A stretch of 64,000 nt of DNA, from assembly GCF_963675165.1 (NCBI RefSeq), contig NC_087378.1, forward strand, positions 5,699,205-5,763,204, written 5' to 3'. Positions 1 to 64,000 of the stretch are shown here, piece after piece. The number at the start of each line of letters is the position of its first letter. Position 1 is the stretch's first letter. Source of the DNA: Halichondria panicea. Lineage: Eukaryota; Porifera; Demospongiae; Suberitida; Halichondriidae. The notes beneath the pieces are model-generated. The model was not told where the DNA came from. It did not search any database and saw nothing but the letters and a program-made list of their open reading frames with translations. Position numbers and translations under genes: made by a program.

Positions 1-1104
1 CATCAGTAGTGCTTGGACATGACTCCTGGCTATATCTAACTGTCATCGCTTTGACTACAAATATTGAAAGTCGATCATCCGAGGGCGATGACGTAGTATA
101 ATGGCATTTCACCCTACAGTGTGTAAAGTACAATTGGCGGAAAGTGCACTTCAGTACTCACGATAGATTCGAGATGGGCCATCATTTAAAGTTAGCGCAA
201 ATGCAACAATTAGGAGCACATATCTATCAGCTCTCAATGAGCACATAACTATTATCATTATACCTCAATGTACTGTCGTTTTCATAAACACTGAACACAA
301 TAATTATACTGTAGCAGCTAGAGGAGAACAGCAGCATGAAACAGAATAGCGTGGGTTGTTATTAGAGACCTAGTACTTTTTCACCTTGCATGTTAGTTAC
401 CTGCATATACACGCCCACATCGGTTCACGTATGTAATCCATTTAAATACTTAAATGATAATATCTTTGAAGTATGTGTATTATCTGGTTCTGGGGAAAGT
501 TTCACACAAACGGAGTGTCAACAAATCTCGACTGCGGTTCCTTAGTTGAACGCAACTGTGTGTGTGTGCATGGAAAGCACGGACTTTTCACACGATAAGT
601 TGTGCCAATTATCAATTCAGTCAGCTGCATTGACAAAATAACTCTACTGTGCACATCTACCTAAACATCAATTTGTTCCAAATGTATGCTTGATCCAAAT
701 GTCATGTTGCAGCTTCACATTAATTTTAGTATTGAGACTTTACCACCTCATGAGTACTAATTCATAGGTTGTTGCCTGAGACTTCATGGTCAAACACAAG
801 TTTTCGATTGCGTTTGCAGTTTACGAAGCTTCTTTGGAGTTTGACCTGCCTCTTACAAATGATTCAGTGTACAAGTATTAAAGGAGCCACAAAGACCAAT
901 ATGGCGTGAGATCCAATTCTTTGCACTGATCTCTATGTGATCTCTATGTGCCTTCGTAGTGTCAGACGAGAGGAATCCAACTACATGAATTTAATGATAT
1001 TGTACAGATTTAAGTCATCCACTTACAGATGATGACAAATCATTGCTTGAAACCATGCAAGTACGGCAACATTTTAAAGCTCCACCCCCACCTTCCTTGA
1101 AACC
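1..1104. other. No recognisable feature
   Basis: AT-rich sequence with no coding stretch I recognise on either strand. It holds a perfect tandem duplication of an 11-bp unit at 927-948, one of many such duplications in the window. Confidence 0.5.
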
Positions 1105-1693
1105 CTGCTGCTGCTGGGTGGGTTATCTGCGAGAAATGCTACCAGGCAGCCGTAATACTGTCTCATAGTGCCATCGGGAAGAACCAGTGATATACCCTAT
1201 AATATATAAAGTTCAAGAAAGACATGCATGTACAATAAGATCTCACCTCCGTAGCAAGTGTCTTCAAGTCTTTCACCATTGGCGCAAGTACAGAATCAGG
1301 ACTAGCAACTGCCAGGAGTGCAAAGTGGATCGATGGGCAGGATGAATGTTGAGAAGAGTCCAGTAAACATTCCGCAGCATGCACCTATAATTATAACCTA
1401 ATTTAGCCAAGAGTCTCCAAATCATCATAATAAAATGCGCTCCATCACAATAATCACGAAGAATGCCGCACATCAGTGTTTAGGAGTAACGCCTATAAAT
1501 AATTATATATAGTAGAGGAATAAAAGTAATTATATATAAAATTGATTTTACCTTCAACGACTCGGAATGAAGATAGCCAGATGGCGTTTATGCTCCTGGG
1601 AAAGGGAAAGTAAGTTGTTTTTTGGGGTTTGTTATTAAAGAGTGAAATGTATTAAAGAGTGATATAATTATACACCTTTAAATACACCTTTAA

Positions 1694-2595
1694 CCCTTCA
1701 ACCGTCGGATTCTTAATTAACAGTGAAGTGAAATGTCTGTAAATTCGGTTTCCAGAGCAATAAAATGCCTAGCAACCATATACCAATAGAATTCCCATAC
1801 AACAAGGAATAGAATAAAATAGTGCAACATGTGTTGCCATAACAACCACGGTTATTACGCTCCACGGTTATTACGCTCACCCGTTTTTTACGCTCACCCG
1901 TTTTTATCATTTTAAATGCTCGGCCAGCGGTGAGATAAAATCCAAAAATTTTTTTTTATGGATCAGCCTCTTGACTAAGCTTGATTTTCACATCATATGA
2001 ATGTAACAGTGCTAAGATATATCAATTTGAAGTACAATACGTACATGTATTACTATATCGGTGAACGATCTATGAAATTTACAAGCTCACATAAAGACTG
2101 TTCATTACTGCTAATTCTATTTTAGCTATACTATACTTACACTACTGATATTCTAGCTATACTACCAGAGTCACACAGTGAGCCCTCTCCTAGCTAGTGC
2201 TAGCGTCTAGGTCCATGTCATGCATGTCCTCAGTCCCAGACAGTTCATCAGCGTCTGGCATAAAGCTGGTAGCCTTTGGGAGGTATCCTACTATCCCCTC
2301 TCCTTCATAGGCATTGTCATCACCAGAGGAGACATCGCCATTGCTGTCCTCAAGCTGTTCAAGCACATCGGCACAAGTAAACAATCTAGCCATAGCTATA
2401 AACTTCGTGCGGTAAGATGCTAATGAAATTTTAACATAGCAACGTGGCTTGGAAAATTCTAGACTAAATTGCACGTGATTCTACAGCTCTTCCTCTATAC
2501 AGAGATGTGCGTAGTTCGAGCTACTTCCTAAGTATCGCAGAATTAGAATTTCGCACTATTGCGGGCCACGATCGTGGCCCGTGACGGTTAAAGGG
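1694..2595 (-). mobile_element. Non-autonomous piggyBac derivative, copy 1
   Basis: The element begins CCCTTCAACCGTCGG and ends with a matching inverted terminus (reverse complement CCCTTTAACCGTC). It is flanked by TTAA at 1690-1693 and TGAA at 2596-2599, which fits the TTAA target duplication of piggyBac with one mutation. A perfect 18-bp palindrome, GGGCCACGATCGTGGCCC, lies inside the right end. A second copy is at 33739-34428. Both keep the two ends and an acidic N-terminal coding piece but lack the catalytic DDD region. Confidence 0.75.
2190..2474 (-). pseudogene. N-terminal acidic fragment of a piggyBac transposase
   Basis: This is an open stretch of about 95 residues rich in Asp, Glu and Ser, with DVSSGDDNAYEGEG and PDADELSGTED. 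Acidic N-termini of this kind precede the catalytic DDE_Tnp_1_7 domain in piggyBac transposases. The reading stops before any catalytic residue, so it cannot encode a working enzyme. The same region in the copy at 34101-34292 keeps the motif with a few in-frame deletions. The assignment rests mainly on the TTAA-flanked termini of the element around it. Confidence 0.5.
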
Positions 2596-3078
2596 TGAAC
2601 TCACAATTTTGTGAAACACTTCGTTGAAGTACTTTTTCTGAAGATATGAAGTTGAAACTTGTGAGAACAAGCTCTTCACCTTAGTCTGAAGTAGTGTTGT
2701 GAAACATTTTGGGTCCCTGCTGTCCTGTATCTCATTCAATGCGTATCTCATTCAATGCGTTATCAATGACAGCTTCAAAGAGGAGTGTAGTTGAGAGGAG
2801 TGTAGTTGAGGACATTATGGCTGGTTGTGTAAGGCTGGCCAGTGCCGTTCTTTTACGCTGAGAATGAACTTGGCGGCATCTGATTGTGACCTATAGACAA
2901 TATTAAATGAGGATGTCGCATGTCTTAAGTACTTACAAAGCTGTATATGAAGCTGTATATGGTATAATTATTTATATCAGTGAAACTTACTGGCCTGGAG
3001 CCTGTCCTCTTGTTCGGTTCATCACTCTGGGTGTCCAACAGTTGTTTTACAACCTCTTGTAGGCATGCTTCTTATAGC

Positions 3079-3414
3079 TATCCAATGATAGTAAGCAGAA
3101 AGTTTAAGATTGCTCATTTCTTGCTTGGAAAAAGCACCTAAACGCATACTCCATAACTATTAGAACCTGCGCCATTAATTAATGCGATGCACTGCAGCTC
3201 TGAACTGAATTGACTATGAGTAAGACGGTAAGGATGTTTGGTATATTTTTATCATCTAGTAAGAAATTGATGGGAGCTTGCGACTTCAGTGAGTTCTCTT
3301 TTCAGCTCCGGCTAAAACAGTTTGTTCGGAGAAATACACCTGTGTCCTTAGCCGCAGGGAAAAGCGCACTGTAGTCGAGGAAGATGTAAGTTAACAACTT
3401 TATTAAATCACGTT
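3079..3414. other. No recognisable feature
   Basis: No coding stretch or structured repeat recognised beyond a short ATTAATTAAT run. Confidence 0.4.
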
Positions 3415-3545
3415 TTTCACGTTTTTCTTTAAAAATCCGTAGCCCAGACACCGGGGGTACCATATACTAGCAACTGACCACCCCTAACTATTGTTTACAA
3501 ACATTCACAATAACATTCACAATATTGTGTTCTCACTGTGACATG
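3415..3545 (+). repeat. Dispersed repeat module, copy 1
   Basis: Shares blocks with 44873-45097: a TTTTTCTTTAAAAATCC block, AGCCCAGAC followed by CCGGGGGTACCAT, TAGCAACTGACCAC, and a TTCTCAC(A/T)GTGACA end. A more diverged inverted copy lies near 48890-49065. The blocks keep order but differ in spacing. Copy 2 ends in a splice-acceptor-like CTCACAG, and here the coding stretch at 3538 starts at the same place. Confidence 0.6.
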
Positions 3546-3709
3546 GTTCGATCTCTTTGGAGATGAAAGGCTGGCATTTATAAGGGAATGTGTGGACTTC
3601 ATTGAGGCTACCAATCAAACTCCATCAAAAGAGCAGTTGAATGATACGGCTAAGCAACTCTGTGACAGGGTACCCAGCATTGAAAGATCAAAGGAAGTCA
3701 ATGTATTGG
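3538..3709 (+). CDS. Candidate exon, function unknown
   Basis: An open stretch of about 57 residues begins TWFDLFGDERLAFIREC and continues through SKEQLNDTAKQLCDR to a good donor (GG|GTAAGTACATG). There is no clean initiator: the first in-frame triplet is GTG, and the position corresponds to an acceptor-like site in the related repeat at 45 kb. The amphipathic, Asp/Glu-rich sequence looks like the start of a helical domain, but I do not recognise the family. No following exon is evident. It could be an exon carried by a repeat rather than part of a host gene. Confidence 0.3.
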
Positions 3710-3807
3710 GTAAGTACATGTACACAACTTTAGGCTCGCTATATAGCTTAGGTATTAATTATGCTAACATGCGCCTAGGAAAACAACCCAAACTAGCTCA
3801 TTACATT

Positions 3808-3893
3808 AGAGTGTGTGTGGTGTGTGGTTGGTGCTTCAATTAGAGCGGTGCGTAGTAACAGTAAAAGTAATTAGTAGCGACACCGAATTTTGT
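3808..3893 (+). repeat. Dispersed repeat, copy 1
   Basis: GTGTGTGTGGT, TTGGTGCTTCAATTAGAGCGG and AGTAATTAGTAGCGACACCGA also occur at 24066-24141, with a partial copy at 23915-23957. It is followed by a shorter variant (GTGCGTAGTACTAGCGACATC) near 4096. Nature of the element unknown. Confidence 0.65.
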
Positions 3894-4821
3894 ATATAAG
3901 ACCAGCTGGATAGTAAACCTGAGGGGCTTGCAGAAGCCACTAATCACTCCCAAAGGGTTACTATCCAGTAAGCAGTACTACACATGGTCTATCTCGCTTA
4001 GAAAATGCAGGGTAACCTCTGCTAGCAGGTTTCTTAGTTGGATAGACACGTGCAGCAGTGGCCACTTCAAAGCGCAAATTTTTTCTAAATTAGAGGGTGC
4101 GTAGTACTAGCGACATCGAATTTGTAAGAGAGGTAAGTGTGTTGAACTTTGAACCCATCACTCGAGAACGAAGCACAACCCCAGTAGTCAAAATCGAAAA
4201 CACCACGCATGCATGCTGATTCCTCGATGGAGGTGCAAGCTACATAACATATACACATATTATATCTTGATGAACATTTTAAATTTTGCTGCATGCAGAC
4301 AGAAACCTTGAGTCCAGGAATCATAGGAAAACTTAGGAAAACTCAAAGAGATTGAGAATGATTGTTGTTAAAAACGGTTGATGCAGCAGAGCCTTGCAGC
4401 TTTCTTCTCACTCTTGCAACTACCAATAGCTAAACTACCAATAGCTAGCGTTCTAGTGCTAGTAAGTAGAGTAGCAACACTCGGTGAACTAGTTTTGCTA
4501 CGTACTCTTCTGACTGCAGGCATAACTCGAGAACGAAGCATTATTTTACAAATCCATGAATACCAATCCAAGAAAACCAAGAAAACAGCTTATAGAAACT
4601 CTTACTTACACTTCATTGAGTAACAGTCTACACAAACACACTACCGTATACCTCGCTTGCGCATGCGCACCGAGGCATAACAGTCCCATAGAAGAAACGA
4701 TGACACACACTACGAGGATTAATGATGCCTCGAGTACCCAGTTAATCTCTTGTTAGTTGATGTTGATTGTTAGTTGATGTTGAAGAGAGAACTGTTGGGA
4801 GACCATGTGCTGAAATAAACT
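3894..4821. other. No gene recognised
   Basis: Contains a small inverted pair, CTGGATAGTAAACC near 3906 and GGGTTACTATCCAG near 3956, which could form a hairpin. Near 4430 and 4750 there are tandem duplications of about 15 and 17 bp. No coding stretch is convincing. Confidence 0.4.
4750..4783. repeat. Tandem microduplication, 17 bp x 2
   Basis: The 17-bp unit TTGTTAGTTGATGTTGA occurs twice with no spacer. It is an example of the window-wide two-copy duplication pattern. Confidence 0.9.
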
Positions 4822-5612
4822 TTGAGGAAGCTTCGTTCATTAAATTTAAATTGGAGCATAATTTGTTCAAGGATTGGTGTGTCAAGACAAACTTTGTATC
4901 GTCGGCTAAAGATGGAAGGAATTCTTGAAGATATGCAGTATTTAGACAATGATCTTGATGACATCATTCGCGACATCATTCGCCACATAAAGATTGATCA
5001 CCCCAATGATGGCGAGGGTGGCCACATCCGAATTCAACGCTATCGGCTTGTTGAACGCCAATTGTGAGAGCATGCAAATTATGTGTGGCACATAGATGGG
5101 CACCATAAGTTAATTAGATGGCACCTAGTAACTCACGGTGGTATTGATTGGCTTTTCTTGCCTAATCACTTTCCTCAAATGTTCCACCAACAACACAGCG
5201 CTGTCAGTGTTCTCTGAAGTCTTCCTAAACGTGTCAGTTAGGTGGCGAGACTGTTGCTGTGTGGCGTATGATATCGCAGTACGGGGATCAATCAGTACTG
5301 GAAGCTCCACCCATAACGAACGTATCGAGCGGTCCGTTGTGTTTCCAAGCTGTTCTATGACACTATTCACTCTCTCCTTTGAATGAAACCTTTGAATGAA
5401 ACCGATATTATTCTGCCTTGTATGTTCCCATAATCAATCGATGTTTGCAAGAATTTGTTGAGTCCTGGAACCAACACCATCAATTGCGGTCGTTACCTTC
5501 AACCCAACTGGACCTTAACGTTGGTGATGGTACGTTGTGTAGCGCAAGACCTATTGATCGTGTCCTAGGAGTACCTTCCGGTGCTGCTCTGTTAACATTT
5601 CGCATAGATTAA
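4822..5612 (+). pseudogene. Integrase-core (DDE, rve-like) transposase pseudogene
   Basis: A helix-turn-helix start (SRIGVSRQTLYRRLK) is followed by a spacer with HIKIDHPNDGEGGH. The catalytic core then begins VWHIDGHHKLIRW with the first Asp, and VTHGGID and LKCSTNNTALSVF follow. STHNERIER lies near the catalytic Glu region. A C-terminal piece reads YVPIINRCLQEFVESWN. The order matches the eukaryotic integrase-core transposases common in sponges and cnidarians. Several frameshifts and stops separate the pieces, and tandem duplications at 4965-4990, 5380-5405 and 5592-5625 contribute. The family is related at domain level to the intact gene at 34735-36208 but differs in its motifs. It cannot encode a working enzyme as it stands. 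Confidence 0.75.
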
Positions 5613-5625
5613 CATTTCGCATAGA
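5592..5625. repeat. Tandem microduplication, 17 bp x 2
   Basis: TTAACATTTCGCATAGA occurs twice with no spacer, at the 3' end of the integrase pseudogene. Confidence 0.9.
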
Positions 5626-5639
5626 TGCAGTTGGCACCC

Positions 5640-7268
5640 ATGTTTCAGCTTGCGAATGAACTTGTTGTAATTATAACTAGCTTTGTGTAGTCATGCTTAG
5701 CCGCACAAGGAATAAATTTGTAATTTATAGCTACAGTTATGTCTCGAGGCTTAGCCGCACAAGGAATAGAATTACTTCTAACATGGGTCATTAAGGTGTA
5801 AATTCAACGAATCATCCTTTGAAACATGGTCATGTAACTTACATAATAATTATAGCGATCAATGTCCAAGTTAACAAAAATAACAAAAATAATTATGAGG
5901 ACTTCAGTGTTGCCACGCGGCAGGAGGTTAAATGAACCAGATATAATAACACAACACCTGTTCTATAATGAGACTCAAAAAGCTCCTGGCTCTCAATGTT
6001 CGTAGGTAGAGTTAGGACAGGTCCACACGTAGAGGCTAAAGGAAACGTACTTCAAGGGATGGGGGCCTAGAAAAACCGTGGCAAACGCTAGCACTACCTC
6101 CAGCCCATTTTATTCATGGCTAACAACTACAAGATTCAAAAAGCATTGGTATTACTATAAAATGCCCCTCAATTATTATGCATTTTTTTACAATCTACAT
6201 TTTTATCTTGTATCTAGAATGTGTTTCTGTTGATGGGTTTCTGTTGATGGATTGGAAACGAAAATGTTTGCGTGAAACAGTTATAAGGTGTGGCTAAAAC
6301 TACAAAGGATCATATTTCATTACCTGTCTTGCTGCCACACAATGTGCTGTACATACCACTTTTAATGTTAAAAAGTAAAGAGAATCTAGCTCTAAAAGGT
6401 CGACTAAGCAACGCAGCCACATCAAGAAACAGCTCTTACTATGAAGGTCAAGGCCCGTGGTGGTGTCTCTAAAAGTATACGACTATACTGCAAACGTTTA
6501 GCATAAAACCATCCTATATAGCACTTAGATACATAATAACCAAGTCCTGTCAAGCAATGTCCTTTGCTGTTTCGGCTTCACAGCGTGACATAGGGTCAAC
6601 AAAAAGTAAAAACAGAGAGACAACTTACTTCTCTAGAGTACCTCCCAGCTCCTGAGTGATCGCTAGTGGATAGGACGGTAAAAACTAAAATATTCGCGAG
6701 CACGAAATCATAACGCGGAGTGTTTCACCCGTTGACACAGGGCGGCTTTCCAATCCCTTTCCTGTTCTATCTATGTACAAACCAACTTGTGTCTATGCTG
6801 ATATCATTTTTAACTAATTAAGCACCCTGCGGGTCTGATAGTGACGGGGTGACATACTCCTACCGTAACCTGGTTTACACCTACAGTTGGATACTCCTCT
6901 ATGTATTCCATAAAGAAATTCAAAACAAGTACTTGTTGTTCTACTTCTCGGGCATTAAGTTTGTACACTGCTCATTCAAATCCATTACCTTGTGGAGGAC
7001 CCGAAACATCATCACTTTTTGCATCCACATTTAAAAAATGATGTACCTACAAACAAGTAACGGAAACCCGGCCATATGGAATCATATGGAATTGGTGTTT
7101 TAGAGCACTGTGAAGTTCACAACTCGATTAGACGCAGCAGTGCTCTGAACACAGCAGACGGAAGTATTCTCTGCTAGGCTTCCTCACCATGGAATATGAC
7201 CTCAACTGGTTTTGTTGCTCATATAGCTTTTAAAGTCAGACGCACCACTACCTATCTCTTTAATTGTG
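5640..7268. other. No gene recognised
   Basis: Contains GCTTAGCCGCACAAGGAATA twice (near 5697 and 5752) and tandem duplications near 5872, 6227 and 7075. The short open stretches at 6290-6472 and 6849-7034 look non-coding to me. Confidence 0.4.
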
Positions 7269-8735
7269 TCAATCAATTCTTTTAGGTTTCTGTGAGCGTT
7301 CGCTTGCTTTTCTGATGGAGGAACATTCTGCAAGAGTGCAGATACTTGTAGCTTGTTTGGAGAGAAAGTATCTCATCAGTACTCTGTACAGGGCCTCCCA
7401 TGATTCAAGAAGAAACCGGTGCGTACGTTTGAAATTCGTACCTAATGACCTTGGCAGGTAGCCACTAGATCTTGCTAGGTCACTCAGACCTGCATCAAAG
7501 TATATCTTAAGCAATACCTCCTGGTAATTCTTTAAGAAGTGCCAATCCCCAGCGAATAAGATGAGCCATTGCTTTCGTTCCCATATTCTAAAGAGCATTG
7601 GCGATTGATGGTAAACAGTATCTGGCATAGAGTAAACACACTCTTGTTGGACGGTTGTGTTATTAGACATGCAGCCTTCCATATTGCCGGGTCAAGATTA
7701 TCAACAAATGCATCTACATCAAAATGTTTAATTGTGTGTGGCTCTAATTGTGTGTGGCTCGACAGAGTCAGCTGTTATCAGTTTGTTAGCATGAGCATGT
7801 AGCATGTAGCTTGCTATTAATACTCTTGTGTAAGCATACATGTAGCATCTTCTTCGTTAGCATGTACATTTGTGTTTCTTTGCCCGAGAGCGCATGTACA
7901 AGATCACCCCCATAGCGGTATATTAGTGTACCATATTTTGGAATGGAATTGCACACCTGTAAGCCATGTGATGCTGTAGCAGTGAGCTTCTTAGCCAAGT
8001 ATGACTGTGAAGATCTTTGTCTTCCTTTTGTATATCCGATTTTGTAGCAATGGAATCTAGTTCGAGTTTAAATTTCGAATACACTTGTGGTAGTAGAAAT
8101 GCGGTCTGTTTTAGAAGGCCTTCACCAACTGTAATAGCTAGTATGTGAACAGTATTACATTCTCCCAAGTACGAACATCTGACAATCTAGGAAGATTCTG
8201 TTTTTTCTCCGAAAGTAGATCTGTCAGGTCTGCATCTGTGCTCGTAACTTAACATGAGACTTATAGCAAGCATAACACACACGATCATCTGGTTGAAAGG
8301 TGCTTTTGAATTCAGTATTAGGAAATGTTGGAGTACTACTGGCTCTGGCACAGGACGGCTTCTGTTACGAATATGTTTTCCACATGTTTTGCAGTCACTA
8401 TGTGTTGCGTGTGCATGCCTGTACCATTGCATGTAGTGATATGAGCAAATTGGTAGTTCCATCTTCAAAGGTAGCATCATTGTGCCCCGCTGGGAAAAAT
8501 TGTGATTATTGTTGTGCATCGATTGACTTGGCTTTAATGTCAGTGTTCGTACAATTAGGAATATAACAGATCAGTTTTATGATACCTGTATTCTTTCTCC
8601 ATCTAGGTGAGAAGCTAATAATATCATTTACATCGCTTACATCCCTCCTACAAAGCAAGCAGTTGCTGCAGCAGTGAAGAAGGATCTTTCTAGGATTTGG
8701 GATGGGAATACTCTTTCTTCTTACACAGAGCACAT
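7269..8735 (-). pseudogene. DUF6589-type repetitive gene, degraded
   Basis: On the minus strand the pieces occur in family order. A Cys-rich stretch near 8270-8520 has HSDCKTCGKHIRNRSRPVPE and, in another frame, DDRVCYACYKSHVKL. A middle piece at 7860-8170 has LLQHHMAYRCAIP and YGTLIYRYGGDLVHAL. The DUF6589-like piece at 7290-7660 has AGDWHFLKNYQEVLLKIYFDAG, broken here only for length, then FKRTHRFLLESWEALYR. These proteins are repetitive in sponges and cnidarians and behave like transposon genes. Their biochemical role is unknown to me. Frame changes between pieces, and the 16-bp duplication at 7729-7760, mark it as a pseudogene. Confidence 0.6.
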
Positions 8736-8949
8736 TCTTCGCATGATCGGCCTGGATGTACTGCTGAAGTTACATGACGCGACTCTCTTCCAGTATCTCT
8801 AGCAGATCTGTATTAAATAATAATTATTTGTTGTGTTGATAATTTTGTGTGCATTGTTTTCATAGCAAGTGGTCAACTCTTGTACAACCATTAAACTAAT
8901 GAATATACAGTAGAACAGCCCAATTTTTTGGACATAATTCGCATCAGCC

Positions 8950-9490
8950 TTTGAAGTATTGATGTGCAAACTTTGGAGTTGATGGCAGGTAGGTTTGATG
9001 GCTGCACAAACAGCTCTCGTGTAAAGCAAGACTCAGTGTTAAAATTGTGAGATGATGAGATGCAAATATAATTATATTCAAGGAATAAAAAGTTACACTG
9101 AGCTAAAGTTAGTGCAGAAATTGAGCTTGAAACCGCAGGTCCAGATAGACAACTTCCGGTTCGTGAGGTAAATTTGGCCTTGGTCATTCGACTGTCTAGG
9201 ATCATCAGCCGGGCATAGGCAAGCTTATCGTGGTGAGAATTGCTGTGTAAGTCAGGAACGGACATCCCTCATGCGGGGGCTGATATGTTGCCTGGAGCGT
9301 GGATGCTAGTTGTCGGCCAGCAATTCTCGCATCTCCACAAATTGACCACAAATTGACCAGATCGAATCTTGTCGACAATTTTTTGTGGGACGGGCGCTTC
9401 TGCCGGTGAGAGAATCAGTCCGCTTCCACCATAGGATGACTGTGGCAATTGGTATGTAGATGGGGCGCTGAGTTGGTTTTGGGTCAACGG
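8950..9490 (-). pseudogene. Fragment of an 'EMRELL' repetitive protein gene
   Basis: The reading starts SAPSTYQLPQSSYGG and continues through PQKIVDKIRSGQF. In a shifted frame come VEMRELLADN and, downstream, MRDVRS and LAYARLMI. This motif series belongs to a repetitive metazoan protein family that I associate with tyrosine-recombinase or retroelement ORFs. The shift between RSGQF and VEMRELL falls exactly on the tandem duplication of CCACAAATTGA at 9335-9356. Further stops follow. It is a dead copy. Confidence 0.5.
9335..9356. repeat. Tandem microduplication, 11 bp x 2, inside a coding remnant
   Basis: CCACAAATTGA occurs twice head to tail and breaks the reading frame of the 'EMRELL' pseudogene at this point. 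Confidence 0.9.
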
Positions 9491-10394
9491 GACCGAAGAT
9501 AACAGCGCTGGTGGTGGTTGGATTAGATATTAGTGAGGCGAAGTGTGAATGAGGAAAACAAAACAAAAGCAAAAACAATAGAAGCGTGAGATATAGCCAC
9601 GCGAGTGAATAATGCGAGATAGGGCTGTAGCGTAAATATACTAGTACTGGCTGCAATAGTACGGAATAGGGCCAATGCCATGTGAATGAGTGGTGTGGAT
9701 GTGCGCCAAAGCAGTGGCTGTTAGTCTGAGTCAGTTTGCCCTAGCCAGTGCTGTAGTGTTAAGCCCACGTGTTATCATGCGCACTCAGTAGTGCATATAT
9801 ATGCTGTTAGTCTGCCAAGCCACAAGAGCTAGGACTGTAGTGTTAATCCCACGTGTCATAGTGCTTATCTGATAAGCACTCACAATTAAGGATGCTTGCG
9901 GTTAGGTAGTGGAATTGAGATACTATGCTGTGCTATAGTCATACTGGGCAGCAAGTGTTTGACGCGATGCTGCTCCAGCCGCTGGCAATTAGCTATAATT
10001 ATGGCAGAAGTAATCAACAAAATAATCAACAAAATAATCAACAGGTGTATTCCACAACGCTATGTGAGAAGCATAAAAAATGCGTACCAAGTACTTTTTG
10101 CTGACGTACTTTTTGCATGGCTTCACCGTGTCATTCGTAATCTCAAATCCTGCGAATTCTACTTCGTCTTGGGCGAATCGGAATTTGTCTGGGTTGATGC
10201 TTGGATTCTGGTGATCCCCGTTATTCTGGTAACTAAGTATAATAGAGAATCAGTATTGCTGTAACATGTGTATACAAAACTATATGTACCAGGTGCTGGG
10301 ATCCGTCGAGATGTAAGACGGGAGACGGGAGACGATACCACTTTGGCTGGTGATGTGATCATTGTAGATACTGAAGCCAGTCATCTCGCAGTCA
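9491..10394. other. No gene recognised
   Basis: Two related stretches near 9712-9790 and 9800-9870 share GCTGTTAGTCTG and GTGTTAA(G/T)CCCACGTG, suggesting a diverged local duplication. An AATCAACAAAAT unit is repeated three times near 10013-10042. The 122-codon plus-strand open stretch at 9896-10264 has no recognisable domain. Confidence 0.4.
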
Positions 10395-12190
10395 TAAAAA
10401 AATCAGAAGTGGATTTGCGTTGTCACTGCTAACCTCTTCGTCATTCTGTGACTGGTCATCAACTCCTGACTCAGCATCAATATCAGCAGATGTAAGTGGT
10501 GGCTCCACTGTAGAGGACTCTCCCTGACCATCACCAATGTAATCCCCCCCTAACCCCCGCAGAGTCTCCATGTAAGATTTCTCTTGCTCGTGGTGTGTTT
10601 TCTTCTGGAGGTTCCTATTCCATGTCTACATAGTGCCCATGTGCCTATGTATATAATTACCCCTCTTGTGGATATGTTCTCTTCTTATGCGATCCGAATC
10701 CCACTCCTGCTGCTCCTGACGTCACAGCGTCTAGTGGTACATCGACCCCCATCTGAACAAGACAGAAAATCCTCCACACAGGTCCAAGGTTCAAGGTACT
10801 AATTATCGTATGCTCAATTATGTTCTACCTTGTGCCATATTTGTTTTGCAGGTGTAATGTACATGGCCGTTTTTCCCTGTAGATCAGAGCTAAACCGTGG
10901 AAGCCTTCAACAGTTGTTGTCAGCCTCCCATGGTCAGATACATAATCCAGATACATAATCCTGGGGGTATACACTCAACCAGTCCCTTAAAGCCTTCAAC
11001 TTGAGCCAGGCAGGTGAATTTGTGCTTTCCTCTGTATGGGCTGCCATCCTCCGTCAGCTATAAAATAGCTTATTAATCAGAAACATGACTTTACGTACCT
11101 TATCATGACAGCACCATGACAGCACCAGGGAGATGAATGCTCATCCAGGCAGTAGTGCTGATAAAAGTTGAGAATTGCCTCAGAGAAGGCATTTTCCTTC
11201 CCCATGATCTGGTCTGAGGCGATCAGGTTGGCCTTACAACCCTGGCATCTGTCATGCGTTTGCATTTGAAGCTGGCTGCCCGGCACTGCAAATAGTAGGA
11301 GTAAGTTTTAAAAGAACAATAATTAACTAACCTCACACTTTCTTTGCTTTATTTTTTGCATAGTACCTTCGGGAAAATGCCGACAGAAAATACTCGAGGA
11401 CTTACTTCAAAAACAAAACCAGCAGCATTCACCTTGCCTAATATCTCATTAAACATATCCCCCTTGGTACTGCCGGATGTGCCCTCCCAATTGTGCCCTG
11501 GACCTTTCTTAGTTCTGTGAGAAAACCATGCAATGGCACCGCTCTCGTAATCGTGCAAAGAAGCTGAGGAATTGTTGGAATAGTGGCCCCGGGTCAGCCA
11601 TCATAGGAACCAACCCATTTTTTGTCATCACCACTGTTCACAATATTTTTTCGTACCTGACCACAGGACCATTCCGCTAACTTTGTGACGTGGATCTCCT
11701 GACTCTCTAGCTTCTGAATGATGTGCGATGCCATTGTGTGCTGGAACATGGTGGAAGACCCAACCAGCCACTCAATCGAACGTAATCAACATGCAGGTGG
11801 AGAAACTGGGTAATATTGTTGCCACAAACAGTTTGAATCGTGGATAGTACAAAGCACTGAAAAGAAACGCCTCCACTCGACACAAATGAAGACAGTGTTT
11901 CGAGTCTCTGCACTATTCCCAACCTTACATCTGTCAATGCTAGTTCAGGAACTTGGACACTCATGCTGATTGTACTGGGACTGGGGTCTGTCTGCACACT
12001 TGCGCTGATTGTACTGGGACTGGGGTCTGTCTCATCTACTGAAGTCTGCACTCCTACATGTAGATCGGGTCCTATGCTGGACAAATCTGCTCTGTATTTA
12101 ATATGGTGTAGATTTATTTGTTATTAATTACTCTGTGTAGCTTACCTAATCTTATTTTCTTGGCTTCAGTTGCAGCTAGAAGTGGAGGCA
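10395..12190 (-). pseudogene. Mutator-like (MULE-type) repetitive transposase gene, degraded
   Basis: Minus-strand exons run in order. An N-terminal stretch at about 11960-12085 has two DPSPSTIS repeats. Then comes VSFQCFVLSTIQTVCGNN (11810-11890). A core piece at 11400-11560 has SNNSSASLHDYESGA, WFSHRTKKGPGHNWEGTSG and a clean GTAAGT donor. Further pieces are THDRCQGCKANLIASDQ (11090-11280), DHGRLTTTVEGFHGLALIYR (10865-10960) and an acidic tail with SADIDAESGVDDQSQNDEE (10410-10500). The core layout resembles eukaryotic Mutator-like transposases. Frames are broken near 10940-10965 and 11101-11122, and in both places a tandem duplication is present. I cannot tell how recently it was active. 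Confidence 0.55.
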
Positions 12191-12684
12191 TTCTCACAAA
12201 ACCAAAGTCTAGTCAATGTTTTTACTTTGTGTGCATGTGGTTACTACTGCAGCTGTTCATCTACCGTTAGCGCACGCATTTCTGCGAGTGCAAGTCTCAG
12301 ATTGCACACGTGATCTAACGTTGCATTTTTGTGGTTAAATTATGTCAATTTGTTGCTATGTGCGGGCACCCTTAAGGGACAATCGAATAACACACTACCG
12401 CGTGCTGAAACAACATGTTTGTTTTTACAGTGTATGCTTGATATGATATATGTACATGATATAATTATATAGTATGCTAGTATGTACATGATATATATAG
12501 TATGTACATAATTATAACATGATAATTATAGCTAATAGCTACTGCTACTAAAATAACACTTTTGGCGCCCCATAAAAATGTATATTATTATAAAACCATT
12601 TTTACAGAGGGTGTGTTTAAAAAATTAATAGACCTTTTTACTTAACTCAATGGAATGTGCTGACATTGCAATTAGTTACACCCA
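12191..12684. other. No gene recognised
   Basis: AT-rich sequence with ATGTACATGATATA-type repeats around 12430-12530. Confidence 0.4.
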
Positions 12685-13078
12685 TTTTACTATCAAATGT
12701 GCATGAAAATGATCACTTTAGCTGTACTGCCATGTGCTTGATCTATTTATGCAAGACGGCATGCAAAATTGAAGTTTTAGAATGAATAATGCACGAGTGA
12801 TTGTTAGCAAGCGCTCAGGAGAGGAGCTACAGCCCAAGCAGTTATGACAGTAAATCCAACCTTCAGTGACTTGCAGCTGCAGTAAGCTAAGGTATAGAGG
12901 ATTTGTTGCAGAAAAATCACTCTTACTGGTTGGATTACTGTCTTACCTGCTTGTTTTCTGTGGGCTCTCCTGAGCGCTTGCTAACAATCACTCGTGCATT
13001 ATTCAATAGCTAAACTTCAATTTTGCATGATCAAGCATCATTTTCATGCACAATTTTCATGCACATTTGATAGTAAAA
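12685..13078. mobile_element. Foldback element (MITE) with long inverted arms
   Basis: The left arm starts TTTTACTATCAAATGTGCAT and the right arm ends with its complement at 13078. The inner parts match too: GCACGAGTGATTGTTAGCAA followed by GCGCTCAGGAGAG at about 12791-12824, and their complements at about 12967-13001. A GCATGCAAAATTGAAG block also pairs. The loop is about 140 bp and non-coding. No clear target duplication is seen, so the superfamily is unknown. Confidence 0.8.
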
Positions 13079-13579
13079 GTCGGCGTGACAGCAGCACTTC
13101 CGTCCCAAATTAACTCTAATGAAATTCCTTCTACCGTTGTGTGGAAAGGACTAGAGTTTTTCATTGAGGTGTGTTTTAAAGGAGGTGTGTTTTAAAAAAT
13201 TAAGTAGTGCAAGTTTTTCATTTTGTAAGACAGGTTCCTTGAGGCAATGGGCGTGGGCAGACGCACTGAGTGCGGCACATAGAAAATCAACCTCAGGCAG
13301 GTAGTTGCAGGTAGTTGAAAGTACAAAGCTGCTCTGTTGACAGACTCGAGTGCAAGAGCAAGGGAGAGGGTAGGTCAAGCTCAAGTGCCTTGATGGTGCC
13401 GTCTATGTCGACTAGACTAGCCTAAGTTGGAGATGAACAAACTGTTTAATTGGAGCATTGTTAGAAAGCGGACATCCCACTTCATCAGTATTAGAAGTAA
13501 AAAGTAAGTAGAGAACATTGACTTTGGTGGTCAGTTGTACTAATCCGTGAATATCTAATTCTGACTGAGTTTACCTTAT
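13079..13579. other. No gene recognised
   Basis: A minus-strand open stretch at 13151-13384 includes PEVDFLCAALSASAHAH but matches nothing I know. Tandem duplications occur near 13165-13197 and 13299-13320. Confidence 0.35.
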
Positions 13580-13855
13580 TAGTAGGTTCCTACTATCCCT
13601 GAAGCAAGAAGCTGTTACAAAAGGCCTGTACCAGAGCACCACCACGTGGTCCAACAGCCAGGCTGTGAGTATGAGACCCGTGATGTGGATTGCAGCTGTA
13701 CTCATCACAACCCACTCAACCAGCGAATCGAACAGCTCATCAGCTGGCACGACCGAGGACTGGCACTACTTCAAGTCGAGATGGAACGAGCGACTAGGTT
13801 GGAAGGCACTGACAAGGGCTGTGATGACCAGCTCCGCAAGGACCTCACCAGGGAG
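13580..13855 (+). pseudogene. Gag-like ORF of an older retroelement, 5' part
   Basis: An open frame includes CEYETRDVDCSCTHH and QLISWHDRGLALLQVEME and runs without a stop into the LTR element that starts at 13856. The same frame resumes right after the far LTR at 23223, once one copy of the 5-bp target duplication is discounted. This shows that the LTR element landed inside this ORF. The downstream half carries a zinc-knuckle region and a protease-like start, so the whole is a gag-protease polyprotein. The parent element is not otherwise visible. Confidence 0.6.
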
Positions 13856-14139
13856 TGTGGCGTACTCCTAGTAACCACTAACCACAAACACTCAATCTGT
13901 GGTCAAGTTGAACTATGTGCTGACTAGAAATATCTTAGTTGTTCTAGAGTATTCTTACACTAAGCAATTTTCTGGACTATTCTATGTATTGTTCTGGTTT
14001 GTTCTAGAACTGTTTTGTTTTGTATTTCAGTTTTGTGTGTAAGTTGTGTTATTCGTGCGTGTGTTATTCGTGCGTGTTCTTTATGGTTTAAGACAGCTGT
14101 TAAAGTCAATTCTCCTAGAGTCAAGAGTACTACGTTACA
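13856..14139 (+). repeat. 5' LTR
   Basis: 284 bp, starting TGTGGCG and ending GTTACA. It is longer than the 3' LTR (231 bp), partly because of a 15-bp tandem duplication at 14046-14075 that is single in the 3' LTR. Confidence 0.85.
14046..14075. repeat. Tandem microduplication, 15 bp x 2, in the 5' LTR only
   Basis: GTGTTATTCGTGCGT occurs twice here and once in the 3' LTR (near 23163). The two LTRs of one insertion start out identical, so this gain is a derived event or an assembly error. Confidence 0.9.
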
Positions 14140-14140
14140 G

Positions 14141-14160
14141 TTGGTGGCAGCGGTGGGATT
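14141..14160 (+). other. Probable primer-binding site
   Basis: TTGGTGGCAGCGGTGGGATT directly follows the 5' LTR, where a tRNA primer-binding site is expected. I did not assign the tRNA. Confidence 0.55.
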
Positions 14161-14270
14161 CTCAATTGTCCTGACTCTACTCGACAAGCCTGAGATAGCC
14201 GTGTGAAAGACTTTAGTGTGACTGGTACTGGCATATGACTGAGCAAGGTGGGAGTAGGACAAGAGCCACG

Positions 14271-15110
14271 ATGGAAGAAGAACACCAAGATGTGCAGACG
14301 AATGGAGGGGGAGGTTCGAAGCCATGTTAATGATGCTCCAGGAGCAGCAGAGGATGATGGCGGAGCAGCATCAAGCTCAGCAAAGAGTTCTGCTAGAGAT
14401 GTTACAAACTCAGCAGGAAGAGCAGCGTGCCTATCGCCAGGAGATGGAGGAGCTGCGACCTGTGAGGCACCATGAAGAGACAAGGCATAAATTGCCTAAG
14501 CCTGTTTTCAAGAAATTAGAAGAGACTGATGACTTTTTGGAGACATTTGAGCGGGTTGCCACCCAACATGATTGGCCGGATAATGCGTGGGCTGTCCAGC
14601 TGGCGGGACTGTTGACCGGTAGAGCACAAGCTGCCCAGGATTACAAGAAAGTGAAGGAGGCAATCTTGCATCGGTTTGACGTCAACGAAGAAACACATCG
14701 CAGAAGATTCAGGGAGGACCGGAAGAAGCCAGAAGAATCTTACAGAGAGTGGCTATGGCGCATCACAAACCACAAACCACTTTGACAAGTGGTGCAAAGA
14801 CTCAACAATGCCAATGAAGGAGCTTGTTGTCATGGAGCAGGCTCTCTGGGGAATGGTCTAACTGTCTGGCTGAGAGAGCAGTCATTGGAGGAGCTGGCGA
14901 AACTTGCAGAGGACTACACTCTGGCCATGAAGGGTAAAGACCAGCCCCCCTATCCTCTCCAGGGACACCAGCCGTGGAAACTCAGGAAACAAGAACACCG
15001 GAATGGATTTCGTACAGAGCCAAGAACCAAGGTCAATACTGCCGGAGAAAAGCAATGCTTTCATTGTCACCAGTGGGGTAGTACAATTGCCTCAAGCGAA
15101 GCCTGTCGCA
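14271..15110 (+). pseudogene. Gag of the Gmr1-like element
   Basis: A Gln-rich coiled-coil-like start (LQEQQRMMAEQHQAQQRVLL) precedes a capsid region with FKKLEETDDFLETFERVA and LLTGRAQAA. FDKWCKDSTMPMKELVVMEQ and the shifted VWLREQSLEELAKLAEDY follow, a layout like SCAN-type Gypsy gag proteins. A degenerate zinc knuckle, CFHCHQWGS, ends the region. Frame breaks occur near 14330, near 14768 (a doubled CACAAAC) and near 14860. The structural protein would package element RNA. This copy cannot make it intact. Confidence 0.7.
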
Positions 15111-15134
15111 AGGGAAAGCTCAAGTGGGGGAAAG

Positions 15135-15480
15135 TTGGAGGAAAGTCTGTTCAGATGCTTTTGGACTCTGGATGCAGTCGAACGATGGTGAGTGCCAACA
15201 GTGTGGATTCTTCCAAGATCAGTAAGGCAGAAACGGTGGCTGTTTTGTGCGTGCACGGAGACACGGTAGAGTATCCTACAGCAATGGTAGAGCTCGCTTT
15301 AGGAGGCCATACCAGGAAAGCAAACGTTGCTGTTGCCCCTAGCCTACCGGTACCAGTGCTCCTTGGAAGAGACCTCTACGATATCAGAAGTGGATGGAAG
15401 TCTTCAGATACTGGATACATGGTGGAGACTAGGTCTCAAAAGAAGATACGAGAATCGAAATCGATGGATGATCTGATCTG
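15135..15480 (+). pseudogene. Aspartic protease of the Gmr1-like element
   Basis: The active-site motif reads LLDSGCSRTMVS, with DSG in place of the commoner DTG. It is followed by VELALGGHTRKANVAVA and VLLGRDL, the usual flap and C-terminal hydrophobic glycine motifs of retropepsins. The frame is continuous with the zinc-knuckle region upstream and ends at a stop near 15481. In related elements the enzyme cuts the polyprotein into its mature parts. Confidence 0.7.
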
Positions 15481-15617
15481 ATGGATCTGAACGAGCAAGC
15501 CGTATTGTCAGAGCTATTTGATCAATCGTTGGAGCTAGAAGTTCCAGAGGCAAACATTGCCTCTGAAGAGCATGAAAATCTTAGGAGGGAGGACATGGCA
15601 GAACGTTAGAAGAGGAG

Positions 15618-16860
15618 ATGAATGCAGAACCAGTGTCCCCCTTAGATGCTTCGAAAGAACAAATTCAAGCATGGCAGGAAAACAACGCAACGCTAGTAAA
15701 AGTTCGTGATTATGCAAGTTCCCAACCCGAAGATGGAACCGAAGGAGAGAATGTTTTCTTCTATAGGCTGCTGTATCGTCACTGGCAACCGAGAAAACGA
15801 GGAGAAGACGGAGTGCAGGCAGTCGAGCAGTTGGTGCTACCGACTCAGTGCCGACAACTGGTATTACGACTGGCGCATGATGTGCCTACAGCTGGCCATC
15901 TAAGAGTCACTAAAACCCGAAACCGAGTACTCCAGAGATACTATTGGCCTGGTGTTTTCAAGGAGGTAACGGAGTATTGTACTACCTGTGAAGTTTGTCA
16001 AAGAAGTCGTGGAAGGAGGCCAGCTCGTGCTCCTCTGGTCTCAATGCCATTGATTCAGAAGCCTTTTTCAAGGATAGCAATGGATATTGTTGGGCCACTG
16101 CCAAGGACGCAACGAGGGAATCGGTATATCCTTACTATCTGTGACTATGCCACTCGATACCCAAAGGCAATTCCATTGCCAAGTGTGGAAGCTGGAAGCT
16201 ACACGTGTTGCACGGGAGCTACTTTTGCTCTTTACTCGAGTTGGAGTTCCTGAGGATGACCAAGGAACTAACTTTATGTCTTCATTGCTAGCCGAACAAC
16301 TCCATACCACCCTCAAACCGACGGGTTGGTGGAGAAGTCAATGCTTCGGAAGTTTACAAGCCGGAACCAGAAAGATTGGGACGAGTACCTTCCATATTTG
16401 CTCTTTTCTTATAGAGAAGTCCCACAGGAGAGTACTGGATTCTCACCATTTGAGCTGTTGTACGGGCATAGAGTGCGAGGGCCACTCGACGTAATACGAG
16501 AGGGATGGACAGAAGAGAGGTCACCAGAGTTCCCAGTAATTGCTCATGTGGTCCAGATGCGAGATCGCTTGGAAGAAATGATGGAGATTGTGCAGGAGAC
16601 TACAAGCAAAGCCCAGCAAAAGCAGAAGAGGTACTATGACAAGGGTACCAAGAAACGAGAGCTGAAAGCCGGTGATCAAGTCTTGGTTTTGCTACCCAAA
16701 GAAGAAAATAAGCTCAAGTTGGAATGGGTTGGTCCCTATAGAGCTGTTACTCCAGTGGACTATGAAGTAGCCACATCAGGGCGGAGGCAGAAGAAGAAGA
16801 TATACTACATCAACCTCTTGAAGCTGTGGAAGTGTCCAACGCAACCAGTCCCAAATCTGA
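15618..16860 (+). pseudogene. Integrase, placed upstream of the reverse transcriptase
   Basis: The H2C2 zinc finger includes GHLRVTKTRNRVLQRYYWPG and CTTCEVCQRS. The catalytic core shows the first Asp in MDIVGPLPR, the second in DDQGTNFMSS, and a Glu in the VEKSMLRKF region. SYREVPQESTGFSPFELLYG follows, and then a GPY/F-type end with WVGPYRAV. A doubled GGAAGCT near 16190 shifts the frame between the first Asp and the rest. A second break lies near 16320. From about 16326 the frame is open for 351 codons and continues into the reverse transcriptase. This position is the defining oddity of the element. Confidence 0.85.
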
Positions 16861-16959
16861 TGTCGATAATGGAGGAAGGGAACGAGTGTGACGAGGAAGA
16901 GTTGACCAACCTGAGTTTGTGGGAACCTGAAGAGACACTGTTCAATGTGACTGAGATCC

Positions 16960-17790
16960 AGACCCCTGACTTAAATCCAGAGGAGCGAAAGCAACTGTTG
17001 TCACTGGTGCAAGAGTTTGACTCAGTGTGTGGTCCAGCCCCGGGAAGGACAACGATTGCAGAGCATGAGATATTTGTGGCGGACGAGACTCCAATACAAC
17101 AGAGACCCTACCGTGTACCTTACTCAAGGAGGGAGGTAGTGAAAGAAGAGATCCACAAGATACTTGAAGCCGATGTCATTCGACCTTCTACCAGTCCATG
17201 GGCTTCACCTATTGTAATGGTTGGCAAGAAAGACGGATCTGTGCGGTTTTGTGTGGATTATAGTGTGTGGATTATAGAAAGCTTAACAAAGTGGCTCGCT
17301 TTGACGCTTATCCTATGCCACGCATTGAGGAGCTACTTGACAACATTGGACCTGCTAGATACATCACCACCATGGACTTAGCGAAAGGTTATTGGCAAAT
17401 ACACCTTGAGGAATCTTCTAAAGAGAAGTCGGCTTTTACAACACCGTACGAGTTTCAAGTGATGCCTTTCGGGTTGCACAATGCTCCAGCCACTTTCCAG
17501 AGGACAATGAATCGAGTGCTGGAAGGATGTGAAGAATTTGCACGTTGCTATACTGATGATCTGGTTGTGTACAGCAAATCTTGGGAAGAGCACCTACAAC
17601 ACTTGTTAGGACGTCTGCAAGCTGCCAAGTTGACCCTGAAACCGAGAAAATGTCAGTTTGGACGACGGGAAGTTCGTTATTTGGGACATGTGATTGGTGG
17701 TGGCAAAGTTAGGCCCGATCCACAGAAGCTGCAAGCAGTAGCAGAGTATCACAGACCAAGAAAGATGTACGAGCTTTCCTCGGACTAGTA
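16960..17790 (+). pseudogene. Reverse transcriptase of the Gmr1-like element
   Basis: Standard Ty3/Gypsy motifs occur in order: RPYRVPYSRREVVKEEI, SPWASPIVMVGKKDGS, YITTMDLAKGYWQI, FGLHNAPATFQRTMN, the active site CYTDDLVVYS (YTDD rather than YIDD or YVDD), and VRYLGHVIGGG. The frame is broken at 17250-17277 by a perfect 14-bp tandem duplication in the conserved FCVDYRKLN segment, and again near 17760. The upstream half shares one frame with the integrase end. Confidence 0.85.
17250..17277. repeat. Tandem microduplication, 14 bp x 2, in reverse transcriptase
   Basis: TGTGTGGATTATAG occurs twice head to tail within the most conserved segment of the reverse transcriptase and shifts its frame. 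Confidence 0.95.
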
Positions 17791-18141
17791 GGATACTACA
17801 GGAAATTCACCCCCAACTTTGCGGATATTGCAGTGCCGTTAACGGACCTTACTCGAAAAAAGAAACCAGAAAAGGTTATCTGGACCGATGAATGTGATCA
17901 GTCTTTCATAGCTTTGAAGGAAACTCTGTTAAAGCATCCTGTCTTAGAGGTATTCGATCCCAACAAACAGTTTCTGTTACAAACTGATGCATCAGAACGA
18001 GGCGGTTTTGAGTCAGCGAGATTCGGACGGACAAGAAAATCCAATCGCATTTGCAAGTCGGAAGTTGCAGCCGAGGGAAAGGAATTATGCAACAATAGAA
18101 AAGGAGTGCTTGGCGGCTCTTAAGATCTTCTATACATACCT
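17791..18141 (+). pseudogene. RNase H of the Gmr1-like element, 5' part
   Basis: After the connection region (YYRKFTPNFADIAVPLTDLT) the RNase H core starts with LLQTDASERG, which contains the first catalytic Asp. It continues through PIAFASRKLQPRERNYATIE, with a small deletion near 18003 shifting frame, and stops where the CACTA element begins at 18145. The remainder is at 22779. Confidence 0.75.
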
Positions 18142-18144
18142 TTA

Positions 18145-18170
18145 CACAGGGCCAGATATGGTAGTGTACA
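18145..18170 (+). repeat. Left terminal inverted repeat of the CACTA element
   Basis: Begins CACAGGGCCAGATATGG. Pairs with 22750-22775 with one mismatch. Confidence 0.9.
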
Positions 18171-18659
18171 GCAATATACATTTTTGTAGACTTGATATGT
18201 ACATCATAGTTTACAGAGATATACAGAGATATACAAATAGGGTTAGTTTACATGCAAGTAAACTGTGGCACAAAGACTACAATGTAGATTCCCAAACAGT
18301 AAACTTGTTATTTGATGTACATGATTGTAAACTGGGCACATCTAGTTTACAGCAAGTTTTCAGCAAGTTTACAATGCAAATGAATTGGTGACTTTCACTG
18401 GGTGTTTTACATTTATCTATAATTATGTATGATTATAGTTACGTATGCGTCTGCGCTTGATGAATTGTTTACAACAAAAAGCATAGAAAGATGATCAATG
18501 ATCTACATGGATTAACATTATAAAAATTAACTGAGATAATGAGAGCTACTTTTGTTGCTTGAGGCAGGTAGCATTCACAATCCTTTAGTCCAATCTGGGT
18601 GTGGCGAAAATTGCATGCTGGTAATTCATTCACAAAAGAATCGTATATATCAAAACACA

Positions 18660-18828
18660 CACAAACTGCCAAAAGATGAGACATCTTGACAATATGCACT
18701 GCCAGAAGATGGGACATCTTTGCAGTACATTAAAAACACACACACAAACGTTAACAGATTGCCAAAAGATGAGACATTTTGACAATATGTACTGCCAAAA
18801 GATGGGACATCTTTGCAGTACATTAAAC

Positions 18829-18891
<63 letters not shown>

Positions 18892-19275
18892 AATTAACAG
18901 ATTGCCAAAAGAGGAGACATCTTGACAATATATGCACTGCCAGAAGATGGGACATCTTTGCGGTACATTAAACACACACATTAAACACACACACACACAC
19001 ACACAAACGTTAACAGATTGCCAAAAGATGAGACATTTTGACAATATGCACTGCCAAAAGATGGGACATCTTTGCAGTACATTAAAAACACACACACACA
19101 CACACAAACGTTAACAGATTGCCAAAAGATGAGACAACTTGACAATATGTACTGCCAAAAGATGGGACATCTTTGCGGTACATTAAACACACACACACAC
19201 AAACGTTAACAGATTGCCAAAAGATGAGACATCTAAAAGATAGGACATACACACACAAAAAGAAAACGATTGCCA
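18660..19275. repeat. Minisatellite of five to six CA-tailed units
   Basis: Each unit has GCCAAAAGATGAGACAT, TTGACAATAT and CTGCCAAAAGATGGGACATC. These are followed by GCAGTACATTAAA, a (CA)n run of variable length and GTTAACAGATT. Units are roughly 95-145 bp. Most length variation is in the CA run, which reaches CGCGCG-interrupted form at 18830-18892. Each unit contains the imperfect palindrome AAGATGGGACATCTT. Confidence 0.85.
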
Positions 19276-19858
19276 AAAGATCTGTAATGTTTGGCATACA
19301 GGGCTGCATCCAGGACTTTCTTTTGAGGATTTTAGGACAGGGGGGCGAACTAAGATATCTGCGAACTGTGCCAAACTAGAAGGGTCTGGGGGCTGGGGGC
19401 TTCAATTGAGGGCCTTAGATCGATTCTGGTGCAATTTAGGTGCCTATTAATGAATCTGCCTGATCGTAGGGGGGCGGGGGTGAATTACTCTCCTCTCCAT
19501 CCCCTCAATGCCCTTCCTTAACAACTGTTGTATAGTATAATAGTATAGTAGTAATAATTATTAATCACTCACAATTTTCACAGTGGATCCTGTCCGGATC
19601 AGCAATCTTTGGGTCGGCCATGGGGTACGTACATGTAGGTTGGTTTAGCCTGCCAATTCACATTCCTAGAGTTTTGTCCTCGCAAAGAGATAGTTTAAAT
19701 AGCTAAGTATCACCGGCATGCACTAGCACCACAAAACAGTTCAGTGCAGTACAGATAAAGGTCTCAGCTAGCTAGCTAGTTATGTGATATGTACCTCGTG
19801 TTGAAGGTCAAAGTTGATTTTTAAACATTATTCAAAGTTCATTTTGCTAGAATTAAAA

Positions 19859-20990
19859 ATGGCTACGGTAGAGCTTGAGTCTCCTTTGCCAAATTCTAGT
19901 GCTACTATGAACAGTACAGGTGCTGGAAAAAGATATAGCCGATCTAACACCCTCGAAGAGAAGAGAAAAATGAGAAGCGAGAGAAAAAAGCAAAGGAAAT
20001 CAAGAATAAAAGCTGTTGAGGCCCATTTAAGCCAGGAAAAGGCTTTAAGGAATAAAGCGGAAAAGAATGTGGTTCTATGCATAAGTACATCACTTATATA
20101 TAAGAGGGTGACTTATACATAAGGGTGACTTATACATAAGTACATCACCTATATATAAGAGGGTGACTTATACAGAGGTGGCGGTGGGAGCTTCAACAGA
20201 GAAAGGAGAGTATGGCACGTGAGAGGGCATTGCAATCGGACACGCTCAAGCGTCACGAGAGAGTACACGAAATCGATCAAGATTTGCTGCATGATCCACC
20301 AGATGTGACAGAAAGTACTGAAATGTATATTGGTCGGGGATCATTTCTGTTTCGTAATGTAAAAGTGGCTGTGAAAGAACTGCTCCCCCACTCATTACTA
20401 GACGATCTTAACAAAGAAGCAAATATCTTAGCTCGCTTTTCTCACCCTTATCTACCTTTCTACTACAAAGCCACTCAGGATTGTAATGCAATTTCATGGT
20501 TTTGGAACTACATCGATGGACACTGACTGATGCTTCAGCTTAAGGAAACAGTTTTAACACTTTGTGCCCAACTTATGGAGTTCACGTCCTACATAATGAT
20601 GCAACAACATTTTGATTGGCGAGAGCCTTACTGAGGCACCGGTAACTGATTCATCAAGTCGGAGGTATATGCAGCTAGTAGTGATAGACTTTGGGAAAGC
20701 AACAACAGTAGAACGAGGAAAACGATACCACCTCTCTGAAAGTGAAAAGGCCGAATATATTCGTCGCTATTCCCATATTGCACCTGAAGTTGTCGAAGGA
20801 CTAACAAAACAGTCCAAAATGAGTGACATGTATGCTGTTTGGTGGTATTCTCCTAGAGTAAAATACTCAGAGGTGATGTACATGTAAGGAAAGCCATAGA
20901 TGACTTCTCAGTCAAATGTCGTTCTCCAAGATATTTGTTCAGGCCTACTGCGCAAAATGGAATTATATTTAGCTTAGATTAATAATTAAT
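19859..20990 (+). pseudogene. Protein kinase carried inside the CACTA element, degraded
   Basis: Starts at ATG 19859 with a basic coiled-coil-like N-terminus (EEKRKMRSERKKQRKSRIK). A stretch with ERALQSDTLKRHERVHEID leads into the kinase domain. The glycine-loop start IGRGSF, the lysine motif VKVAVKELLPH, the magnesium motif VVIDFGKAT and HIAPEVVEGLTKQS in the APE position are all visible. The rest of the glycine loop and the HxD catalytic loop are missing or broken, and stops occur near 20524 and 20885, so it is not an active kinase. A block with repeated CTTATACATAAG-type sequence at about 20075-20175 interrupts the coding region. Kinases of this style form large families in sponges as I recall them. 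Lying between CACTA ends suggests capture as cargo. Confidence 0.75.
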
Positions 20991-21289
20991 TTTGTGATTA
21001 ATATTTAACCTTTTGCACATGACTCATTAATAAAATTGCAAGTGATCCATGCCATGAATTCATTATGGGACAATGCAAAGAAAATCACACCATTGCATGT
21101 ACGTGCCGTATATATACATTTAAAAATAAAAATTCAGTTGGACAATAGTGACACTACCAGTACCCTTTGTGTTCCTATTACTCTACCAAAGTCAATGTCT
21201 GTTTCACAAAAAGCCACTCTTTTCTTTATACTAGATATTCGAACATATTCAGATGTAGACAATGATCTACTTGAGTAGGACCTCCAAAC

Positions 21290-22110
21290 CAGACTTTGCA
21301 ATTATGCTCATCGTAAAAAGTGACGTAAGCAATCCATTCAGACAAAACTTGGAAACTTGTACATTGAGATGCACCGGAATATGCTTTTATGTTTAAGCTG
21401 ATCTGGAACCATCACATGAGACTTTGTGACATAGCGACTGTTTGCAGAGCCAAGCACGAATCCATCTATCGCTGTGCTAAGTGTTGTGACCTACAGCTAC
21501 CGACATTATAATACGATCTAACATATCTTTCTGATATGATTCCCATGCATTTTCGATAATAGGGAATGACGGTTTAATGGTGACCGATCGAGAATGTTGT
21601 GTTTGAGCCAGTGCTTGCTCCAAAGAACAAGCTTGCAGGGCGTAGGTGTGATGAACTAGTAGTGGATCAATTGGCCAATTTTCGGCACCATAGTATTGGC
21701 CTGACATAAAACGTCGCATGAGCTGAAGTGATATGTTCTTACAGTTTGTGTGGTATGAGCCTAGCACCCCATTAAGACGCTCAAAGCTGAATAGCCAAAA
21801 AGAATAGACAGGGCCAAAGTCTAAAAAACACACTCCATCAGATGGGCGTGGAGGTGCATGTTGATCGTGTAGTTTCTTTGTCCATAAAGTTGTTCAAATA
21901 CTTTACAAAAATCCATCAACAAAGAATCACCCTTCCGTAGACGTTGACATAGTGTGTTAACAGCTTTAACAAACAGTCATAGTCTTTGTGAGGAATTACT
22001 CCTTTCACGTGACGATTAACCCCAATGGTATCATTGAACACAAACTTGACTGGCGTTCTGAGAGTAAGTTTTTTTTGTTGGCAATACGTCATATCACCCT
22101 GCTTATTGTT
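21290..22110 (-). pseudogene. CACTA/EnSpm (TNP2-like) transposase C-terminal fragment
   Basis: Minus-strand reading gives a Cys/Leu-rich stretch, then INMHLHAHLMECV and DFGPVYSFWLFSFERLNGVL, then GSYHTNCKNISLQLMRRFMS, and further on GFVLGSANSRYVTKS. The F-x-FERxNGxLGSY block is characteristic of the C-terminal half of EnSpm transposases. A frame change occurs at about 21835, and the catalytic N-terminal half is not present. It confirms the superfamily suggested by the termini. The gene runs towards the kinase, which is on the opposite strand. Confidence 0.8.
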
Positions 22111-22179
22111 TTAAAGGACTTTCCACTTTCATGAGCACCCTAGACTCACGCATTGCCAAGAAGCAACCTGTATCTCCAG

Positions 22180-22490
22180 GCTAAATGCATCTCCAGGCTA
22201 AAAAAGTACGGAAGCTGGGTGAACCCAATACTACACCACCGGATGATGCTCCTAAATGGGCTGTCAACAGCGATGTTATTCAGAGTGTTATTCAGAGTGA
22301 GTATAGTGCACAAATCACGTTGTAATTCTATTTATTTAACTAGGTACATCACGCCACAAAGAGAACGTCTCGCCAGATGGTAACTCAAACACTCCTACAA
22401 ACCTATTTTTTATTATGCAAACTTTATCATTCAACTGCAGATAATGCTCAAGCTCGCGATCAAGCTGTCCAGCATTGTGAACATAATTAT
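22180..22490 (+). other. Possible short exons near the right CACTA end
   Basis: Plus-strand pieces PNTTPPDDAPKWAVNSD, SRHKENVSPDG and DNAQARDQAVQHCEH are separated by sequences with GTGAG- or GTAAC-type donors and AG acceptors. A 12-bp duplication of GTTATTCAGAGT sits at the first donor. They might be the 3' end of a cargo gene. Family unknown. Confidence 0.25.
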
Positions 22491-22749
22491 TGTGCATTAT
22501 TTGTACATGCATGATTGTGAAAAGTATTGGATGATGTCATTAAAAAAATTTATTTAGTTTACACGGGAGTTTCCACATTTTTGTGAGTCTACAATGGAGT
22601 TTACATAACTGATACTTGAAGATTACAGCGTTTGTACACAAGTCTGTATGATCTTAGTTCATCTACAATAGTATACAAGACTAAACACTAAGAGTGTACA
22701 ACATTGTATGTTATGATGTAAACTTTAGTGTACATCATAGTCCACAACT

Positions 22750-22775
22750 TGTACACTACCATGTCTGGCCCTGTG
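22750..22775 (-). repeat. Right terminal inverted repeat of the CACTA element
   Basis: Reads TGTACACTACCATGTCTGG into CCCTGTG, the complement of the left end with one mismatch. TTA follows at 22776. Confidence 0.9.
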
Positions 22776-22778
22776 TTA

Positions 22779-22970
22779 TGGTCGGAAAATTGAAGTACAG
22801 ACGGACCACCAACCTCTCGCCTGGTTACACAAGATGCATAACCAGATGCAGAACGCAAATGCCCGATTGACGCGTTGGGCGTTGGGCGTTGGCTATTCAG
22901 CCCTATCAACTGGAAATCACCCATCGTCGAAGAGTTTTGAATGGCAATGCTGATGGACTGTCACGAGCTG
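22779..22970 (+). pseudogene. RNase H of the Gmr1-like element, 3' part
   Basis: Resumes in frame after the CACTA insert with the RNase H motif VQTDHQPLAWLHKMHNQ. It continues to a final NADGLSR-type motif in a shifted frame. A tripled GTTGGGC near 22877 disrupts the sequence between them. Confidence 0.75.
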
Positions 22971-22980
22971 GCCCCTTTTA

Positions 22981-22991
22981 GGAGGGAGGGA
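22981..22991 (+). other. Polypurine tract
   Basis: GGAGGGAGGGA lies directly before the 3' LTR, the usual site for plus-strand priming. No coding domain lies between RNase H and this tract. Confidence 0.8.
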
Positions 22992-23222
22992 TGTGGCGTA
23001 CTCCTAGTAGCCACTAACCACAAACACTCCATCTGTGATCAAGTTGAACTAGTGCTGACTAGAAATATCTTAACACTAAGCAATTCTGGACTATTCTATG
23101 TATTGTTCTGGTTTGTTCTAGAACTGTTTTGTTTTGTATTTAACAGTTTTGTGTGTAAGTTGTGTTATTCGTGCGTGTTTTTTTAAAGTCAATTCTCCTA
23201 TAGTCAAGAGTACTACGTTACA
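22992..23222 (+). repeat. 3' LTR
   Basis: 231 bp with the same ends as the 5' LTR (TGTGGCG to GTTACA). Confidence 0.85.
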
Positions 23223-23917
23223 AGGAGCCAGAATGGCAGAAGATGAAGTATTCGCAGAAGCTAGCAAGAAGTAGCTAGCTGACCCTCCATAAGGATTGCG
23301 ACGAACCCTACGGGGCCAGATTGTAAGTTCACACACCGATGTACTGGATGTGACGCTACTATGCAGAAGCCGTACTCGATATCCAACAACCAAGAGATGA
23401 CGTTGGAGCAGATCCTCAAATTCATCGAGGAAAGGAAGCAGGCAAACGATCGGCATCCCGCCTGCTACTGCAGTGGCGGGCAGTTCATACAGAAAGCAGA
23501 AAAAACTGCCAATCAAGGAACCACTGCCAAAACACCAGGATACCTGTGGGCACGGGAGAAACCCGGATCAGGCGAACCGAATGCCCAGCCTCCTATGGCA
23601 CCAAGTGCAACCACTGTGATAACTTCGAAAAGGTGTGTAGAGTCAAGAACAGCACAAAAACGACCGAACACGGAGATGCAATTTTCGATACACTATGTGG
23701 GCTGTCCTCAATGGACAACTACACCCCTGGACCACCACATCTTTGACAATATCACATCTTACGGAGACAATCCAAGCCACAACCTGAGCGTCGAAATCAC
23801 CCTAAAAAATCCAAGACAGCAATCGTTTGTCAGCGGTTGGCAGGACTCAAAATTGTGAAGAAACTGGGACTTATCCACAAAGGATCTCATTCCCGTCGAT
23901 GCTAGCACCTGCATTAT
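23223..23917 (+). pseudogene. Gag-protease ORF of the older retroelement, 3' part
   Basis: Continues the frame of 13580-13855 with EWQKMKYSQKLARS. After frame changes come MTLEQILKFIEERKQ, a zinc-knuckle area with KCNHCDNF and VCRVKNSTKTTEHGDAIFDT, then PLDHHIFDNITSYGDNPSHN. Finally KIVKKLGLIHK and LIPVDAST appear, as downstream of a retropepsin DxGCQSC start. The sequence ends abruptly at 23917, where a dispersed repeat starts. These motifs match a repetitive sponge and cnidarian gag-protease type. Confidence 0.6.
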
Positions 23918-24142
23918 TAGAGTGTGTGTGGTTGGTGCTTCAATTAGAGCGGCCTAGGTGGTGTAAATGTTCCATTATACATTCCAATTAGCACCTACTC
24001 ATTTAATCTAAGAGTGACTTAGAGCGGTGCGTAAAGACATTCTAATTAGCACCTGCTCATTTAATCTAAGAGTGTGTGTGGTTGGTGCTTCACTTAGAGC
24101 GGTGCATAGCAACAGTAAAAGTAATTAGTAGCGACACCGATT
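23912..24142 (+). repeat. Dispersed repeat cluster, copy 2
   Basis: Contains two copies of GTGTGTGGTTGGTGCTTCA and two of ATTCNAATTAGCACCT-type sequence. The second copy continues into AGTAATTAGTAGCGACACCGA as at 3808-3893. It begins where the gag-protease remnant stops. Confidence 0.6.
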
Positions 24143-24659
24143 GTAGTAGAGTCTTTGTACACGGTAGAGTCTTTGTACACAGAGCAGATGTGTCTGATTC
24201 TGTGATTCTGTATTATTGTCCTGTTTTGTGAGTACAGTACAGAGGATTTCAGGTTGGTTGGCAGAAGTTAAAAGTTGAGTTGCAGTCAACCATGACCACT
24301 AATTGCATTAGTAGGAAGAAACATACAGTGTGTGGTCATGGTTGAGTGCACTTCAACTTTTAATTCTGACTACATTTTCTGTCATGTACGTACGTAGTAC
24401 TTAGCACATTACAAACAAAATGTGGGTCAGCTTAGTACAGGACATTGTCAAGAGCTTCGATGTCGTAGTCATTCTAATTAACTAAATACAGTTGAACAAT
24501 AATTTGTAGATAGAGTGCTCGAATTAAAACAGAAAAAAAAAGTAGGTTATTATTAGTTAAGCAGTGCTGAAGGTATACAGTACCAGTCAGGGACACAAAA
24601 GAAAGAGGGATTGGATGGAAACAAAATTCCAGGCTCTTAAAGAACAGGACTGTTCAGTA
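24143..24659. other. No gene recognised
   Basis: Holds the tandem duplication GTAGAGTCTTTGTACAC at 24146-24181. It also holds an inverted pair, GGTTGGCAGAAGTTAAAAG with AGTTGCAGTCAACCATGACC against CTTTTAATTCTGAC with GGTCATGGTTGAGTGCA, over 24250-24370: a small stem-loop region. Confidence 0.5.
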
Positions 24660-24906
24660 CAGTAGAACCTCGCTAATCCGAATAGAGCGGGGACCAGACC
24701 CCATCCGAATTAACAGATGTCATTAATTGATTATTAACGAAGACACTTTGACACTTTTATACATGTATTATGATATTACCCATTGTCTTAAGCAATAAAA
24801 TTATTGCGCGCATGCGCAGTACTCTATTCTACTGACAGCCTTTGTCATTTTGTCCCGATTTGCGAGGTTTCGGATTAAAGGGGTCTGGATTAGCGAGGTT
24901 CTACTG
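24660..24906. mobile_element. Pogo/Tigger-like MITE
   Basis: 247 bp with inverted ends CAGTAGAACCTCGCTAATCC, flanked by TA on both sides (24658-24659 and 24907-24908). The ends and the TA target match the pogo branch of Tc1/mariner. No coding capacity. Confidence 0.85.
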
Positions 24907-25077
24907 TAGCTCCCCCATTTTAGGATAGCCGTCATCCCTTATTTCAACTCAATGTAGTGACAAAGAAGGGCTAAATTGCAATGATAAAATTATACTAGTC
25001 GTACTAGTCGTACATTCACTTCTACCACGCACACACCACATTTTTTCTACAGGAACGTTGACAGACAGACTCTTACC

Positions 25078-25157
25078 TTCCTCGTTTTTAGGGCGTCAGG
25101 GTCGATCACAACCCAGTCTAAAAAACTTAAGGTTTCAACGTATGATCTTCCGTTTAG
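25078..25157 (-). CDS. Candidate internal exon, function unknown
   Basis: On the minus strand an AATAG acceptor is followed by about 27 codons including SYVETLSFLDWVVIDPDAL and a GTAAGAGT donor. The splice sites are good but no neighbouring exon is clear and the family is not recognised. Confidence 0.25.
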
Positions 25158-25549
25158 CTATTCCAAGAGGAGGAAGGACATAGCCTTGTAGGAAAGGTCG
25201 GCTGACCTTTGACATGCTAGAACAAGAACATGAATACTAGAAGAGATCTAACCAATGAGTAACGATCCTAACTTCCCGTTTGTATTTCTTCAAAGAAGTG
25301 GGCCAGGCAGTAACGCTTTGACAGTATCTGCCTCTTACAAGTGGACAAGGGTGTCTGTATATTAAGGCTGAAGTTGAGCTTAACGGAGAGGAACACACAC
25401 ATAATTTATTATTGTAGTAAAAACAAAGCAAGTACCTATTCGTCTCAAATACACCGATAAAGCTCCGCAGCCTGAGACTCCCTCCGTACCCAGAACTCAC
25501 CCTGCAACCCGCTCTGTGTCTGGAGACCCCCTCTGCGTCTGATGTTCAA

Positions 25550-25690
25550 TTAACAGCTAGAAAACTAGGTTTTTTGCAAAATCTCACCTCCCTCCCGATT
25601 GCAAAAAAAGATAAGTAGCTAAACTGAATTTTTATACATAAAACATATTAAAAATCGTGGGCTGCATTTTAGCTAATTCAGCAATAATTG
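25550..25690. repeat. Copy of a dispersed MITE-like repeat
   Basis: Contains ACTAGGTTTTTTGCAAAATC, CTCCCTCCCGATTG, AACATATTAAAAATCGTGGG and TAATTCAGCAA, all shared with the arms at 38305-38520 and 42255-42402. Confidence 0.65.
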
Positions 25691-28014
25691 CTGGTCCCAG
25701 TCCCAGCTTACCTGAGAAGCTCAACTTCAACTTTTAAAAGGTTTGGGCTGGACACGGACAGTCAGCAATTTACGACCCAGCCTTCTATCTGACCTTCTAT
25801 CTGACGAAGCAAAAAGAGTGCTCCAGAAATACACATACTCGAACGATCTACATCATAGATCAAGCAACATAATTATAATGATACTATACCTGTGATGCGG
25901 ACAGATAAAATCACATTTTTTTCACGGCCTGCTCAACAGTTCGAAAGTGGCAATACAGTTGGCGGAAATTATTGGCTGTAGTGTATGGTGTGACGGATGG
26001 ACGATATTGCCTACAGCTGCCAAGCTCACTCGAAGTCTTAAAACATGGCAAGCTACTTCTCACAGACCTGAGCTAACAGGAGCATCAAGCAAGAGTATGA
26101 GGAAATGCGGAAATGCGAATGGGAATCAATAATTTTCTGCACGTTACGATATCTCAATCTCAACCCCTCCACGATCTCAAAGGCAATGTGATCGAAGAAA
26201 GCCTAGCATCCATGAACCGCAGTAAAGCGCATGATTCGCTGCTCAGACCTAAGAAAGCCCAAAAAGACGTGCTAACGCAACTATATTGCACGTACATGCT
26301 CACAGTGCACAGTTCTCGCCACAAACTGCTGCATCATTGCGTTCACTCAACACCGAACAAATCATATCACTACAAACCAAAGGACAAAAGGACACTACAC
26401 CACCACACGGAACACGTCATAATAAACATTGAAGTTTCAACTTTAGTCCTATGAAGAACAGCTTTATTCCAATGGACCGGCACTCGGCATTACCAAGCTC
26501 ACCTGGAAAGAGGATTCAGGTCCAGGAGTTTGGTGGAAGAGAACGCCATTGGGTGTGGAATTTTTTAATCCAATGAGAAGGCATCACTTTTGCGATTCCG
26601 AGTTAGACCAAGTGGCCAAGTGGCCAAGTGGGAAGCTGTTTGCACTTCTTCAAACACAGCAACACATGTTAGACACTACAATGCCAAAGGCTACCAGCTT
26701 TAACTGAGGACATGCATGACGCTAGCCAGGACGGCTCACTGTGTGACTCGTATAGTATAGGAATTTCCACGTCTTAAACTGACACTAATATTTTTTTATA
26801 GTAACTGCATGCTATACTGAACATCGTGATTTCAAAATAATATCTGAGGTATAATTATCTATAATTTGTGCATGTAAACAGAATGTCCAGAGGCAGCATT
26901 ATGAATATTCTATTGACCTACCTCAGTATCTACCTCAGTATAATTATTTATATAGATACATTTAAGCAAAGCAATGCAATGTTGATGTCTGATTTTGAAC
27001 GCCAAGACTTAATTGCAAACAGAGTGCCCAAAATCGAAAAGGACAGGCACGCTACAATAACTCTTCCCCTATACTGGCACGGTAATTAATAAGCAGGGAT
27101 ACAGTTTCTATAACATTCATCAAGAGTGCATGAACTCATGAACAGAATGTCAAGCCAAGCCATGATATGCAGACATATCACTGCTTTAAGTAAGTATGTG
27201 TGTAGGTGTGTGTGTATACTGCTACTGCTGATCGATCTAACAATGTGACCTTTACATCAGAATGCCTATAGGTGTACTCTAGATTTATAATAGATAATAG
27301 ATTGTATTCTTCTGTGATATGCACTGTTACTCTGTACCCAATGTATAGGCACCCCAAACCATGTTTCAGTCTATTGTAAGATTGTAAGATTGCAGGTATA
27401 ATTAATATCCTTGGTTAAGAGTGCAATAATAATGGATTAATTATTGCATTAATAGCACAGGGTTATACTAAGGCTGTTCCCAAGCTAGGCATCAATAATT
27501 ATGTTAATTGGGCCCAACCGTCTTTAGTGATATTCCAGAACAGCTGATACAGTGTGGAGCGTGATACAGTGTGGAGCGTACAATGCTACTTACCCATCAT
27601 TTCACTTCACTCCCATCGCTTGGCCCGCTTGGCACAAGATCAATTGCAATATTTTGGTAGTGCCAGCTAGTGGACTGTTTTATCATACGGCAAAAGGATT
27701 TAATAACACAGCTACACAGCTTCACATGAGTAATAATAATAATAATAATAATCGATGCTTTACAGTATGACTTTACATTTACACAAGGTGAATAGATTGT
27801 TGTGCGTCAGAAATTAAACATACTGACAGGAAGTTCCTAGAAGGAACACCTGACTAAATCTACATAAAATGTATACAGTTATACAGAGCAACAGGGACAG
27901 ACTAGGTGATAAGTGCAAATTATTGATTGGTCAAAGCGTTCTAGAAAACTGTCCCAGAAATCCAGAAATTGATAGTTGACATCGAGTGAGAGAGAGATCT
28001 ATAAAAGGGAGGGA
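25691..28014. other. No gene recognised
   Basis: An open plus-strand stretch near 25940-26130 (EIIGCSVWCDGWTIL) and another at 26113-26454 have no family I can name. Sequence near 26690-26735 resembles the piggyBac derivatives' interior (ACATGCATGACGCTAG, AGCTTTAACTGAGGACATG) in inverse orientation. Tandem duplications occur near 25785, 26610, 26930 and 27546-27579. A (TAA)n run is at 27729-27752. Confidence 0.4.
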
Positions 28015-28460
28015 TTAAAAGTAAAAGTGTCTTGTTGTGTTTGAGCGATGATGACCTTTATGAACTAGCTTGTGATTAGACGATAGTCTTGTGTTGCTGG
28101 TAGAGTTGTCTACTGGTTTTTGGAGACACCTGACGGCGAATATGAACTCTAGCCAGTTCATTAGTGGCAAAAGGTCCAGTTTAATGAGGCAACTTTTGTA
28201 GTCGAGACTATCGTAAGGTTCAGAATAAACTTTGAAGATCTTCTCTCCACTTTTGTGATGGCCTTGTGTGTCTGTGGTCTCCACAGTTGCAAACAAAATG
28301 TTAAATTAGAGCGTAGTATAAAGTGTTCTTTTTGTGTGGAGATCATGAGAGATCTCTTTTAATAAGCTGTAGGCCTTCGAACATAGGTTGTTGATATGTT
28401 GGTCCCAGGAGAGACTATTCTGGATGGTTCTTTATAGACCTCTATTGGATCAAACACAAT
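28015..28460 (-). pseudogene. Non-LTR retrotransposon, C-terminal end of ORF2
   Basis: Minus-strand reading has FCLQLWRPQTHKAITKVERR and SKFILN, then SCLIKLDLLPLMNWLEF, FAVRCLQKPVDN and NHKLVHKGHHRSNTTRHFYF. This is the post-reverse-transcriptase region of CR1/L2-like elements. Small frame changes separate the pieces. The reverse transcriptase itself is absent, because the stretch between here and the endonuclease fragment is only about 330 bp. Confidence 0.75.
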
Positions 28461-28783
28461 GTTATGAAGTTGATGGGATGGAGTGGGCATTTCTTCAATT
28501 GGTGGTAAAATGAAAAAAATTATTTATTGCGTTTGCTTTGGAGAGTGCGTCAGAAAACATGAAATTTTCGTGGGCGAGTATTCAGGGCGAGTATTCACGG
28601 CTTGTCCTTAGTCTCTTTAAAATGATCTCTTTAAATGCCTAAATAAGGTTTTTGGTTTAGATGAAAAGGATGTAACGATAGAGCGCTCATGTTGTTTTAT
28701 TTTTGCATCACTTGAAAAGTATTTTCAAGTAGTAATAGTTTACCTTCTTTATACTGAGTTGTTGACTTTTTTAATTAGAGTTT

Positions 28784-29600
28784 TTATTTGTTTTGAAAGG
28801 TGCCTGATTTCTGAGGTGTGCCATCTAGGGCTTTGTTCGTTTGATACCTTGGCATATTGGAGGTAGCAATAACAATAAAAATATGATTGAGAACTTGTAG
28901 CTCATGAAATAGCTGCGTCTGATCTGTTTTATGATAGTTGTAGAGGTTTCTTGTTTGGTCTTGCTCCCTCCTATATGTACATGGGTTGGTTTCAAGGTGA
29001 AAAATAATTGGATAATGGTCAGAGATTGACAAATCATAATCTGTACTGATATTCACAATTCTATTTGGAACATTTGTGAGTACTAGGTCAAGAAGGGTAC
29101 TAGGTCAAGAAGGTTTCCATGTATATGCGTAGGCGATGTGACAAGCTGGCTAAAATTATTTTCAAATAAAAGGTCGCAAAAATCTTGAGTAAGAGAATAC
29201 CATGAGTATGAGAATACCAGTCAATATCTGAAATCTCCAAGGATAATATCTCTGGTTTTTGGAAGGGAATTAATATAAGTAAGGACATCATCAAGATAAG
29301 ATGGTGACTAGTTGGGTGAACATATACGCCGCATAATATACGCCGCATAATACGCCGCATACAATCGTAATAGGGTCTGTTAACAATTGTCGTTGACTGG
29401 ATGGAACATTTTGATTGGCAGCTATAAGAACACCTCCGCCTCTTGTTTCTCCTGTACAAAAAGTAGTCATTAGGGAGGATTTCCAGATTAAAGTGATACT
29501 TGGTCAACCATGTTTCGGTCACACAGATAATATCGATAAATTTGGCTAATTGAAAAAAAGTAAATTTGTACAGAATTTGACATTATGCATTGGGCCGTGG
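28784..29600 (-). pseudogene. Non-LTR retrotransposon endonuclease (APE-type) fragment
   Basis: Minus-strand reading has ICVTETWLTKYHFNLEILPN, then a stretch reading FCGVYVHP-like in a shifted frame. It ends with VNISTDYDLSISDHYPIIFH, where SDHYPI is the conserved SDH motif of the APE-type endonuclease. Same strand and order as the C-terminal fragment at 28015, so both probably come from one internally deleted copy. Repeats near 29080-29113 (17 bp x 2) and 29325-29360 interrupt the frame. Confidence 0.75.
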
Positions 29601-29927
29601 GCTGAGTGGTATTTGGTGATGAGACTATTTGAATAGAATACTTATAGCACTGTCACTGTACTGACTGACTAGGCTGTACAACCGTACCAATTGATTACAA
29701 CCAATTGATTACACAACCGTAGTATATACACCAACGAAACCGGCTCTAAACAACTACTTCTCTAAGTAACGCGTAGTAAATCAGCTAAGAACACCAACAA
29801 GCTATATACATACAAGTACAATTGTTTAATATACATCGAAAACCAAGAAGAGTAACCTCTGTAGACTTGTGCGTGAGGTATTGGTACACTGTCAGCATCT
29901 TGAAGATGTTTCAACTGTGATGGTATT

Positions 29928-30218
29928 TCAACTGTGCCATCCTAAAATTGTTTGAGCCATAAAAGTGCTCCTAACTCTAAATTCAGCAGTAGTGTTTTCA
30001 GCACCATGACGCTTTAGAATTGGTAAGGAATGCACTGGAACAGGCAATTTCTTTATGAACTCTTGTATGTTTTGAGGTAAGTTGAGAACATAACCTCTTT
30101 GTCCCCCGTGCTTGCTGACATAATAAGCCAATGCTATTAGCATTTCCTCAATTTGGGTCATGCTTTCCAAACAAGTGGGAACAGTTCCAGGGTCCATATC
30201 ATTGTCTGCGGAAAACAA
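29928..30218 (-). pseudogene. Helitron-associated N-terminal fragment
   Basis: A 96-codon stretch has CLESMTQIEEMLIALA, HGGQRGYVLNLPQNIQEFI, LPILKRHGAENT and EFRVR. This series is the region in front of the Helitron helicase-like (Rep) domain (DUF6570-like). It ends ILGWHS without the Rep HUH motif, and no helicase is nearby. It is a single-exon remnant. Confidence 0.7.
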
Positions 30219-30982
30219 TTTAGGGGAACTTTATCTCTATTGCATCGCACCACAAATATATGAATTTAAAGAAACGTTTCAGTAAACGGGCCACTGTTCA
30301 GCACATTTTGCGTGTTGCCATTGATCTTGCTTGTTTTGAAATTTTGTCAGAGGACTCGTATTTGTAGTCTGCTCATCCATTCTTCTCTGCTGTTGTCGTT
30401 GTTCTTCTGTCTCATTCATTCTTCTCTGCCGACCACTGTCAAGTCTCAAAAGCATCGTTTTATACTCAGAAAAGTGGTAGAAGTCAAGTCATTAGATTTC
30501 GAATATGTAGTGGGGGCAGCAATTGCAGAAGTTCATAAGTGCAGTATGCACTATCCATAAAGTTATGGCTCGGCATGCAAATTGTTATGTAGTAGCTGTG
30601 CTCTGTATTGTCTTGGTTATATTATCGAGACCCAGGATTGCATAATTCCGAGCGAAGCGAGGCGAAAGAAAAAAAAAATGGACAACGTAGGACTCAATGG
30701 AACTAGTGGCTCCAGTTGCTGCACACCGTAACGGGAGGCCACTGTACTGATCAAGCTCAATCTGAAGATGAAACCAGAGAAGAAAAGTAAGTCCGCACAA
30801 TTTATATATACCACGCACAATAAATAGACAAGTCATAGTAATCTATATAACAAAATTGTGCTTGGTACGAGGCTCCTGAGGCTCCTGTCTGATATATAGA
30901 TGTCTCATAACTCACTTGTCTCATAACTATACTGTATATATAATATGTAGCTGTTTGTAATGCAAATAAGAAGTAAACGTAC

Positions 30983-31288
30983 TTGTGGAATTTCGTAGCA
31001 CCCTCTGAGCTGATCCATGAAGCCCTCGATGCACGGGACGGAGATTTTTTCGCCTGTCTTGACTATACGTTGTACAGAGGTGACCAAAGTGGCGTCAGAG
31101 GCCACACGGACATCCGAGACCGTCACCTTGTCTTTTTGGAGAGTCCCCCTAATATAATTTTTCATTATTTCTGTCAGCCTTGGGGAAGCCTCTGCGGTCA
31201 GCGCGAGCTGTACCACAAGCCATCCTTCATTTGACAGACGTGAAAAAGTTGTTGAAATAGACTTCAATGAGGCTGTGAGGTCTTTCAC
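30983..31288 (-). CDS. Unidentified open stretch, possible exon
   Basis: About 100 codons without a stop: KDLTASLKSISTTFSRLSNE, LALTAEASPRLTEIMKNYI, QKDKVTVSDVRVASDATLV and GEKISVPCIEGFMDQLRG, ending at a GTACGT donor. Composition looks like real protein. It abuts the piggyBac remnant on the same strand, in a different frame. I do not recognise the family. Confidence 0.35.
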
Positions 31289-31695
31289 AACTCGTGCTGC
31301 TTCTCTGGTGTGGCTGTATACACTTGTAGCATGTGGAAGTATTCCTCTGGGAGGTACTGTTTCAGTGCAGATCTACCCTGAAACTTTATCATTGCCTCGT
31401 CTACTGCAACTTACTGCAACTTCACGGCATGCAGCAGAACAGCGCTCGTTGAAGAGGGGGCGTACTTTGGCCAAACGATCGCTACCTGGGGTGCCTGGAG
31501 TCGGGAGTGGTGTTGTCCGTGAAAGGTGTTGTCCGTGAAATGGCCTAAAGCGATGCGATCGCGTGAGATCTTCGATGCAATTGGTGAGTAGTGGAATTGC
31601 ACGTATCTCCTCCAATAATTTTCAATCGATGGGAGTTTCACGATCCCCATGAAAATGCAGAATCCCTTATCATGTTGTAGTGGGGTCATCATTTG
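31289..31695 (-). pseudogene. PiggyBac transposase core fragment
   Basis: Minus-strand reading has FMGIVKLPSIENYW, YSPIASKISRDR, HFTDNT, GSDRLAKVRPLF and EVAVDEAMIKFQG-like pieces. The last contains the first catalytic Asp region of DDE_Tnp_1_7, then SALKQYLP. Two frame changes are present, one at the doubled GTTGTCCGTGAAA near 31504-31535. After SALKQYLP the sequence leaves the piggyBac family and reads on in foreign sequence. Confidence 0.7.
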
Positions 31696-33738
31696 CCTAG
31701 CGTATCGATTTGTCTCAGCTACTATGTTATTTCAGTGGTAAAGAATAATGCTGGAATATGTAACTTGAGATTGAGATGGATACAGCTGGGCCCTCTCGAG
31801 AATGGTGGGGGTCTTGAAGGGTGGGACTGTTTCAGGTGTGTGTGTGTGTGTGTGTGAATTATGGTGACCTAACATAATTAATGTTTATCTCAATTACTGT
31901 TCTTCTAGAGTACTGTTGTCAGATTGTATGATAACTGGCTAGTAACCAATTATAACTTGTCTGTACTGTGTTGTGCCACTGTCATATAGGACATTGTGTT
32001 ATTAAGGACATTGTGTTATTATAATGGTGTGCTTTTATTACCTGTAAAGTTATAATTAAGGGTCATGTTTTAGGGTCACTTCAATTGTGGTTGTGGTTGT
32101 ACTTTTTGGCTTCTGTGAGCCAATGTGCATGCAATCCATGCTTTTGTATTATTCTCAATGATTGTTGATAACCTTTATTATTGTCATGCACTGGCATAGG
32201 ACATTGAGTGTTATGGGTGAAGGGTCATGTTTTAGAATATATCCCGCTTACACTATCACGTGTCAATCCATCGACTACAACACTTCATATACATATGTGA
32301 CAGGCTCTGGGAAAACAGACCAATTCGCGCAGATATCAATATTGAGCTAGAGTCAAAAATGCAACACATTCTCTCAAAAGTCTAGTTTTTGCACAATACC
32401 TTTATATAATGCTTTGTGCACCTGTAGGTGAAACTTCCAACATAGCGTGCAAGCTGCAGGCTACCTCACTCTGGAAGTTTCTTTCTTGCGGTGCATGGAA
32501 AAGCTGGACACAGACACCGGACATAAACTTTTTTTACACATACTTTTGTGCGCATGCGCGTTCAGCCACATGGACTAGTAGACAAGACATAGTTATAATT
32601 ATCTTCATAGTCATCGTTTCTGACTCACATTGCTGAAGTGAAAAAACTATCAAGGACACCCTGCCCACCCTCTCTCTACAACTCTCCCTTTGGTAGCTCT
32701 GAGCATGAATTGTCTGCTCCATCTGCGTCACCACAACAGAATGTGTAATAAGTGCTCTGTATGCCACTTTTGGTCACAATTCATTTGGAGTTTATTCTCT
32801 CTCCTCAGCACTCAGTGGGTCAACCATTTCGGATTCTTTTATCGAACTCTAGGATCTCCAGGTTTCAAGGCTGCCGTAGAAAAAGTGCACACTCTTGTTC
32901 ACGTTCTTCATTTATAAATAAAGTATTTAACACCAGAGGAGGGAAGACAACACGCGTGCCTCTGCAATTATACACCCACGCTCAAGCAGAGGTAATTAGC
33001 AAGAGGCAATTAGCAAGCATGTCCTCTTGGTCAAAAATAATTTTAATTTTTCAAAATAATGGGCCGTTGTGGTTGAAGCAACTCACATTGATAACCCTTG
33101 ATAACCCATGCACGCTGCCTCCACGCCCACTTCTTGCATGACGAGGCAAGGCAGCCAGAGGTGCAGGTGGAGGAGCCACAGCCAGAGCCAAAGGGCAAGA
33201 GCCACTGGAGGGAGCCATAGCCCTAGCAGGTGGATGAGGTGGAGGAGCAACAGTATATCACAAAATTGTTCAAACTTACCAGTTGAAATAAAACAACATT
33301 ATTTTGGGAACTGCCATAGGTTGTCAACGCAAATATCAGATCTTTTCTTTTCCCATGTTCACATACGCGTACGCACACACACATGTGCACATGTATACAG
33401 GTGGATGACTACTCACCCTCTACCTATATTCCTATAGTACAGACGGTGGGTCCATGGACGTTACTCTTTCACTAGCTTGCGTCACACTTTGTCATTTATA
33501 ATACACTATTAACTACTGTAATAAAGAATCCGACTAAAAACATTTGGATTGCCCTTGTGGAAACCTTTAAAAAGCGTGGAAACAATAAAATTCGGCGAGT
33601 GCATAACTCCAATCCCTTACAACGTCATGAACATGTACAGCTAGTGCTTGTATAATAATATGCTTGTATAATAATAAAAATAGCATCACAATAGTGCAGT
33701 GACAGATTAACAATCTTTCAATTATAGGATCATTATAA
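31696..33738. other. No gene recognised
   Basis: A (GT)n run is at 31838-31854 and a 17-bp tandem duplication at 31988-32021. GGTCATGTTTTAG is repeated near 32063 and 32223. The open stretches at 32690-33437 show no domain. A 16-bp duplication is at 33645-33676. Confidence 0.4.
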
Positions 33739-34428
33739 CCGATTAACCGTCGTGAACTGTAAATTCTCTATCGGGTTTCCAGAGCAATAAAATGCCTAGC
33801 AACCATATACCAACCATACAACAAGACAACCACGGTCACCCGTTTTTATCATTTTAAATGCTCGGCCAGCGGTGAGATAAAATCCACCCAAAAATTTTAT
33901 GGATCAGCTATCATATGGTATAAGGCTTGACTAAGCTTATCATATGAATGTCAATTTGAAGTACATGTATTACTATATCGGTGAACGATCTATGAAATTT
34001 ACAAGCTCGACTGTTCATTACTGCTACTTCTATTTTAGCTATACTATACTCACTACTGTACTCACTACTGATATTCTAGCTATACTACTACTTGCCAGAG
34101 TCACACGGTGATCCCTCCTGGTCCGTCCATGTCCTCAGTCCCAGACAGTTCATCAGCGTCTGGCATAAAGCTGGTAGCCTTTGGTACTATCCCCTCTCCT
34201 TCATAGGCACTGTCATCACCAGAGGAGACATCGCCATTGCTGTCCTCAAATACATCGGCACAAGTAAACTTCGTGCGGTAAGATGCTAACATAGCAACGT
34301 GGCTTGGAAATTTCTAGACTAAATTGCACGTGAGCTCTTCCTGTATACACGGATGTGCGTAGTTCGAGCTACTTCCTAAGTAATTAGAAAAAAGTCACTA
34401 TTGCAGGCCACGATCGTGGGTTAAAGGG
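33739..34428 (-). mobile_element. Non-autonomous piggyBac derivative, copy 2
   Basis: Starts CCGATTAACCGTCG and ends with the complement of CCCTTTAACCC. Flanked by ATAA (33735-33738) and TTAA (34429-34432). About 690 bp and collinear with 1694-2595, including GCTCGGCCAGCGGTGAGATA and the minus-strand N-terminal coding piece (DVSSGDDSAYEGEG, PDADELSGTED at 34101-34292). Copy 1 is longer mainly because of short duplications missing here. Confidence 0.75.
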
Positions 34429-34465
34429 TTAATTCTGGTTGTGGCAAATTGAACAACACTCAGGG

Positions 34466-34670
34466 GGATCAGTGTATTAAAGCGGCCATTCTAGAATGTC
34501 TGTGTTTTTTGCCAAAAAGTCAGGAAATTAGGGAGTGCTTGCATTTACCAATTTCTGGATTCTTAAATCTTTAAATTTCCATTAATGCGAGTTTCCAGAA
34601 CCCAACGTTTCCTGGTATTTTGAAAACACGAGGGGGAGATATTTTAATATTACAACCCCTGGCAGTTAAC
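34466..34670 (+). repeat. Left terminal inverted repeat
   Basis: Runs from GGATCAGTGTATTAAAG to about TTACAACCCCTGGCAGTTA. It pairs with 38070-38277. Confidence 0.9.
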
Positions 34671-34734
34671 TTGTAGTACTCAGTTAATGTTAAACACTCT
34701 ATAATGATTATGAGCAAGTAAAATGGCTCTTAGA

Positions 34735-36208
34735 CTATAGATAAGCTTCTAGAGAGTTCGTTATTCTAATGAACTCAGCAATTGCATATGAATATGCTTG
34801 TCCATTTCCTGATACCACATTACTAAAGATGTCCCCAAAACGACAGCGAGAGAGGAAATATTGCTCCCTTTTCATAATTAGATCCTGTCGATCCTTGAGT
34901 GGATCGCAACCAAAAAGTCCAAACTCTCTTAGCTGACCACCTTGAGAACGGTATGCATCTGCAGCTTCATCAGTACCCGGTACTTCCCCATCTGGAATGG
35001 GTATAGTTTCATAACGCTGCACCTGCAAATGATTGGGTACTCCTCGACCTGTATCACATATTATAATAGCGCATGTGTCATCAATAATAATGTCATTACA
35101 TTTACCTGGTATAGAATGATGATTCCAAGCTGCAACAAACAATGATAATCCATGATAAGCAACATTGCACGTAACAAACGAAACACAAAATTTTGTAGTT
35201 TCATCACTCATGTTAATCAGATTAGTAGCTTCCATTGATATCAAGTGTCGCTTTAGGGGGTAGTTAATACGAGAATTTACTTCAACCCAAATGCGTTCAA
35301 CAGTGTGGTTCTGTAGAGAGAAAAGTTAATGCATGTAAGCAATATCAGTACCCTTACTTCTGTTGAAGGAGATTGAACGTAAGGAAGAATATCCCGAGGG
35401 CCAACACGACAACGAAGTGCTTCTTGTACATACAAAAGAAGATAAAATTCTCTTCCATGGTCGACTCGAATTTGCTTCCAAAGACCATACGTTTTAGTAG
35501 ATGACCTGATATGGAAATTATACGTGTTACTGATGTAACTATTATTCAATGAGTTGAACAATACCTCAAAATACTGTCGTATATAGCCAAATTGTTCTTG
35601 ACTGGCATTGTACAGTAAGCAATTATCTTGCCTGAATATCCATCCCTTGCAACTATGTGGGTAGCACCAAACATTGTGATCTTTTCATTTTGGTCAATAT
35701 GAAGTTTATGCCCAAAGTGGAGAGCCGAGTATTGCAGTGGATTAGTACGGTCTAAGGTGTCATTCCGCCGCTGATCATATTGCAAAGGGGCCACTCTCTG
35801 TAAGGACTCTGAAACTCTTTTCTCAGATACCTTAATACCTTTAGACTCAAGCACACCCTTTAACATTCTCCGGCCATACACATGTCCAACCTGCAAGTCA
35901 TAATTAATTTAGAAATGTTTTTTGTGGTACTTAGCTAATTACGCACATGGACTGTATTCTCCGGTGCTACGGTAATATTCTTAGTATTAAGCCCTATACT
36001 ACGTTTAGCTTACTTCAGTAACAGCACATTCGACTACAGCATCTACTTGAGCAGAATCTGGTTTATGAATGCCATTTTCAGAGCAGAATCGCCGAACACT
36101 TCTTGCAGAGAAGCCTCTTATTCCTGGAAAGCGGGTCTTGAGTGTATTACTTATATCTTCGTGGGTCATACCACTTGTAACCATTTCAAACACTTCATCC
36201 ACATCCAT
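34735..36208 (-). CDS. Integrase-core (DDE) transposase, intact, five exons
   Basis: ATG at 36208; exons at about 36208-36014, 35890-35565, 35505-35358, 35310-35106 and 35048-34735, all with GT-AG introns. Exon 1 is a helix-turn-helix region (SARSVRRFCSENGI). The catalytic core shows the first Asp in HKLHIDQNEKI, the second in IRVDHGREF and the Glu in HTVERIWVEVNSRINYP. After it come FVAAWNHHSIP and GRGVPNHLQ, and an acidic/Pro linker to a C-terminus ending NSLEAYL. The 57-nt intron at 35049-35105 keeps frame and would be missed by a simple ORF search; removing it joins HHSIP to GRGVPN as in relatives. The family is the integrase-like eukaryotic transposases. It presumably cuts and inserts this element. 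No defect is seen. Confidence 0.85.
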
Positions 36209-36409
36209 CCTTCTTAGCCTCGATACACGCCTGGATTCGAATTAGCCGCACCCTAGCCTAATAAATATTTTGCGATTGCTTTTTAAATAGATAAATCTAC
36301 ATGTAGATCAACATACGGTCAAAAGCACATGGCCTGGGCACAAAATTGCAAGTGTCCTCTCTATTTAGCTCTATGCTGCGCTGATACCGTGAAAGAAGGG
36401 CCTAGGAAC
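36209..36409. promoter_or_regulatory. Shared divergent promoter region
   Basis: About 200 bp separate the two start codons, so one region must drive both genes. I see ATAAATATTTTGCG near 36261 and no canonical TATA box for the RING gene. An alternative in-frame ATG for the RING gene at 36329 would shorten it further. Confidence 0.45.
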
Positions 36410-37624
36410 ATGAGTTCGAGTGTAAGCAACTTGTACAACTACAGCCTGTATACCATAGAGAAAGATGGCAAAACCGTGAAGCTCAAACCATCACAGCTAA
36501 CTACTCAAGTTATTGGTAAAGTGTTTGGACTGTTCCCCGATTCCATTATTTTGATTTCTGACGATGGGTTTGTGGAAACACCAGACCATGAGGGAAAGTT
36601 TCTTGATGTAGATGACCTATCAAAGTGGGTTGTGAACGGGGATTCGCTCAAGGCAGATGGTTTGCCTCAAGACCAGCAAGTAGCCTCTTTCTCTTACCAG
36701 CCTCCTTCACAAGCAACATCACAAGCAACATCACGAAAAAGAGGACGACCGCCAAAATGGAGTCCAAAGTTCACGTCAGCCTTGCTAGGTGCAAGCTCTG
36801 CCTCAGGACAGAAGCCACCTGGAGTTCGAGCTCGAGCTGAACCGAGTGTTGATGGTGCAGGCCCTTCCACAATGTCTTCAAGTTCTAGCAGCCGTCCCGA
36901 ATGGAGAAAGTATATTGAGGTGTGCAAATGGAATGAAGCTGATAAACAATGGAAGAAAGTGAGCAATGTCCCCATCGACCTTTCTGAGGAAATTGCCAGC
37001 GTTCCAAATGTGTCGAAGATGGTTAGTGACGAGCTATTCAATGGTGAAGAATGCGTACTTATGGACATAGACTACCTGAAGATACCGAATACTTCTACTA
37101 CTCGAGGTAAGAAGCTCGATGTATTCATTGTGCTGACTCTTTAATAACTTGTTAATTCAGCAGTTACTGATTATGCCATTACTAGTGCTTACTTTCTCTA
37201 TCCAGGATCAAGGTTTTGGAAAACCTCCAAACGTATTCGAGCCGTTAGAAAATCTGAAGTAAAGAAAGGAAGGGTTATTTCCTTGGACTCGAGCTCTGAT
37301 AGTGATTTTGATTTTGCCCCACAGCACAGAGCAAAAAAAATGTCTCTACCATTGGCACCATCTTCCCTAGGCACTATGGATAAAACTGTATTCGAATGCC
37401 TCGTATGCAAGTCTCAGACATCATTCCCAGCTGTGGTGTCTCCCTGTTGTAATGTTATTTTGGGGTGTGAGGTGTGTGTGGCACAATGGCTGGAGGCCCA
37501 GTCAACCTGCCCACATTGTCGTGCCTCTTTGACTCTCAAGGACTGCCCAAAGTTACCCCTTGTAAGAAGCTTCCAAGAATTTCTTCGAAAGCATACGCCT
37601 TCTCCATTGTCAAGCTCTGACTAA
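36410..37624 (+). CDS. AT-hook and RING-finger protein encoded by the transposon
   Basis: Two exons: 36410-37106, ending at a GTAAGA donor, and 37206-37624. I chose ATG 36410 because the reading from the in-frame ATG at 36329 adds an unlikely Cys-rich leader. The N-terminus is a compact domain (YSLYTIEKDGKTVKLKP, ILISDDGFVETPD) that vaguely recalls CIDE-N or ubiquitin-like folds. An AT-hook, RKRGRPPK, follows. Then comes a region with WRKYIEVCKWNEADKQW, an Asp/Ser patch (LDSSSDSDFDF), and a C-terminal RING-type Cys cluster: CLVC, PCCN, GCEVC and CPHC. The spacing suggests a zinc-binding E3-ligase-like fold. It likely acts in the nucleus with the transposase; that role is inferred from location only. 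No break is seen. Confidence 0.8.
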
Positions 37625-38069
37625 TGAACATTTATTGGTGAACTTGTATCCCTGTTGTGTTTTCATCAAGAGTATATGTATACTCTTGTTTCATGCATTT
37701 ATTCTTATTCTTATTCTTATTCTTGTTATTATTATTATTATGTGAACTTCACAGCCTTTCAACTGAAACGGGCTAACAATTTTGAGCACTGCGGGGGATG
37801 TGTAGATATGTAAGCAAGATTGAACCTTGCATAATTATAAGATAGCCAAACTCTTATAGACATTGTGACAAAGTCCCAGACCTGGCTGGAAACCGTTGCA
37901 TGGTCTTTTCTCTCCCTATAACTGATTACCAATTTTTTTTGCTGTTCTACCACAAACCCACCACCCTATGTTGCTATGGAAATATACACAATGGTATCAG
38001 CACATTATCTTAGAAATGTTCCAAACAGGAGATATGACTGGTATACAATTATTCACCTATTGCACAAAC

Positions 38070-38277
38070 TTATAACTGCCACAGGGGTTGTAATGTTAAA
38101 ATTTCTCCCCCTCGTGTTTTCAAAATACCAGGAAACGTTGAGTTCTGGAAACTCGCATTAATGGAAATTTAAAGATTTAAGAATCCAGAAATTGGTAAAT
38201 GCAAGCACTCCCTAATTTCCTGACTTTTTGGCAAAAAACACAGACATTCTAGAATGGCCGCTTTAATACACTGATCC
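38070..38277 (-). repeat. Right terminal inverted repeat
   Basis: Complement of 34466-34670, ending TTAATACACTGATCC at 38277. Confidence 0.9.
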
Positions 38278-38304
38278 AGGGGACTGGGTCTGGGTCAAGC
38301 TTAT

Positions 38305-38520
38305 TGCTGAATCAGCGAAAACGCAGCCACGCCCACGGTTTTTAATATGTTTTGTGTGTCACTTATCTTTAGCTCTAAATTGCTAGGTAGTTCAAAGGTT
38401 CATGCAGACATTCTCGTCGGGAGGGAGCATTGTACTCTCTGAAATAGCTTTTACATGTAAAATTAAGAAAACTAGGTTTTTTGAAAAATCTCAGCTCCCT
38501 CCCGATTGAAATATCTGCTT
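38305..38520 (+). repeat. Left arm of an outer palindrome around the 38.5-42.2 kb element
   Basis: GCTGAATCAGCGAAAACGCA, CCACGCCCACG and TTTTTAATATGTTTTGTGTG recur inverted at 42255-42402. ACTAGGTTTTTTGAAAAATC and CTCCCTCCCGATTG link it to the repeat at 25550. Confidence 0.7.
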
Positions 38521-38534
38521 CAAACTACCTACTA

Positions 38535-38960
38535 CAGTAGAACTTTTCTAAACTATATGTGATTGAATCAATTTGAGTGCAGGTACTGAAAGTTCAACTA
38601 TTGGCGCTTCCAGTGGACCACCACCTGTTACATCATATGACATCATCATTCCAAAATGACTGCTAGAATATGTGTACATAGAAAATATGTTAGGCATGAA
38701 ACTATCTTATATGTTTGAGTTAATTTTTGTGCAAGTACATCATTACCTTGCGCATCTTTTGAGCTCCAACGGAGCTACTAGTAAGTTCTGAGATAAACAG
38801 AATTTTGTAAATTTATAGTGCCAAATTTGTTAGGCAATTATTTTTTGAGTTTATGCTAGTTGAGGACTGATTTTTGGGGAGCATGTACTACAAATAGCAT
38901 GTACTACAATAGTCATGTGCACTAAGCTGAACGAGTTCTGTTTTGGCTAGAGCGGGTTTC
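38535..38960 (+). repeat. Left long inverted repeat
   Basis: Pairs with 41930-42248. The inner part holds a duplicated ATAGCATGTACTACAA unit at about 38880-38910 that is single in the right arm. Confidence 0.75.
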
Positions 38961-40049
38961 CTGCTTTTTCGTGACGTATGAAATGTTTACTACAATTTGT
39001 GACATCACGATCTTTCTGTCTTTATTGCGACCTCCAAACATTCACGTGATATAGCCCGCTAAATATTAACAGCTGCAAACTAAGACTAACCTAGCGTTCT
39101 TCAGTGAAGGGAGTGAGGTTCTACGAGCAACAAGGTCAAACAGAGTCGTTCTCGGGGATGTTGCTGCTGAGGCTGCTGCCTTTCTCTGCATGTAGGCATG
39201 TACAATGTACATGCACAAAGTGGTTTGTACTGCATGTATAAAAGTTACATACTACAGAACATTATTTTATTTTTTGTCAGGATGGTGCTATTCGACGAGC
39301 ACTCCACTAGTTCTACTAGTCGGAGTTGGCGGCTATCACAGTATCAGTCGCCGTCGTTGGCCCACCCAGTGAGGAGTCAAAGGTCCGAGGCGCCTTGGTG
39401 GGAGCTGCCAGTGACCTCGACGGCCTCATCTTGGGGAACGATGATGGCCTTGGGCTAGAGCGGAGGTCCTAAATCCGCTACCCCGGCTTTTTTAAAAGCC
39501 ACCAAGTTGAGTTGCCTTGTACTACTAATCAGCTACTACAGTTATCATAATTCAAAGGTGTTGCTTACCAAAGTACAAAAGTACATGTGTACAGAGGTAT
39601 AATTTTATTAGTATTACACACTGCAGGCTTTTCATGAGCATACAGTGTACAATGTAGTATAATTATTGCACACTAATATCCTCTGGCTAATACATTACTA
39701 CATGTACAGACTCTTTCCAGTTTTTGCCAGGTGGTGGTTTTTAGAAAAACCAGTGTGTTCAAGTTATTGATTCACAGCCCCTCTAGCACGAACCACAGCT
39801 GGGACGTTTCACCTGAGACACACCTCAAACATACGTACATGTACAGCAGTACATGAATATGAATGACAAAGTAAATGATTGTGCTTTCACAAATAATTAT
39901 AGATGATGATCGTAGTATAATTTAATTATACAGCTTTCACTTAATTATAGATGACGATCATAATGTAGTACTACATTGTATTCAGCTTTCAAAAAAATTA
40001 ATCAAATTAAAAAGAATAAGATGATGATCGTATGTTCAACAAAATTACT

Positions 40050-41893
40050 GAGCGAGATTAGCAGTGGAGACTCTTCTATGCGACTTAACAAATGATTACT
40101 GCAATCACAGCCACTATCATCAACAAATTTGCGTATTATTTCTTTTTGACATGTTGCCAATGACTGAGGCACAACTTTTCTTAGCCGTATTATAGATCCA
40201 TTAACATACTGTCTACTGTACTTTTTTGCATGACACTAACATTGTTCAATAGCATTTAACTCACAATGAAATTTAGGGAAAAACGAACATATGTGGGACC
40301 CCCTTCCACAAGTGTTTGGACACTTTGAAAGTCTTCATGACTTCCTCTCATTTTTAAGGCAAAAGTGTCCACCCCCCTCTCCTGTAAAACTAATTTCATA
40401 CCCTTTGGAATACCACTATCACTAATCTTTGAACCTTCCCCGTATCCTTCATTACAGGTTGCTTTCCACCAGGACCAACGTTCATTTTTTTTACATTTAG
40501 AGATTCATCACTACATTTACGATGAGATGAAGCATTATCAAGTACTTGTTTACCAGGGTATTTACTGTTAAAATATATCAATGGCCTGTATTAAAAATCT
40601 AGTACTTTCAAAATAACCCTCACTCTGTGCCTCTAATAACAAATGTGCTTCGGCACCATTATGCTGTAAAAAATCAGCACTTGCCCCTCTTCTATACACC
40701 ATTATGGATTGCCCCAAACTTTTTTGCTTTAATATAGTGATAGAATCATCACCCCAATAATCACCCCAATAATAATCCTGGTCTGCATTAGCAAAAAAAG
40801 TGGATTCATCATGGTGGATGGCAACAAGGGGCAACTCTCCGGGAAGTAAAATGGGAGGTACATACATCTACTATCTAACTCTGTTAATTTAGCAAGGAAA
40901 GTTTTCGCTACTACTCAAAATAGCCAAAATAGACCCCCTTTTGAGCCCAATATATTTAACCATTTCCGAGCTGTTTCTCGAGTTATAATTCATTTTCTAT
41001 CCATACACGAAACATTTCTACTGTTAAATTTCCTTGCACTAACACAAAATTCCACGTTCTTAATCAAGCTGTATGGCTTTTTGATGCTTTTACCCCGACT
41101 AGATGCCAGAATGGTCAATTACAGATGGATCTACATTAACTAGTGAAAGGTAATAATGAGCTGCCCACCTGCGTACCGTTTCAGCATTAACACCACTGAC
41201 GTCAGCTGCCCTTTTGGACGCATCTACTATACCATCCCCCCACACTTTTACTGCTATACTAAAAACCTTAAGGGCTTTGTTAAGCTCAGGGCTTATGTTG
41301 CGCTCAACGTAGTCCTCAATACTAAGGCTGCCCTGCAACCTCTGGGCACTGCTTGAGCAGCTTCTGAAGGGTAGTAACAGGTTGTATAACAGGCAGGATG
41401 CCTATGTCCACGTGTATCGGGTATTACCTTTATTACCTTGGCCCACCTTGTTTTATGACCAGAAATGTTGTCTCCTCTTGGTTGCTTCTCCTCTTGGTCA
41501 CTTGACATCAGCGGTCTTTCTAAGAATGTCTTGGGCCTGTCTCTTTGCTCTCCCTTGGTAAGTTGCTGGTGAGAAATTTGCAGGTGAAATAGTTGCTGGT
41601 GAGTTAGTTGCTGGTGAGGTGGATGTAGTTGCTGGTGAGGTGGATGTAGTTGCTGGTGAATTAGTTGCTGGTAAGGCGGATGTAGTTGCTGGTGAGTTAG
41701 TTGCTGGTGAGGTGGATGTAGTTGCTGGTGAATTAGTTGCTGGTGAGGTTGCTGGTGAGGTAGTTGCTGGTGCTGGTGCATGTGGTTGGTTCCCTGGAAA
41801 ATCCATCCTTTGAAATCTTAGAAGAACTTTGAAATCTGCAGCTGCAAGACAAGCGCGGGCTATTATACCGGTCGATACAATAGGGCGTGGCAA
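40050..41893 (-). pseudogene. DDE (IS630-like) transposase pseudogene with SPAT repeats
   Basis: The N-terminus is a low-complexity run of (S/T)PAT units encoded by a minisatellite (41560-41785). Next is a helix-turn-helix-like piece, DASKRAADVSGVNAETVRRW, with SLSIEDYVERNISPELN before it. The catalytic part shows VAIHHDESTFFANADQ with the first Asp, then YWGDDSITILKQKSLGQSI, EGYFESTRFLIQAIDIF and KYPGKQVLDNASSHRKCSD around the second Asp. KKMNVGPGGKQPVMKDT and weak C-terminal pieces ending KSHRRVS-like near 40060 follow. Frameshifts and a doubled AATAATCACCCC near 40750-40775 break it. Proteins with DESTFFAN and YWGDD are a widespread family of eukaryotic DDE endonucleases. It is inactive here. 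Confidence 0.75.
41560..41785. repeat. Minisatellite encoding SPAT repeats
   Basis: About a dozen units of TAGTTGCTGGTGA, some extended by GGTGGATG. On the minus strand they read as SPATN, SPATTS and variants in the transposase N-terminus. Confidence 0.85.
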
Positions 41894-41929
41894 TTTACAT
41901 CAATACGTCACAGAAAGCAGCAAAAAAGG

Positions 41930-42248
41930 CCAAAATCAGCCGCTCTAGCCAAGTCGTTCAGCTCTTGTGAGTTAGACTATTGTAGTACATGCTCCCCAAA
42001 AAACAGACCTTAACAAAAAATAAATGCCTAACACATTTGGCACTACAAAATTCTGTGTCTCTTTGCACAACAAATTTCAGATCTTAACATATAAGATAGT
42101 TTCATGCCTAACATATATTCTATGTACACATATTTTAGCAGTCATTTTGGAATGATGATGTCATAATATTATGATGTAACAAGTGGTGGTCCACTGGAAG
42201 CGCCAATAGTTGAACTTTCAGTACCTTGATTCACATATAGTTTCACTG
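41930..42248 (-). repeat. Right long inverted repeat
   Basis: Complement of the left arm, ending TTTCACTG next to TA. Confidence 0.75.
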
Positions 42249-42254
42249 TACACT

Positions 42255-42402
42255 AAAAATTTAGAGCTGAAAGGAAGGTTTAGGCAACCGCATTTAGAAA
42301 GATAAGTAGCTGAAATGATTTTTTACACACAAAACATATTAAAAATCGTGGGCGTGGCTGCATTTTACGCCCTGCATTTTCACTGATTCAGCAATCGTCT
42401 TT
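42255..42402 (-). repeat. Right arm of the outer palindrome
   Basis: Complementary to 38305-38520, with AATATGTTTTGTGTG, CCACGCCCACGAT and GCTGAATCAGTGAAAATGCA on the minus strand. A TTTACGCCCTGCA insertion separates two copies of TGCATTTT. Confidence 0.7.
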
Positions 42403-43168
42403 GGCTATCACATATACTTTGTTAATTGCAGTGGTGTAGCCAGGATTTTGGGAAGGGGAGGGCTCAATCCATTGAGCAGGGGTCCTGAATATTTACTTAA
42501 AAAAAAGTCATCACTTTCATCAGCAGTAAGCATGCGCAGTAGATGGCCTTGCCCACATTTCCATTGAATGACATCATTCTAGTAACTACGCAGCAGTACA
42601 GTGCAGAATAGATTGACAGATCAAGGTGAGTTGGAGTTGATGAAACACAAAAGGGGGGCTCTAGCCCCGAATTGTAGGTCACAGTGTGGCTCTTCGTTGA
42701 AAAGTATAGCTAGTAGCCCTGAGGCTATTCATACTTCATGCATCAATGTATGCATCAATGTGTCTTTCTTCTAGCTTGGCACTGTCTTAGTATAGCCCAT
42801 TGTTCTGTCATGAAATCATTACCATACTTCATGCATCAATGAATGGTCTGGACTGTCTTTGCTCTTTCTATTTGGGACTGTATTTCCTCTAGATCTTTGG
42901 TTCTTTAAAGCTTTATAGCGGGTATCAAAAAACTAAAACACATACCTTGTATCACAAAGTGATTATGTAAACATTCTCATACTAGCAAATAATATAACAC
43001 AAAATAACATACATTAGTACATAACATACATTAATACACGTGAATGACGTTGTAATGGATTGAATTTCTTGTTTCCACGCTTTTTAACACTCAATTTGTA
43101 TCATTCCTTACTGTGTTTAATGTTCATTCAATTGCTAACACCAATCATAATTAACACTCTAATACTTT
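42403..43168. other. No gene recognised
   Basis: CATACTTCATGCATCAATG occurs near 42729 and 42821. The stretch from 42427 (GTGTAGCCAGGATTTTGGG) to about 42675 looks like a dispersed non-coding repeat. Confidence 0.35.
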
Positions 43169-43378
43169 TGAGCGAGAGGCACTAAAAGAAAAGAAAATGA
43201 TAAATTTGTATGATTGTTGGTCATTTATGAAATAATTAATTGAAAACAAAATCTTCTTCTTTGTTGCTTTCTAGATCCTTGGTCATTCATGAAATAATTA
43301 GCAAAATTTGAGCGAGAGGCACTAAAAGAAAAGAAAATGATAAATTTGTATGATTGTTGGTCATTCATGAAATAATTA
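43169..43378. repeat. Direct repeat of about 75 bp
   Basis: TTGAGCGAGAGGCACTAAAA followed by GAAAAGAAAATGATAAATT and TGATTGTTGGTCATT occurs at 43169-43240 and 43308-43378. A partial TTTTGAGCGAAAG lies near 43545. Confidence 0.85.
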
Positions 43379-43684
43379 TGCACTTCCGCGTATAATGCAC
43401 TTCTGCACTTCCACGTATAATTAAATCTTCTTTTTTGTTGCCCTGGAGCAGCCACAAAACACCACAATTGAATAGATGCAAGTCAGATTATTTTATACAC
43501 TTTTCCTCTTCCATACTTCCTCTTCTTTACTTCCTCTTCTATACTTTTGAGCGAAAGCAAATCGTGGCAAGAGGCATTAGCAGCTTGAAGTATAACCGAG
43601 GCTGGTGCTGGTACAACATTAATTTTAATTTAGTTTTTAGAGCTGCCTTTTTAATATTTTATAAGTATCATGAGCACGAGAGCA

Positions 43685-43759
43685 GATATTGGCTCAGTAG
43701 TAAATTAGTGGTCGAGGGCCGTAGGCCTCGAGACCATTAATTACTACGTAGCCAATATC
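43685..43759. repeat. 75-nt hairpin
   Basis: GATATTGGCTCAGTAGTAAA on the left pairs with TTACTACGTAGCCAATATC on the right, with GGTC/GACC and the inner GAGG-CCGTAGG-CCTCG core. It could fold into a long stem with a tiny loop. Confidence 0.8.
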
Positions 43760-44038
43760 AGGCATATTGCACGAGTGATTATGCAATAACTGATTTGTTG
43801 CGTGGGAGAAGCATAGTCCGCATTCCTTATTTTCATACCAGAAAAAAGTGAGTTGTAGGAACAATATAAAAGAGATCATTCCAACTTTTGTCCAAGCTTT
43901 CTGGCTGTGCAAATATATGGCATATTGCACTGTGGAGACTTGTTAGCTTTGATGTGCCTGGCTTCACTGCCGTATATTTGCACTGTGGTTTCTTTGATCT
44001 TTTGCTCAAACATGCAACAATAATAATAATAATATTTT

Positions 44039-44226
44039 AGATGAAGATCCATCCATTGCTATTGGACTTGCTATTGGACTTGACTGGTTGAAGGATGTCG
44101 TGAGAAAAGTCGGAGTACGGCATAGGCAGTTCATGCTCACCACATCCAGCCGCATTCCTCGAGGACAGCAACCCAACTTTGTTCTTTGTTTTCTCCATCG
44201 CAATCTTGGAACACGAGTCCCTCTCC
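44039..44226 (+). CDS. Candidate exon, function unknown
   Basis: A TTTTAG acceptor is followed by DEDPSIAIGLAIGLDWLKD, VVRKVGVRHRQFMLTTSS and PNFVLCFLHRNLG and ends at a GTGAGT donor. A 12-bp tandem duplication makes the IGLAIGL repeat without breaking frame. Family unknown; no flanking exons recognised. Confidence 0.3.
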
Positions 44227-44872
44227 GTGTGAGTTAAGTATAAATTAGTGCAAAAATATCCCAATGTACAGCACCTATTACCTACTACTCCAAGGATGGT
44301 GATGCATGTTATGTGACCAATTTGTATCTATCGAATTCTCAAGTTCGTTCTCGAGTTACGGACATCTCGTACGGTGAGCACTAAATCACTCTAGCCACTT
44401 TCATAATTATATCCAGAAACGTAATGTGGTTAAAGCTCTTCTCTCTACCCTAGGATGAGAGTGTTAATTGTGGTAATGATACGCATCGTTTTTTTTCGAT
44501 TACTTTTACTTTCTACAGCCTTTCTACAGCATTCATGGAAGTTTACTATCGGACATCAAGGCGGCAAGTGATGAGCCCGTAAAGAAAAAACGAAAGTGCT
44601 CACTATTTGACCCAGCAATTTTTCACATTGCAAATGTTTTTCTACTCGGATTAATAAATAGATGAAACAGTCCCACAACACATGGGGTCATGGGGTCAAA
44701 CTATTTCACTCCTCTACCATTTCAGGGGTGATGTCCAAAATGATCCCAAGTTAAGTTTTGCACACACATGGATGCACACACATGGATGCACATGGAGCAC
44801 ATGGCACAAAAAATTCACACCCATGCATCCACTATAATTCCGGCTTTAATTAAAAACAAGAAAATACGGAAT

Positions 44873-45097
44873 AAATACATGTTTTTCTTTAAAAATCCAT
44901 ATCTTATGAACCATACATTGAATCGTAACTATTTCCTACAGGTAGCCCTAGCCCAGACCCCGGGGGTACCATGACATCATCATCGTTACTTAGCAACTGA
45001 CCACTCCCAACTAATTAGCGATTGTTTGTACACAAACAATATTGGCACAAAGTGACTATAGACACTAAGTGTTCTCAATGTTCTCACAGTGACACAG
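44873..45097 (+). repeat. Dispersed repeat module, copy 2
   Basis: Collinear with 3415-3545 (see there), with extra sequence between blocks. It ends TTCTCACAGTGACAC. Confidence 0.6.
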
Positions 45098-45890
45098 GGC
45101 CCTTTTCCCGGGAAACGTTTTCTTCACCTACACACAGTTCAATGGTGGCTCATGCTAACTAGCCTAAGCAAACCTAGCTATCCTGAAAGCTTCAGGATAC
45201 AGTATGTTGTACAAATGCTACTCTAGACTTACCAGATCCAGAAACTTGGTCCAGCTTCTACCTAGCTACGATCCCAGTCACTGTCCTCTCACTCTACAAG
45301 GCCATAAGCATCTCACAGCTTTAGAACCTCACTGAGGCTGTACTATGAAGATCTTGAAGTCATCATCAAACGGTCACTTTTCTTTCAAAATACCACGTGA
45401 AAGAGCAGCTCAATGCGCATGTGCTGGTACCTACAGCGTGCGCATAGCTCCAACACAGTGTGCACAGCAAATTTGTGAAAAATCTCGGTCTGCTGGACGA
45501 CATATGTCGTCCAAAGCCGGGAAAGGGTTACCTCTTTATACAACTTGTATATAGCCAGCCATGCATGCAGGATCACTGTTTTCTCGTGTAGGCCTCCAGC
45601 CCAAGCTTTCACCTTCCTTAATGTGTATAATGATCACAATCATGCATTTTTTATAATCAGTCCCTGGAACAGGAGAGGACGTGAGTTATCGGACTGTATT
45701 AAAAAAGCATGTATTAAAGCAGGTATGCAAAATTTTGACCAAAATAAGGATTTGGATTTTTAAACTAGATCACCATTATAATTATTTATACTAGAGTCAT
45801 TGAGTCGTCATTGAGTCATTGAGTTTTGGTGGGAGCATGAAGAATGTTAGGCCGCGACCTCATGTCCGGGGTACGCCATATTAATTTTTA

Positions 45891-46425
45891 ACAAATTAGT
45901 TAGTCCTGACAACACAGTGCATAACTCGAAAGCGCTTCGACTTTTGATTGTGCAAGTTAGGCTAGGAAGAAAGACAAGTCAAAGATCTACAAGATGATGC
46001 CCGAATCACTTACTATCTCGAAAATTTGGCTGCTTCTGTCAAGTGGTAAGTAGTAGTTGCGTATAATTCCACTTCTTTTCTAGAAGCTAATACTTATTGT
46101 GCTTGAAGAAGCTTCGCCTTTTTTTTTGTGCATGTACTGTAGGTGTGGCTTTATTATAATTATTATCTACTCGTGGCACAAATTAGTTAGTCTGACAATA
46201 CCTTGCATAACTCTAGGAAGAAAGACCAGTCAAAGATCTACAGCTTACTATCTCGAAAATTTGGCAAGTGGTAAGTAGTAGTTGCGTATAATTCCACTTT
46301 GTTACTTGGCTTTTTCGATTCTCTAGAAGCTCTAATACTAATTGTGCTTGGCACATAGCTGTAGAGTTTAAACGCTTTGCTTCACCTTTTTTTGTGTGCA
46401 GGTACTGTAGGTGTGGCTTATATAC
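45891..46425. repeat. Imperfect tandem duplication of about 260 bp
   Basis: Copies at 45891-46160 and 46181-46425 share ACAAATTAGTTAGTC, AGTCAAAGATCTACA, CTTACTATCTCGAAAATTTG, CAAGTGGTAAGTAGTAGTTG and TACTGTAGGTGTGGCTT. The copies differ by small indels. Confidence 0.85.
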
Positions 46426-47869
46426 AAATGTGATCTCGTGTGTGACTGTGAACGAAGAAACACTTGCAGTGGCCCAGCTCTACCAAGCTGTATGTTGACT
46501 GCATGTAGTGATGTTTAGAGTATTCTTTACTTTAGGGCCTATGATACACTTTGATAAAATAATACAGTAATACAGCAGATAGTAGAATTTGTAGTACTAA
46601 GAACCCTTCATCATCTTTCTTTGTGTGTACAGAGTATTGCTGGATCACAGATGCGCAGGTGGTGGAGCAGTCAACGAAACGTACGTGCCACAAGGTGAGT
46701 GATAGGCTGTATCTACCGAGCAATGCAGTACGTATGTACGCATAGCTTTGTTGCTTTAAATATTATTTATCATTAGCGTACATCATGTGACTATAAATGA
46801 GGCCGTAATAAACAGTAAATAAGATAATAATTATAATGTTTACAAGTTCTTATGCCACAAATAGAAACAGTCTGATGTTGGGTTTCCACCATGGCAGACC
46901 ACACTCGCTACATCTCCAGCAGCCTCTTGTTGGAGTCCTTCCAGCAGAACGCACACCTTCCCTGTTTACATCTCTTTGCAGGTGGTTGCAGGCACATTTT
47001 GAGAGGAAAGTGTTGGAGCTCTACTTGAGCGGCCTGGGAGTCTCCTTGAATGGTACCGTGGCCAGTTGGACTTTTACGTTTCGATTTGGCTTGGAGGTTT
47101 TTAGTGTGTAAAATAAAAGAAACATCAAATAGGAAATAAAATATATACTTGTAGAACTTTCGACTTCTTGTTCAACAGGAATAATATCCGCGTATTCTGT
47201 ATGTGCTTGTTGTATGTATGTGCTTGTTGTAGATGATTATGCTGTCAGGGCAACTCACAGGAATTCTTAAACCGTCTCTCTGACGCCTGAGAACGGATCC
47301 CGTTGCTACTGGTTGCGACGTCGTTGAGAGGACCTTGCTGTCGTGCCATGCACTTCTCCTCTGTCAAAGGTGTAGTTTAGTTAGCACAGTCTCACACACC
47401 ACACACACACACACACACTCGCAAAAGCATACACATTACACAAAGCATACACATACACACACACACATACACACACACACGCATCAAACAAACAGACGAC
47501 GGAATGTTCCTTCAGGAAAACAGTTTTTCATTGCATCGTTTTTCTTATTCCGCATAAATCCTGATAAAGTGATTCGTCCACGCTAACTCCTGTTTTGTCT
47601 TTCGTTTTCTGCTTCTGTACACCTTTTTCTTAACGATTTAACTTTCTTCGTCTTTTGTGGCGTATTTAGATACCGATCATTTGCAAATGTCATGGGAGAA
47701 GAGTCGACTTTGCATAGCTCGAAGTTGATATCTATAACTCTTCGCATGAGGATCTCACAGTCACTCGTCCGTTGAAGAACACCAGTTAACACTTTCTACC
47801 GATGCCTTAATTTCACCACCTGATGTCAAAAATTTTCCTTTGTGTTTTTCTCTCAGCTCAATGGATGAA
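46426..47869. other. No gene recognised
   Basis: A (CA)n microsatellite with CATACA interruptions is at 47391-47500. The plus-strand stretch at 46836-47111 and the minus-strand stretch at 47583-47792 have no recognisable domain. Confidence 0.4.
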
Positions 47870-48340
47870 ACCACTATCAGGATTGCCAGGACAAATTCTT
47901 GCTGTATCCAACTGACTGCTCATTATAACAGCTTGTGGAATGGATGACAAGGGGTTAGTGGGGGAAGGCATAGTGGGGGATTTGTGATCGGGATAGAGCA
48001 ATGCGTAACAACCAATGGTTGAGCCGTGCCTCTGAAGTTTTTCGATTGGTTTTGTAATTGATTGCTCCATGAATACTTGAGCTTGGTCTTGCCATCAAGA
48101 GAGCTACGACGATCATCCACCTAGATTGAGGTTTATTATGAACTGTAAGCTACTCACTAATGCAAGCACTTACGCACAATACACTATAAATAACAACTTA
48201 CTCTGAGCTGCTCCGAGCTGCTCCATCTCCTTCTTTCTCATCTGTTTCTTCTCCTTCTTTCTCTTCTGTTTCTTCTCCTTTCTCGTCTCACCATTCTTGA
48301 CAGTGGTGTACAAAAAACGTCGAGGCATTTCAGATGATCT
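47870..48340 (-). CDS. Possible two-exon gene with a Lys/Glu-rich N-terminus
   Basis: Minus strand: a stretch at about 48200-48335 reads PRRFLYTTVKNGETRKEKK followed by repeated KKEKKQ- and RKKEMEQ-type sequence. After a gap with a possible acceptor at 48121 comes ITKPIEKLQRHGSTIGCYAL and SPTMPSPTNPLSS, ending ICPGNPDSGFIH with a stop near 47862. Splice sites are plausible but the family is unknown and the composition is low-complexity. Confidence 0.25.
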
Positions 48341-48889
48341 AAAACGTGCAGCAAAGGATTATGGGATATTTCATTTGAACAGTTTTATAAAACTGCTTAA
48401 TGCCTACAAAAAATAATATTGAGGATCATCGATTAATGACGCCACTACGGGTACGGAAACATGTGCACTAAAAATCAACAATTCTAAAAGTGTTGGTACA
48501 AGGCTTACTTTCACCATACAGTTTGGTGTATCTATACCCAATATGTTTTATTATGATTAATTGTATGTGTTAGATCGTAACTCACAGAGTTATGGGTAGA
48601 GAAACCAAGGGTCAAATTTCTCAGACTTGTATGATTTATTTCAGCTGCCATGTGGTGTGGTGCTCAGTTGGCGCCGCATACCACAACACGAAGCTTCTTT
48701 CTAGCACCAAAGCGAAACGCGGCTATAATTCAGATAATGCGTCATCACACTGGTTTTGTGCAGCATCACGTGAGGCGTTTCCAATCCATTTCTCTATCTT
48801 GTGTAGGTGAAGAAAATTAGAACCTGATCCTGGTTGAGTCCTGAGTGAGCCATGTCACCGTGAGAACATTCTGAACATGTTCATCATTG
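48341..48889. other. No gene recognised
   Basis: No coding or repeat structure recognised apart from a short plus-strand open stretch at 48592-48810. Confidence 0.35.
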
Positions 48890-49065
48890 TGTACATAATT
48901 GTGAATTTTTGTTAATATTTGTTATTTGTGGGGTGGTAGTTGGTTGCTAGGCAACGATGATTCCATGGATGCGACAGGTCCGATTCTACCTGTGGAACTT
49001 TGTTACAAATAATTATACGGTTCATGAGTTATAAATTTTTTAAACAAAATATTCAAGCAGGGAAA
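48890..49065 (-). repeat. Dispersed repeat module, diverged inverted copy
   Basis: On the minus strand, CTCATGAACCGTA, CACAGGTAG, GCCTAGCAACCAACTACCAC and AATAACAAATATT follow the order of the 44873-45097 module. Confidence 0.45.
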
Positions 49066-49907
49066 GGGTTATAAAAATTATACGAAAAAATATTTTTAAG
49101 ACAAATTACAAGCCGTAGTGGTGTTTAATTACACAGAGACGACACACAATTTACCAAACTCCACAGACTCTGCAGTCAAACTCTGCAGCATGCTAGAGCG
49201 TACTTGAGTTTTTCATAGCCACTCAAAGACGTTTCTTAAGTCTTGAGATGTCACCAAACAGAAATCCACTGTAGCCTAAAATCCACTGTAGCCTATAATA
49301 ATTATTAAGAATTATTAAGATCAAGTCATACAATTGCACAAATCTAACACAAAATTGGTGTATGCACAAGAAGTGATAATACTCACACAAATCATTTCTT
49401 GACTCCCAGCGATTAGGGTAGGTTTGACCCAACAGACTTTTCAACTCTTCTGTTCGAGGTTTTGATTTTTCCATCTCAGAAGTCAAGAGTGACTCGTATG
49501 AAATCGGTTCGGTGGAGGAGCACTTTCATTTCAAACACATCCTACACCCGCGTATCATGGAAGGACAATTTTTAGGCATGCAAGGTAACAAGCTGGATAT
49601 TTTCTTTCTCATTGATGGGATACAGATACATACATGGAAAGTGTTTTACACTTAATTATTATCATGAGTTGTCTCATCAGAATAATGTATTCCTACCAGT
49701 GATCTCACACTACTGCGCATGCATACCATTATTATCCTTTTGGCTTTGCAAATATTTGTTTCCCAAGCTACGATTCACACTTATAACACACTTATAACAC
49801 TACAACTACAGACACAAACAATTAACGCGTATCGCCCATAAGTAAACTATGAGCACCTCATATACATCATCTTTTACACCTCATTACATCAACGCTTCCA
49901 GTCTCCT
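49066..49907. other. No gene recognised
   Basis: A minus-strand stretch at about 49400-49490 (KSKPRTEELKSLLGQTYPN) ends at a GTGAGTAT donor and could be an exon. Nothing adjoins it. Confidence 0.3.
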
Positions 49908-50330
49908 ATAAAATGGCAACTTAGAAAAATACTTCACAATCCGAGAAGATCAAGAGGAAAATTAAACATGTCTGACGATGAACTGCTGGGTATCAGAAAT
50001 CTCTACATCGAACAAGATTATTATGGAAGACCAAGTCACAGCTCTCAACCCACCACCAGCCGGCAGCTCAGCCGGCACAGCATCCCACCACCAGTGGACC
50101 GCCAGCCACAACAACTCTCAACCCACCCCCTTTTTCTTCACCAGGGGCACCCGTCAGAAATTTACCTCTACCAGGTCCGATGGACTATCCATATCCTCCT
50201 CAGTATAACGGCGCTCTCCTCCCTCTCCCACCTTTCTATGGCCATGGACATGGACAACAGGGCCAGAACCAGGACCAGGAGAAACACCCCCCCTAGCCCT
50301 GCAACCACAATAGCATACGCCTTGTAAAGA
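49908..50330 (+). CDS. Proline/serine-rich reading frame with TATA box, possibly broken
   Basis: TATAAAA at 49908 precedes ATG 49968 by about 60 bp. The first frame gives SDDELLGIRNLYIEQDYYGR and then Ser/Pro/Gln-rich sequence. A second frame over 50110-50320 gives a more coherent PGAPVRNLPLPGPMDYPYPP and FYGHGHGQQGQNQDQEK before a stop. One frameshift near 50060 may therefore separate two halves of a disordered, gag-like protein. No catalytic motif. It may be an element's first ORF. Confidence 0.3.
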
Positions 50331-50525
50331 TCGTTTATAGTTTATATCATTACACATGTTCAGAGCTAGTTGGGCGTGGCCCCCCAGAGGTTCATGGTGA
50401 AGATCGTCGTTTATATCATTACACATGTTCAGAGCTAGTTGGGCGTGGCCCCCCTCCCTGGCCAGAGGAAGATCGTTCAGTATAGAAAAGCTCCAGCCAG
50501 GTGAAGATCGTTCAGTGTAGAAAAG
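50331..50525. repeat. Tandem repeat of about 70 bp
   Basis: GTTTATATCATTACACATG followed by TTCAGAGCTAGTTGGGCGTG and GCCCCCC occurs at 50336 and 50410. AAGATCGTTCAGT(A/G)TAGAAAAG occurs at 50470 and 50504. Confidence 0.85.
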
Positions 50526-51589
50526 TTAAATGTTCTCAAATTGATTTTGTGCGCATGCACAGTCTCCTTCCAGTGACAGCAACCTCGCGAGACACTCACC
50601 ACATAGTATACCTTGTGTATCTAGCTACTCCGTATAGTCCCCCCCATTCATACCTTTACAATGGTCCAATCTACCTCTACTCATACACATCATTATCGCA
50701 CGCTATCTACCTCTTTCACAGGTAATGCATGATGCTCGCATGTGTATTTCACCTCTATTCTAGGACCACTACCGATTGTTCGATGTATTATGGCGAAGCA
50801 TGTTCGTGCCAAGACGATTGTTAGCTTCTGGAATTTCCATACAATGATACTGAATTGATCAATCTAGGAAAATGTCATCCAAATATCTTTTTTGCCCACT
50901 CCGCGATAACTTATAGATCATTAGTGCTTAGAGAACTGTTACAACCCTACATGTACGAAACACCCGACGGAGTATCAAGCTGTGTACGCCCCAGATATTC
51001 CTGATTTCGAATTTGATGAAGGATTTTACCTCTGTGAAAATTGCCCAAAAAATTGCCATGAAGGAGAAAAATTTCATACTTGCCCTTACTCTGCTCCACA
51101 GAGCTTGATCTTAGCAACAATGAACAGTAGTTTTTCACACACAGTGTTTGTCATAGTCCACACACACATATGTCCCACATATGCACACACATTTACTTAC
51201 ATGCATGTAATTATACCACATACCCGCACACACACACACAAACCAACAAACACGTACCACACATGCATACTCACATGGACACGTGCACACACGCTAGCAC
51301 ACACGCTAAACAGCTAAACATGCGAGCAATGTGCCTACTTTAACTGATTATGCGCCTATTGGCGTCGTTGGGGTTAACACGGCAGCTGCAGCAATTCGGC
51401 TTCTCTTGGCTGCTAAGCTGCTGCTGGACTGAAGCTAGGACGCCTTCTATCCACCGTCAAGGTACGCATATATAAAGTAAAGTAAAAAGCACACAGAAAT
51501 TTGTTTAGATACAGACGCTTGAATACTACTGTTGTAAACACAAAATATTTATAACATGAACAAACATTTTTTTAACAATAATATAGAGC
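50526..51589. other. No gene recognised
   Basis: A plus-strand stretch near 50980-51090 reads FEFDEGFYLCENCPKNCHEG with four Cys, then a CA/TACACA-rich microsatellite at 51160-51300. It could be an exon of the gene remnant that follows. Confidence 0.3.
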
Positions 51590-52495
51590 TGCAGGTAGGC
51601 CACACTGGACGACGGAGGAGGTTCTACAAGACATCTTGAATGATGAGGAACCTGCAGAGGAGTGGGAAGAGGTAACAGCGGTCAGGGATGAGCCAGTCAT
51701 GCAGGGCAGTGACGAAGAATTTTCTGATTGGGAGGTCTAAAACTAAACTGAATACCGATATAATTTATTACAACGTACATGTAGAAATGGAGCCAGACAG
51801 CAATCCTGCACAAGGTAAAAATTGATAATTATAAGGTTAACAAAAACGTGTACACTTCGGGGAAGCTACATTCAACATGAGAATGATTATGGACTAGGTA
51901 CGTACGTTATGCAATGTATGTGTGACTGTTTACTGAGAATGTACATAGAGAGTGTACAATGGTTCAGGAGACCGGATGGGCTGGTGGAAAAATCGTTCAA
52001 CTTTGCCGGAGAAAAATAGGAGAATTACGAGCAGCAGAGAAAAGTTGACCTCAGGTACTGCGTATTATGTGCAATCTACAATTTATAATTTTGCTACATG
52101 TATATAAATGTGCAGTGAGTTTGTAGAGGACGAGCAATCAGATGAGCCAGTAGATGAAAACGAGGACGATGGTGTACATGTACTTGACGAAGATCTTTAT
52201 GAAGACATATAAAGTAAGTACGTATCCGTGCAAATTTTAACTAGCCGATCAGCATTTGCATTTTACATTAAACATTAAACAACTCCATCTGGATTTGGAA
52301 ATCGCTCACGCACCTCCTGGAAACAATTGATCGTACTTGCACTGTAAAGTGGGCATCATTTATATAACTTACTCTGTCAGGTCCCTCCACCAGTCTTGAA
52401 TGGAGAGGGTCCCTGCCCGTACTGCCACCTGTCACCGTGTATCAGAGCCAGACCACCAAGCGCTTCAAACTATACAGAAAGTATTAGACGCTGCT
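51590..52495 (+). pseudogene. Acidic exons and a Cys-rich exon resembling parts of the Kolobok-like element
   Basis: Exon-like plus-strand pieces are PHWTTEEVLQDILNDEEPAE and VMQGSDEEFSDWEV (51600-51740). After a CAG acceptor at 52115 comes EFVEDEQSDEPVDENEDD, ending DEDLYEDI and a stop at 52210-52212. A further piece at 52381-52495 reads VLNGEGPCPYCHLSPCIRAR. The CPYC-C pattern recalls the CPHCLCGPC motif of the small gene at 57119-57843. This may be a rearranged relative of that element, but the piggyBac-like acidic pieces could equally come from another transposon. Confidence 0.35.
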
Positions 52496-52512
52496 AGGTC
52501 AGTTGGGGGTAT

Positions 52513-53879
52513 GGAATCACCCCCATAATGGATAGTTTCCTCTCCTGGAAGTAGTCGTCAAGTCCATAATGGAATAGCAACGGTAACATAAAAATACAAC
52601 GACTATCACTTAACAACCCAGGGTTGTTCGATTTAAACCAGTATAGTGTGTGCTAGCTACATGTACTGTACTCAACACACCTTATGTAGAGAATGTCACA
52701 CACACACACACACTTACCATGGTGGCTTTCACCCAATCTCCCTGGAGTTCTACACACTGCGTTATGGTACACACTGCGTTATGGGTGTTATGGGCATAGT
52801 TCGGCTACCGTCTACAGGGTTTTGCAGAATCTTGTGTTAAGCGTATACTCCTCTAGCGTGTCAGGTGATTTCACGTGGTTGGTGATATTCAGAACAAGCA
52901 CACAGTACACAGTAGAGTCAAGAGAACAAGAACAATATCTATAGTACAGTATGAATGACAGTATAGGTAGCGCTAGTGCCCCTGGGACTCCAAATACCAA
53001 TACCTATGGACATGTCCAAGTTATGCCCCTGGCTATTGTTTCAGCCAACCCAGCAAGAGTACAGTAATTGATCCCAAGAAGCAAAGCAATTATAAAACAG
53101 TGACTTGGTTCCTGACGACGTTTCTCATGACTTATGTGGATATTAGATATTATCATGTACAAGAAGAGTATTAATTTGTGGTGTGAAGGTATAATTATGG
53201 AAAATGAACCCCCGGCTCCACCTGCAAAAAACCTCGTATAACACTAATCCTGTACGGTACAAAAGGCCCGTGCCCTGGGCAGGCCTTTGACCCCAGCTCC
53301 AACATCCCGTTCAAACGATTTAGACAGCTCTAAAACATTTTATACCAGGCTTGTGTTCCAAAAAACACATAATGGCTAGACTCAAGGTACCACAAAAGAT
53401 AAAATGTACATCTATTCAGCTTCAGGTACGGTACAGCCAGCTGCACTTTCTCGAGAAGTTACTTGCGCTGTTCCCCGTCGTCACTCTTGACGAAATTGCA
53501 TATTAGAATGATGATTTCAATGTCAGGCAGGTGTAGTACATCATTACAGTGGTGAAGCTGCGAAGAGGCCAAAGAGTCTAGAGGAATTAATTTCAATAAT
53601 TATCACGTGATATGGATGACGATCACTTTCTCGAGTAAGGACGGTTGGGGATGAAGCCGGTCCTTCGAGTACATATGAGTGGTACTTTCCTACCTTGACG
53701 ACTAGGAAAGTCAGGAAGAAATGGTGAGGCCAGGCCACCATATATTGTAGCTAGTCAGCACAATAATTATTACAGTGCATGAAAAACAGACAGCAAATAA
53801 TCGGCTATTGGACTGCAACTCCACGTGAAGAGACCTCCACGTAAAGAGACCTCCACGTAAATTCCCGATGAAGCAAACT
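52513..53879. other. No gene recognised
   Basis: A short (CA)n run is at 52698-52712. ACACACTGCGTTATGG is doubled near 52755-52782. Nothing coding is convincing. Confidence 0.4.
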
Positions 53880-54140
53880 CAAACTCACACCCTTTCGAAC
53901 CAATGTCGCAATGTCGAAAGTGTGGACTCACATGGCGTGCCCTGCAATCGTCAATGCCACGCAGTAAACAACAATGGAAAGGAACTAGACGTATACGACA
54001 AGTTGGAACTGCACCCAGACCAGACACAGAGTCAGATGCAAGCAGTAGCGACGACGAGTACCTCGGAAACTCTACCCGACATCCCTGTTACAGTGATTCG
54101 AAGGAACATTGCAAAGCGCATGTTTGGGATCTGACTCTCT
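53880..54140 (+). pseudogene. Possible retroelement gag zinc-knuckle fragment
   Basis: A plus-strand piece has SQCRKCGLTW, a basic stretch, then DTESDASSSDDEYLGN in the same frame. CxxC followed by acidic SSSDDEYL is common after the zinc knuckle in Gypsy gag proteins. Frames are not consistent enough to be sure. A near-perfect 16-bp duplication lies just upstream at 53827-53858. Confidence 0.35.
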
Positions 54141-54274
54141 GACTTAGGCTATGATATACGTGCTGATAGATTATTTCTTTTGCTCCTCAGTATCACAACC
54201 ACAATGCGTTACCATGGCGAATGCGTTACCATGGTGAACCACGTTTTTTCAATTTTATTTTCACACGAGGCAAG

Positions 54275-54393
54275 TGTAATATCTTGAGAAGATTCAATTT
54301 AATTCAAGAATAAGGGTATTTATACACAAAAACATAAATATAGAAATATAGAATACAGACATTCAGCATAATTCAAGATATAAAATCATCACA
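54275..54393 (-). repeat. 3' LTR of the minus-strand Gypsy element
   Basis: Minus-strand reading begins TGTGATGATTTTATATC and ends ATATTACA. The purine tract GAGGGAAGGAAA precedes it on that strand (54394-54405). Confidence 0.7.
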
Positions 54394-54409
54394 TTTCCTT
54401 CCCTCTTAA

Positions 54410-54452
54410 ACGAGCATGCGCCGTATAAAAGGGGCGTAGCAGGCCAGGTATC
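54410..54452 (+). promoter_or_regulatory. Left terminal inverted repeat with TATA-like box
   Basis: Contains GTATAAAAGG at 54423-54432, about 170 bp before the transposase ATG. The same box recurs inverted in the right end. Confidence 0.6.
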
Positions 54453-54601
54453 ATGGCGCATAAGAAAAAAATGGCGACTGTTTGCGAGTCTTTACAAAAC
54501 CGTCTGACAAACCCTTACTTATGCAGAAATACGCCCCTTTTTGGGCCTGCAGAGCCACGTGGGCATTACGCAACAGCTAGGACAAGACTTAGTTTCTAAA
54601 A

Positions 54602-57088
54602 ATGGCTAATCGTAGAAAACGACCGCACCACAGTTTTGACTGCTATCTTGGCTCTCCTGAAGAGAAACAAGCTCTACAGGCAAGGATAGAGAGAGTGAGG
54701 AAGAAGCTATCGCCTGCTGGACGTACCATTGACAACCTTTCTCTCATAAACGCCATGCTAGACGCTGTAGAAGAGAAACTAGCTAGTGCTGATGAAGGTA
54801 CGCCCACAAGTGATCAAGGGTCTGTTAGGCCCTTCTTGAGAGACAATGGTGAGTGTAATAGCCTTCTTTTTACCTAGTTATACAGTCCTGTTCTATCAGG
54901 GATGTACACTGGTGATAACAGTCCTGATGATCAGACCTTGTTCATCACTGAGAAGCGCTGCTTTGATGATTTGATGACAGGGCTGGCGTCATCGTGCTCG
55001 GTTCGAAGTTGTTGGCGACTGGACTCTGTGATTCAGGTAGTTTGTTTTAGCTTGTTTACACTATATGCGTGATTGTTTTATTAGAAAGGGCACGTCATCA
55101 GAGTTTTGTACTCTTGTCGTCACTGCCGGCACCAGAAGAGATCATGGTCTAGCTCTCGCGTGTTTGGAGGACACTTCCTCGTCAATCAGAAGTAATTATT
55201 TGGCCGCACCATCACTATACTGATTAATTTACTCTTATAGGATGGTACACTCTTTCACTTGTGCTGGGATCATTCCATCCCAGTACATACATCTCTCTAT
55301 GTTCGCTGGACTGGGCACAGTTGGTCATGCTTACATTCGGAGAGGTATATATGGTACAAAGACATGTACTTCACTAACTTTCTCTTTCACAGTATACAAT
55401 AACAACAGCTACCTAGAGATTGTGGCCGCGGCAGCTGAACACTCCATGCAGTCGGCTGTAGAGGAAGTCAAGGCTCTGCCACACTACAGCACTAAGGGAG
55501 AAGTACGTTGTTGAATAATTTGTATTTATTTTATTGATTATTCTATTTCAGTGGGTGATAACCGATGCTAGGCATGATTCCACGGCCAATGCGTATCATA
55601 CGACTGTGCCTTGCCTTTCAGGAAGGTATGTTAGTTAGTGTTTAGTACATACATGTACTAAGTGTTGTAATTTTTAGCACTCATAAGATCCTTGGCATCT
55701 CCACCATCTCTCGGACAGAGCACTCGGTAGCTCAGACCAGAGAATTGCAGTGTACCAAGGTTGTTCTTCCCCAAGTCATTGCTAGAGGTAAATGTAACTA
55801 ACTAACTACGTAATATTTCATTGTATACTAATGATTGTCTCAGGTCTGAATGTTACTGAGGTTGGGCATGACATGCAAGCTCAGGTTGCTAAGTACGTGA
55901 CACACACCCTCAATCTCATCAACTCCTATGACACATGGCACGGTATGCTGCATATTATTGGATACATGTAAACTATATGCATCACTATCAGGTACTAAGA
56001 ACGTAGCCCGGGAGCTCAAGAAGATCACAGAGGGTCGGGTCAGAGATCGGAACATAACGTGGTTCCCTGAACTCTCTGATAAACGTAAGTGAAGATGATG
56101 TTGAGGTACGTATACGTCACTGATAAATGTCTATTCATTTAGGGCGCAGTATCAAGATACACTTGTACTGGGCCATGAAGAACTGTGGTGAGGACCCTAA
56201 CATTCTACAGCAGATGGCTCTCAACATCCCCAACCACTACAAGGTAAATGTCATCGCCCATTACTGTACTGACTCCAAACTGCTCGTACAGGGTGATCAT
56301 TCTAACTGCCATGCCTCGTCTCCCTGTCGTATGGCTCCCTATATACCCAGTCGTGCTCAGATTACCAACAAGAAGGCAGAAGAGGAGCTCCTTAGGTGCA
56401 TCAAGGCTACCTACGTCTTCAAGAATGCGGATGCTTTCTGTCGGGTAATGATAGTAATTTTCTTACCGAAAAAAAACTTGCTGTCATGTAGTGTCGGGAC
56501 ACGTTCTGGGTAGAGTCATTCAACCACCAGCTGCTGATCTACTTGTCCAAACGTATCCACTATTCTGACGAGACTTTTCTCATGAGAATGAACCTGGCCG
56601 TACTTGACTGGGTAAGATGATTACAAAATTTATTTTAAAATGAATTTGTGTGTTGTCATTAGAACGAGAATGTGAATCGTGCCCACACCAGTAAGAGAAA
56701 GGTTAAAGACCTTCGCCGTCCTGACAGGCGTACTGACATGAAAGCTCTCGTGAGTAAGTCTTATCATTTTGCGGGTATGCTTTGGACAGAGTATGTCGCA
56801 AGGAACGGCGTCGATTTGAGGTATGTGTACGTGTGGAAAAGTTGTGTGTGTGTTCGTGTGTGTGTTCCTAAGCAATCGGGTCACTGGCTCTCATATTGAC
56901 CCCTCAGCTCAGCAATGGTGGAATTTTTAGTAGTGAGCATCTTTTTCAACTTACGTTATTACAGTGAGTTTGAGGATATTGAGCCAGATGGTGACAACGA
57001 TGAAGACTGGCTCACTGATGGCATGTTACCCCCCCTTCTGCCTAGTGATGATATGGAGTCAGATTCAGATAGCGACGACAGAGAATAG
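54602..57088 (+). CDS. Kolobok-like DDE transposase, intact, about 13 exons
   Basis: ATG 54602 opens a basic N-terminus (MANRRKRPHH), then a helical region (LGSPEEKQALQARIERVRKK). Exon ends at 54848, 55036, 55191, 55344, 55502, 55625, 55787, 55942, 56084, 56444, 56611 and 56820 all carry GT donors. A 54-nt in-frame stretch (56244-56297) has GTAAAT and CAG ends and is probably another intron. A Cys/His group, CRHCRHQK, precedes VFGGHFLVNQKMVHSFTCAG. Catalytic candidates are the Asp residues in VITDARHDS and VGHDMQAQV. YDTWHGTKN resembles the DxWHxxK block, and Glu occurs in FWVESFNHQ. The acidic C-terminus ends SDSDDRE before TAG. No internal stop or frameshift is seen. It presumably mobilises the element from TTAA sites. 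Confidence 0.85.
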
Positions 57089-57118
57089 GTATTATAATTA
57101 ATTACAAAACACAACATT

Positions 57119-57843
57119 CTAAAGTTCCATATTCTCTGCATCGAATGTCGACAAATAGTCCCTGTAGGTCCCATCGACACTAGGGTATCGCCTTCTTATT
57201 TCCTGTGTAATGATAACTGTAAGCAATTTCCGCAGTAACTAAAATTATACTTACTACAATCACACATTTGGGCATTATGTCCCTTTTGTCATGCCTGACA
57301 GTCCGCCTCTCCTTCCTCCTCAGGTACTCCTCATCTCCCCACAGACCCACGTCCTGGAGCAACCTCCAAAACTTCCGATACAACCGGTGCCTCTTTTCAT
57401 CATTTGCTGGATGAGGTCCACAGGCACCGGTTAGGAAGTCTGGAGGAAGAGCAATCACACACGGCCCACAGAGGCAGTGTGGACAGCAGTCCTGCAGTCC
57501 CTGTAAGACAGGGACGAGGGCAGAGTCTCTGTAACCCCGTGGATGACTTGGAGAGAGAGCTGCGGACAAATAAGTTTTAATAAAATATCATTGATTATCA
57601 TGTTTATTTTCTTACTAATAGGTGGCATTGGCTGATCTGGGACGGCGTCTGGGACAGCCTCCCACCTAAGCTTCACCGTCTGCCTGAGTCCTGCCTCCCG
57701 GAGCTCTTTAACTACTTTATTTATTTTACTAACGACCACTTGTGGTGGAGTGTCTTTATATTTAACTGTTACCTGTACATGGTATAATTATGATTGAAAT
57801 GATGACATTTTATTCTTACCTCGATCTCTTCTTTGGAAGCCAT
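57119..57843 (-). CDS. Small Cys-rich protein resembling the P2X7 intracellular domain
   Basis: Four exons on minus: 57843-57820 (MASKEEIE), 57774-57616, 57559 to about 57252, and 57202-57119, all with GT-AG introns. The second exon has VVVSKINKVVKELREAGL. The third has the zinc-ligand-like CCPHCLCGPCVIALPPDF, then RHRLYRKFWRLLQDVGLW and IMPKCVI. The fourth has EIRRRYPSVDGTYRDY. The series Cys cluster, YRxFW, PxC, IRxxYP, GxY matches the P2X7 C-terminal zinc-binding 'ballast' type domain, which also occurs as repetitive stand-alone proteins in invertebrates. Length is about 190 residues with no transmembrane segment, so it is not a channel. It may help the transposase or bind DNA/RNA; this is inference. 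Convergent with the transposase gene. Confidence 0.7.
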
Positions 57844-57983
57844 TGTTATTATAACTTATGGCCATGTGGATATTGCACGTGGCCTGGAATGAGCATGTTT
57901 TGTTGGTTTATGTGCGTGTACAAGAGCTGAGTTCTTATCATTTTCAAACTAGGCGCCATTTTGTTCGCAATGATTTTACTTCC

Positions 57984-58076
57984 GGCCTGCTACTTTCCTT
58001 TTATACCGCAGCGGAGGCTGCATGATCGCGATTGCTTGCAACAAACGCGTACTGTTTATAAACGCGACATTCTCGT
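57984..58076 (-). promoter_or_regulatory. Right terminal inverted repeat with TATA-like box
   Basis: On minus it reads ACGAGAATGTCGCG, then an insert of about 57 bp absent from the left end, then GTATAAAAGG (58006-57997) and GTAGCAGGCCGG. The box is about 155 bp before the ATG of the Cys-rich gene. Confidence 0.6.
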
Positions 58077-58080
58077 TTAA

Positions 58081-59032
58081 ATGTGTACATCCATTAAGCG
58101 TTCTGGTGGCATCTGATTGCGAAGAGGGATAGGTAGACTAGCCTTTTGATTGATTTGGGGTGAGGAGGGATACTCGAATTCTGAAATCATTTCTGCGTCT
58201 TGGCTCGTTTGGCTCGGTAGATGGGAATCTAGGTTGGATGTGTCTACTCGACCGTCGTCTAATTCAATTTCATTCCTGGCATCCATTTCAGTTTAGATAG
58301 GAAATTTCGAATCATAACTGGTTGTCCAGTTCTGGTCTTGGAGTGCACTCTCTTTTTGTCAAGCTTGTTCTTTGCTTTGTAGGTCCGGTTTGAGTAAGTC
58401 GAATCGACTTTCCGTTGTAGGAAGTTAGTCGTGGCGTGTGGATAAGTGAGCAGAAACTGTGACAAACGTGCACTCTTTCTATGAAGGCTGGTCTGAACAA
58501 ATCGTTCTGCTTTTCCGTTTGATGACGGGGTGCTGTACGGATATGCTTCACACCATTAGACTTCATGAAACTAAGCAAACTCGTCTGATGCGGTCCATTG
58601 TCACTGACCACTTGTTCGGGTAGTCCATATCTAGCAAAAAGCGTGCGAAGGACTTCGATGGTCTTAGTTCTTGTAGTAGAGGATAACCTCCGGCCACTTG
58701 GAGAGGAACATCTTGTTTAGGAATGGTCCTGCAAAATCAATGTGTATCCTTTTCCACGGAATTGTTGGCCATACCCACGGGGGATTTGATTTAGCCACTT
58801 CCTCGATAGCTTTGTCAATCCCACTCCACCTGCGTAACTGCGTGCTATCGCTTTCATCCGAGTAATACCAGGGTGATTCTCGTGAAATGAGCATTGGTTG
58901 AAGAGATTGTGGAATTGTGGAATGATGACACAGACTCCCCACATTAGACATTAATTTTGTCTTCCAGTCCAATTTCATTTTGTCTGGCCTTGTATGGTTT
59001 GAGATCATCTGTGACGTCCGTAGGCCAACCAT
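58081..59032 (-). pseudogene. Integrase of the minus-strand Gypsy element
   Basis: Pieces on minus: the zinc-finger side is weak. The core then shows WPTIPWKRIHIDFAGPF with the first Asp, MVSDNGPHQTSLLSFMKSNG with the second, and HIRTAPRHQ. A C-terminal part has RKVDSTYSNRTYKAK and VMIRNF. Frames change several times, partly at the doubled ATTGTGGA near 58910. The ORF ends PPERLMDVHI at a stop that overlaps the TTAA target of the Kolobok-like element. Confidence 0.7.
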
Positions 59033-59464
59033 TGGAAACGTATGTGCTGATCGTCTTCAGCACAGGGTCACGCAGCTGGTGGTAGCGATTGTACTTGAGC
59101 AACATTAAACACACTTGCTGAATCCTGACTGTTTGAGTGGTCAGCGGTAACCGGGACAATCCATCTGCATTACCATGAGCTTGAGTGGGTTTGAATTGGA
59201 TTTCGTAGGAGTAAGCGGACAATAGTAATGCCAGGCGTGCTGCAGCCAGAGAGGGGACTCCTTTCTTTGAGGCCGTCAAAGGCTTGTGGTCGGTAACGAG
59301 GGTGAATTGTCGACCAACTGGTGAAACTTTTTAACACCAAAAACCAGACACAACGCTTCTTTTTCCAGCTGAGTGTAGTTCTTTTCGCTGGGGGTTAGAG
59401 TACGAGACGCAAAAGAGATAGGTCTCTCACTGGTAAGTGTGCGAGATGACTGCTCCAATTCCAT
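58944..59464 (-). pseudogene. RNase H of the minus-strand Gypsy element
   Basis: Minus-strand motifs: [20 protein letters not shown] and [14 protein letters not shown], then in another frame SYEIQFKPTQAHGNADGLSR and LPLTTQTV. The first catalytic Asp region is eroded. Confidence 0.75.
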
Positions 59465-60240
59465 AGGCTGTCATCGGGTCATAATGTGTCAGTACACTCG
59501 CGGAGACCAATTGGTCTTTAGCTAGCTGGAAAGCTTGGTCACACATTCCTTGCTCCATTCCCACTTTTTTTGTCAGCGGGTGGAGGAGGCTTGAGAGGTT
59601 TCGAACAAATTTGCCATAGTAATTTAGTAGCCCGAGAAAAGATCGTAGCTCTTGAACATTTTTGGCTGCTGGAGCATTCGTGATAGCTTCCACTTTGTTT
59701 GGGAGCGCTCGGCTTGATGACCCAAATACTCAACTGATTTGGCCATGAAATTGCCATGTTTCTCCAGTCGTTTCAAGACTTCTGCTAAGTTGCAGAGATG
59801 ATCCTCCTCCGATGCGCCCGTAACAAGTATGTCATCGATATAACAGAGCAGTATCGTGTCCATCAATCGTTGAAAGATGGCTGGAGCCGATGCCACTCCG
59901 AAAGGAAGCCGTGTATACGGCCTTGGTGTGTATTCACTGTGACATGTGGCTCGTCTAGCGACAGTTGTAGGTATGCTTGGGAGAGATCCAACTTGGTGAA
60001 CACGATGCCATTAGCCAGGGTAGCGAAAAGCTTGGGCAGGGGGCAGGGGGTACTGATCAACTGAAGGCGCTTGGTTGATGGTGACTTTGTAGTCTCCACA
60101 CAGGCGAAAACGTCCATCCTTCTTGGGTACTGCAACGATGGGTGCAGCCCAGTCACTGGTGTTGACCTTCTCTAGGCGATCGAGTTCTTGACCAACAGCT
60201 TCTTTTACAGCAAAAGGTACCGGACGTGGTTTGAAAAACC
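59427..60240 (-). pseudogene. Reverse transcriptase of the minus-strand Gypsy element
   Basis: Minus-strand motifs: TSDWAAPIVAVPKKDGRFRL, CGDYKVTINQ, NGIVFTKLDLSQAYLQLSLD and MASAPAIFQRLMDTIL. The catalytic CYIDDILVTG and, in the connection, ELRSFLGLLNYYGKFVRNLS follow. The YIDD site is intact but frame changes split the domain into four pieces. Confidence 0.85.
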
Positions 60241-60740
60241 TGGGCTGCTTAACATGCAGTGTAGCCTTCTGTGGTTGCACAGTTCCTGCCTCCAGACCCT
60301 CAGACTGCTTTGTTGTAATTCTTGGGGGCCAGTCCAGTTGAAGATATTTGAGCCAGTTCCTGCCAACAAGACTTGGTCCGTGTCCAGCGACTACTACCAG
60401 GACTAGCGGCTGCGTTTGGCTTCCGTATTGGACATGAACATGCAGTTGTACAGTAACCTGCATCGATTCATTCGTATATGTTCTTAGCACAATGTCCGAT
60501 TTCGGTAGTTCGAGCTGGGGGAACATGGACTTCCCAGTATCTTCTGAGACTGCAGCCCCTGTGCCCTCCACCTGAAAAGGTAAGGTATCTGGATAGGGCT
60601 TGGGCGTGTTTCCTTGAACTTGTATAGGTATAATTCTTTTGGATCAGAGTCCTGTTGCCCTTGGCCTTCTTGCACCATATTCGTACCATGTGTTCCTCTT
60701 GTCTTCGTTCTGGAGTTTGGGAGCGATGTGTCCCTCATTC
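60241..60740 (-). pseudogene. Protease and linker of the minus-strand Gypsy element
   Basis: Minus-strand pieces: an NMVQEGQGQQD-type linker after the zinc knuckle. GTGAAVSEDTGKSMFPQLEL follows where the retropepsin active site and its sequel should be, the usual DTG being eroded. Then come DIVLRTYTNE and SLVGRNWLKYLQLDW, the C-terminal retropepsin signature. Confidence 0.6.
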
Positions 60741-61311
60741 GGCATCTTTAAAACGGCATTCAGATGGTGTATGGGTAGTCAGTCTTTCCACATCGTGAGC
60801 AGGGTTGCTTCCTCCCACCAGTACGACTAGTAAGTTGATGAATGACGAGCCTTTTAATGTTGCAGCTTCCATTCCTTGAGCAATTTTGGCAGCGTTTGCC
60901 AAGGTAAGGTCAGTTTCAGACAGTAGTCTCTTCTGGATCGCTTCTGTGCGTAGGCAGCCTGTCACGTAGTGCTTTGTCCTCGAAGCCGTGCGGCGAGATA
61001 TTCCGCGATCGTTTCAGATGCGGTTTGGTTCCGTCTGTGGTTCCATCTGTGGAAATGAAATCGTTTAGCGATCACAGACCGAGTTGGTTCAAAGTGCTTG
61101 GTTAGAGCAGCAGTAATTTCCGCAAGTGACTTGTCCTTGGGAGCGACGAACAGGTTACTCAATAGATAGTTGGACCAATAGTGGTCAAGAGTGCAGGGAC
61201 TCTTTTGGCATTTGCCACAGCATTAGCTGTAAAGTAGAAACGTCTTGATGGTGTCGACATCAGGATTGAATTCAGTGAGAGTTCCGAGCACAGGGGTTGC
61301 CTCGTCGCCAT
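60741..61311 (-). pseudogene. Gag of the minus-strand Gypsy element
   Basis: ATG at 61311 lies at the LTR edge in ATGGCGACGAGG, which overlaps the probable primer-binding site. Minus-strand pieces: NAVANAKRVPALLTTIGPTI, then SNLFVAPKDKSLAEITAALT and KHFEP, TASETIAEYLAARLR, TEAIQKRLLSETDLTLANA, and a knuckle-like CRFKDAE end. Frames change at 61160, 60965 and elsewhere. Confidence 0.75.
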
Positions 61312-61497
61312 ATCTTGAGAAGATTCAATTTAATTCAAGAATATGGAACTCTGATTTATACACAAATCAAAGAATGTTCTAGAAAGAGAACTAAACATAA
61401 ATATAGAATACATCATCATACATCATCATTACACCGCATAATTCACCACTAACACCTGATATAGTCAGTCCAGGTTCAAGATATGAAATCATGTGCA
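61312..61497 (-). repeat. 5' LTR of the minus-strand Gypsy element
   Basis: Minus-strand reading begins near TGCACATGATTTCATATC and ends CTCAAGATAT. It has about 65 bp more than the 3' LTR, including a TTTGATTTGTGTATAAATCA stretch and a doubled ATGATGATGT-type unit. Confidence 0.65.
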
Positions 61498-62240
61498 ACC
61501 AACCAACGACGTTTAGTCCTATGGCTGTTTACAGGTTAGTCAAGCTGATATAAAAGTACTTGTATGAACAGGCATAGTGTAATCGGATTATGCTGTATGC
61601 CTATATAAAATACATGAGCTGGCTATGTTTGAGTCCTATGGCAAGTGCCATGTTAGTCAATGAATTATTATACAGTGCTAGTATTATACAGTGCTAGTTG
61701 AGCTAGTTGAGCTATTACATGTTCATAAGCTGTTCATACAATCGTCAACATGCCTTATCATAGTGTAATCGGATTATGCTGTAAAGTGTTGTACTGACCA
61801 GCTTGTGCGTAGTAGTTTGTTCTTCTTCCAAATATTCTTGCTTCAGTACACCAGCTGTGTTTCATATAGCAGTCTTCAAGCTGAAGCTTGACACTACAAA
61901 TTAAATGTTGCATGTCTGTGGTTGTTTTCTTGGCTTTTTACTACAACCTTGTTCGTCAACACCTTCGAATTGAGTGTATTTTGTGAAGTTTGTGATTGTG
62001 GTTCAGTGGTTCTCTTACTGGCTCAGTCTCCGTCACTTCTGTTCTCGTATTTTGATAGTCCCTTAGGCCATCCTTCCTCATTTTAGAGCCGCAAGTGTGG
62101 AGTTGGAAATGGAACATGCCAGAGCTCATCATTTTTTGTTGCACATGCTGTTGTTGCGAAAATGGGGGTACTGATGTGTTCAAGATAAGTTGAGATCCTT
62201 TGTAAATGGCCTTGCCACGTATTTTTGGTCTAATCTAAAT
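61498..62240. other. No gene recognised
   Basis: CATAGTGTAATCGGATTATG followed by CTGTA occurs at about 61574 and 61758, a dispersed pair within the stretch. ATTATACAGTGCTAG is doubled near 61666-61695. Confidence 0.4.
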
Positions 62241-62770
62241 TTAACTGTACGCTGGGATGTGTACATGCATGTTTGTAGCCTCAATAAAAATTAATGTTAG
62301 GGACAATGTTTTCTGGTTTTCTATTTGATGTAGCAGTGGCAGTGGTCCTTTTTCCATGTTGAGCTGGAGCTGGTGCATGTACACTCTCAACATGGCACAA
62401 GCGTTCACGACGTCTAAGTATCCACCTTTCTTGTACACTGTAACATCACAGTGTTTTGTAAGAGTACAGTTATAACATACATGTACACTTACTTGACCAT
62501 GAACTAACTTTTCCCAAGCACTACTAAAGTGAAGGTACTGGCTTGGGAGAACTCCAGCACAAGTAAAACCATGGACAATCCTGCGATCCTGCAATAAATA
62601 GAATTCCAAGTTAATCTTGAAAATTACTCACTTTGATTGACAAGGTATCGTCCACCGAGTGTTCGCGAGCTAGCCCACCACTGTCGCTTTCCACATTAAC
62701 TGATTCTCTGCACGACTGGGCCGCCTCAAATTTTTGAATTTCATTCTAAGCTTTGCCCTCCATGAATCCT
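62241..62770 (-). pseudogene. Fragment of a second Kolobok-like transposase
   Basis: Minus-strand exon pieces: WASSRTLGGRYLVNQ (about 62640-62690), then after an intron DRRIVHGFTCAGVLPSQYLH and, further on, KGGYLDVVNACAMLRV. These align in order with VFGGHFLVNQ, MVHSFTCAGIIPSQYIH and SYLEIVAAAAEHSM of the intact gene at 54602-57088. Catalytic Asp regions are not visible. A different, older member of the family. Confidence 0.65.
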
Positions 62771-64000
62771 GTAGGCAAAGGAAATTAAATATCACTTGTA
62801 TGTGCAATGACAGGAAAGACAACGTACATAGCCAGAACCAATGTTGTCCTTTAAAGCTGGATGAGACGTGTACAAATGATGTTGTAATCATCAGACGATG
62901 GTCTGATCGTGTACACCAGCATCAGTCGATAGAGAATTAACGACTTCCTTGGTTAAAACTCCTGCCGAAATACAGTCTGTAGTTTCCCTGGTTGGAAGCT
63001 GGCTTCACCATGAACAGACGTAAATAGAGATAGCACGTAAAAACGATAAGATATGTTCTGTATGTACCTCTTCTTGGGGGTGATACCCTCCGCTCTCTTT
63101 CAATCCGGTGAACGAGGGAAGATAATATGCATATAGTCTGTATATACATACTGATGATTCCTGCGATTCCTGCTCTTGATCCCTAGTAATAGTAAAACAA
63201 TAATTAACGAAGAATTGTATCATTAGGATATTCAAGAAAAACTCTTATAAGTACGTAAACTTACAAGAAATGGTCGATGGTACAATCGTTTGAAATAGAA
63301 ATAGCTTGTTCAAGAATGTACCAACTGGAACTTAATGGCTTACTTTTTGGACTGGGACATTAACAGACGAGGTGGGCAACTCTTGAAAGAGAGGGTGTAA
63401 GAGAATGTCCCATAGTGTTGCAACAGGCGTAACGGTTCACAAAAAAACAACAAGTACTAGTAGCTATCACTTAGTTACCAATAAATTTTCATATACAGCT
63501 ATTTTGAGGCGGTCTCCTAAGCAAGGTGCATCTTGTGAGAAATAATAGTCATCAGAAATTGAAGGAATCTCTTTCTTTAAGAATTTGTGGTTGAGTTGCT
63601 GCGCATGCGCTCTCAGCATTGATTGTTGAATTTGATCCCTGAACCATTAATTGTTGACATGATCCATAGCTATGATTCATAGCTATCTATAGTTCGGATG
63701 TTGATGAGTCATGTACATTCTTTGGACCCCAGCTTCAATATTCAGTGCTCATGCAGAAGTCATCTACTGACACACAACCGAGATGAGTCAAGCTTTTTGA
63801 TATCCGAGGAATCGAATCATCACATCGACTGATGGCTACAGAGTCCCCTTCCCCACCCACGAAAGAGTTACTGTGCTAAGTGGATTCTCAAGACTAGTGA
63901 GACAAGAAGTTTGACAAGACGAGCAACTCTTGGCATAGGTTCCCTTCTAGTTAGTGCTGGACACGAGCTTCATCTATTTTGGCAAGTAGCGAAGTGGATG
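62771..64000. other. No gene recognised
   Basis: Possible short minus-strand exons near 62937-63235 have no recognisable family. Nothing else stands out to the window end. Confidence 0.35.

What the first reader, a model, noticed from the sequence alone, without database searches (positions are those of the whole stretch)
900..54240. Pervasive two-copy tandem microduplications of about 10-18 bp
I found dozens, usually perfect and without spacer. Examples: 927-948, 1846-1877, 2728-2759, 2779-2808, 4750-4783, 5592-5625, 7729-7760, 9335-9356, 14046-14075, 17250-17277, 24146-24181, 27546-27579, 29080-29113, 31988-32021, 33645-33676, 53827-53858, 54203-54236. They are almost always exactly two copies. 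They break coding frames of dead elements (9335, 17250) and differ between LTR partners and between piggyBac copies, so they arose after insertion. This may be a mutational signature (for example fill-in repair of staggered breaks) or a systematic assembly error.
Basis: seen in the sequence. Interest (0 to 1): 0.8.

Follow-up and report, generated by a model that had tools for sequence, protein, structure and literature searches.

The report
Chromosome block scarred by break repair
A stretch of at least 100,000 bases on one chromosome of a 131-million-base genome is full of tiny duplications, with tiny deletions of preferred sizes beside them, far more than in other places sampled, as if its DNA kept breaking and being glued back together.

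Summary
In detail: 15 of 17 listed sites are perfect tandem duplications and 2 have one mismatch. The window holds 62 exact tandems of period 10-17; order-5 Markov sequence gives about 0.05. They are regional, not pervasive. The window plus 20 kb on each side (104 kb) has 113 two-copy duplications of 10-17 bp; twenty other 10-kb samples (192.5 kb readable) have 24, an 8.7-fold lower density, while 4- and 5-bp repeats are equally common. In repeat-family DNA the contrast is 1.70 versus 0.09 per kb. Lengths stop sharply at 17 bp: 21 at 17, two at 18, none from 19 to 100 in the block. No motif marks the ends. A young 3.8-kb element in the block is 99-100% identical to six distant copies of nearly equal length, strong evidence against assembly error. 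Best reading: joining of staggered breaks, concentrated in one block. Whether the block is a centromere, a non-recombining segment or merely unconstrained DNA is open.

The parts
1..64000 (.). Window part of the duplication-rich block (block seen at C2:5679205-5783204; its ends were not found)
   Evidence: 62 exact tandems of period 10-17; flanks L025-L028 have 11-17 per 10 kb of period 10-18; 2-kb samples at 5.55 and 5.85 Mb have 0 and at 5.63 Mb 1 (periods 9-18)
1846..1905 (.). Two overlapping duplications, 16 bp (1846-1878) and 17 bp (1871-1905), private to this F1 repeat copy
   Evidence: absent from the 7 other F1 copies aligned
1690..2577 (+). Copy 1 of repeat family F1
   Evidence: 9 substitutions, 7 indels of 5 bp or more against the family majority
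2727..2760 (.). 16-bp perfect tandem duplication; no second locus for this stretch was found
   Evidence: search with 2600-3000 found only itself
2779..2810 (.). 15-bp perfect tandem duplication
4750..4783 (.). 17-bp perfect tandem duplication
5592..5626 (.). 17-bp perfect tandem duplication
7729..7760 (.). 16-bp perfect tandem duplication
13850..14139 (+). LTR-like partner A, with a 15-bp duplication at 14045-14077
   Evidence: aligned to 22987-23222
22987..23222 (+). LTR-like partner B, single copy at the corresponding place
17250..17277 (.). 14-bp duplication at the frame switch of a retroelement reading frame
   Evidence: RVT_1 hit in the downstream frame
27545..27579 (.). 17-bp perfect tandem duplication
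29080..29113 (.). 17-bp perfect tandem duplication
31988..32021 (.). 17-bp perfect tandem duplication
33752..34419 (+). Copy 2 of repeat family F1, the most deletion-rich of the eight copies aligned
   Evidence: 17 deletions, 16 of them of 5 bp or more, six of 9 bp; 35 substitutions in 655 aligned bases
34466..38276 (.). Young mobile element with about 205-bp terminal inverted repeats; internal control without private scars
   Evidence: six full-length relatives on other chromosomes, 3804-3812 bp, 99-100% identical
44840..45530 (+). Shrunken copy (691 bp) of a high-copy family
   Evidence: 19 of the 21 listed relatives covering it are 875-902 bp, two are 759 and 787 (best 40 of 1699 candidates scored)
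53828..53861 (.). 16-bp perfect tandem duplication

Best explanation
The duplications are one half of an end-joining scar. In this block of chromosome C2, breaks without sequence preference and with staggered ends up to about 17-18 nt arise repeatedly. If both overhangs are filled in before joining, the overhang sequence is duplicated (at most 17 bp). If they are trimmed, it is lost (16-19 bp); intermediate processing gives shorter duplications and the common 7-10 bp deletions. SHOWN: duplications are real, mostly two-copy, post-insertion where it could be tested, rarer in young than in older DNA, limited to 17 bp in the block, accompanied by deletions of preferred sizes, without a motif, with modest microhomology, and concentrated regionally. 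INFERRED: that the lesions are double-strand breaks, that the ends are staggered, that canonical non-homologous end joining seals them, and that the break rate (not only survival of scars) is higher here. NOT EXPLAINED: why 9 bp is the commonest deletion and what makes the breaks.
For: Sharp ceiling: 52 duplications of 14-17 bp against 2 of 18-21 bp in 104 kb. Deletion modes: of 167 deduplicated deletion-like gaps, 70 are 7-10 bp, 5 are 12-15 bp and 20 are 16-19 bp; of 41 private deletions, 22, 0 and 9. Junctions with 0-1 bp of homology: 74 of 113 duplications, 75 of 116 deletions of 6-24 bp. No boundary motif. Private to copies. Regional: 8.7-fold overall, 1.31 versus 0.16 per kb outside long ORFs, 1.70 versus 0.09 per kb in repeat DNA. 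Two Ku-domain matches, an XRCC4 match and two partial pol-lambda-type finger matches are encoded. Tandem duplications from joined protruding ends by this pathway are shown in mouse cells (PMC5730883, passages).
Against: Random trimming of one fixed overhang predicts a single broad peak near zero, not a 9-bp mode with a hole at 12-15 bp. Duplications are not peaked at 9. Homology of 2 bp or more is about twice chance (39 of 113 duplications, about 18 expected; 41 of 116 deletions, about 19 expected), which leaves room for microhomology joining. Deletion sizes and indel-rich copies also occur outside the block, so the process is not exclusive to it; the indel-rich F1 copies outside (C8, C12, C9) were chosen for low identity. 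On Drosophila chromosomes heterochromatin or lack of recombination alone did not raise deletion size (PMC8794474, passage). No reads or break maps were available.
Confidence: 0.52

Rival explanations
1. Same mutation process everywhere; the block only retains scars because it is an old gene desert without selection, while elsewhere indels are purged or repeats are younger.
For: Deletion size modes are alike in and out of the block (9-bp non-duplication gaps, 14 with a short copy in the block, 12 outside). F1 copies on C8 and C12 have ratios of indels of 5 bp or more to substitutions of 1.14 and 0.80, above those of the four block copies, 0.42-0.78 (C8 and C12 were picked for low identity). The least scarred part of the window is a young mobile element.
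Against: Repeat-family DNA outside has 4 duplications in 45.7 kb against 17 in 10.0 kb inside. In one family with similar substitution levels (11.0% in, 10.3% out) indels of 5 bp or more are 14.1 against 5.2 per kb, but from 2 and 6 copies only. Outside long ORFs the contrast remains 8-fold.
Confidence: 0.28
2. Microhomology (polymerase-theta type) joining or replication slippage.
For: Homology of 2 bp or more is about twice chance: 39 of 113 duplications and 41 of 116 deletions. For Drosophila deletions above 7 bp, 39.5-57% with 2 bp or more was read as mostly microhomology joining (PMC8794474, passage); 35% here is only a little lower. A family-A polymerase frame of 1254 aa exists; whether it is polymerase theta was not determined.
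Against: 48 of 113 duplications and 40 of 116 deletions have no junction homology. Neither process predicts a 17-bp ceiling or a gap at 12-15 bp.
Confidence: 0.15
3. Each broken end loses one unit of about 8-9 nt when it is refilled, for example because a primase-started fill-in (the CST-polymerase alpha type, recalled from general knowledge) leaves an RNA primer that is removed. One end lost gives 9, both ends give 17-18.
For: The second mode fits twice the first: 13-20 bp mean 17.25, self-convolution of the first mode 16.8. Human primase makes 9-nt primers, and an archaeal primase makes 7-nt primers and products of twice that (PMC8076596, passages).
Against: Purely numerical fit on 24 gaps; does not by itself explain duplications; CST and shieldin genes were not sought.
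Confidence: 0.1
4. Aborted cuts by a LINE endonuclease or transposase leaving a target-site duplication without an insertion.
For: Lengths resemble LINE target-site duplications (general knowledge).
Against: No motif at 314 duplication boundaries (157 sites) and only mild A+T richness inside 109 deletions.
Confidence: 0.05
5. Assembly or sequencing artefact.
For: Most duplications are perfect; no reads could be checked.
Against: The young element in the block is 99-100% identical to six relatives with lengths within 7 bp, where the block's density would give about 4-5 spurious duplications. Diverged duplications exist. Old and young copies differ as expected of real mutations.
Confidence: 0.03

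Closest known systems
Tandem duplications from canonical end joining of breaks with protruding ends (mouse ES cells, paired nickases; PMC5730883, passages)
   Same: Tandem duplications drawn from the overhang; the paper ties them to small natural tandem duplications
   Different: There the overhang was engineered; here it would be natural, with a 17-bp ceiling and preferred deletion sizes
Maize centromere 10, where break-repair rearrangement is said to outpace single-nucleotide mutation (PMC4806543, passages)
   Same: A regional, repeat-rich block evolving largely by deletions and duplications
   Different: Events in the passages read are mostly far larger and often microhomology-mediated; no centromere identity is shown here
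Drosophila Y chromosome excess of larger deletions (PMC8794474, passages)
   Same: Regional excess of deletions of 10 bp or more attributed to end joining
   Different: Attributed to microhomology joining on a chromosome without a homolog; no 9/18-bp modes in the passages read
Short tandem duplications as the main short insertions in human and rice (Messer and Arndt 2007; Vaughn and Bennetzen 2014; recalled, and cited in PMC5730883; neither was seen)
   Same: Same kind of mutation
   Different: As far as I recall not described there as a several-fold regional hot block with a sharp 17-bp limit

Membership tests
End joining of breaks with protruding ends | Two-copy tandem duplications with little or no junction homology | tested here: met
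   48 of 113 with none, 74 of 113 with 0-1 bp; mean 1.14 bp against 0.69 by chance
End joining of breaks with protruding ends | Duplication length bounded by overhang length | tested here: inconclusive
   An upper bound of 17 bp is seen in the block; that it equals an overhang is inferred
End joining of breaks with protruding ends | Dependence on Ku, ligase 4 and XRCC4 | not testable with these tools
   Ku and XRCC4 domains are encoded; ligase N-terminal domain matches were not assigned to ligase 4; DNA-PKcs domain search found nothing but its controls were silent too
Polymerase-theta (microhomology) joining | Most junctions with 2 bp or more of homology | tested here: inconclusive
   41 of 116 deletions and 39 of 113 duplications, about twice chance but a minority
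LINE or transposase target-site duplication | Cut-site motif at the unit boundary | tested here: not met
LINE or transposase target-site duplication | Insert between the two copies | tested here: not met
   Copies are directly adjacent
Centromere | CENP-A occupancy | not testable with these tools
   -
Centromere | One such block per chromosome | tested here: inconclusive
   Block on C2 seen; a 2-kb sample at C2:4.80 Mb also has 3 duplications of period 9-18; five other chromosomes only sampled, the rest not
Assembly artefact | Hits young and old DNA alike | tested here: not met
   Young element equal in length to its relatives within 7 bp

The most novel reading that the evidence does not exclude
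The block is a centromere or another chromosome domain that breaks again and again with a fixed stagger, so that it evolves mainly by 9- and 18-bp losses and duplications of up to 17 bp; the scars would be a sequence-only marker of such domains and would record how their ends are processed.
Probability: 0.18. Interest if true: 0.85.

Novelty: new variant of a known kind. Interest (0 to 1): 0.62.

Why it matters
Which repair pathway mends breaks in centromeres and other repeat-rich, gene-poor blocks is poorly known; one review states that an end-joining scar is not obviously observed in available centromere sequences (PMC7463522, passage). Here is a block where such scars are dense, of definite sizes and countable from sequence alone. 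If genome-wide mapping finds one block per chromosome, the scars would mark centromeres and give a way to read break geometry from genomes. If not, they still define a break-prone or scar-retaining domain and an unusual mutation spectrum that annotation and alignment methods should allow for.

Tried and rejected
Assembly error: rejected by the young-element control, diverged duplications and private deletions. Chance or base composition: rejected; 50 kb of E. coli has none of 8-25 bp, a mostly coding bacterial control of limited worth; no other animal genome could be compared. Coding constraint as the sole cause of the contrast: not enough. Thermal-melting limit between two opposed nicks: longer units are not more AT-rich. 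LINE-like cut motif: none. Loss of canonical end joining: Ku and XRCC4 domains found. A second haplotype locus: none found for 2600-3000. First-pass gap counts (320 events; 169 deletions) counted shared events repeatedly and are replaced (223 events: 167 deletion-like, 52 duplication, 4 near-duplication). Family-wise comparison is small and its majority rule mixes subfamilies. Species identification by literature gave no match. Eleven paper searches were sent: ten were answered and one was malformed. No listing among them showed, by title or start of abstract, a regional block of this kind; that does not prove it unpublished, as most subscription papers are not held. PMC9748784 was seen as outline only and is not used. 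PMC12321929 (passages) reports Arabidopsis centromere indels as whole satellite monomers and a raised point-mutation rate in centromeres, which does not resemble this block.

Change of odds on recheck: the homology excess proved about two-fold rather than slight and close to a Drosophila benchmark, so the microhomology rival was raised from 0.10 to 0.15 and the best explanation lowered from 0.55 to 0.52.
Full report
1. Check of the observation. All 17 listed sites were tested: 15 are perfect two-copy tandems, one of these one base further on than written, and 2 have a single mismatch. Tandem Repeats Finder lists 16 of the 17 among its 69 rows (not 927). A full scan found 62 exact tandems of period 10-17 in the window against about 0.05 in order-5 Markov sequence; periods 18 to 60 gave only a 21-bp minisatellite. 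Diverged pairs also exist: for periods 13-17, 30 perfect, 10 with one, 8 with two and 8 with three mismatches.

2. Regional, not pervasive. The window is C2:5699205-5763204 of a 131.46-Mb assembly in 39 contigs. Twenty 10-kb pieces from contigs C1-C6 (192.5 kb readable, the rest withheld) hold 24 two-copy duplications of 10-17 bp; the window plus 20 kb on each side (104 kb) holds 113. That is 12.5 against 108.7 per 100 kb, ratio 8.7, p about 5e-30 if sites are independent. The window was picked because a reader noticed it, but its flanks were not, and they hold 54 of period 10-18 in 40 kb. Tandems of 4 and 5 bp are equally common (415 and 400; 117 and 119 per 100 kb), so composition is not the cause. 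Of sixteen 2-kb samples along C2, two were wholly withheld and one partly. For periods 9-18 there were 0 at 0.3, 1.5, 5.10, 5.30, 5.40, 5.55, 5.85, 6.0, 6.3 and 7.0 Mb, 1 at 4.5 and at 5.63, 2 at 2.5 and 3 at 4.80 Mb, so other patches may exist.

3. Not explained by coding sequence alone. Outside stop-to-stop frames of 120 codons the density of periods 9-18 is 1.31 per kb in the block and 0.16 elsewhere (219.8 kb). Within DNA that has a BLAST relative among the fetched loci (repeat-family DNA), it is 17 in 9,982 bases in the block and 4 in 45,691 outside.

4. Size spectrum. In the block, counts by length are 10:17, 11:13, 12:19, 13:12, 14:10, 15:9, 16:12, 17:21, 18:2 and none from 19 to 100. 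Lengths 5-9 are also above chance. The drop from 17 to 18 is 21 to 2 (p = 7e-5), and 14-17 against 18-21 is 52 to 2. Outside, 29 fall at 10-17, none at 18 and 2 at 19-25 in 219.8 kb; the 192.5-kb sample also has 13 of 37-81 bp, unlike the block and not looked at one by one. Units at all lengths have ordinary G+C.

5. The deletion half. Alignment of eight copies of repeat family F1 (four in the block; four outside, three of them picked for low and one for high identity) shows old copies riddled with private gaps and few substitutions, and a near-intact young copy. For the four copies in the block there are 40 indels of 5 bp or more and 79 substitutions; for the three degraded copies outside, 21 and 35; for the young copy, 0 and 5. 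Over all fetched G000 loci, 152 directed alignments (at least 120 bases, at most 8% substitutions, near-by tandem pairs left out) gave 223 deduplicated gap events: 167 deletion-like, 52 exact duplications (42 of them 1-3 bp) and 4 near-duplications. Gaps without clean 10-column flanks and gaps in simple-repeat context were dropped beforehand, the latter mainly small ones. Deletion-like gaps number 19 at 1-2 bp, 33 at 3-6, 70 at 7-10, 4 at 11, 5 at 12-15, 20 at 16-19, 1 at 20, 9 at 21-24 and 6 above. The 41 that are private by polarity (long form in two or more copies, short form in one) number 5 below 7, 22 at 7-10, 1 at 11, 0 at 12-15, 9 at 16-19 and 4 above. The contrast 5 to 20 between 12-15 and 16-19 has p = 0.004. 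The second mode fits twice the first (13-20 bp mean 17.25; convolution 16.8).

6. Time course and artefact test. A 3.81-kb element at 34466-38276 has six full-length relatives on other chromosomes, 3804-3812 bp, 99-100% identical. At the block's density one would expect four or five spurious duplications in it if they were assembly errors; two relatives have exactly its length and the others are within 7 bp. Density along the window (9-18 bp) is 0.26 per kb in this element, 0.64 in the LTR-like element 13850-23222 and 0.82-1.81 elsewhere. Of 214 duplications (8-18 bp, all loci) tested for relatives, 26 had an alignable one. In the block (19): 7 single-copy in all informative relatives, 1 mixed, 9 unresolved and 2 scored as shared but with 8-9 mismatches. 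Outside (7): 4 shared, 3 of them within a tandem array or a local duplication, and 3 unresolved. A high-copy family points the same way: the window copy 44840-45530 is 691 bp where 19 of 21 listed relatives are 875-902 bp (only the best 40 of 1699 candidates were scored, which favours intact copies).

7. Mechanism. Boundaries show no motif for duplications (157 sites) and only mild A+T richness inside deletions (109 events), so a sequence-specific nuclease is unlikely. Junction homology of 2 bp or more is about twice chance (39 of 113 duplications; 41 of 116 deletions) but 0-1 bp in the rest; this favours plain end joining without excluding a share of microhomology joining. Domains of Ku (two places), XRCC4, DNA ligase N-terminus, family-A polymerase and pol-lambda-type finger (partial) are encoded; a DNA-PKcs domain search found nothing, but its controls were silent too. 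In mouse cells, joining of breaks with protruding ends gives tandem duplications drawn from the overhang, and most junctions without polymerase theta lie within the overhang sequence (PMC5730883, passages). That matches a duplication ceiling of 17 and a deletion mode at 16-19, as +n and -n of one overhang. The 9-bp mode needs a further step. Loss of a fixed unit of 8-9 nt per end would give 9 and 17-18; human primase makes primers of 9 nt (PMC8076596, passages), so a primer-removal step is conceivable but untested.

8. What the block could be. In maize centromere 10, break-repair rearrangement is said to outpace single-nucleotide mutation (PMC4806543, passages). On the Drosophila Y, larger deletions are in excess and laid to end joining; the same paper finds that heterochromatin or lack of recombination alone does not explain it (PMC8794474, passages). 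A review notes that an end-joining scar is not obviously observed in available centromere sequences (PMC7463522, passage). A centromere, a segment without a homolog for repair, or silent gene-poor chromatin are all possible; none was tested directly. The chief rival is that the process is uniform and scars merely survive here. One within-family comparison (14.1 against 5.2 indels of 5 bp or more per kb at 11.0 and 10.3% substitutions) argues against it, on 2 and 6 copies; a second family gave 10.6 (1 copy) against 5.2 (7 copies) at unequal divergence; the degraded F1 copies outside argue for it.

9. Verdict. The cause of the breaks and the nature of the block remain open.

Noticed in passing
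window 34466-38276: Young element with about 205-bp inverted ends, ORFs with an integrase-core (rva_4) hit and RING-finger hits just below cut-off, and six near-identical full-length copies elsewhere plus one in pieces on C6.
   Followed up: partly
window 18667-19234: Tandem array of about 93-101 bp units with AC-rich stretches inside the old LTR-like element.
   Followed up: no
window 41561-41772: Minisatellite with units of 15-57 bp.
   Followed up: no
window 50340-50476: Two-copy tandem of 69 bp, 85% matches.
   Followed up: no
window 58312-60643: Likely remnants of a second retroelement on the minus strand; an integrase-core hit below the curated cut-off in one frame.
   Followed up: no
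L043 (C2:4800001-4802000): Three duplications of period 9-18 in 2 kb, perhaps a second dense patch on the same chromosome.
   Followed up: no
L012, L038, L041, L042: Long stretches reading N in the sampled genome.
   Followed up: no
L022 about 8000-9200: Array of 11-bp units on C5, unlike the two-copy pattern of the block.
   Followed up: no
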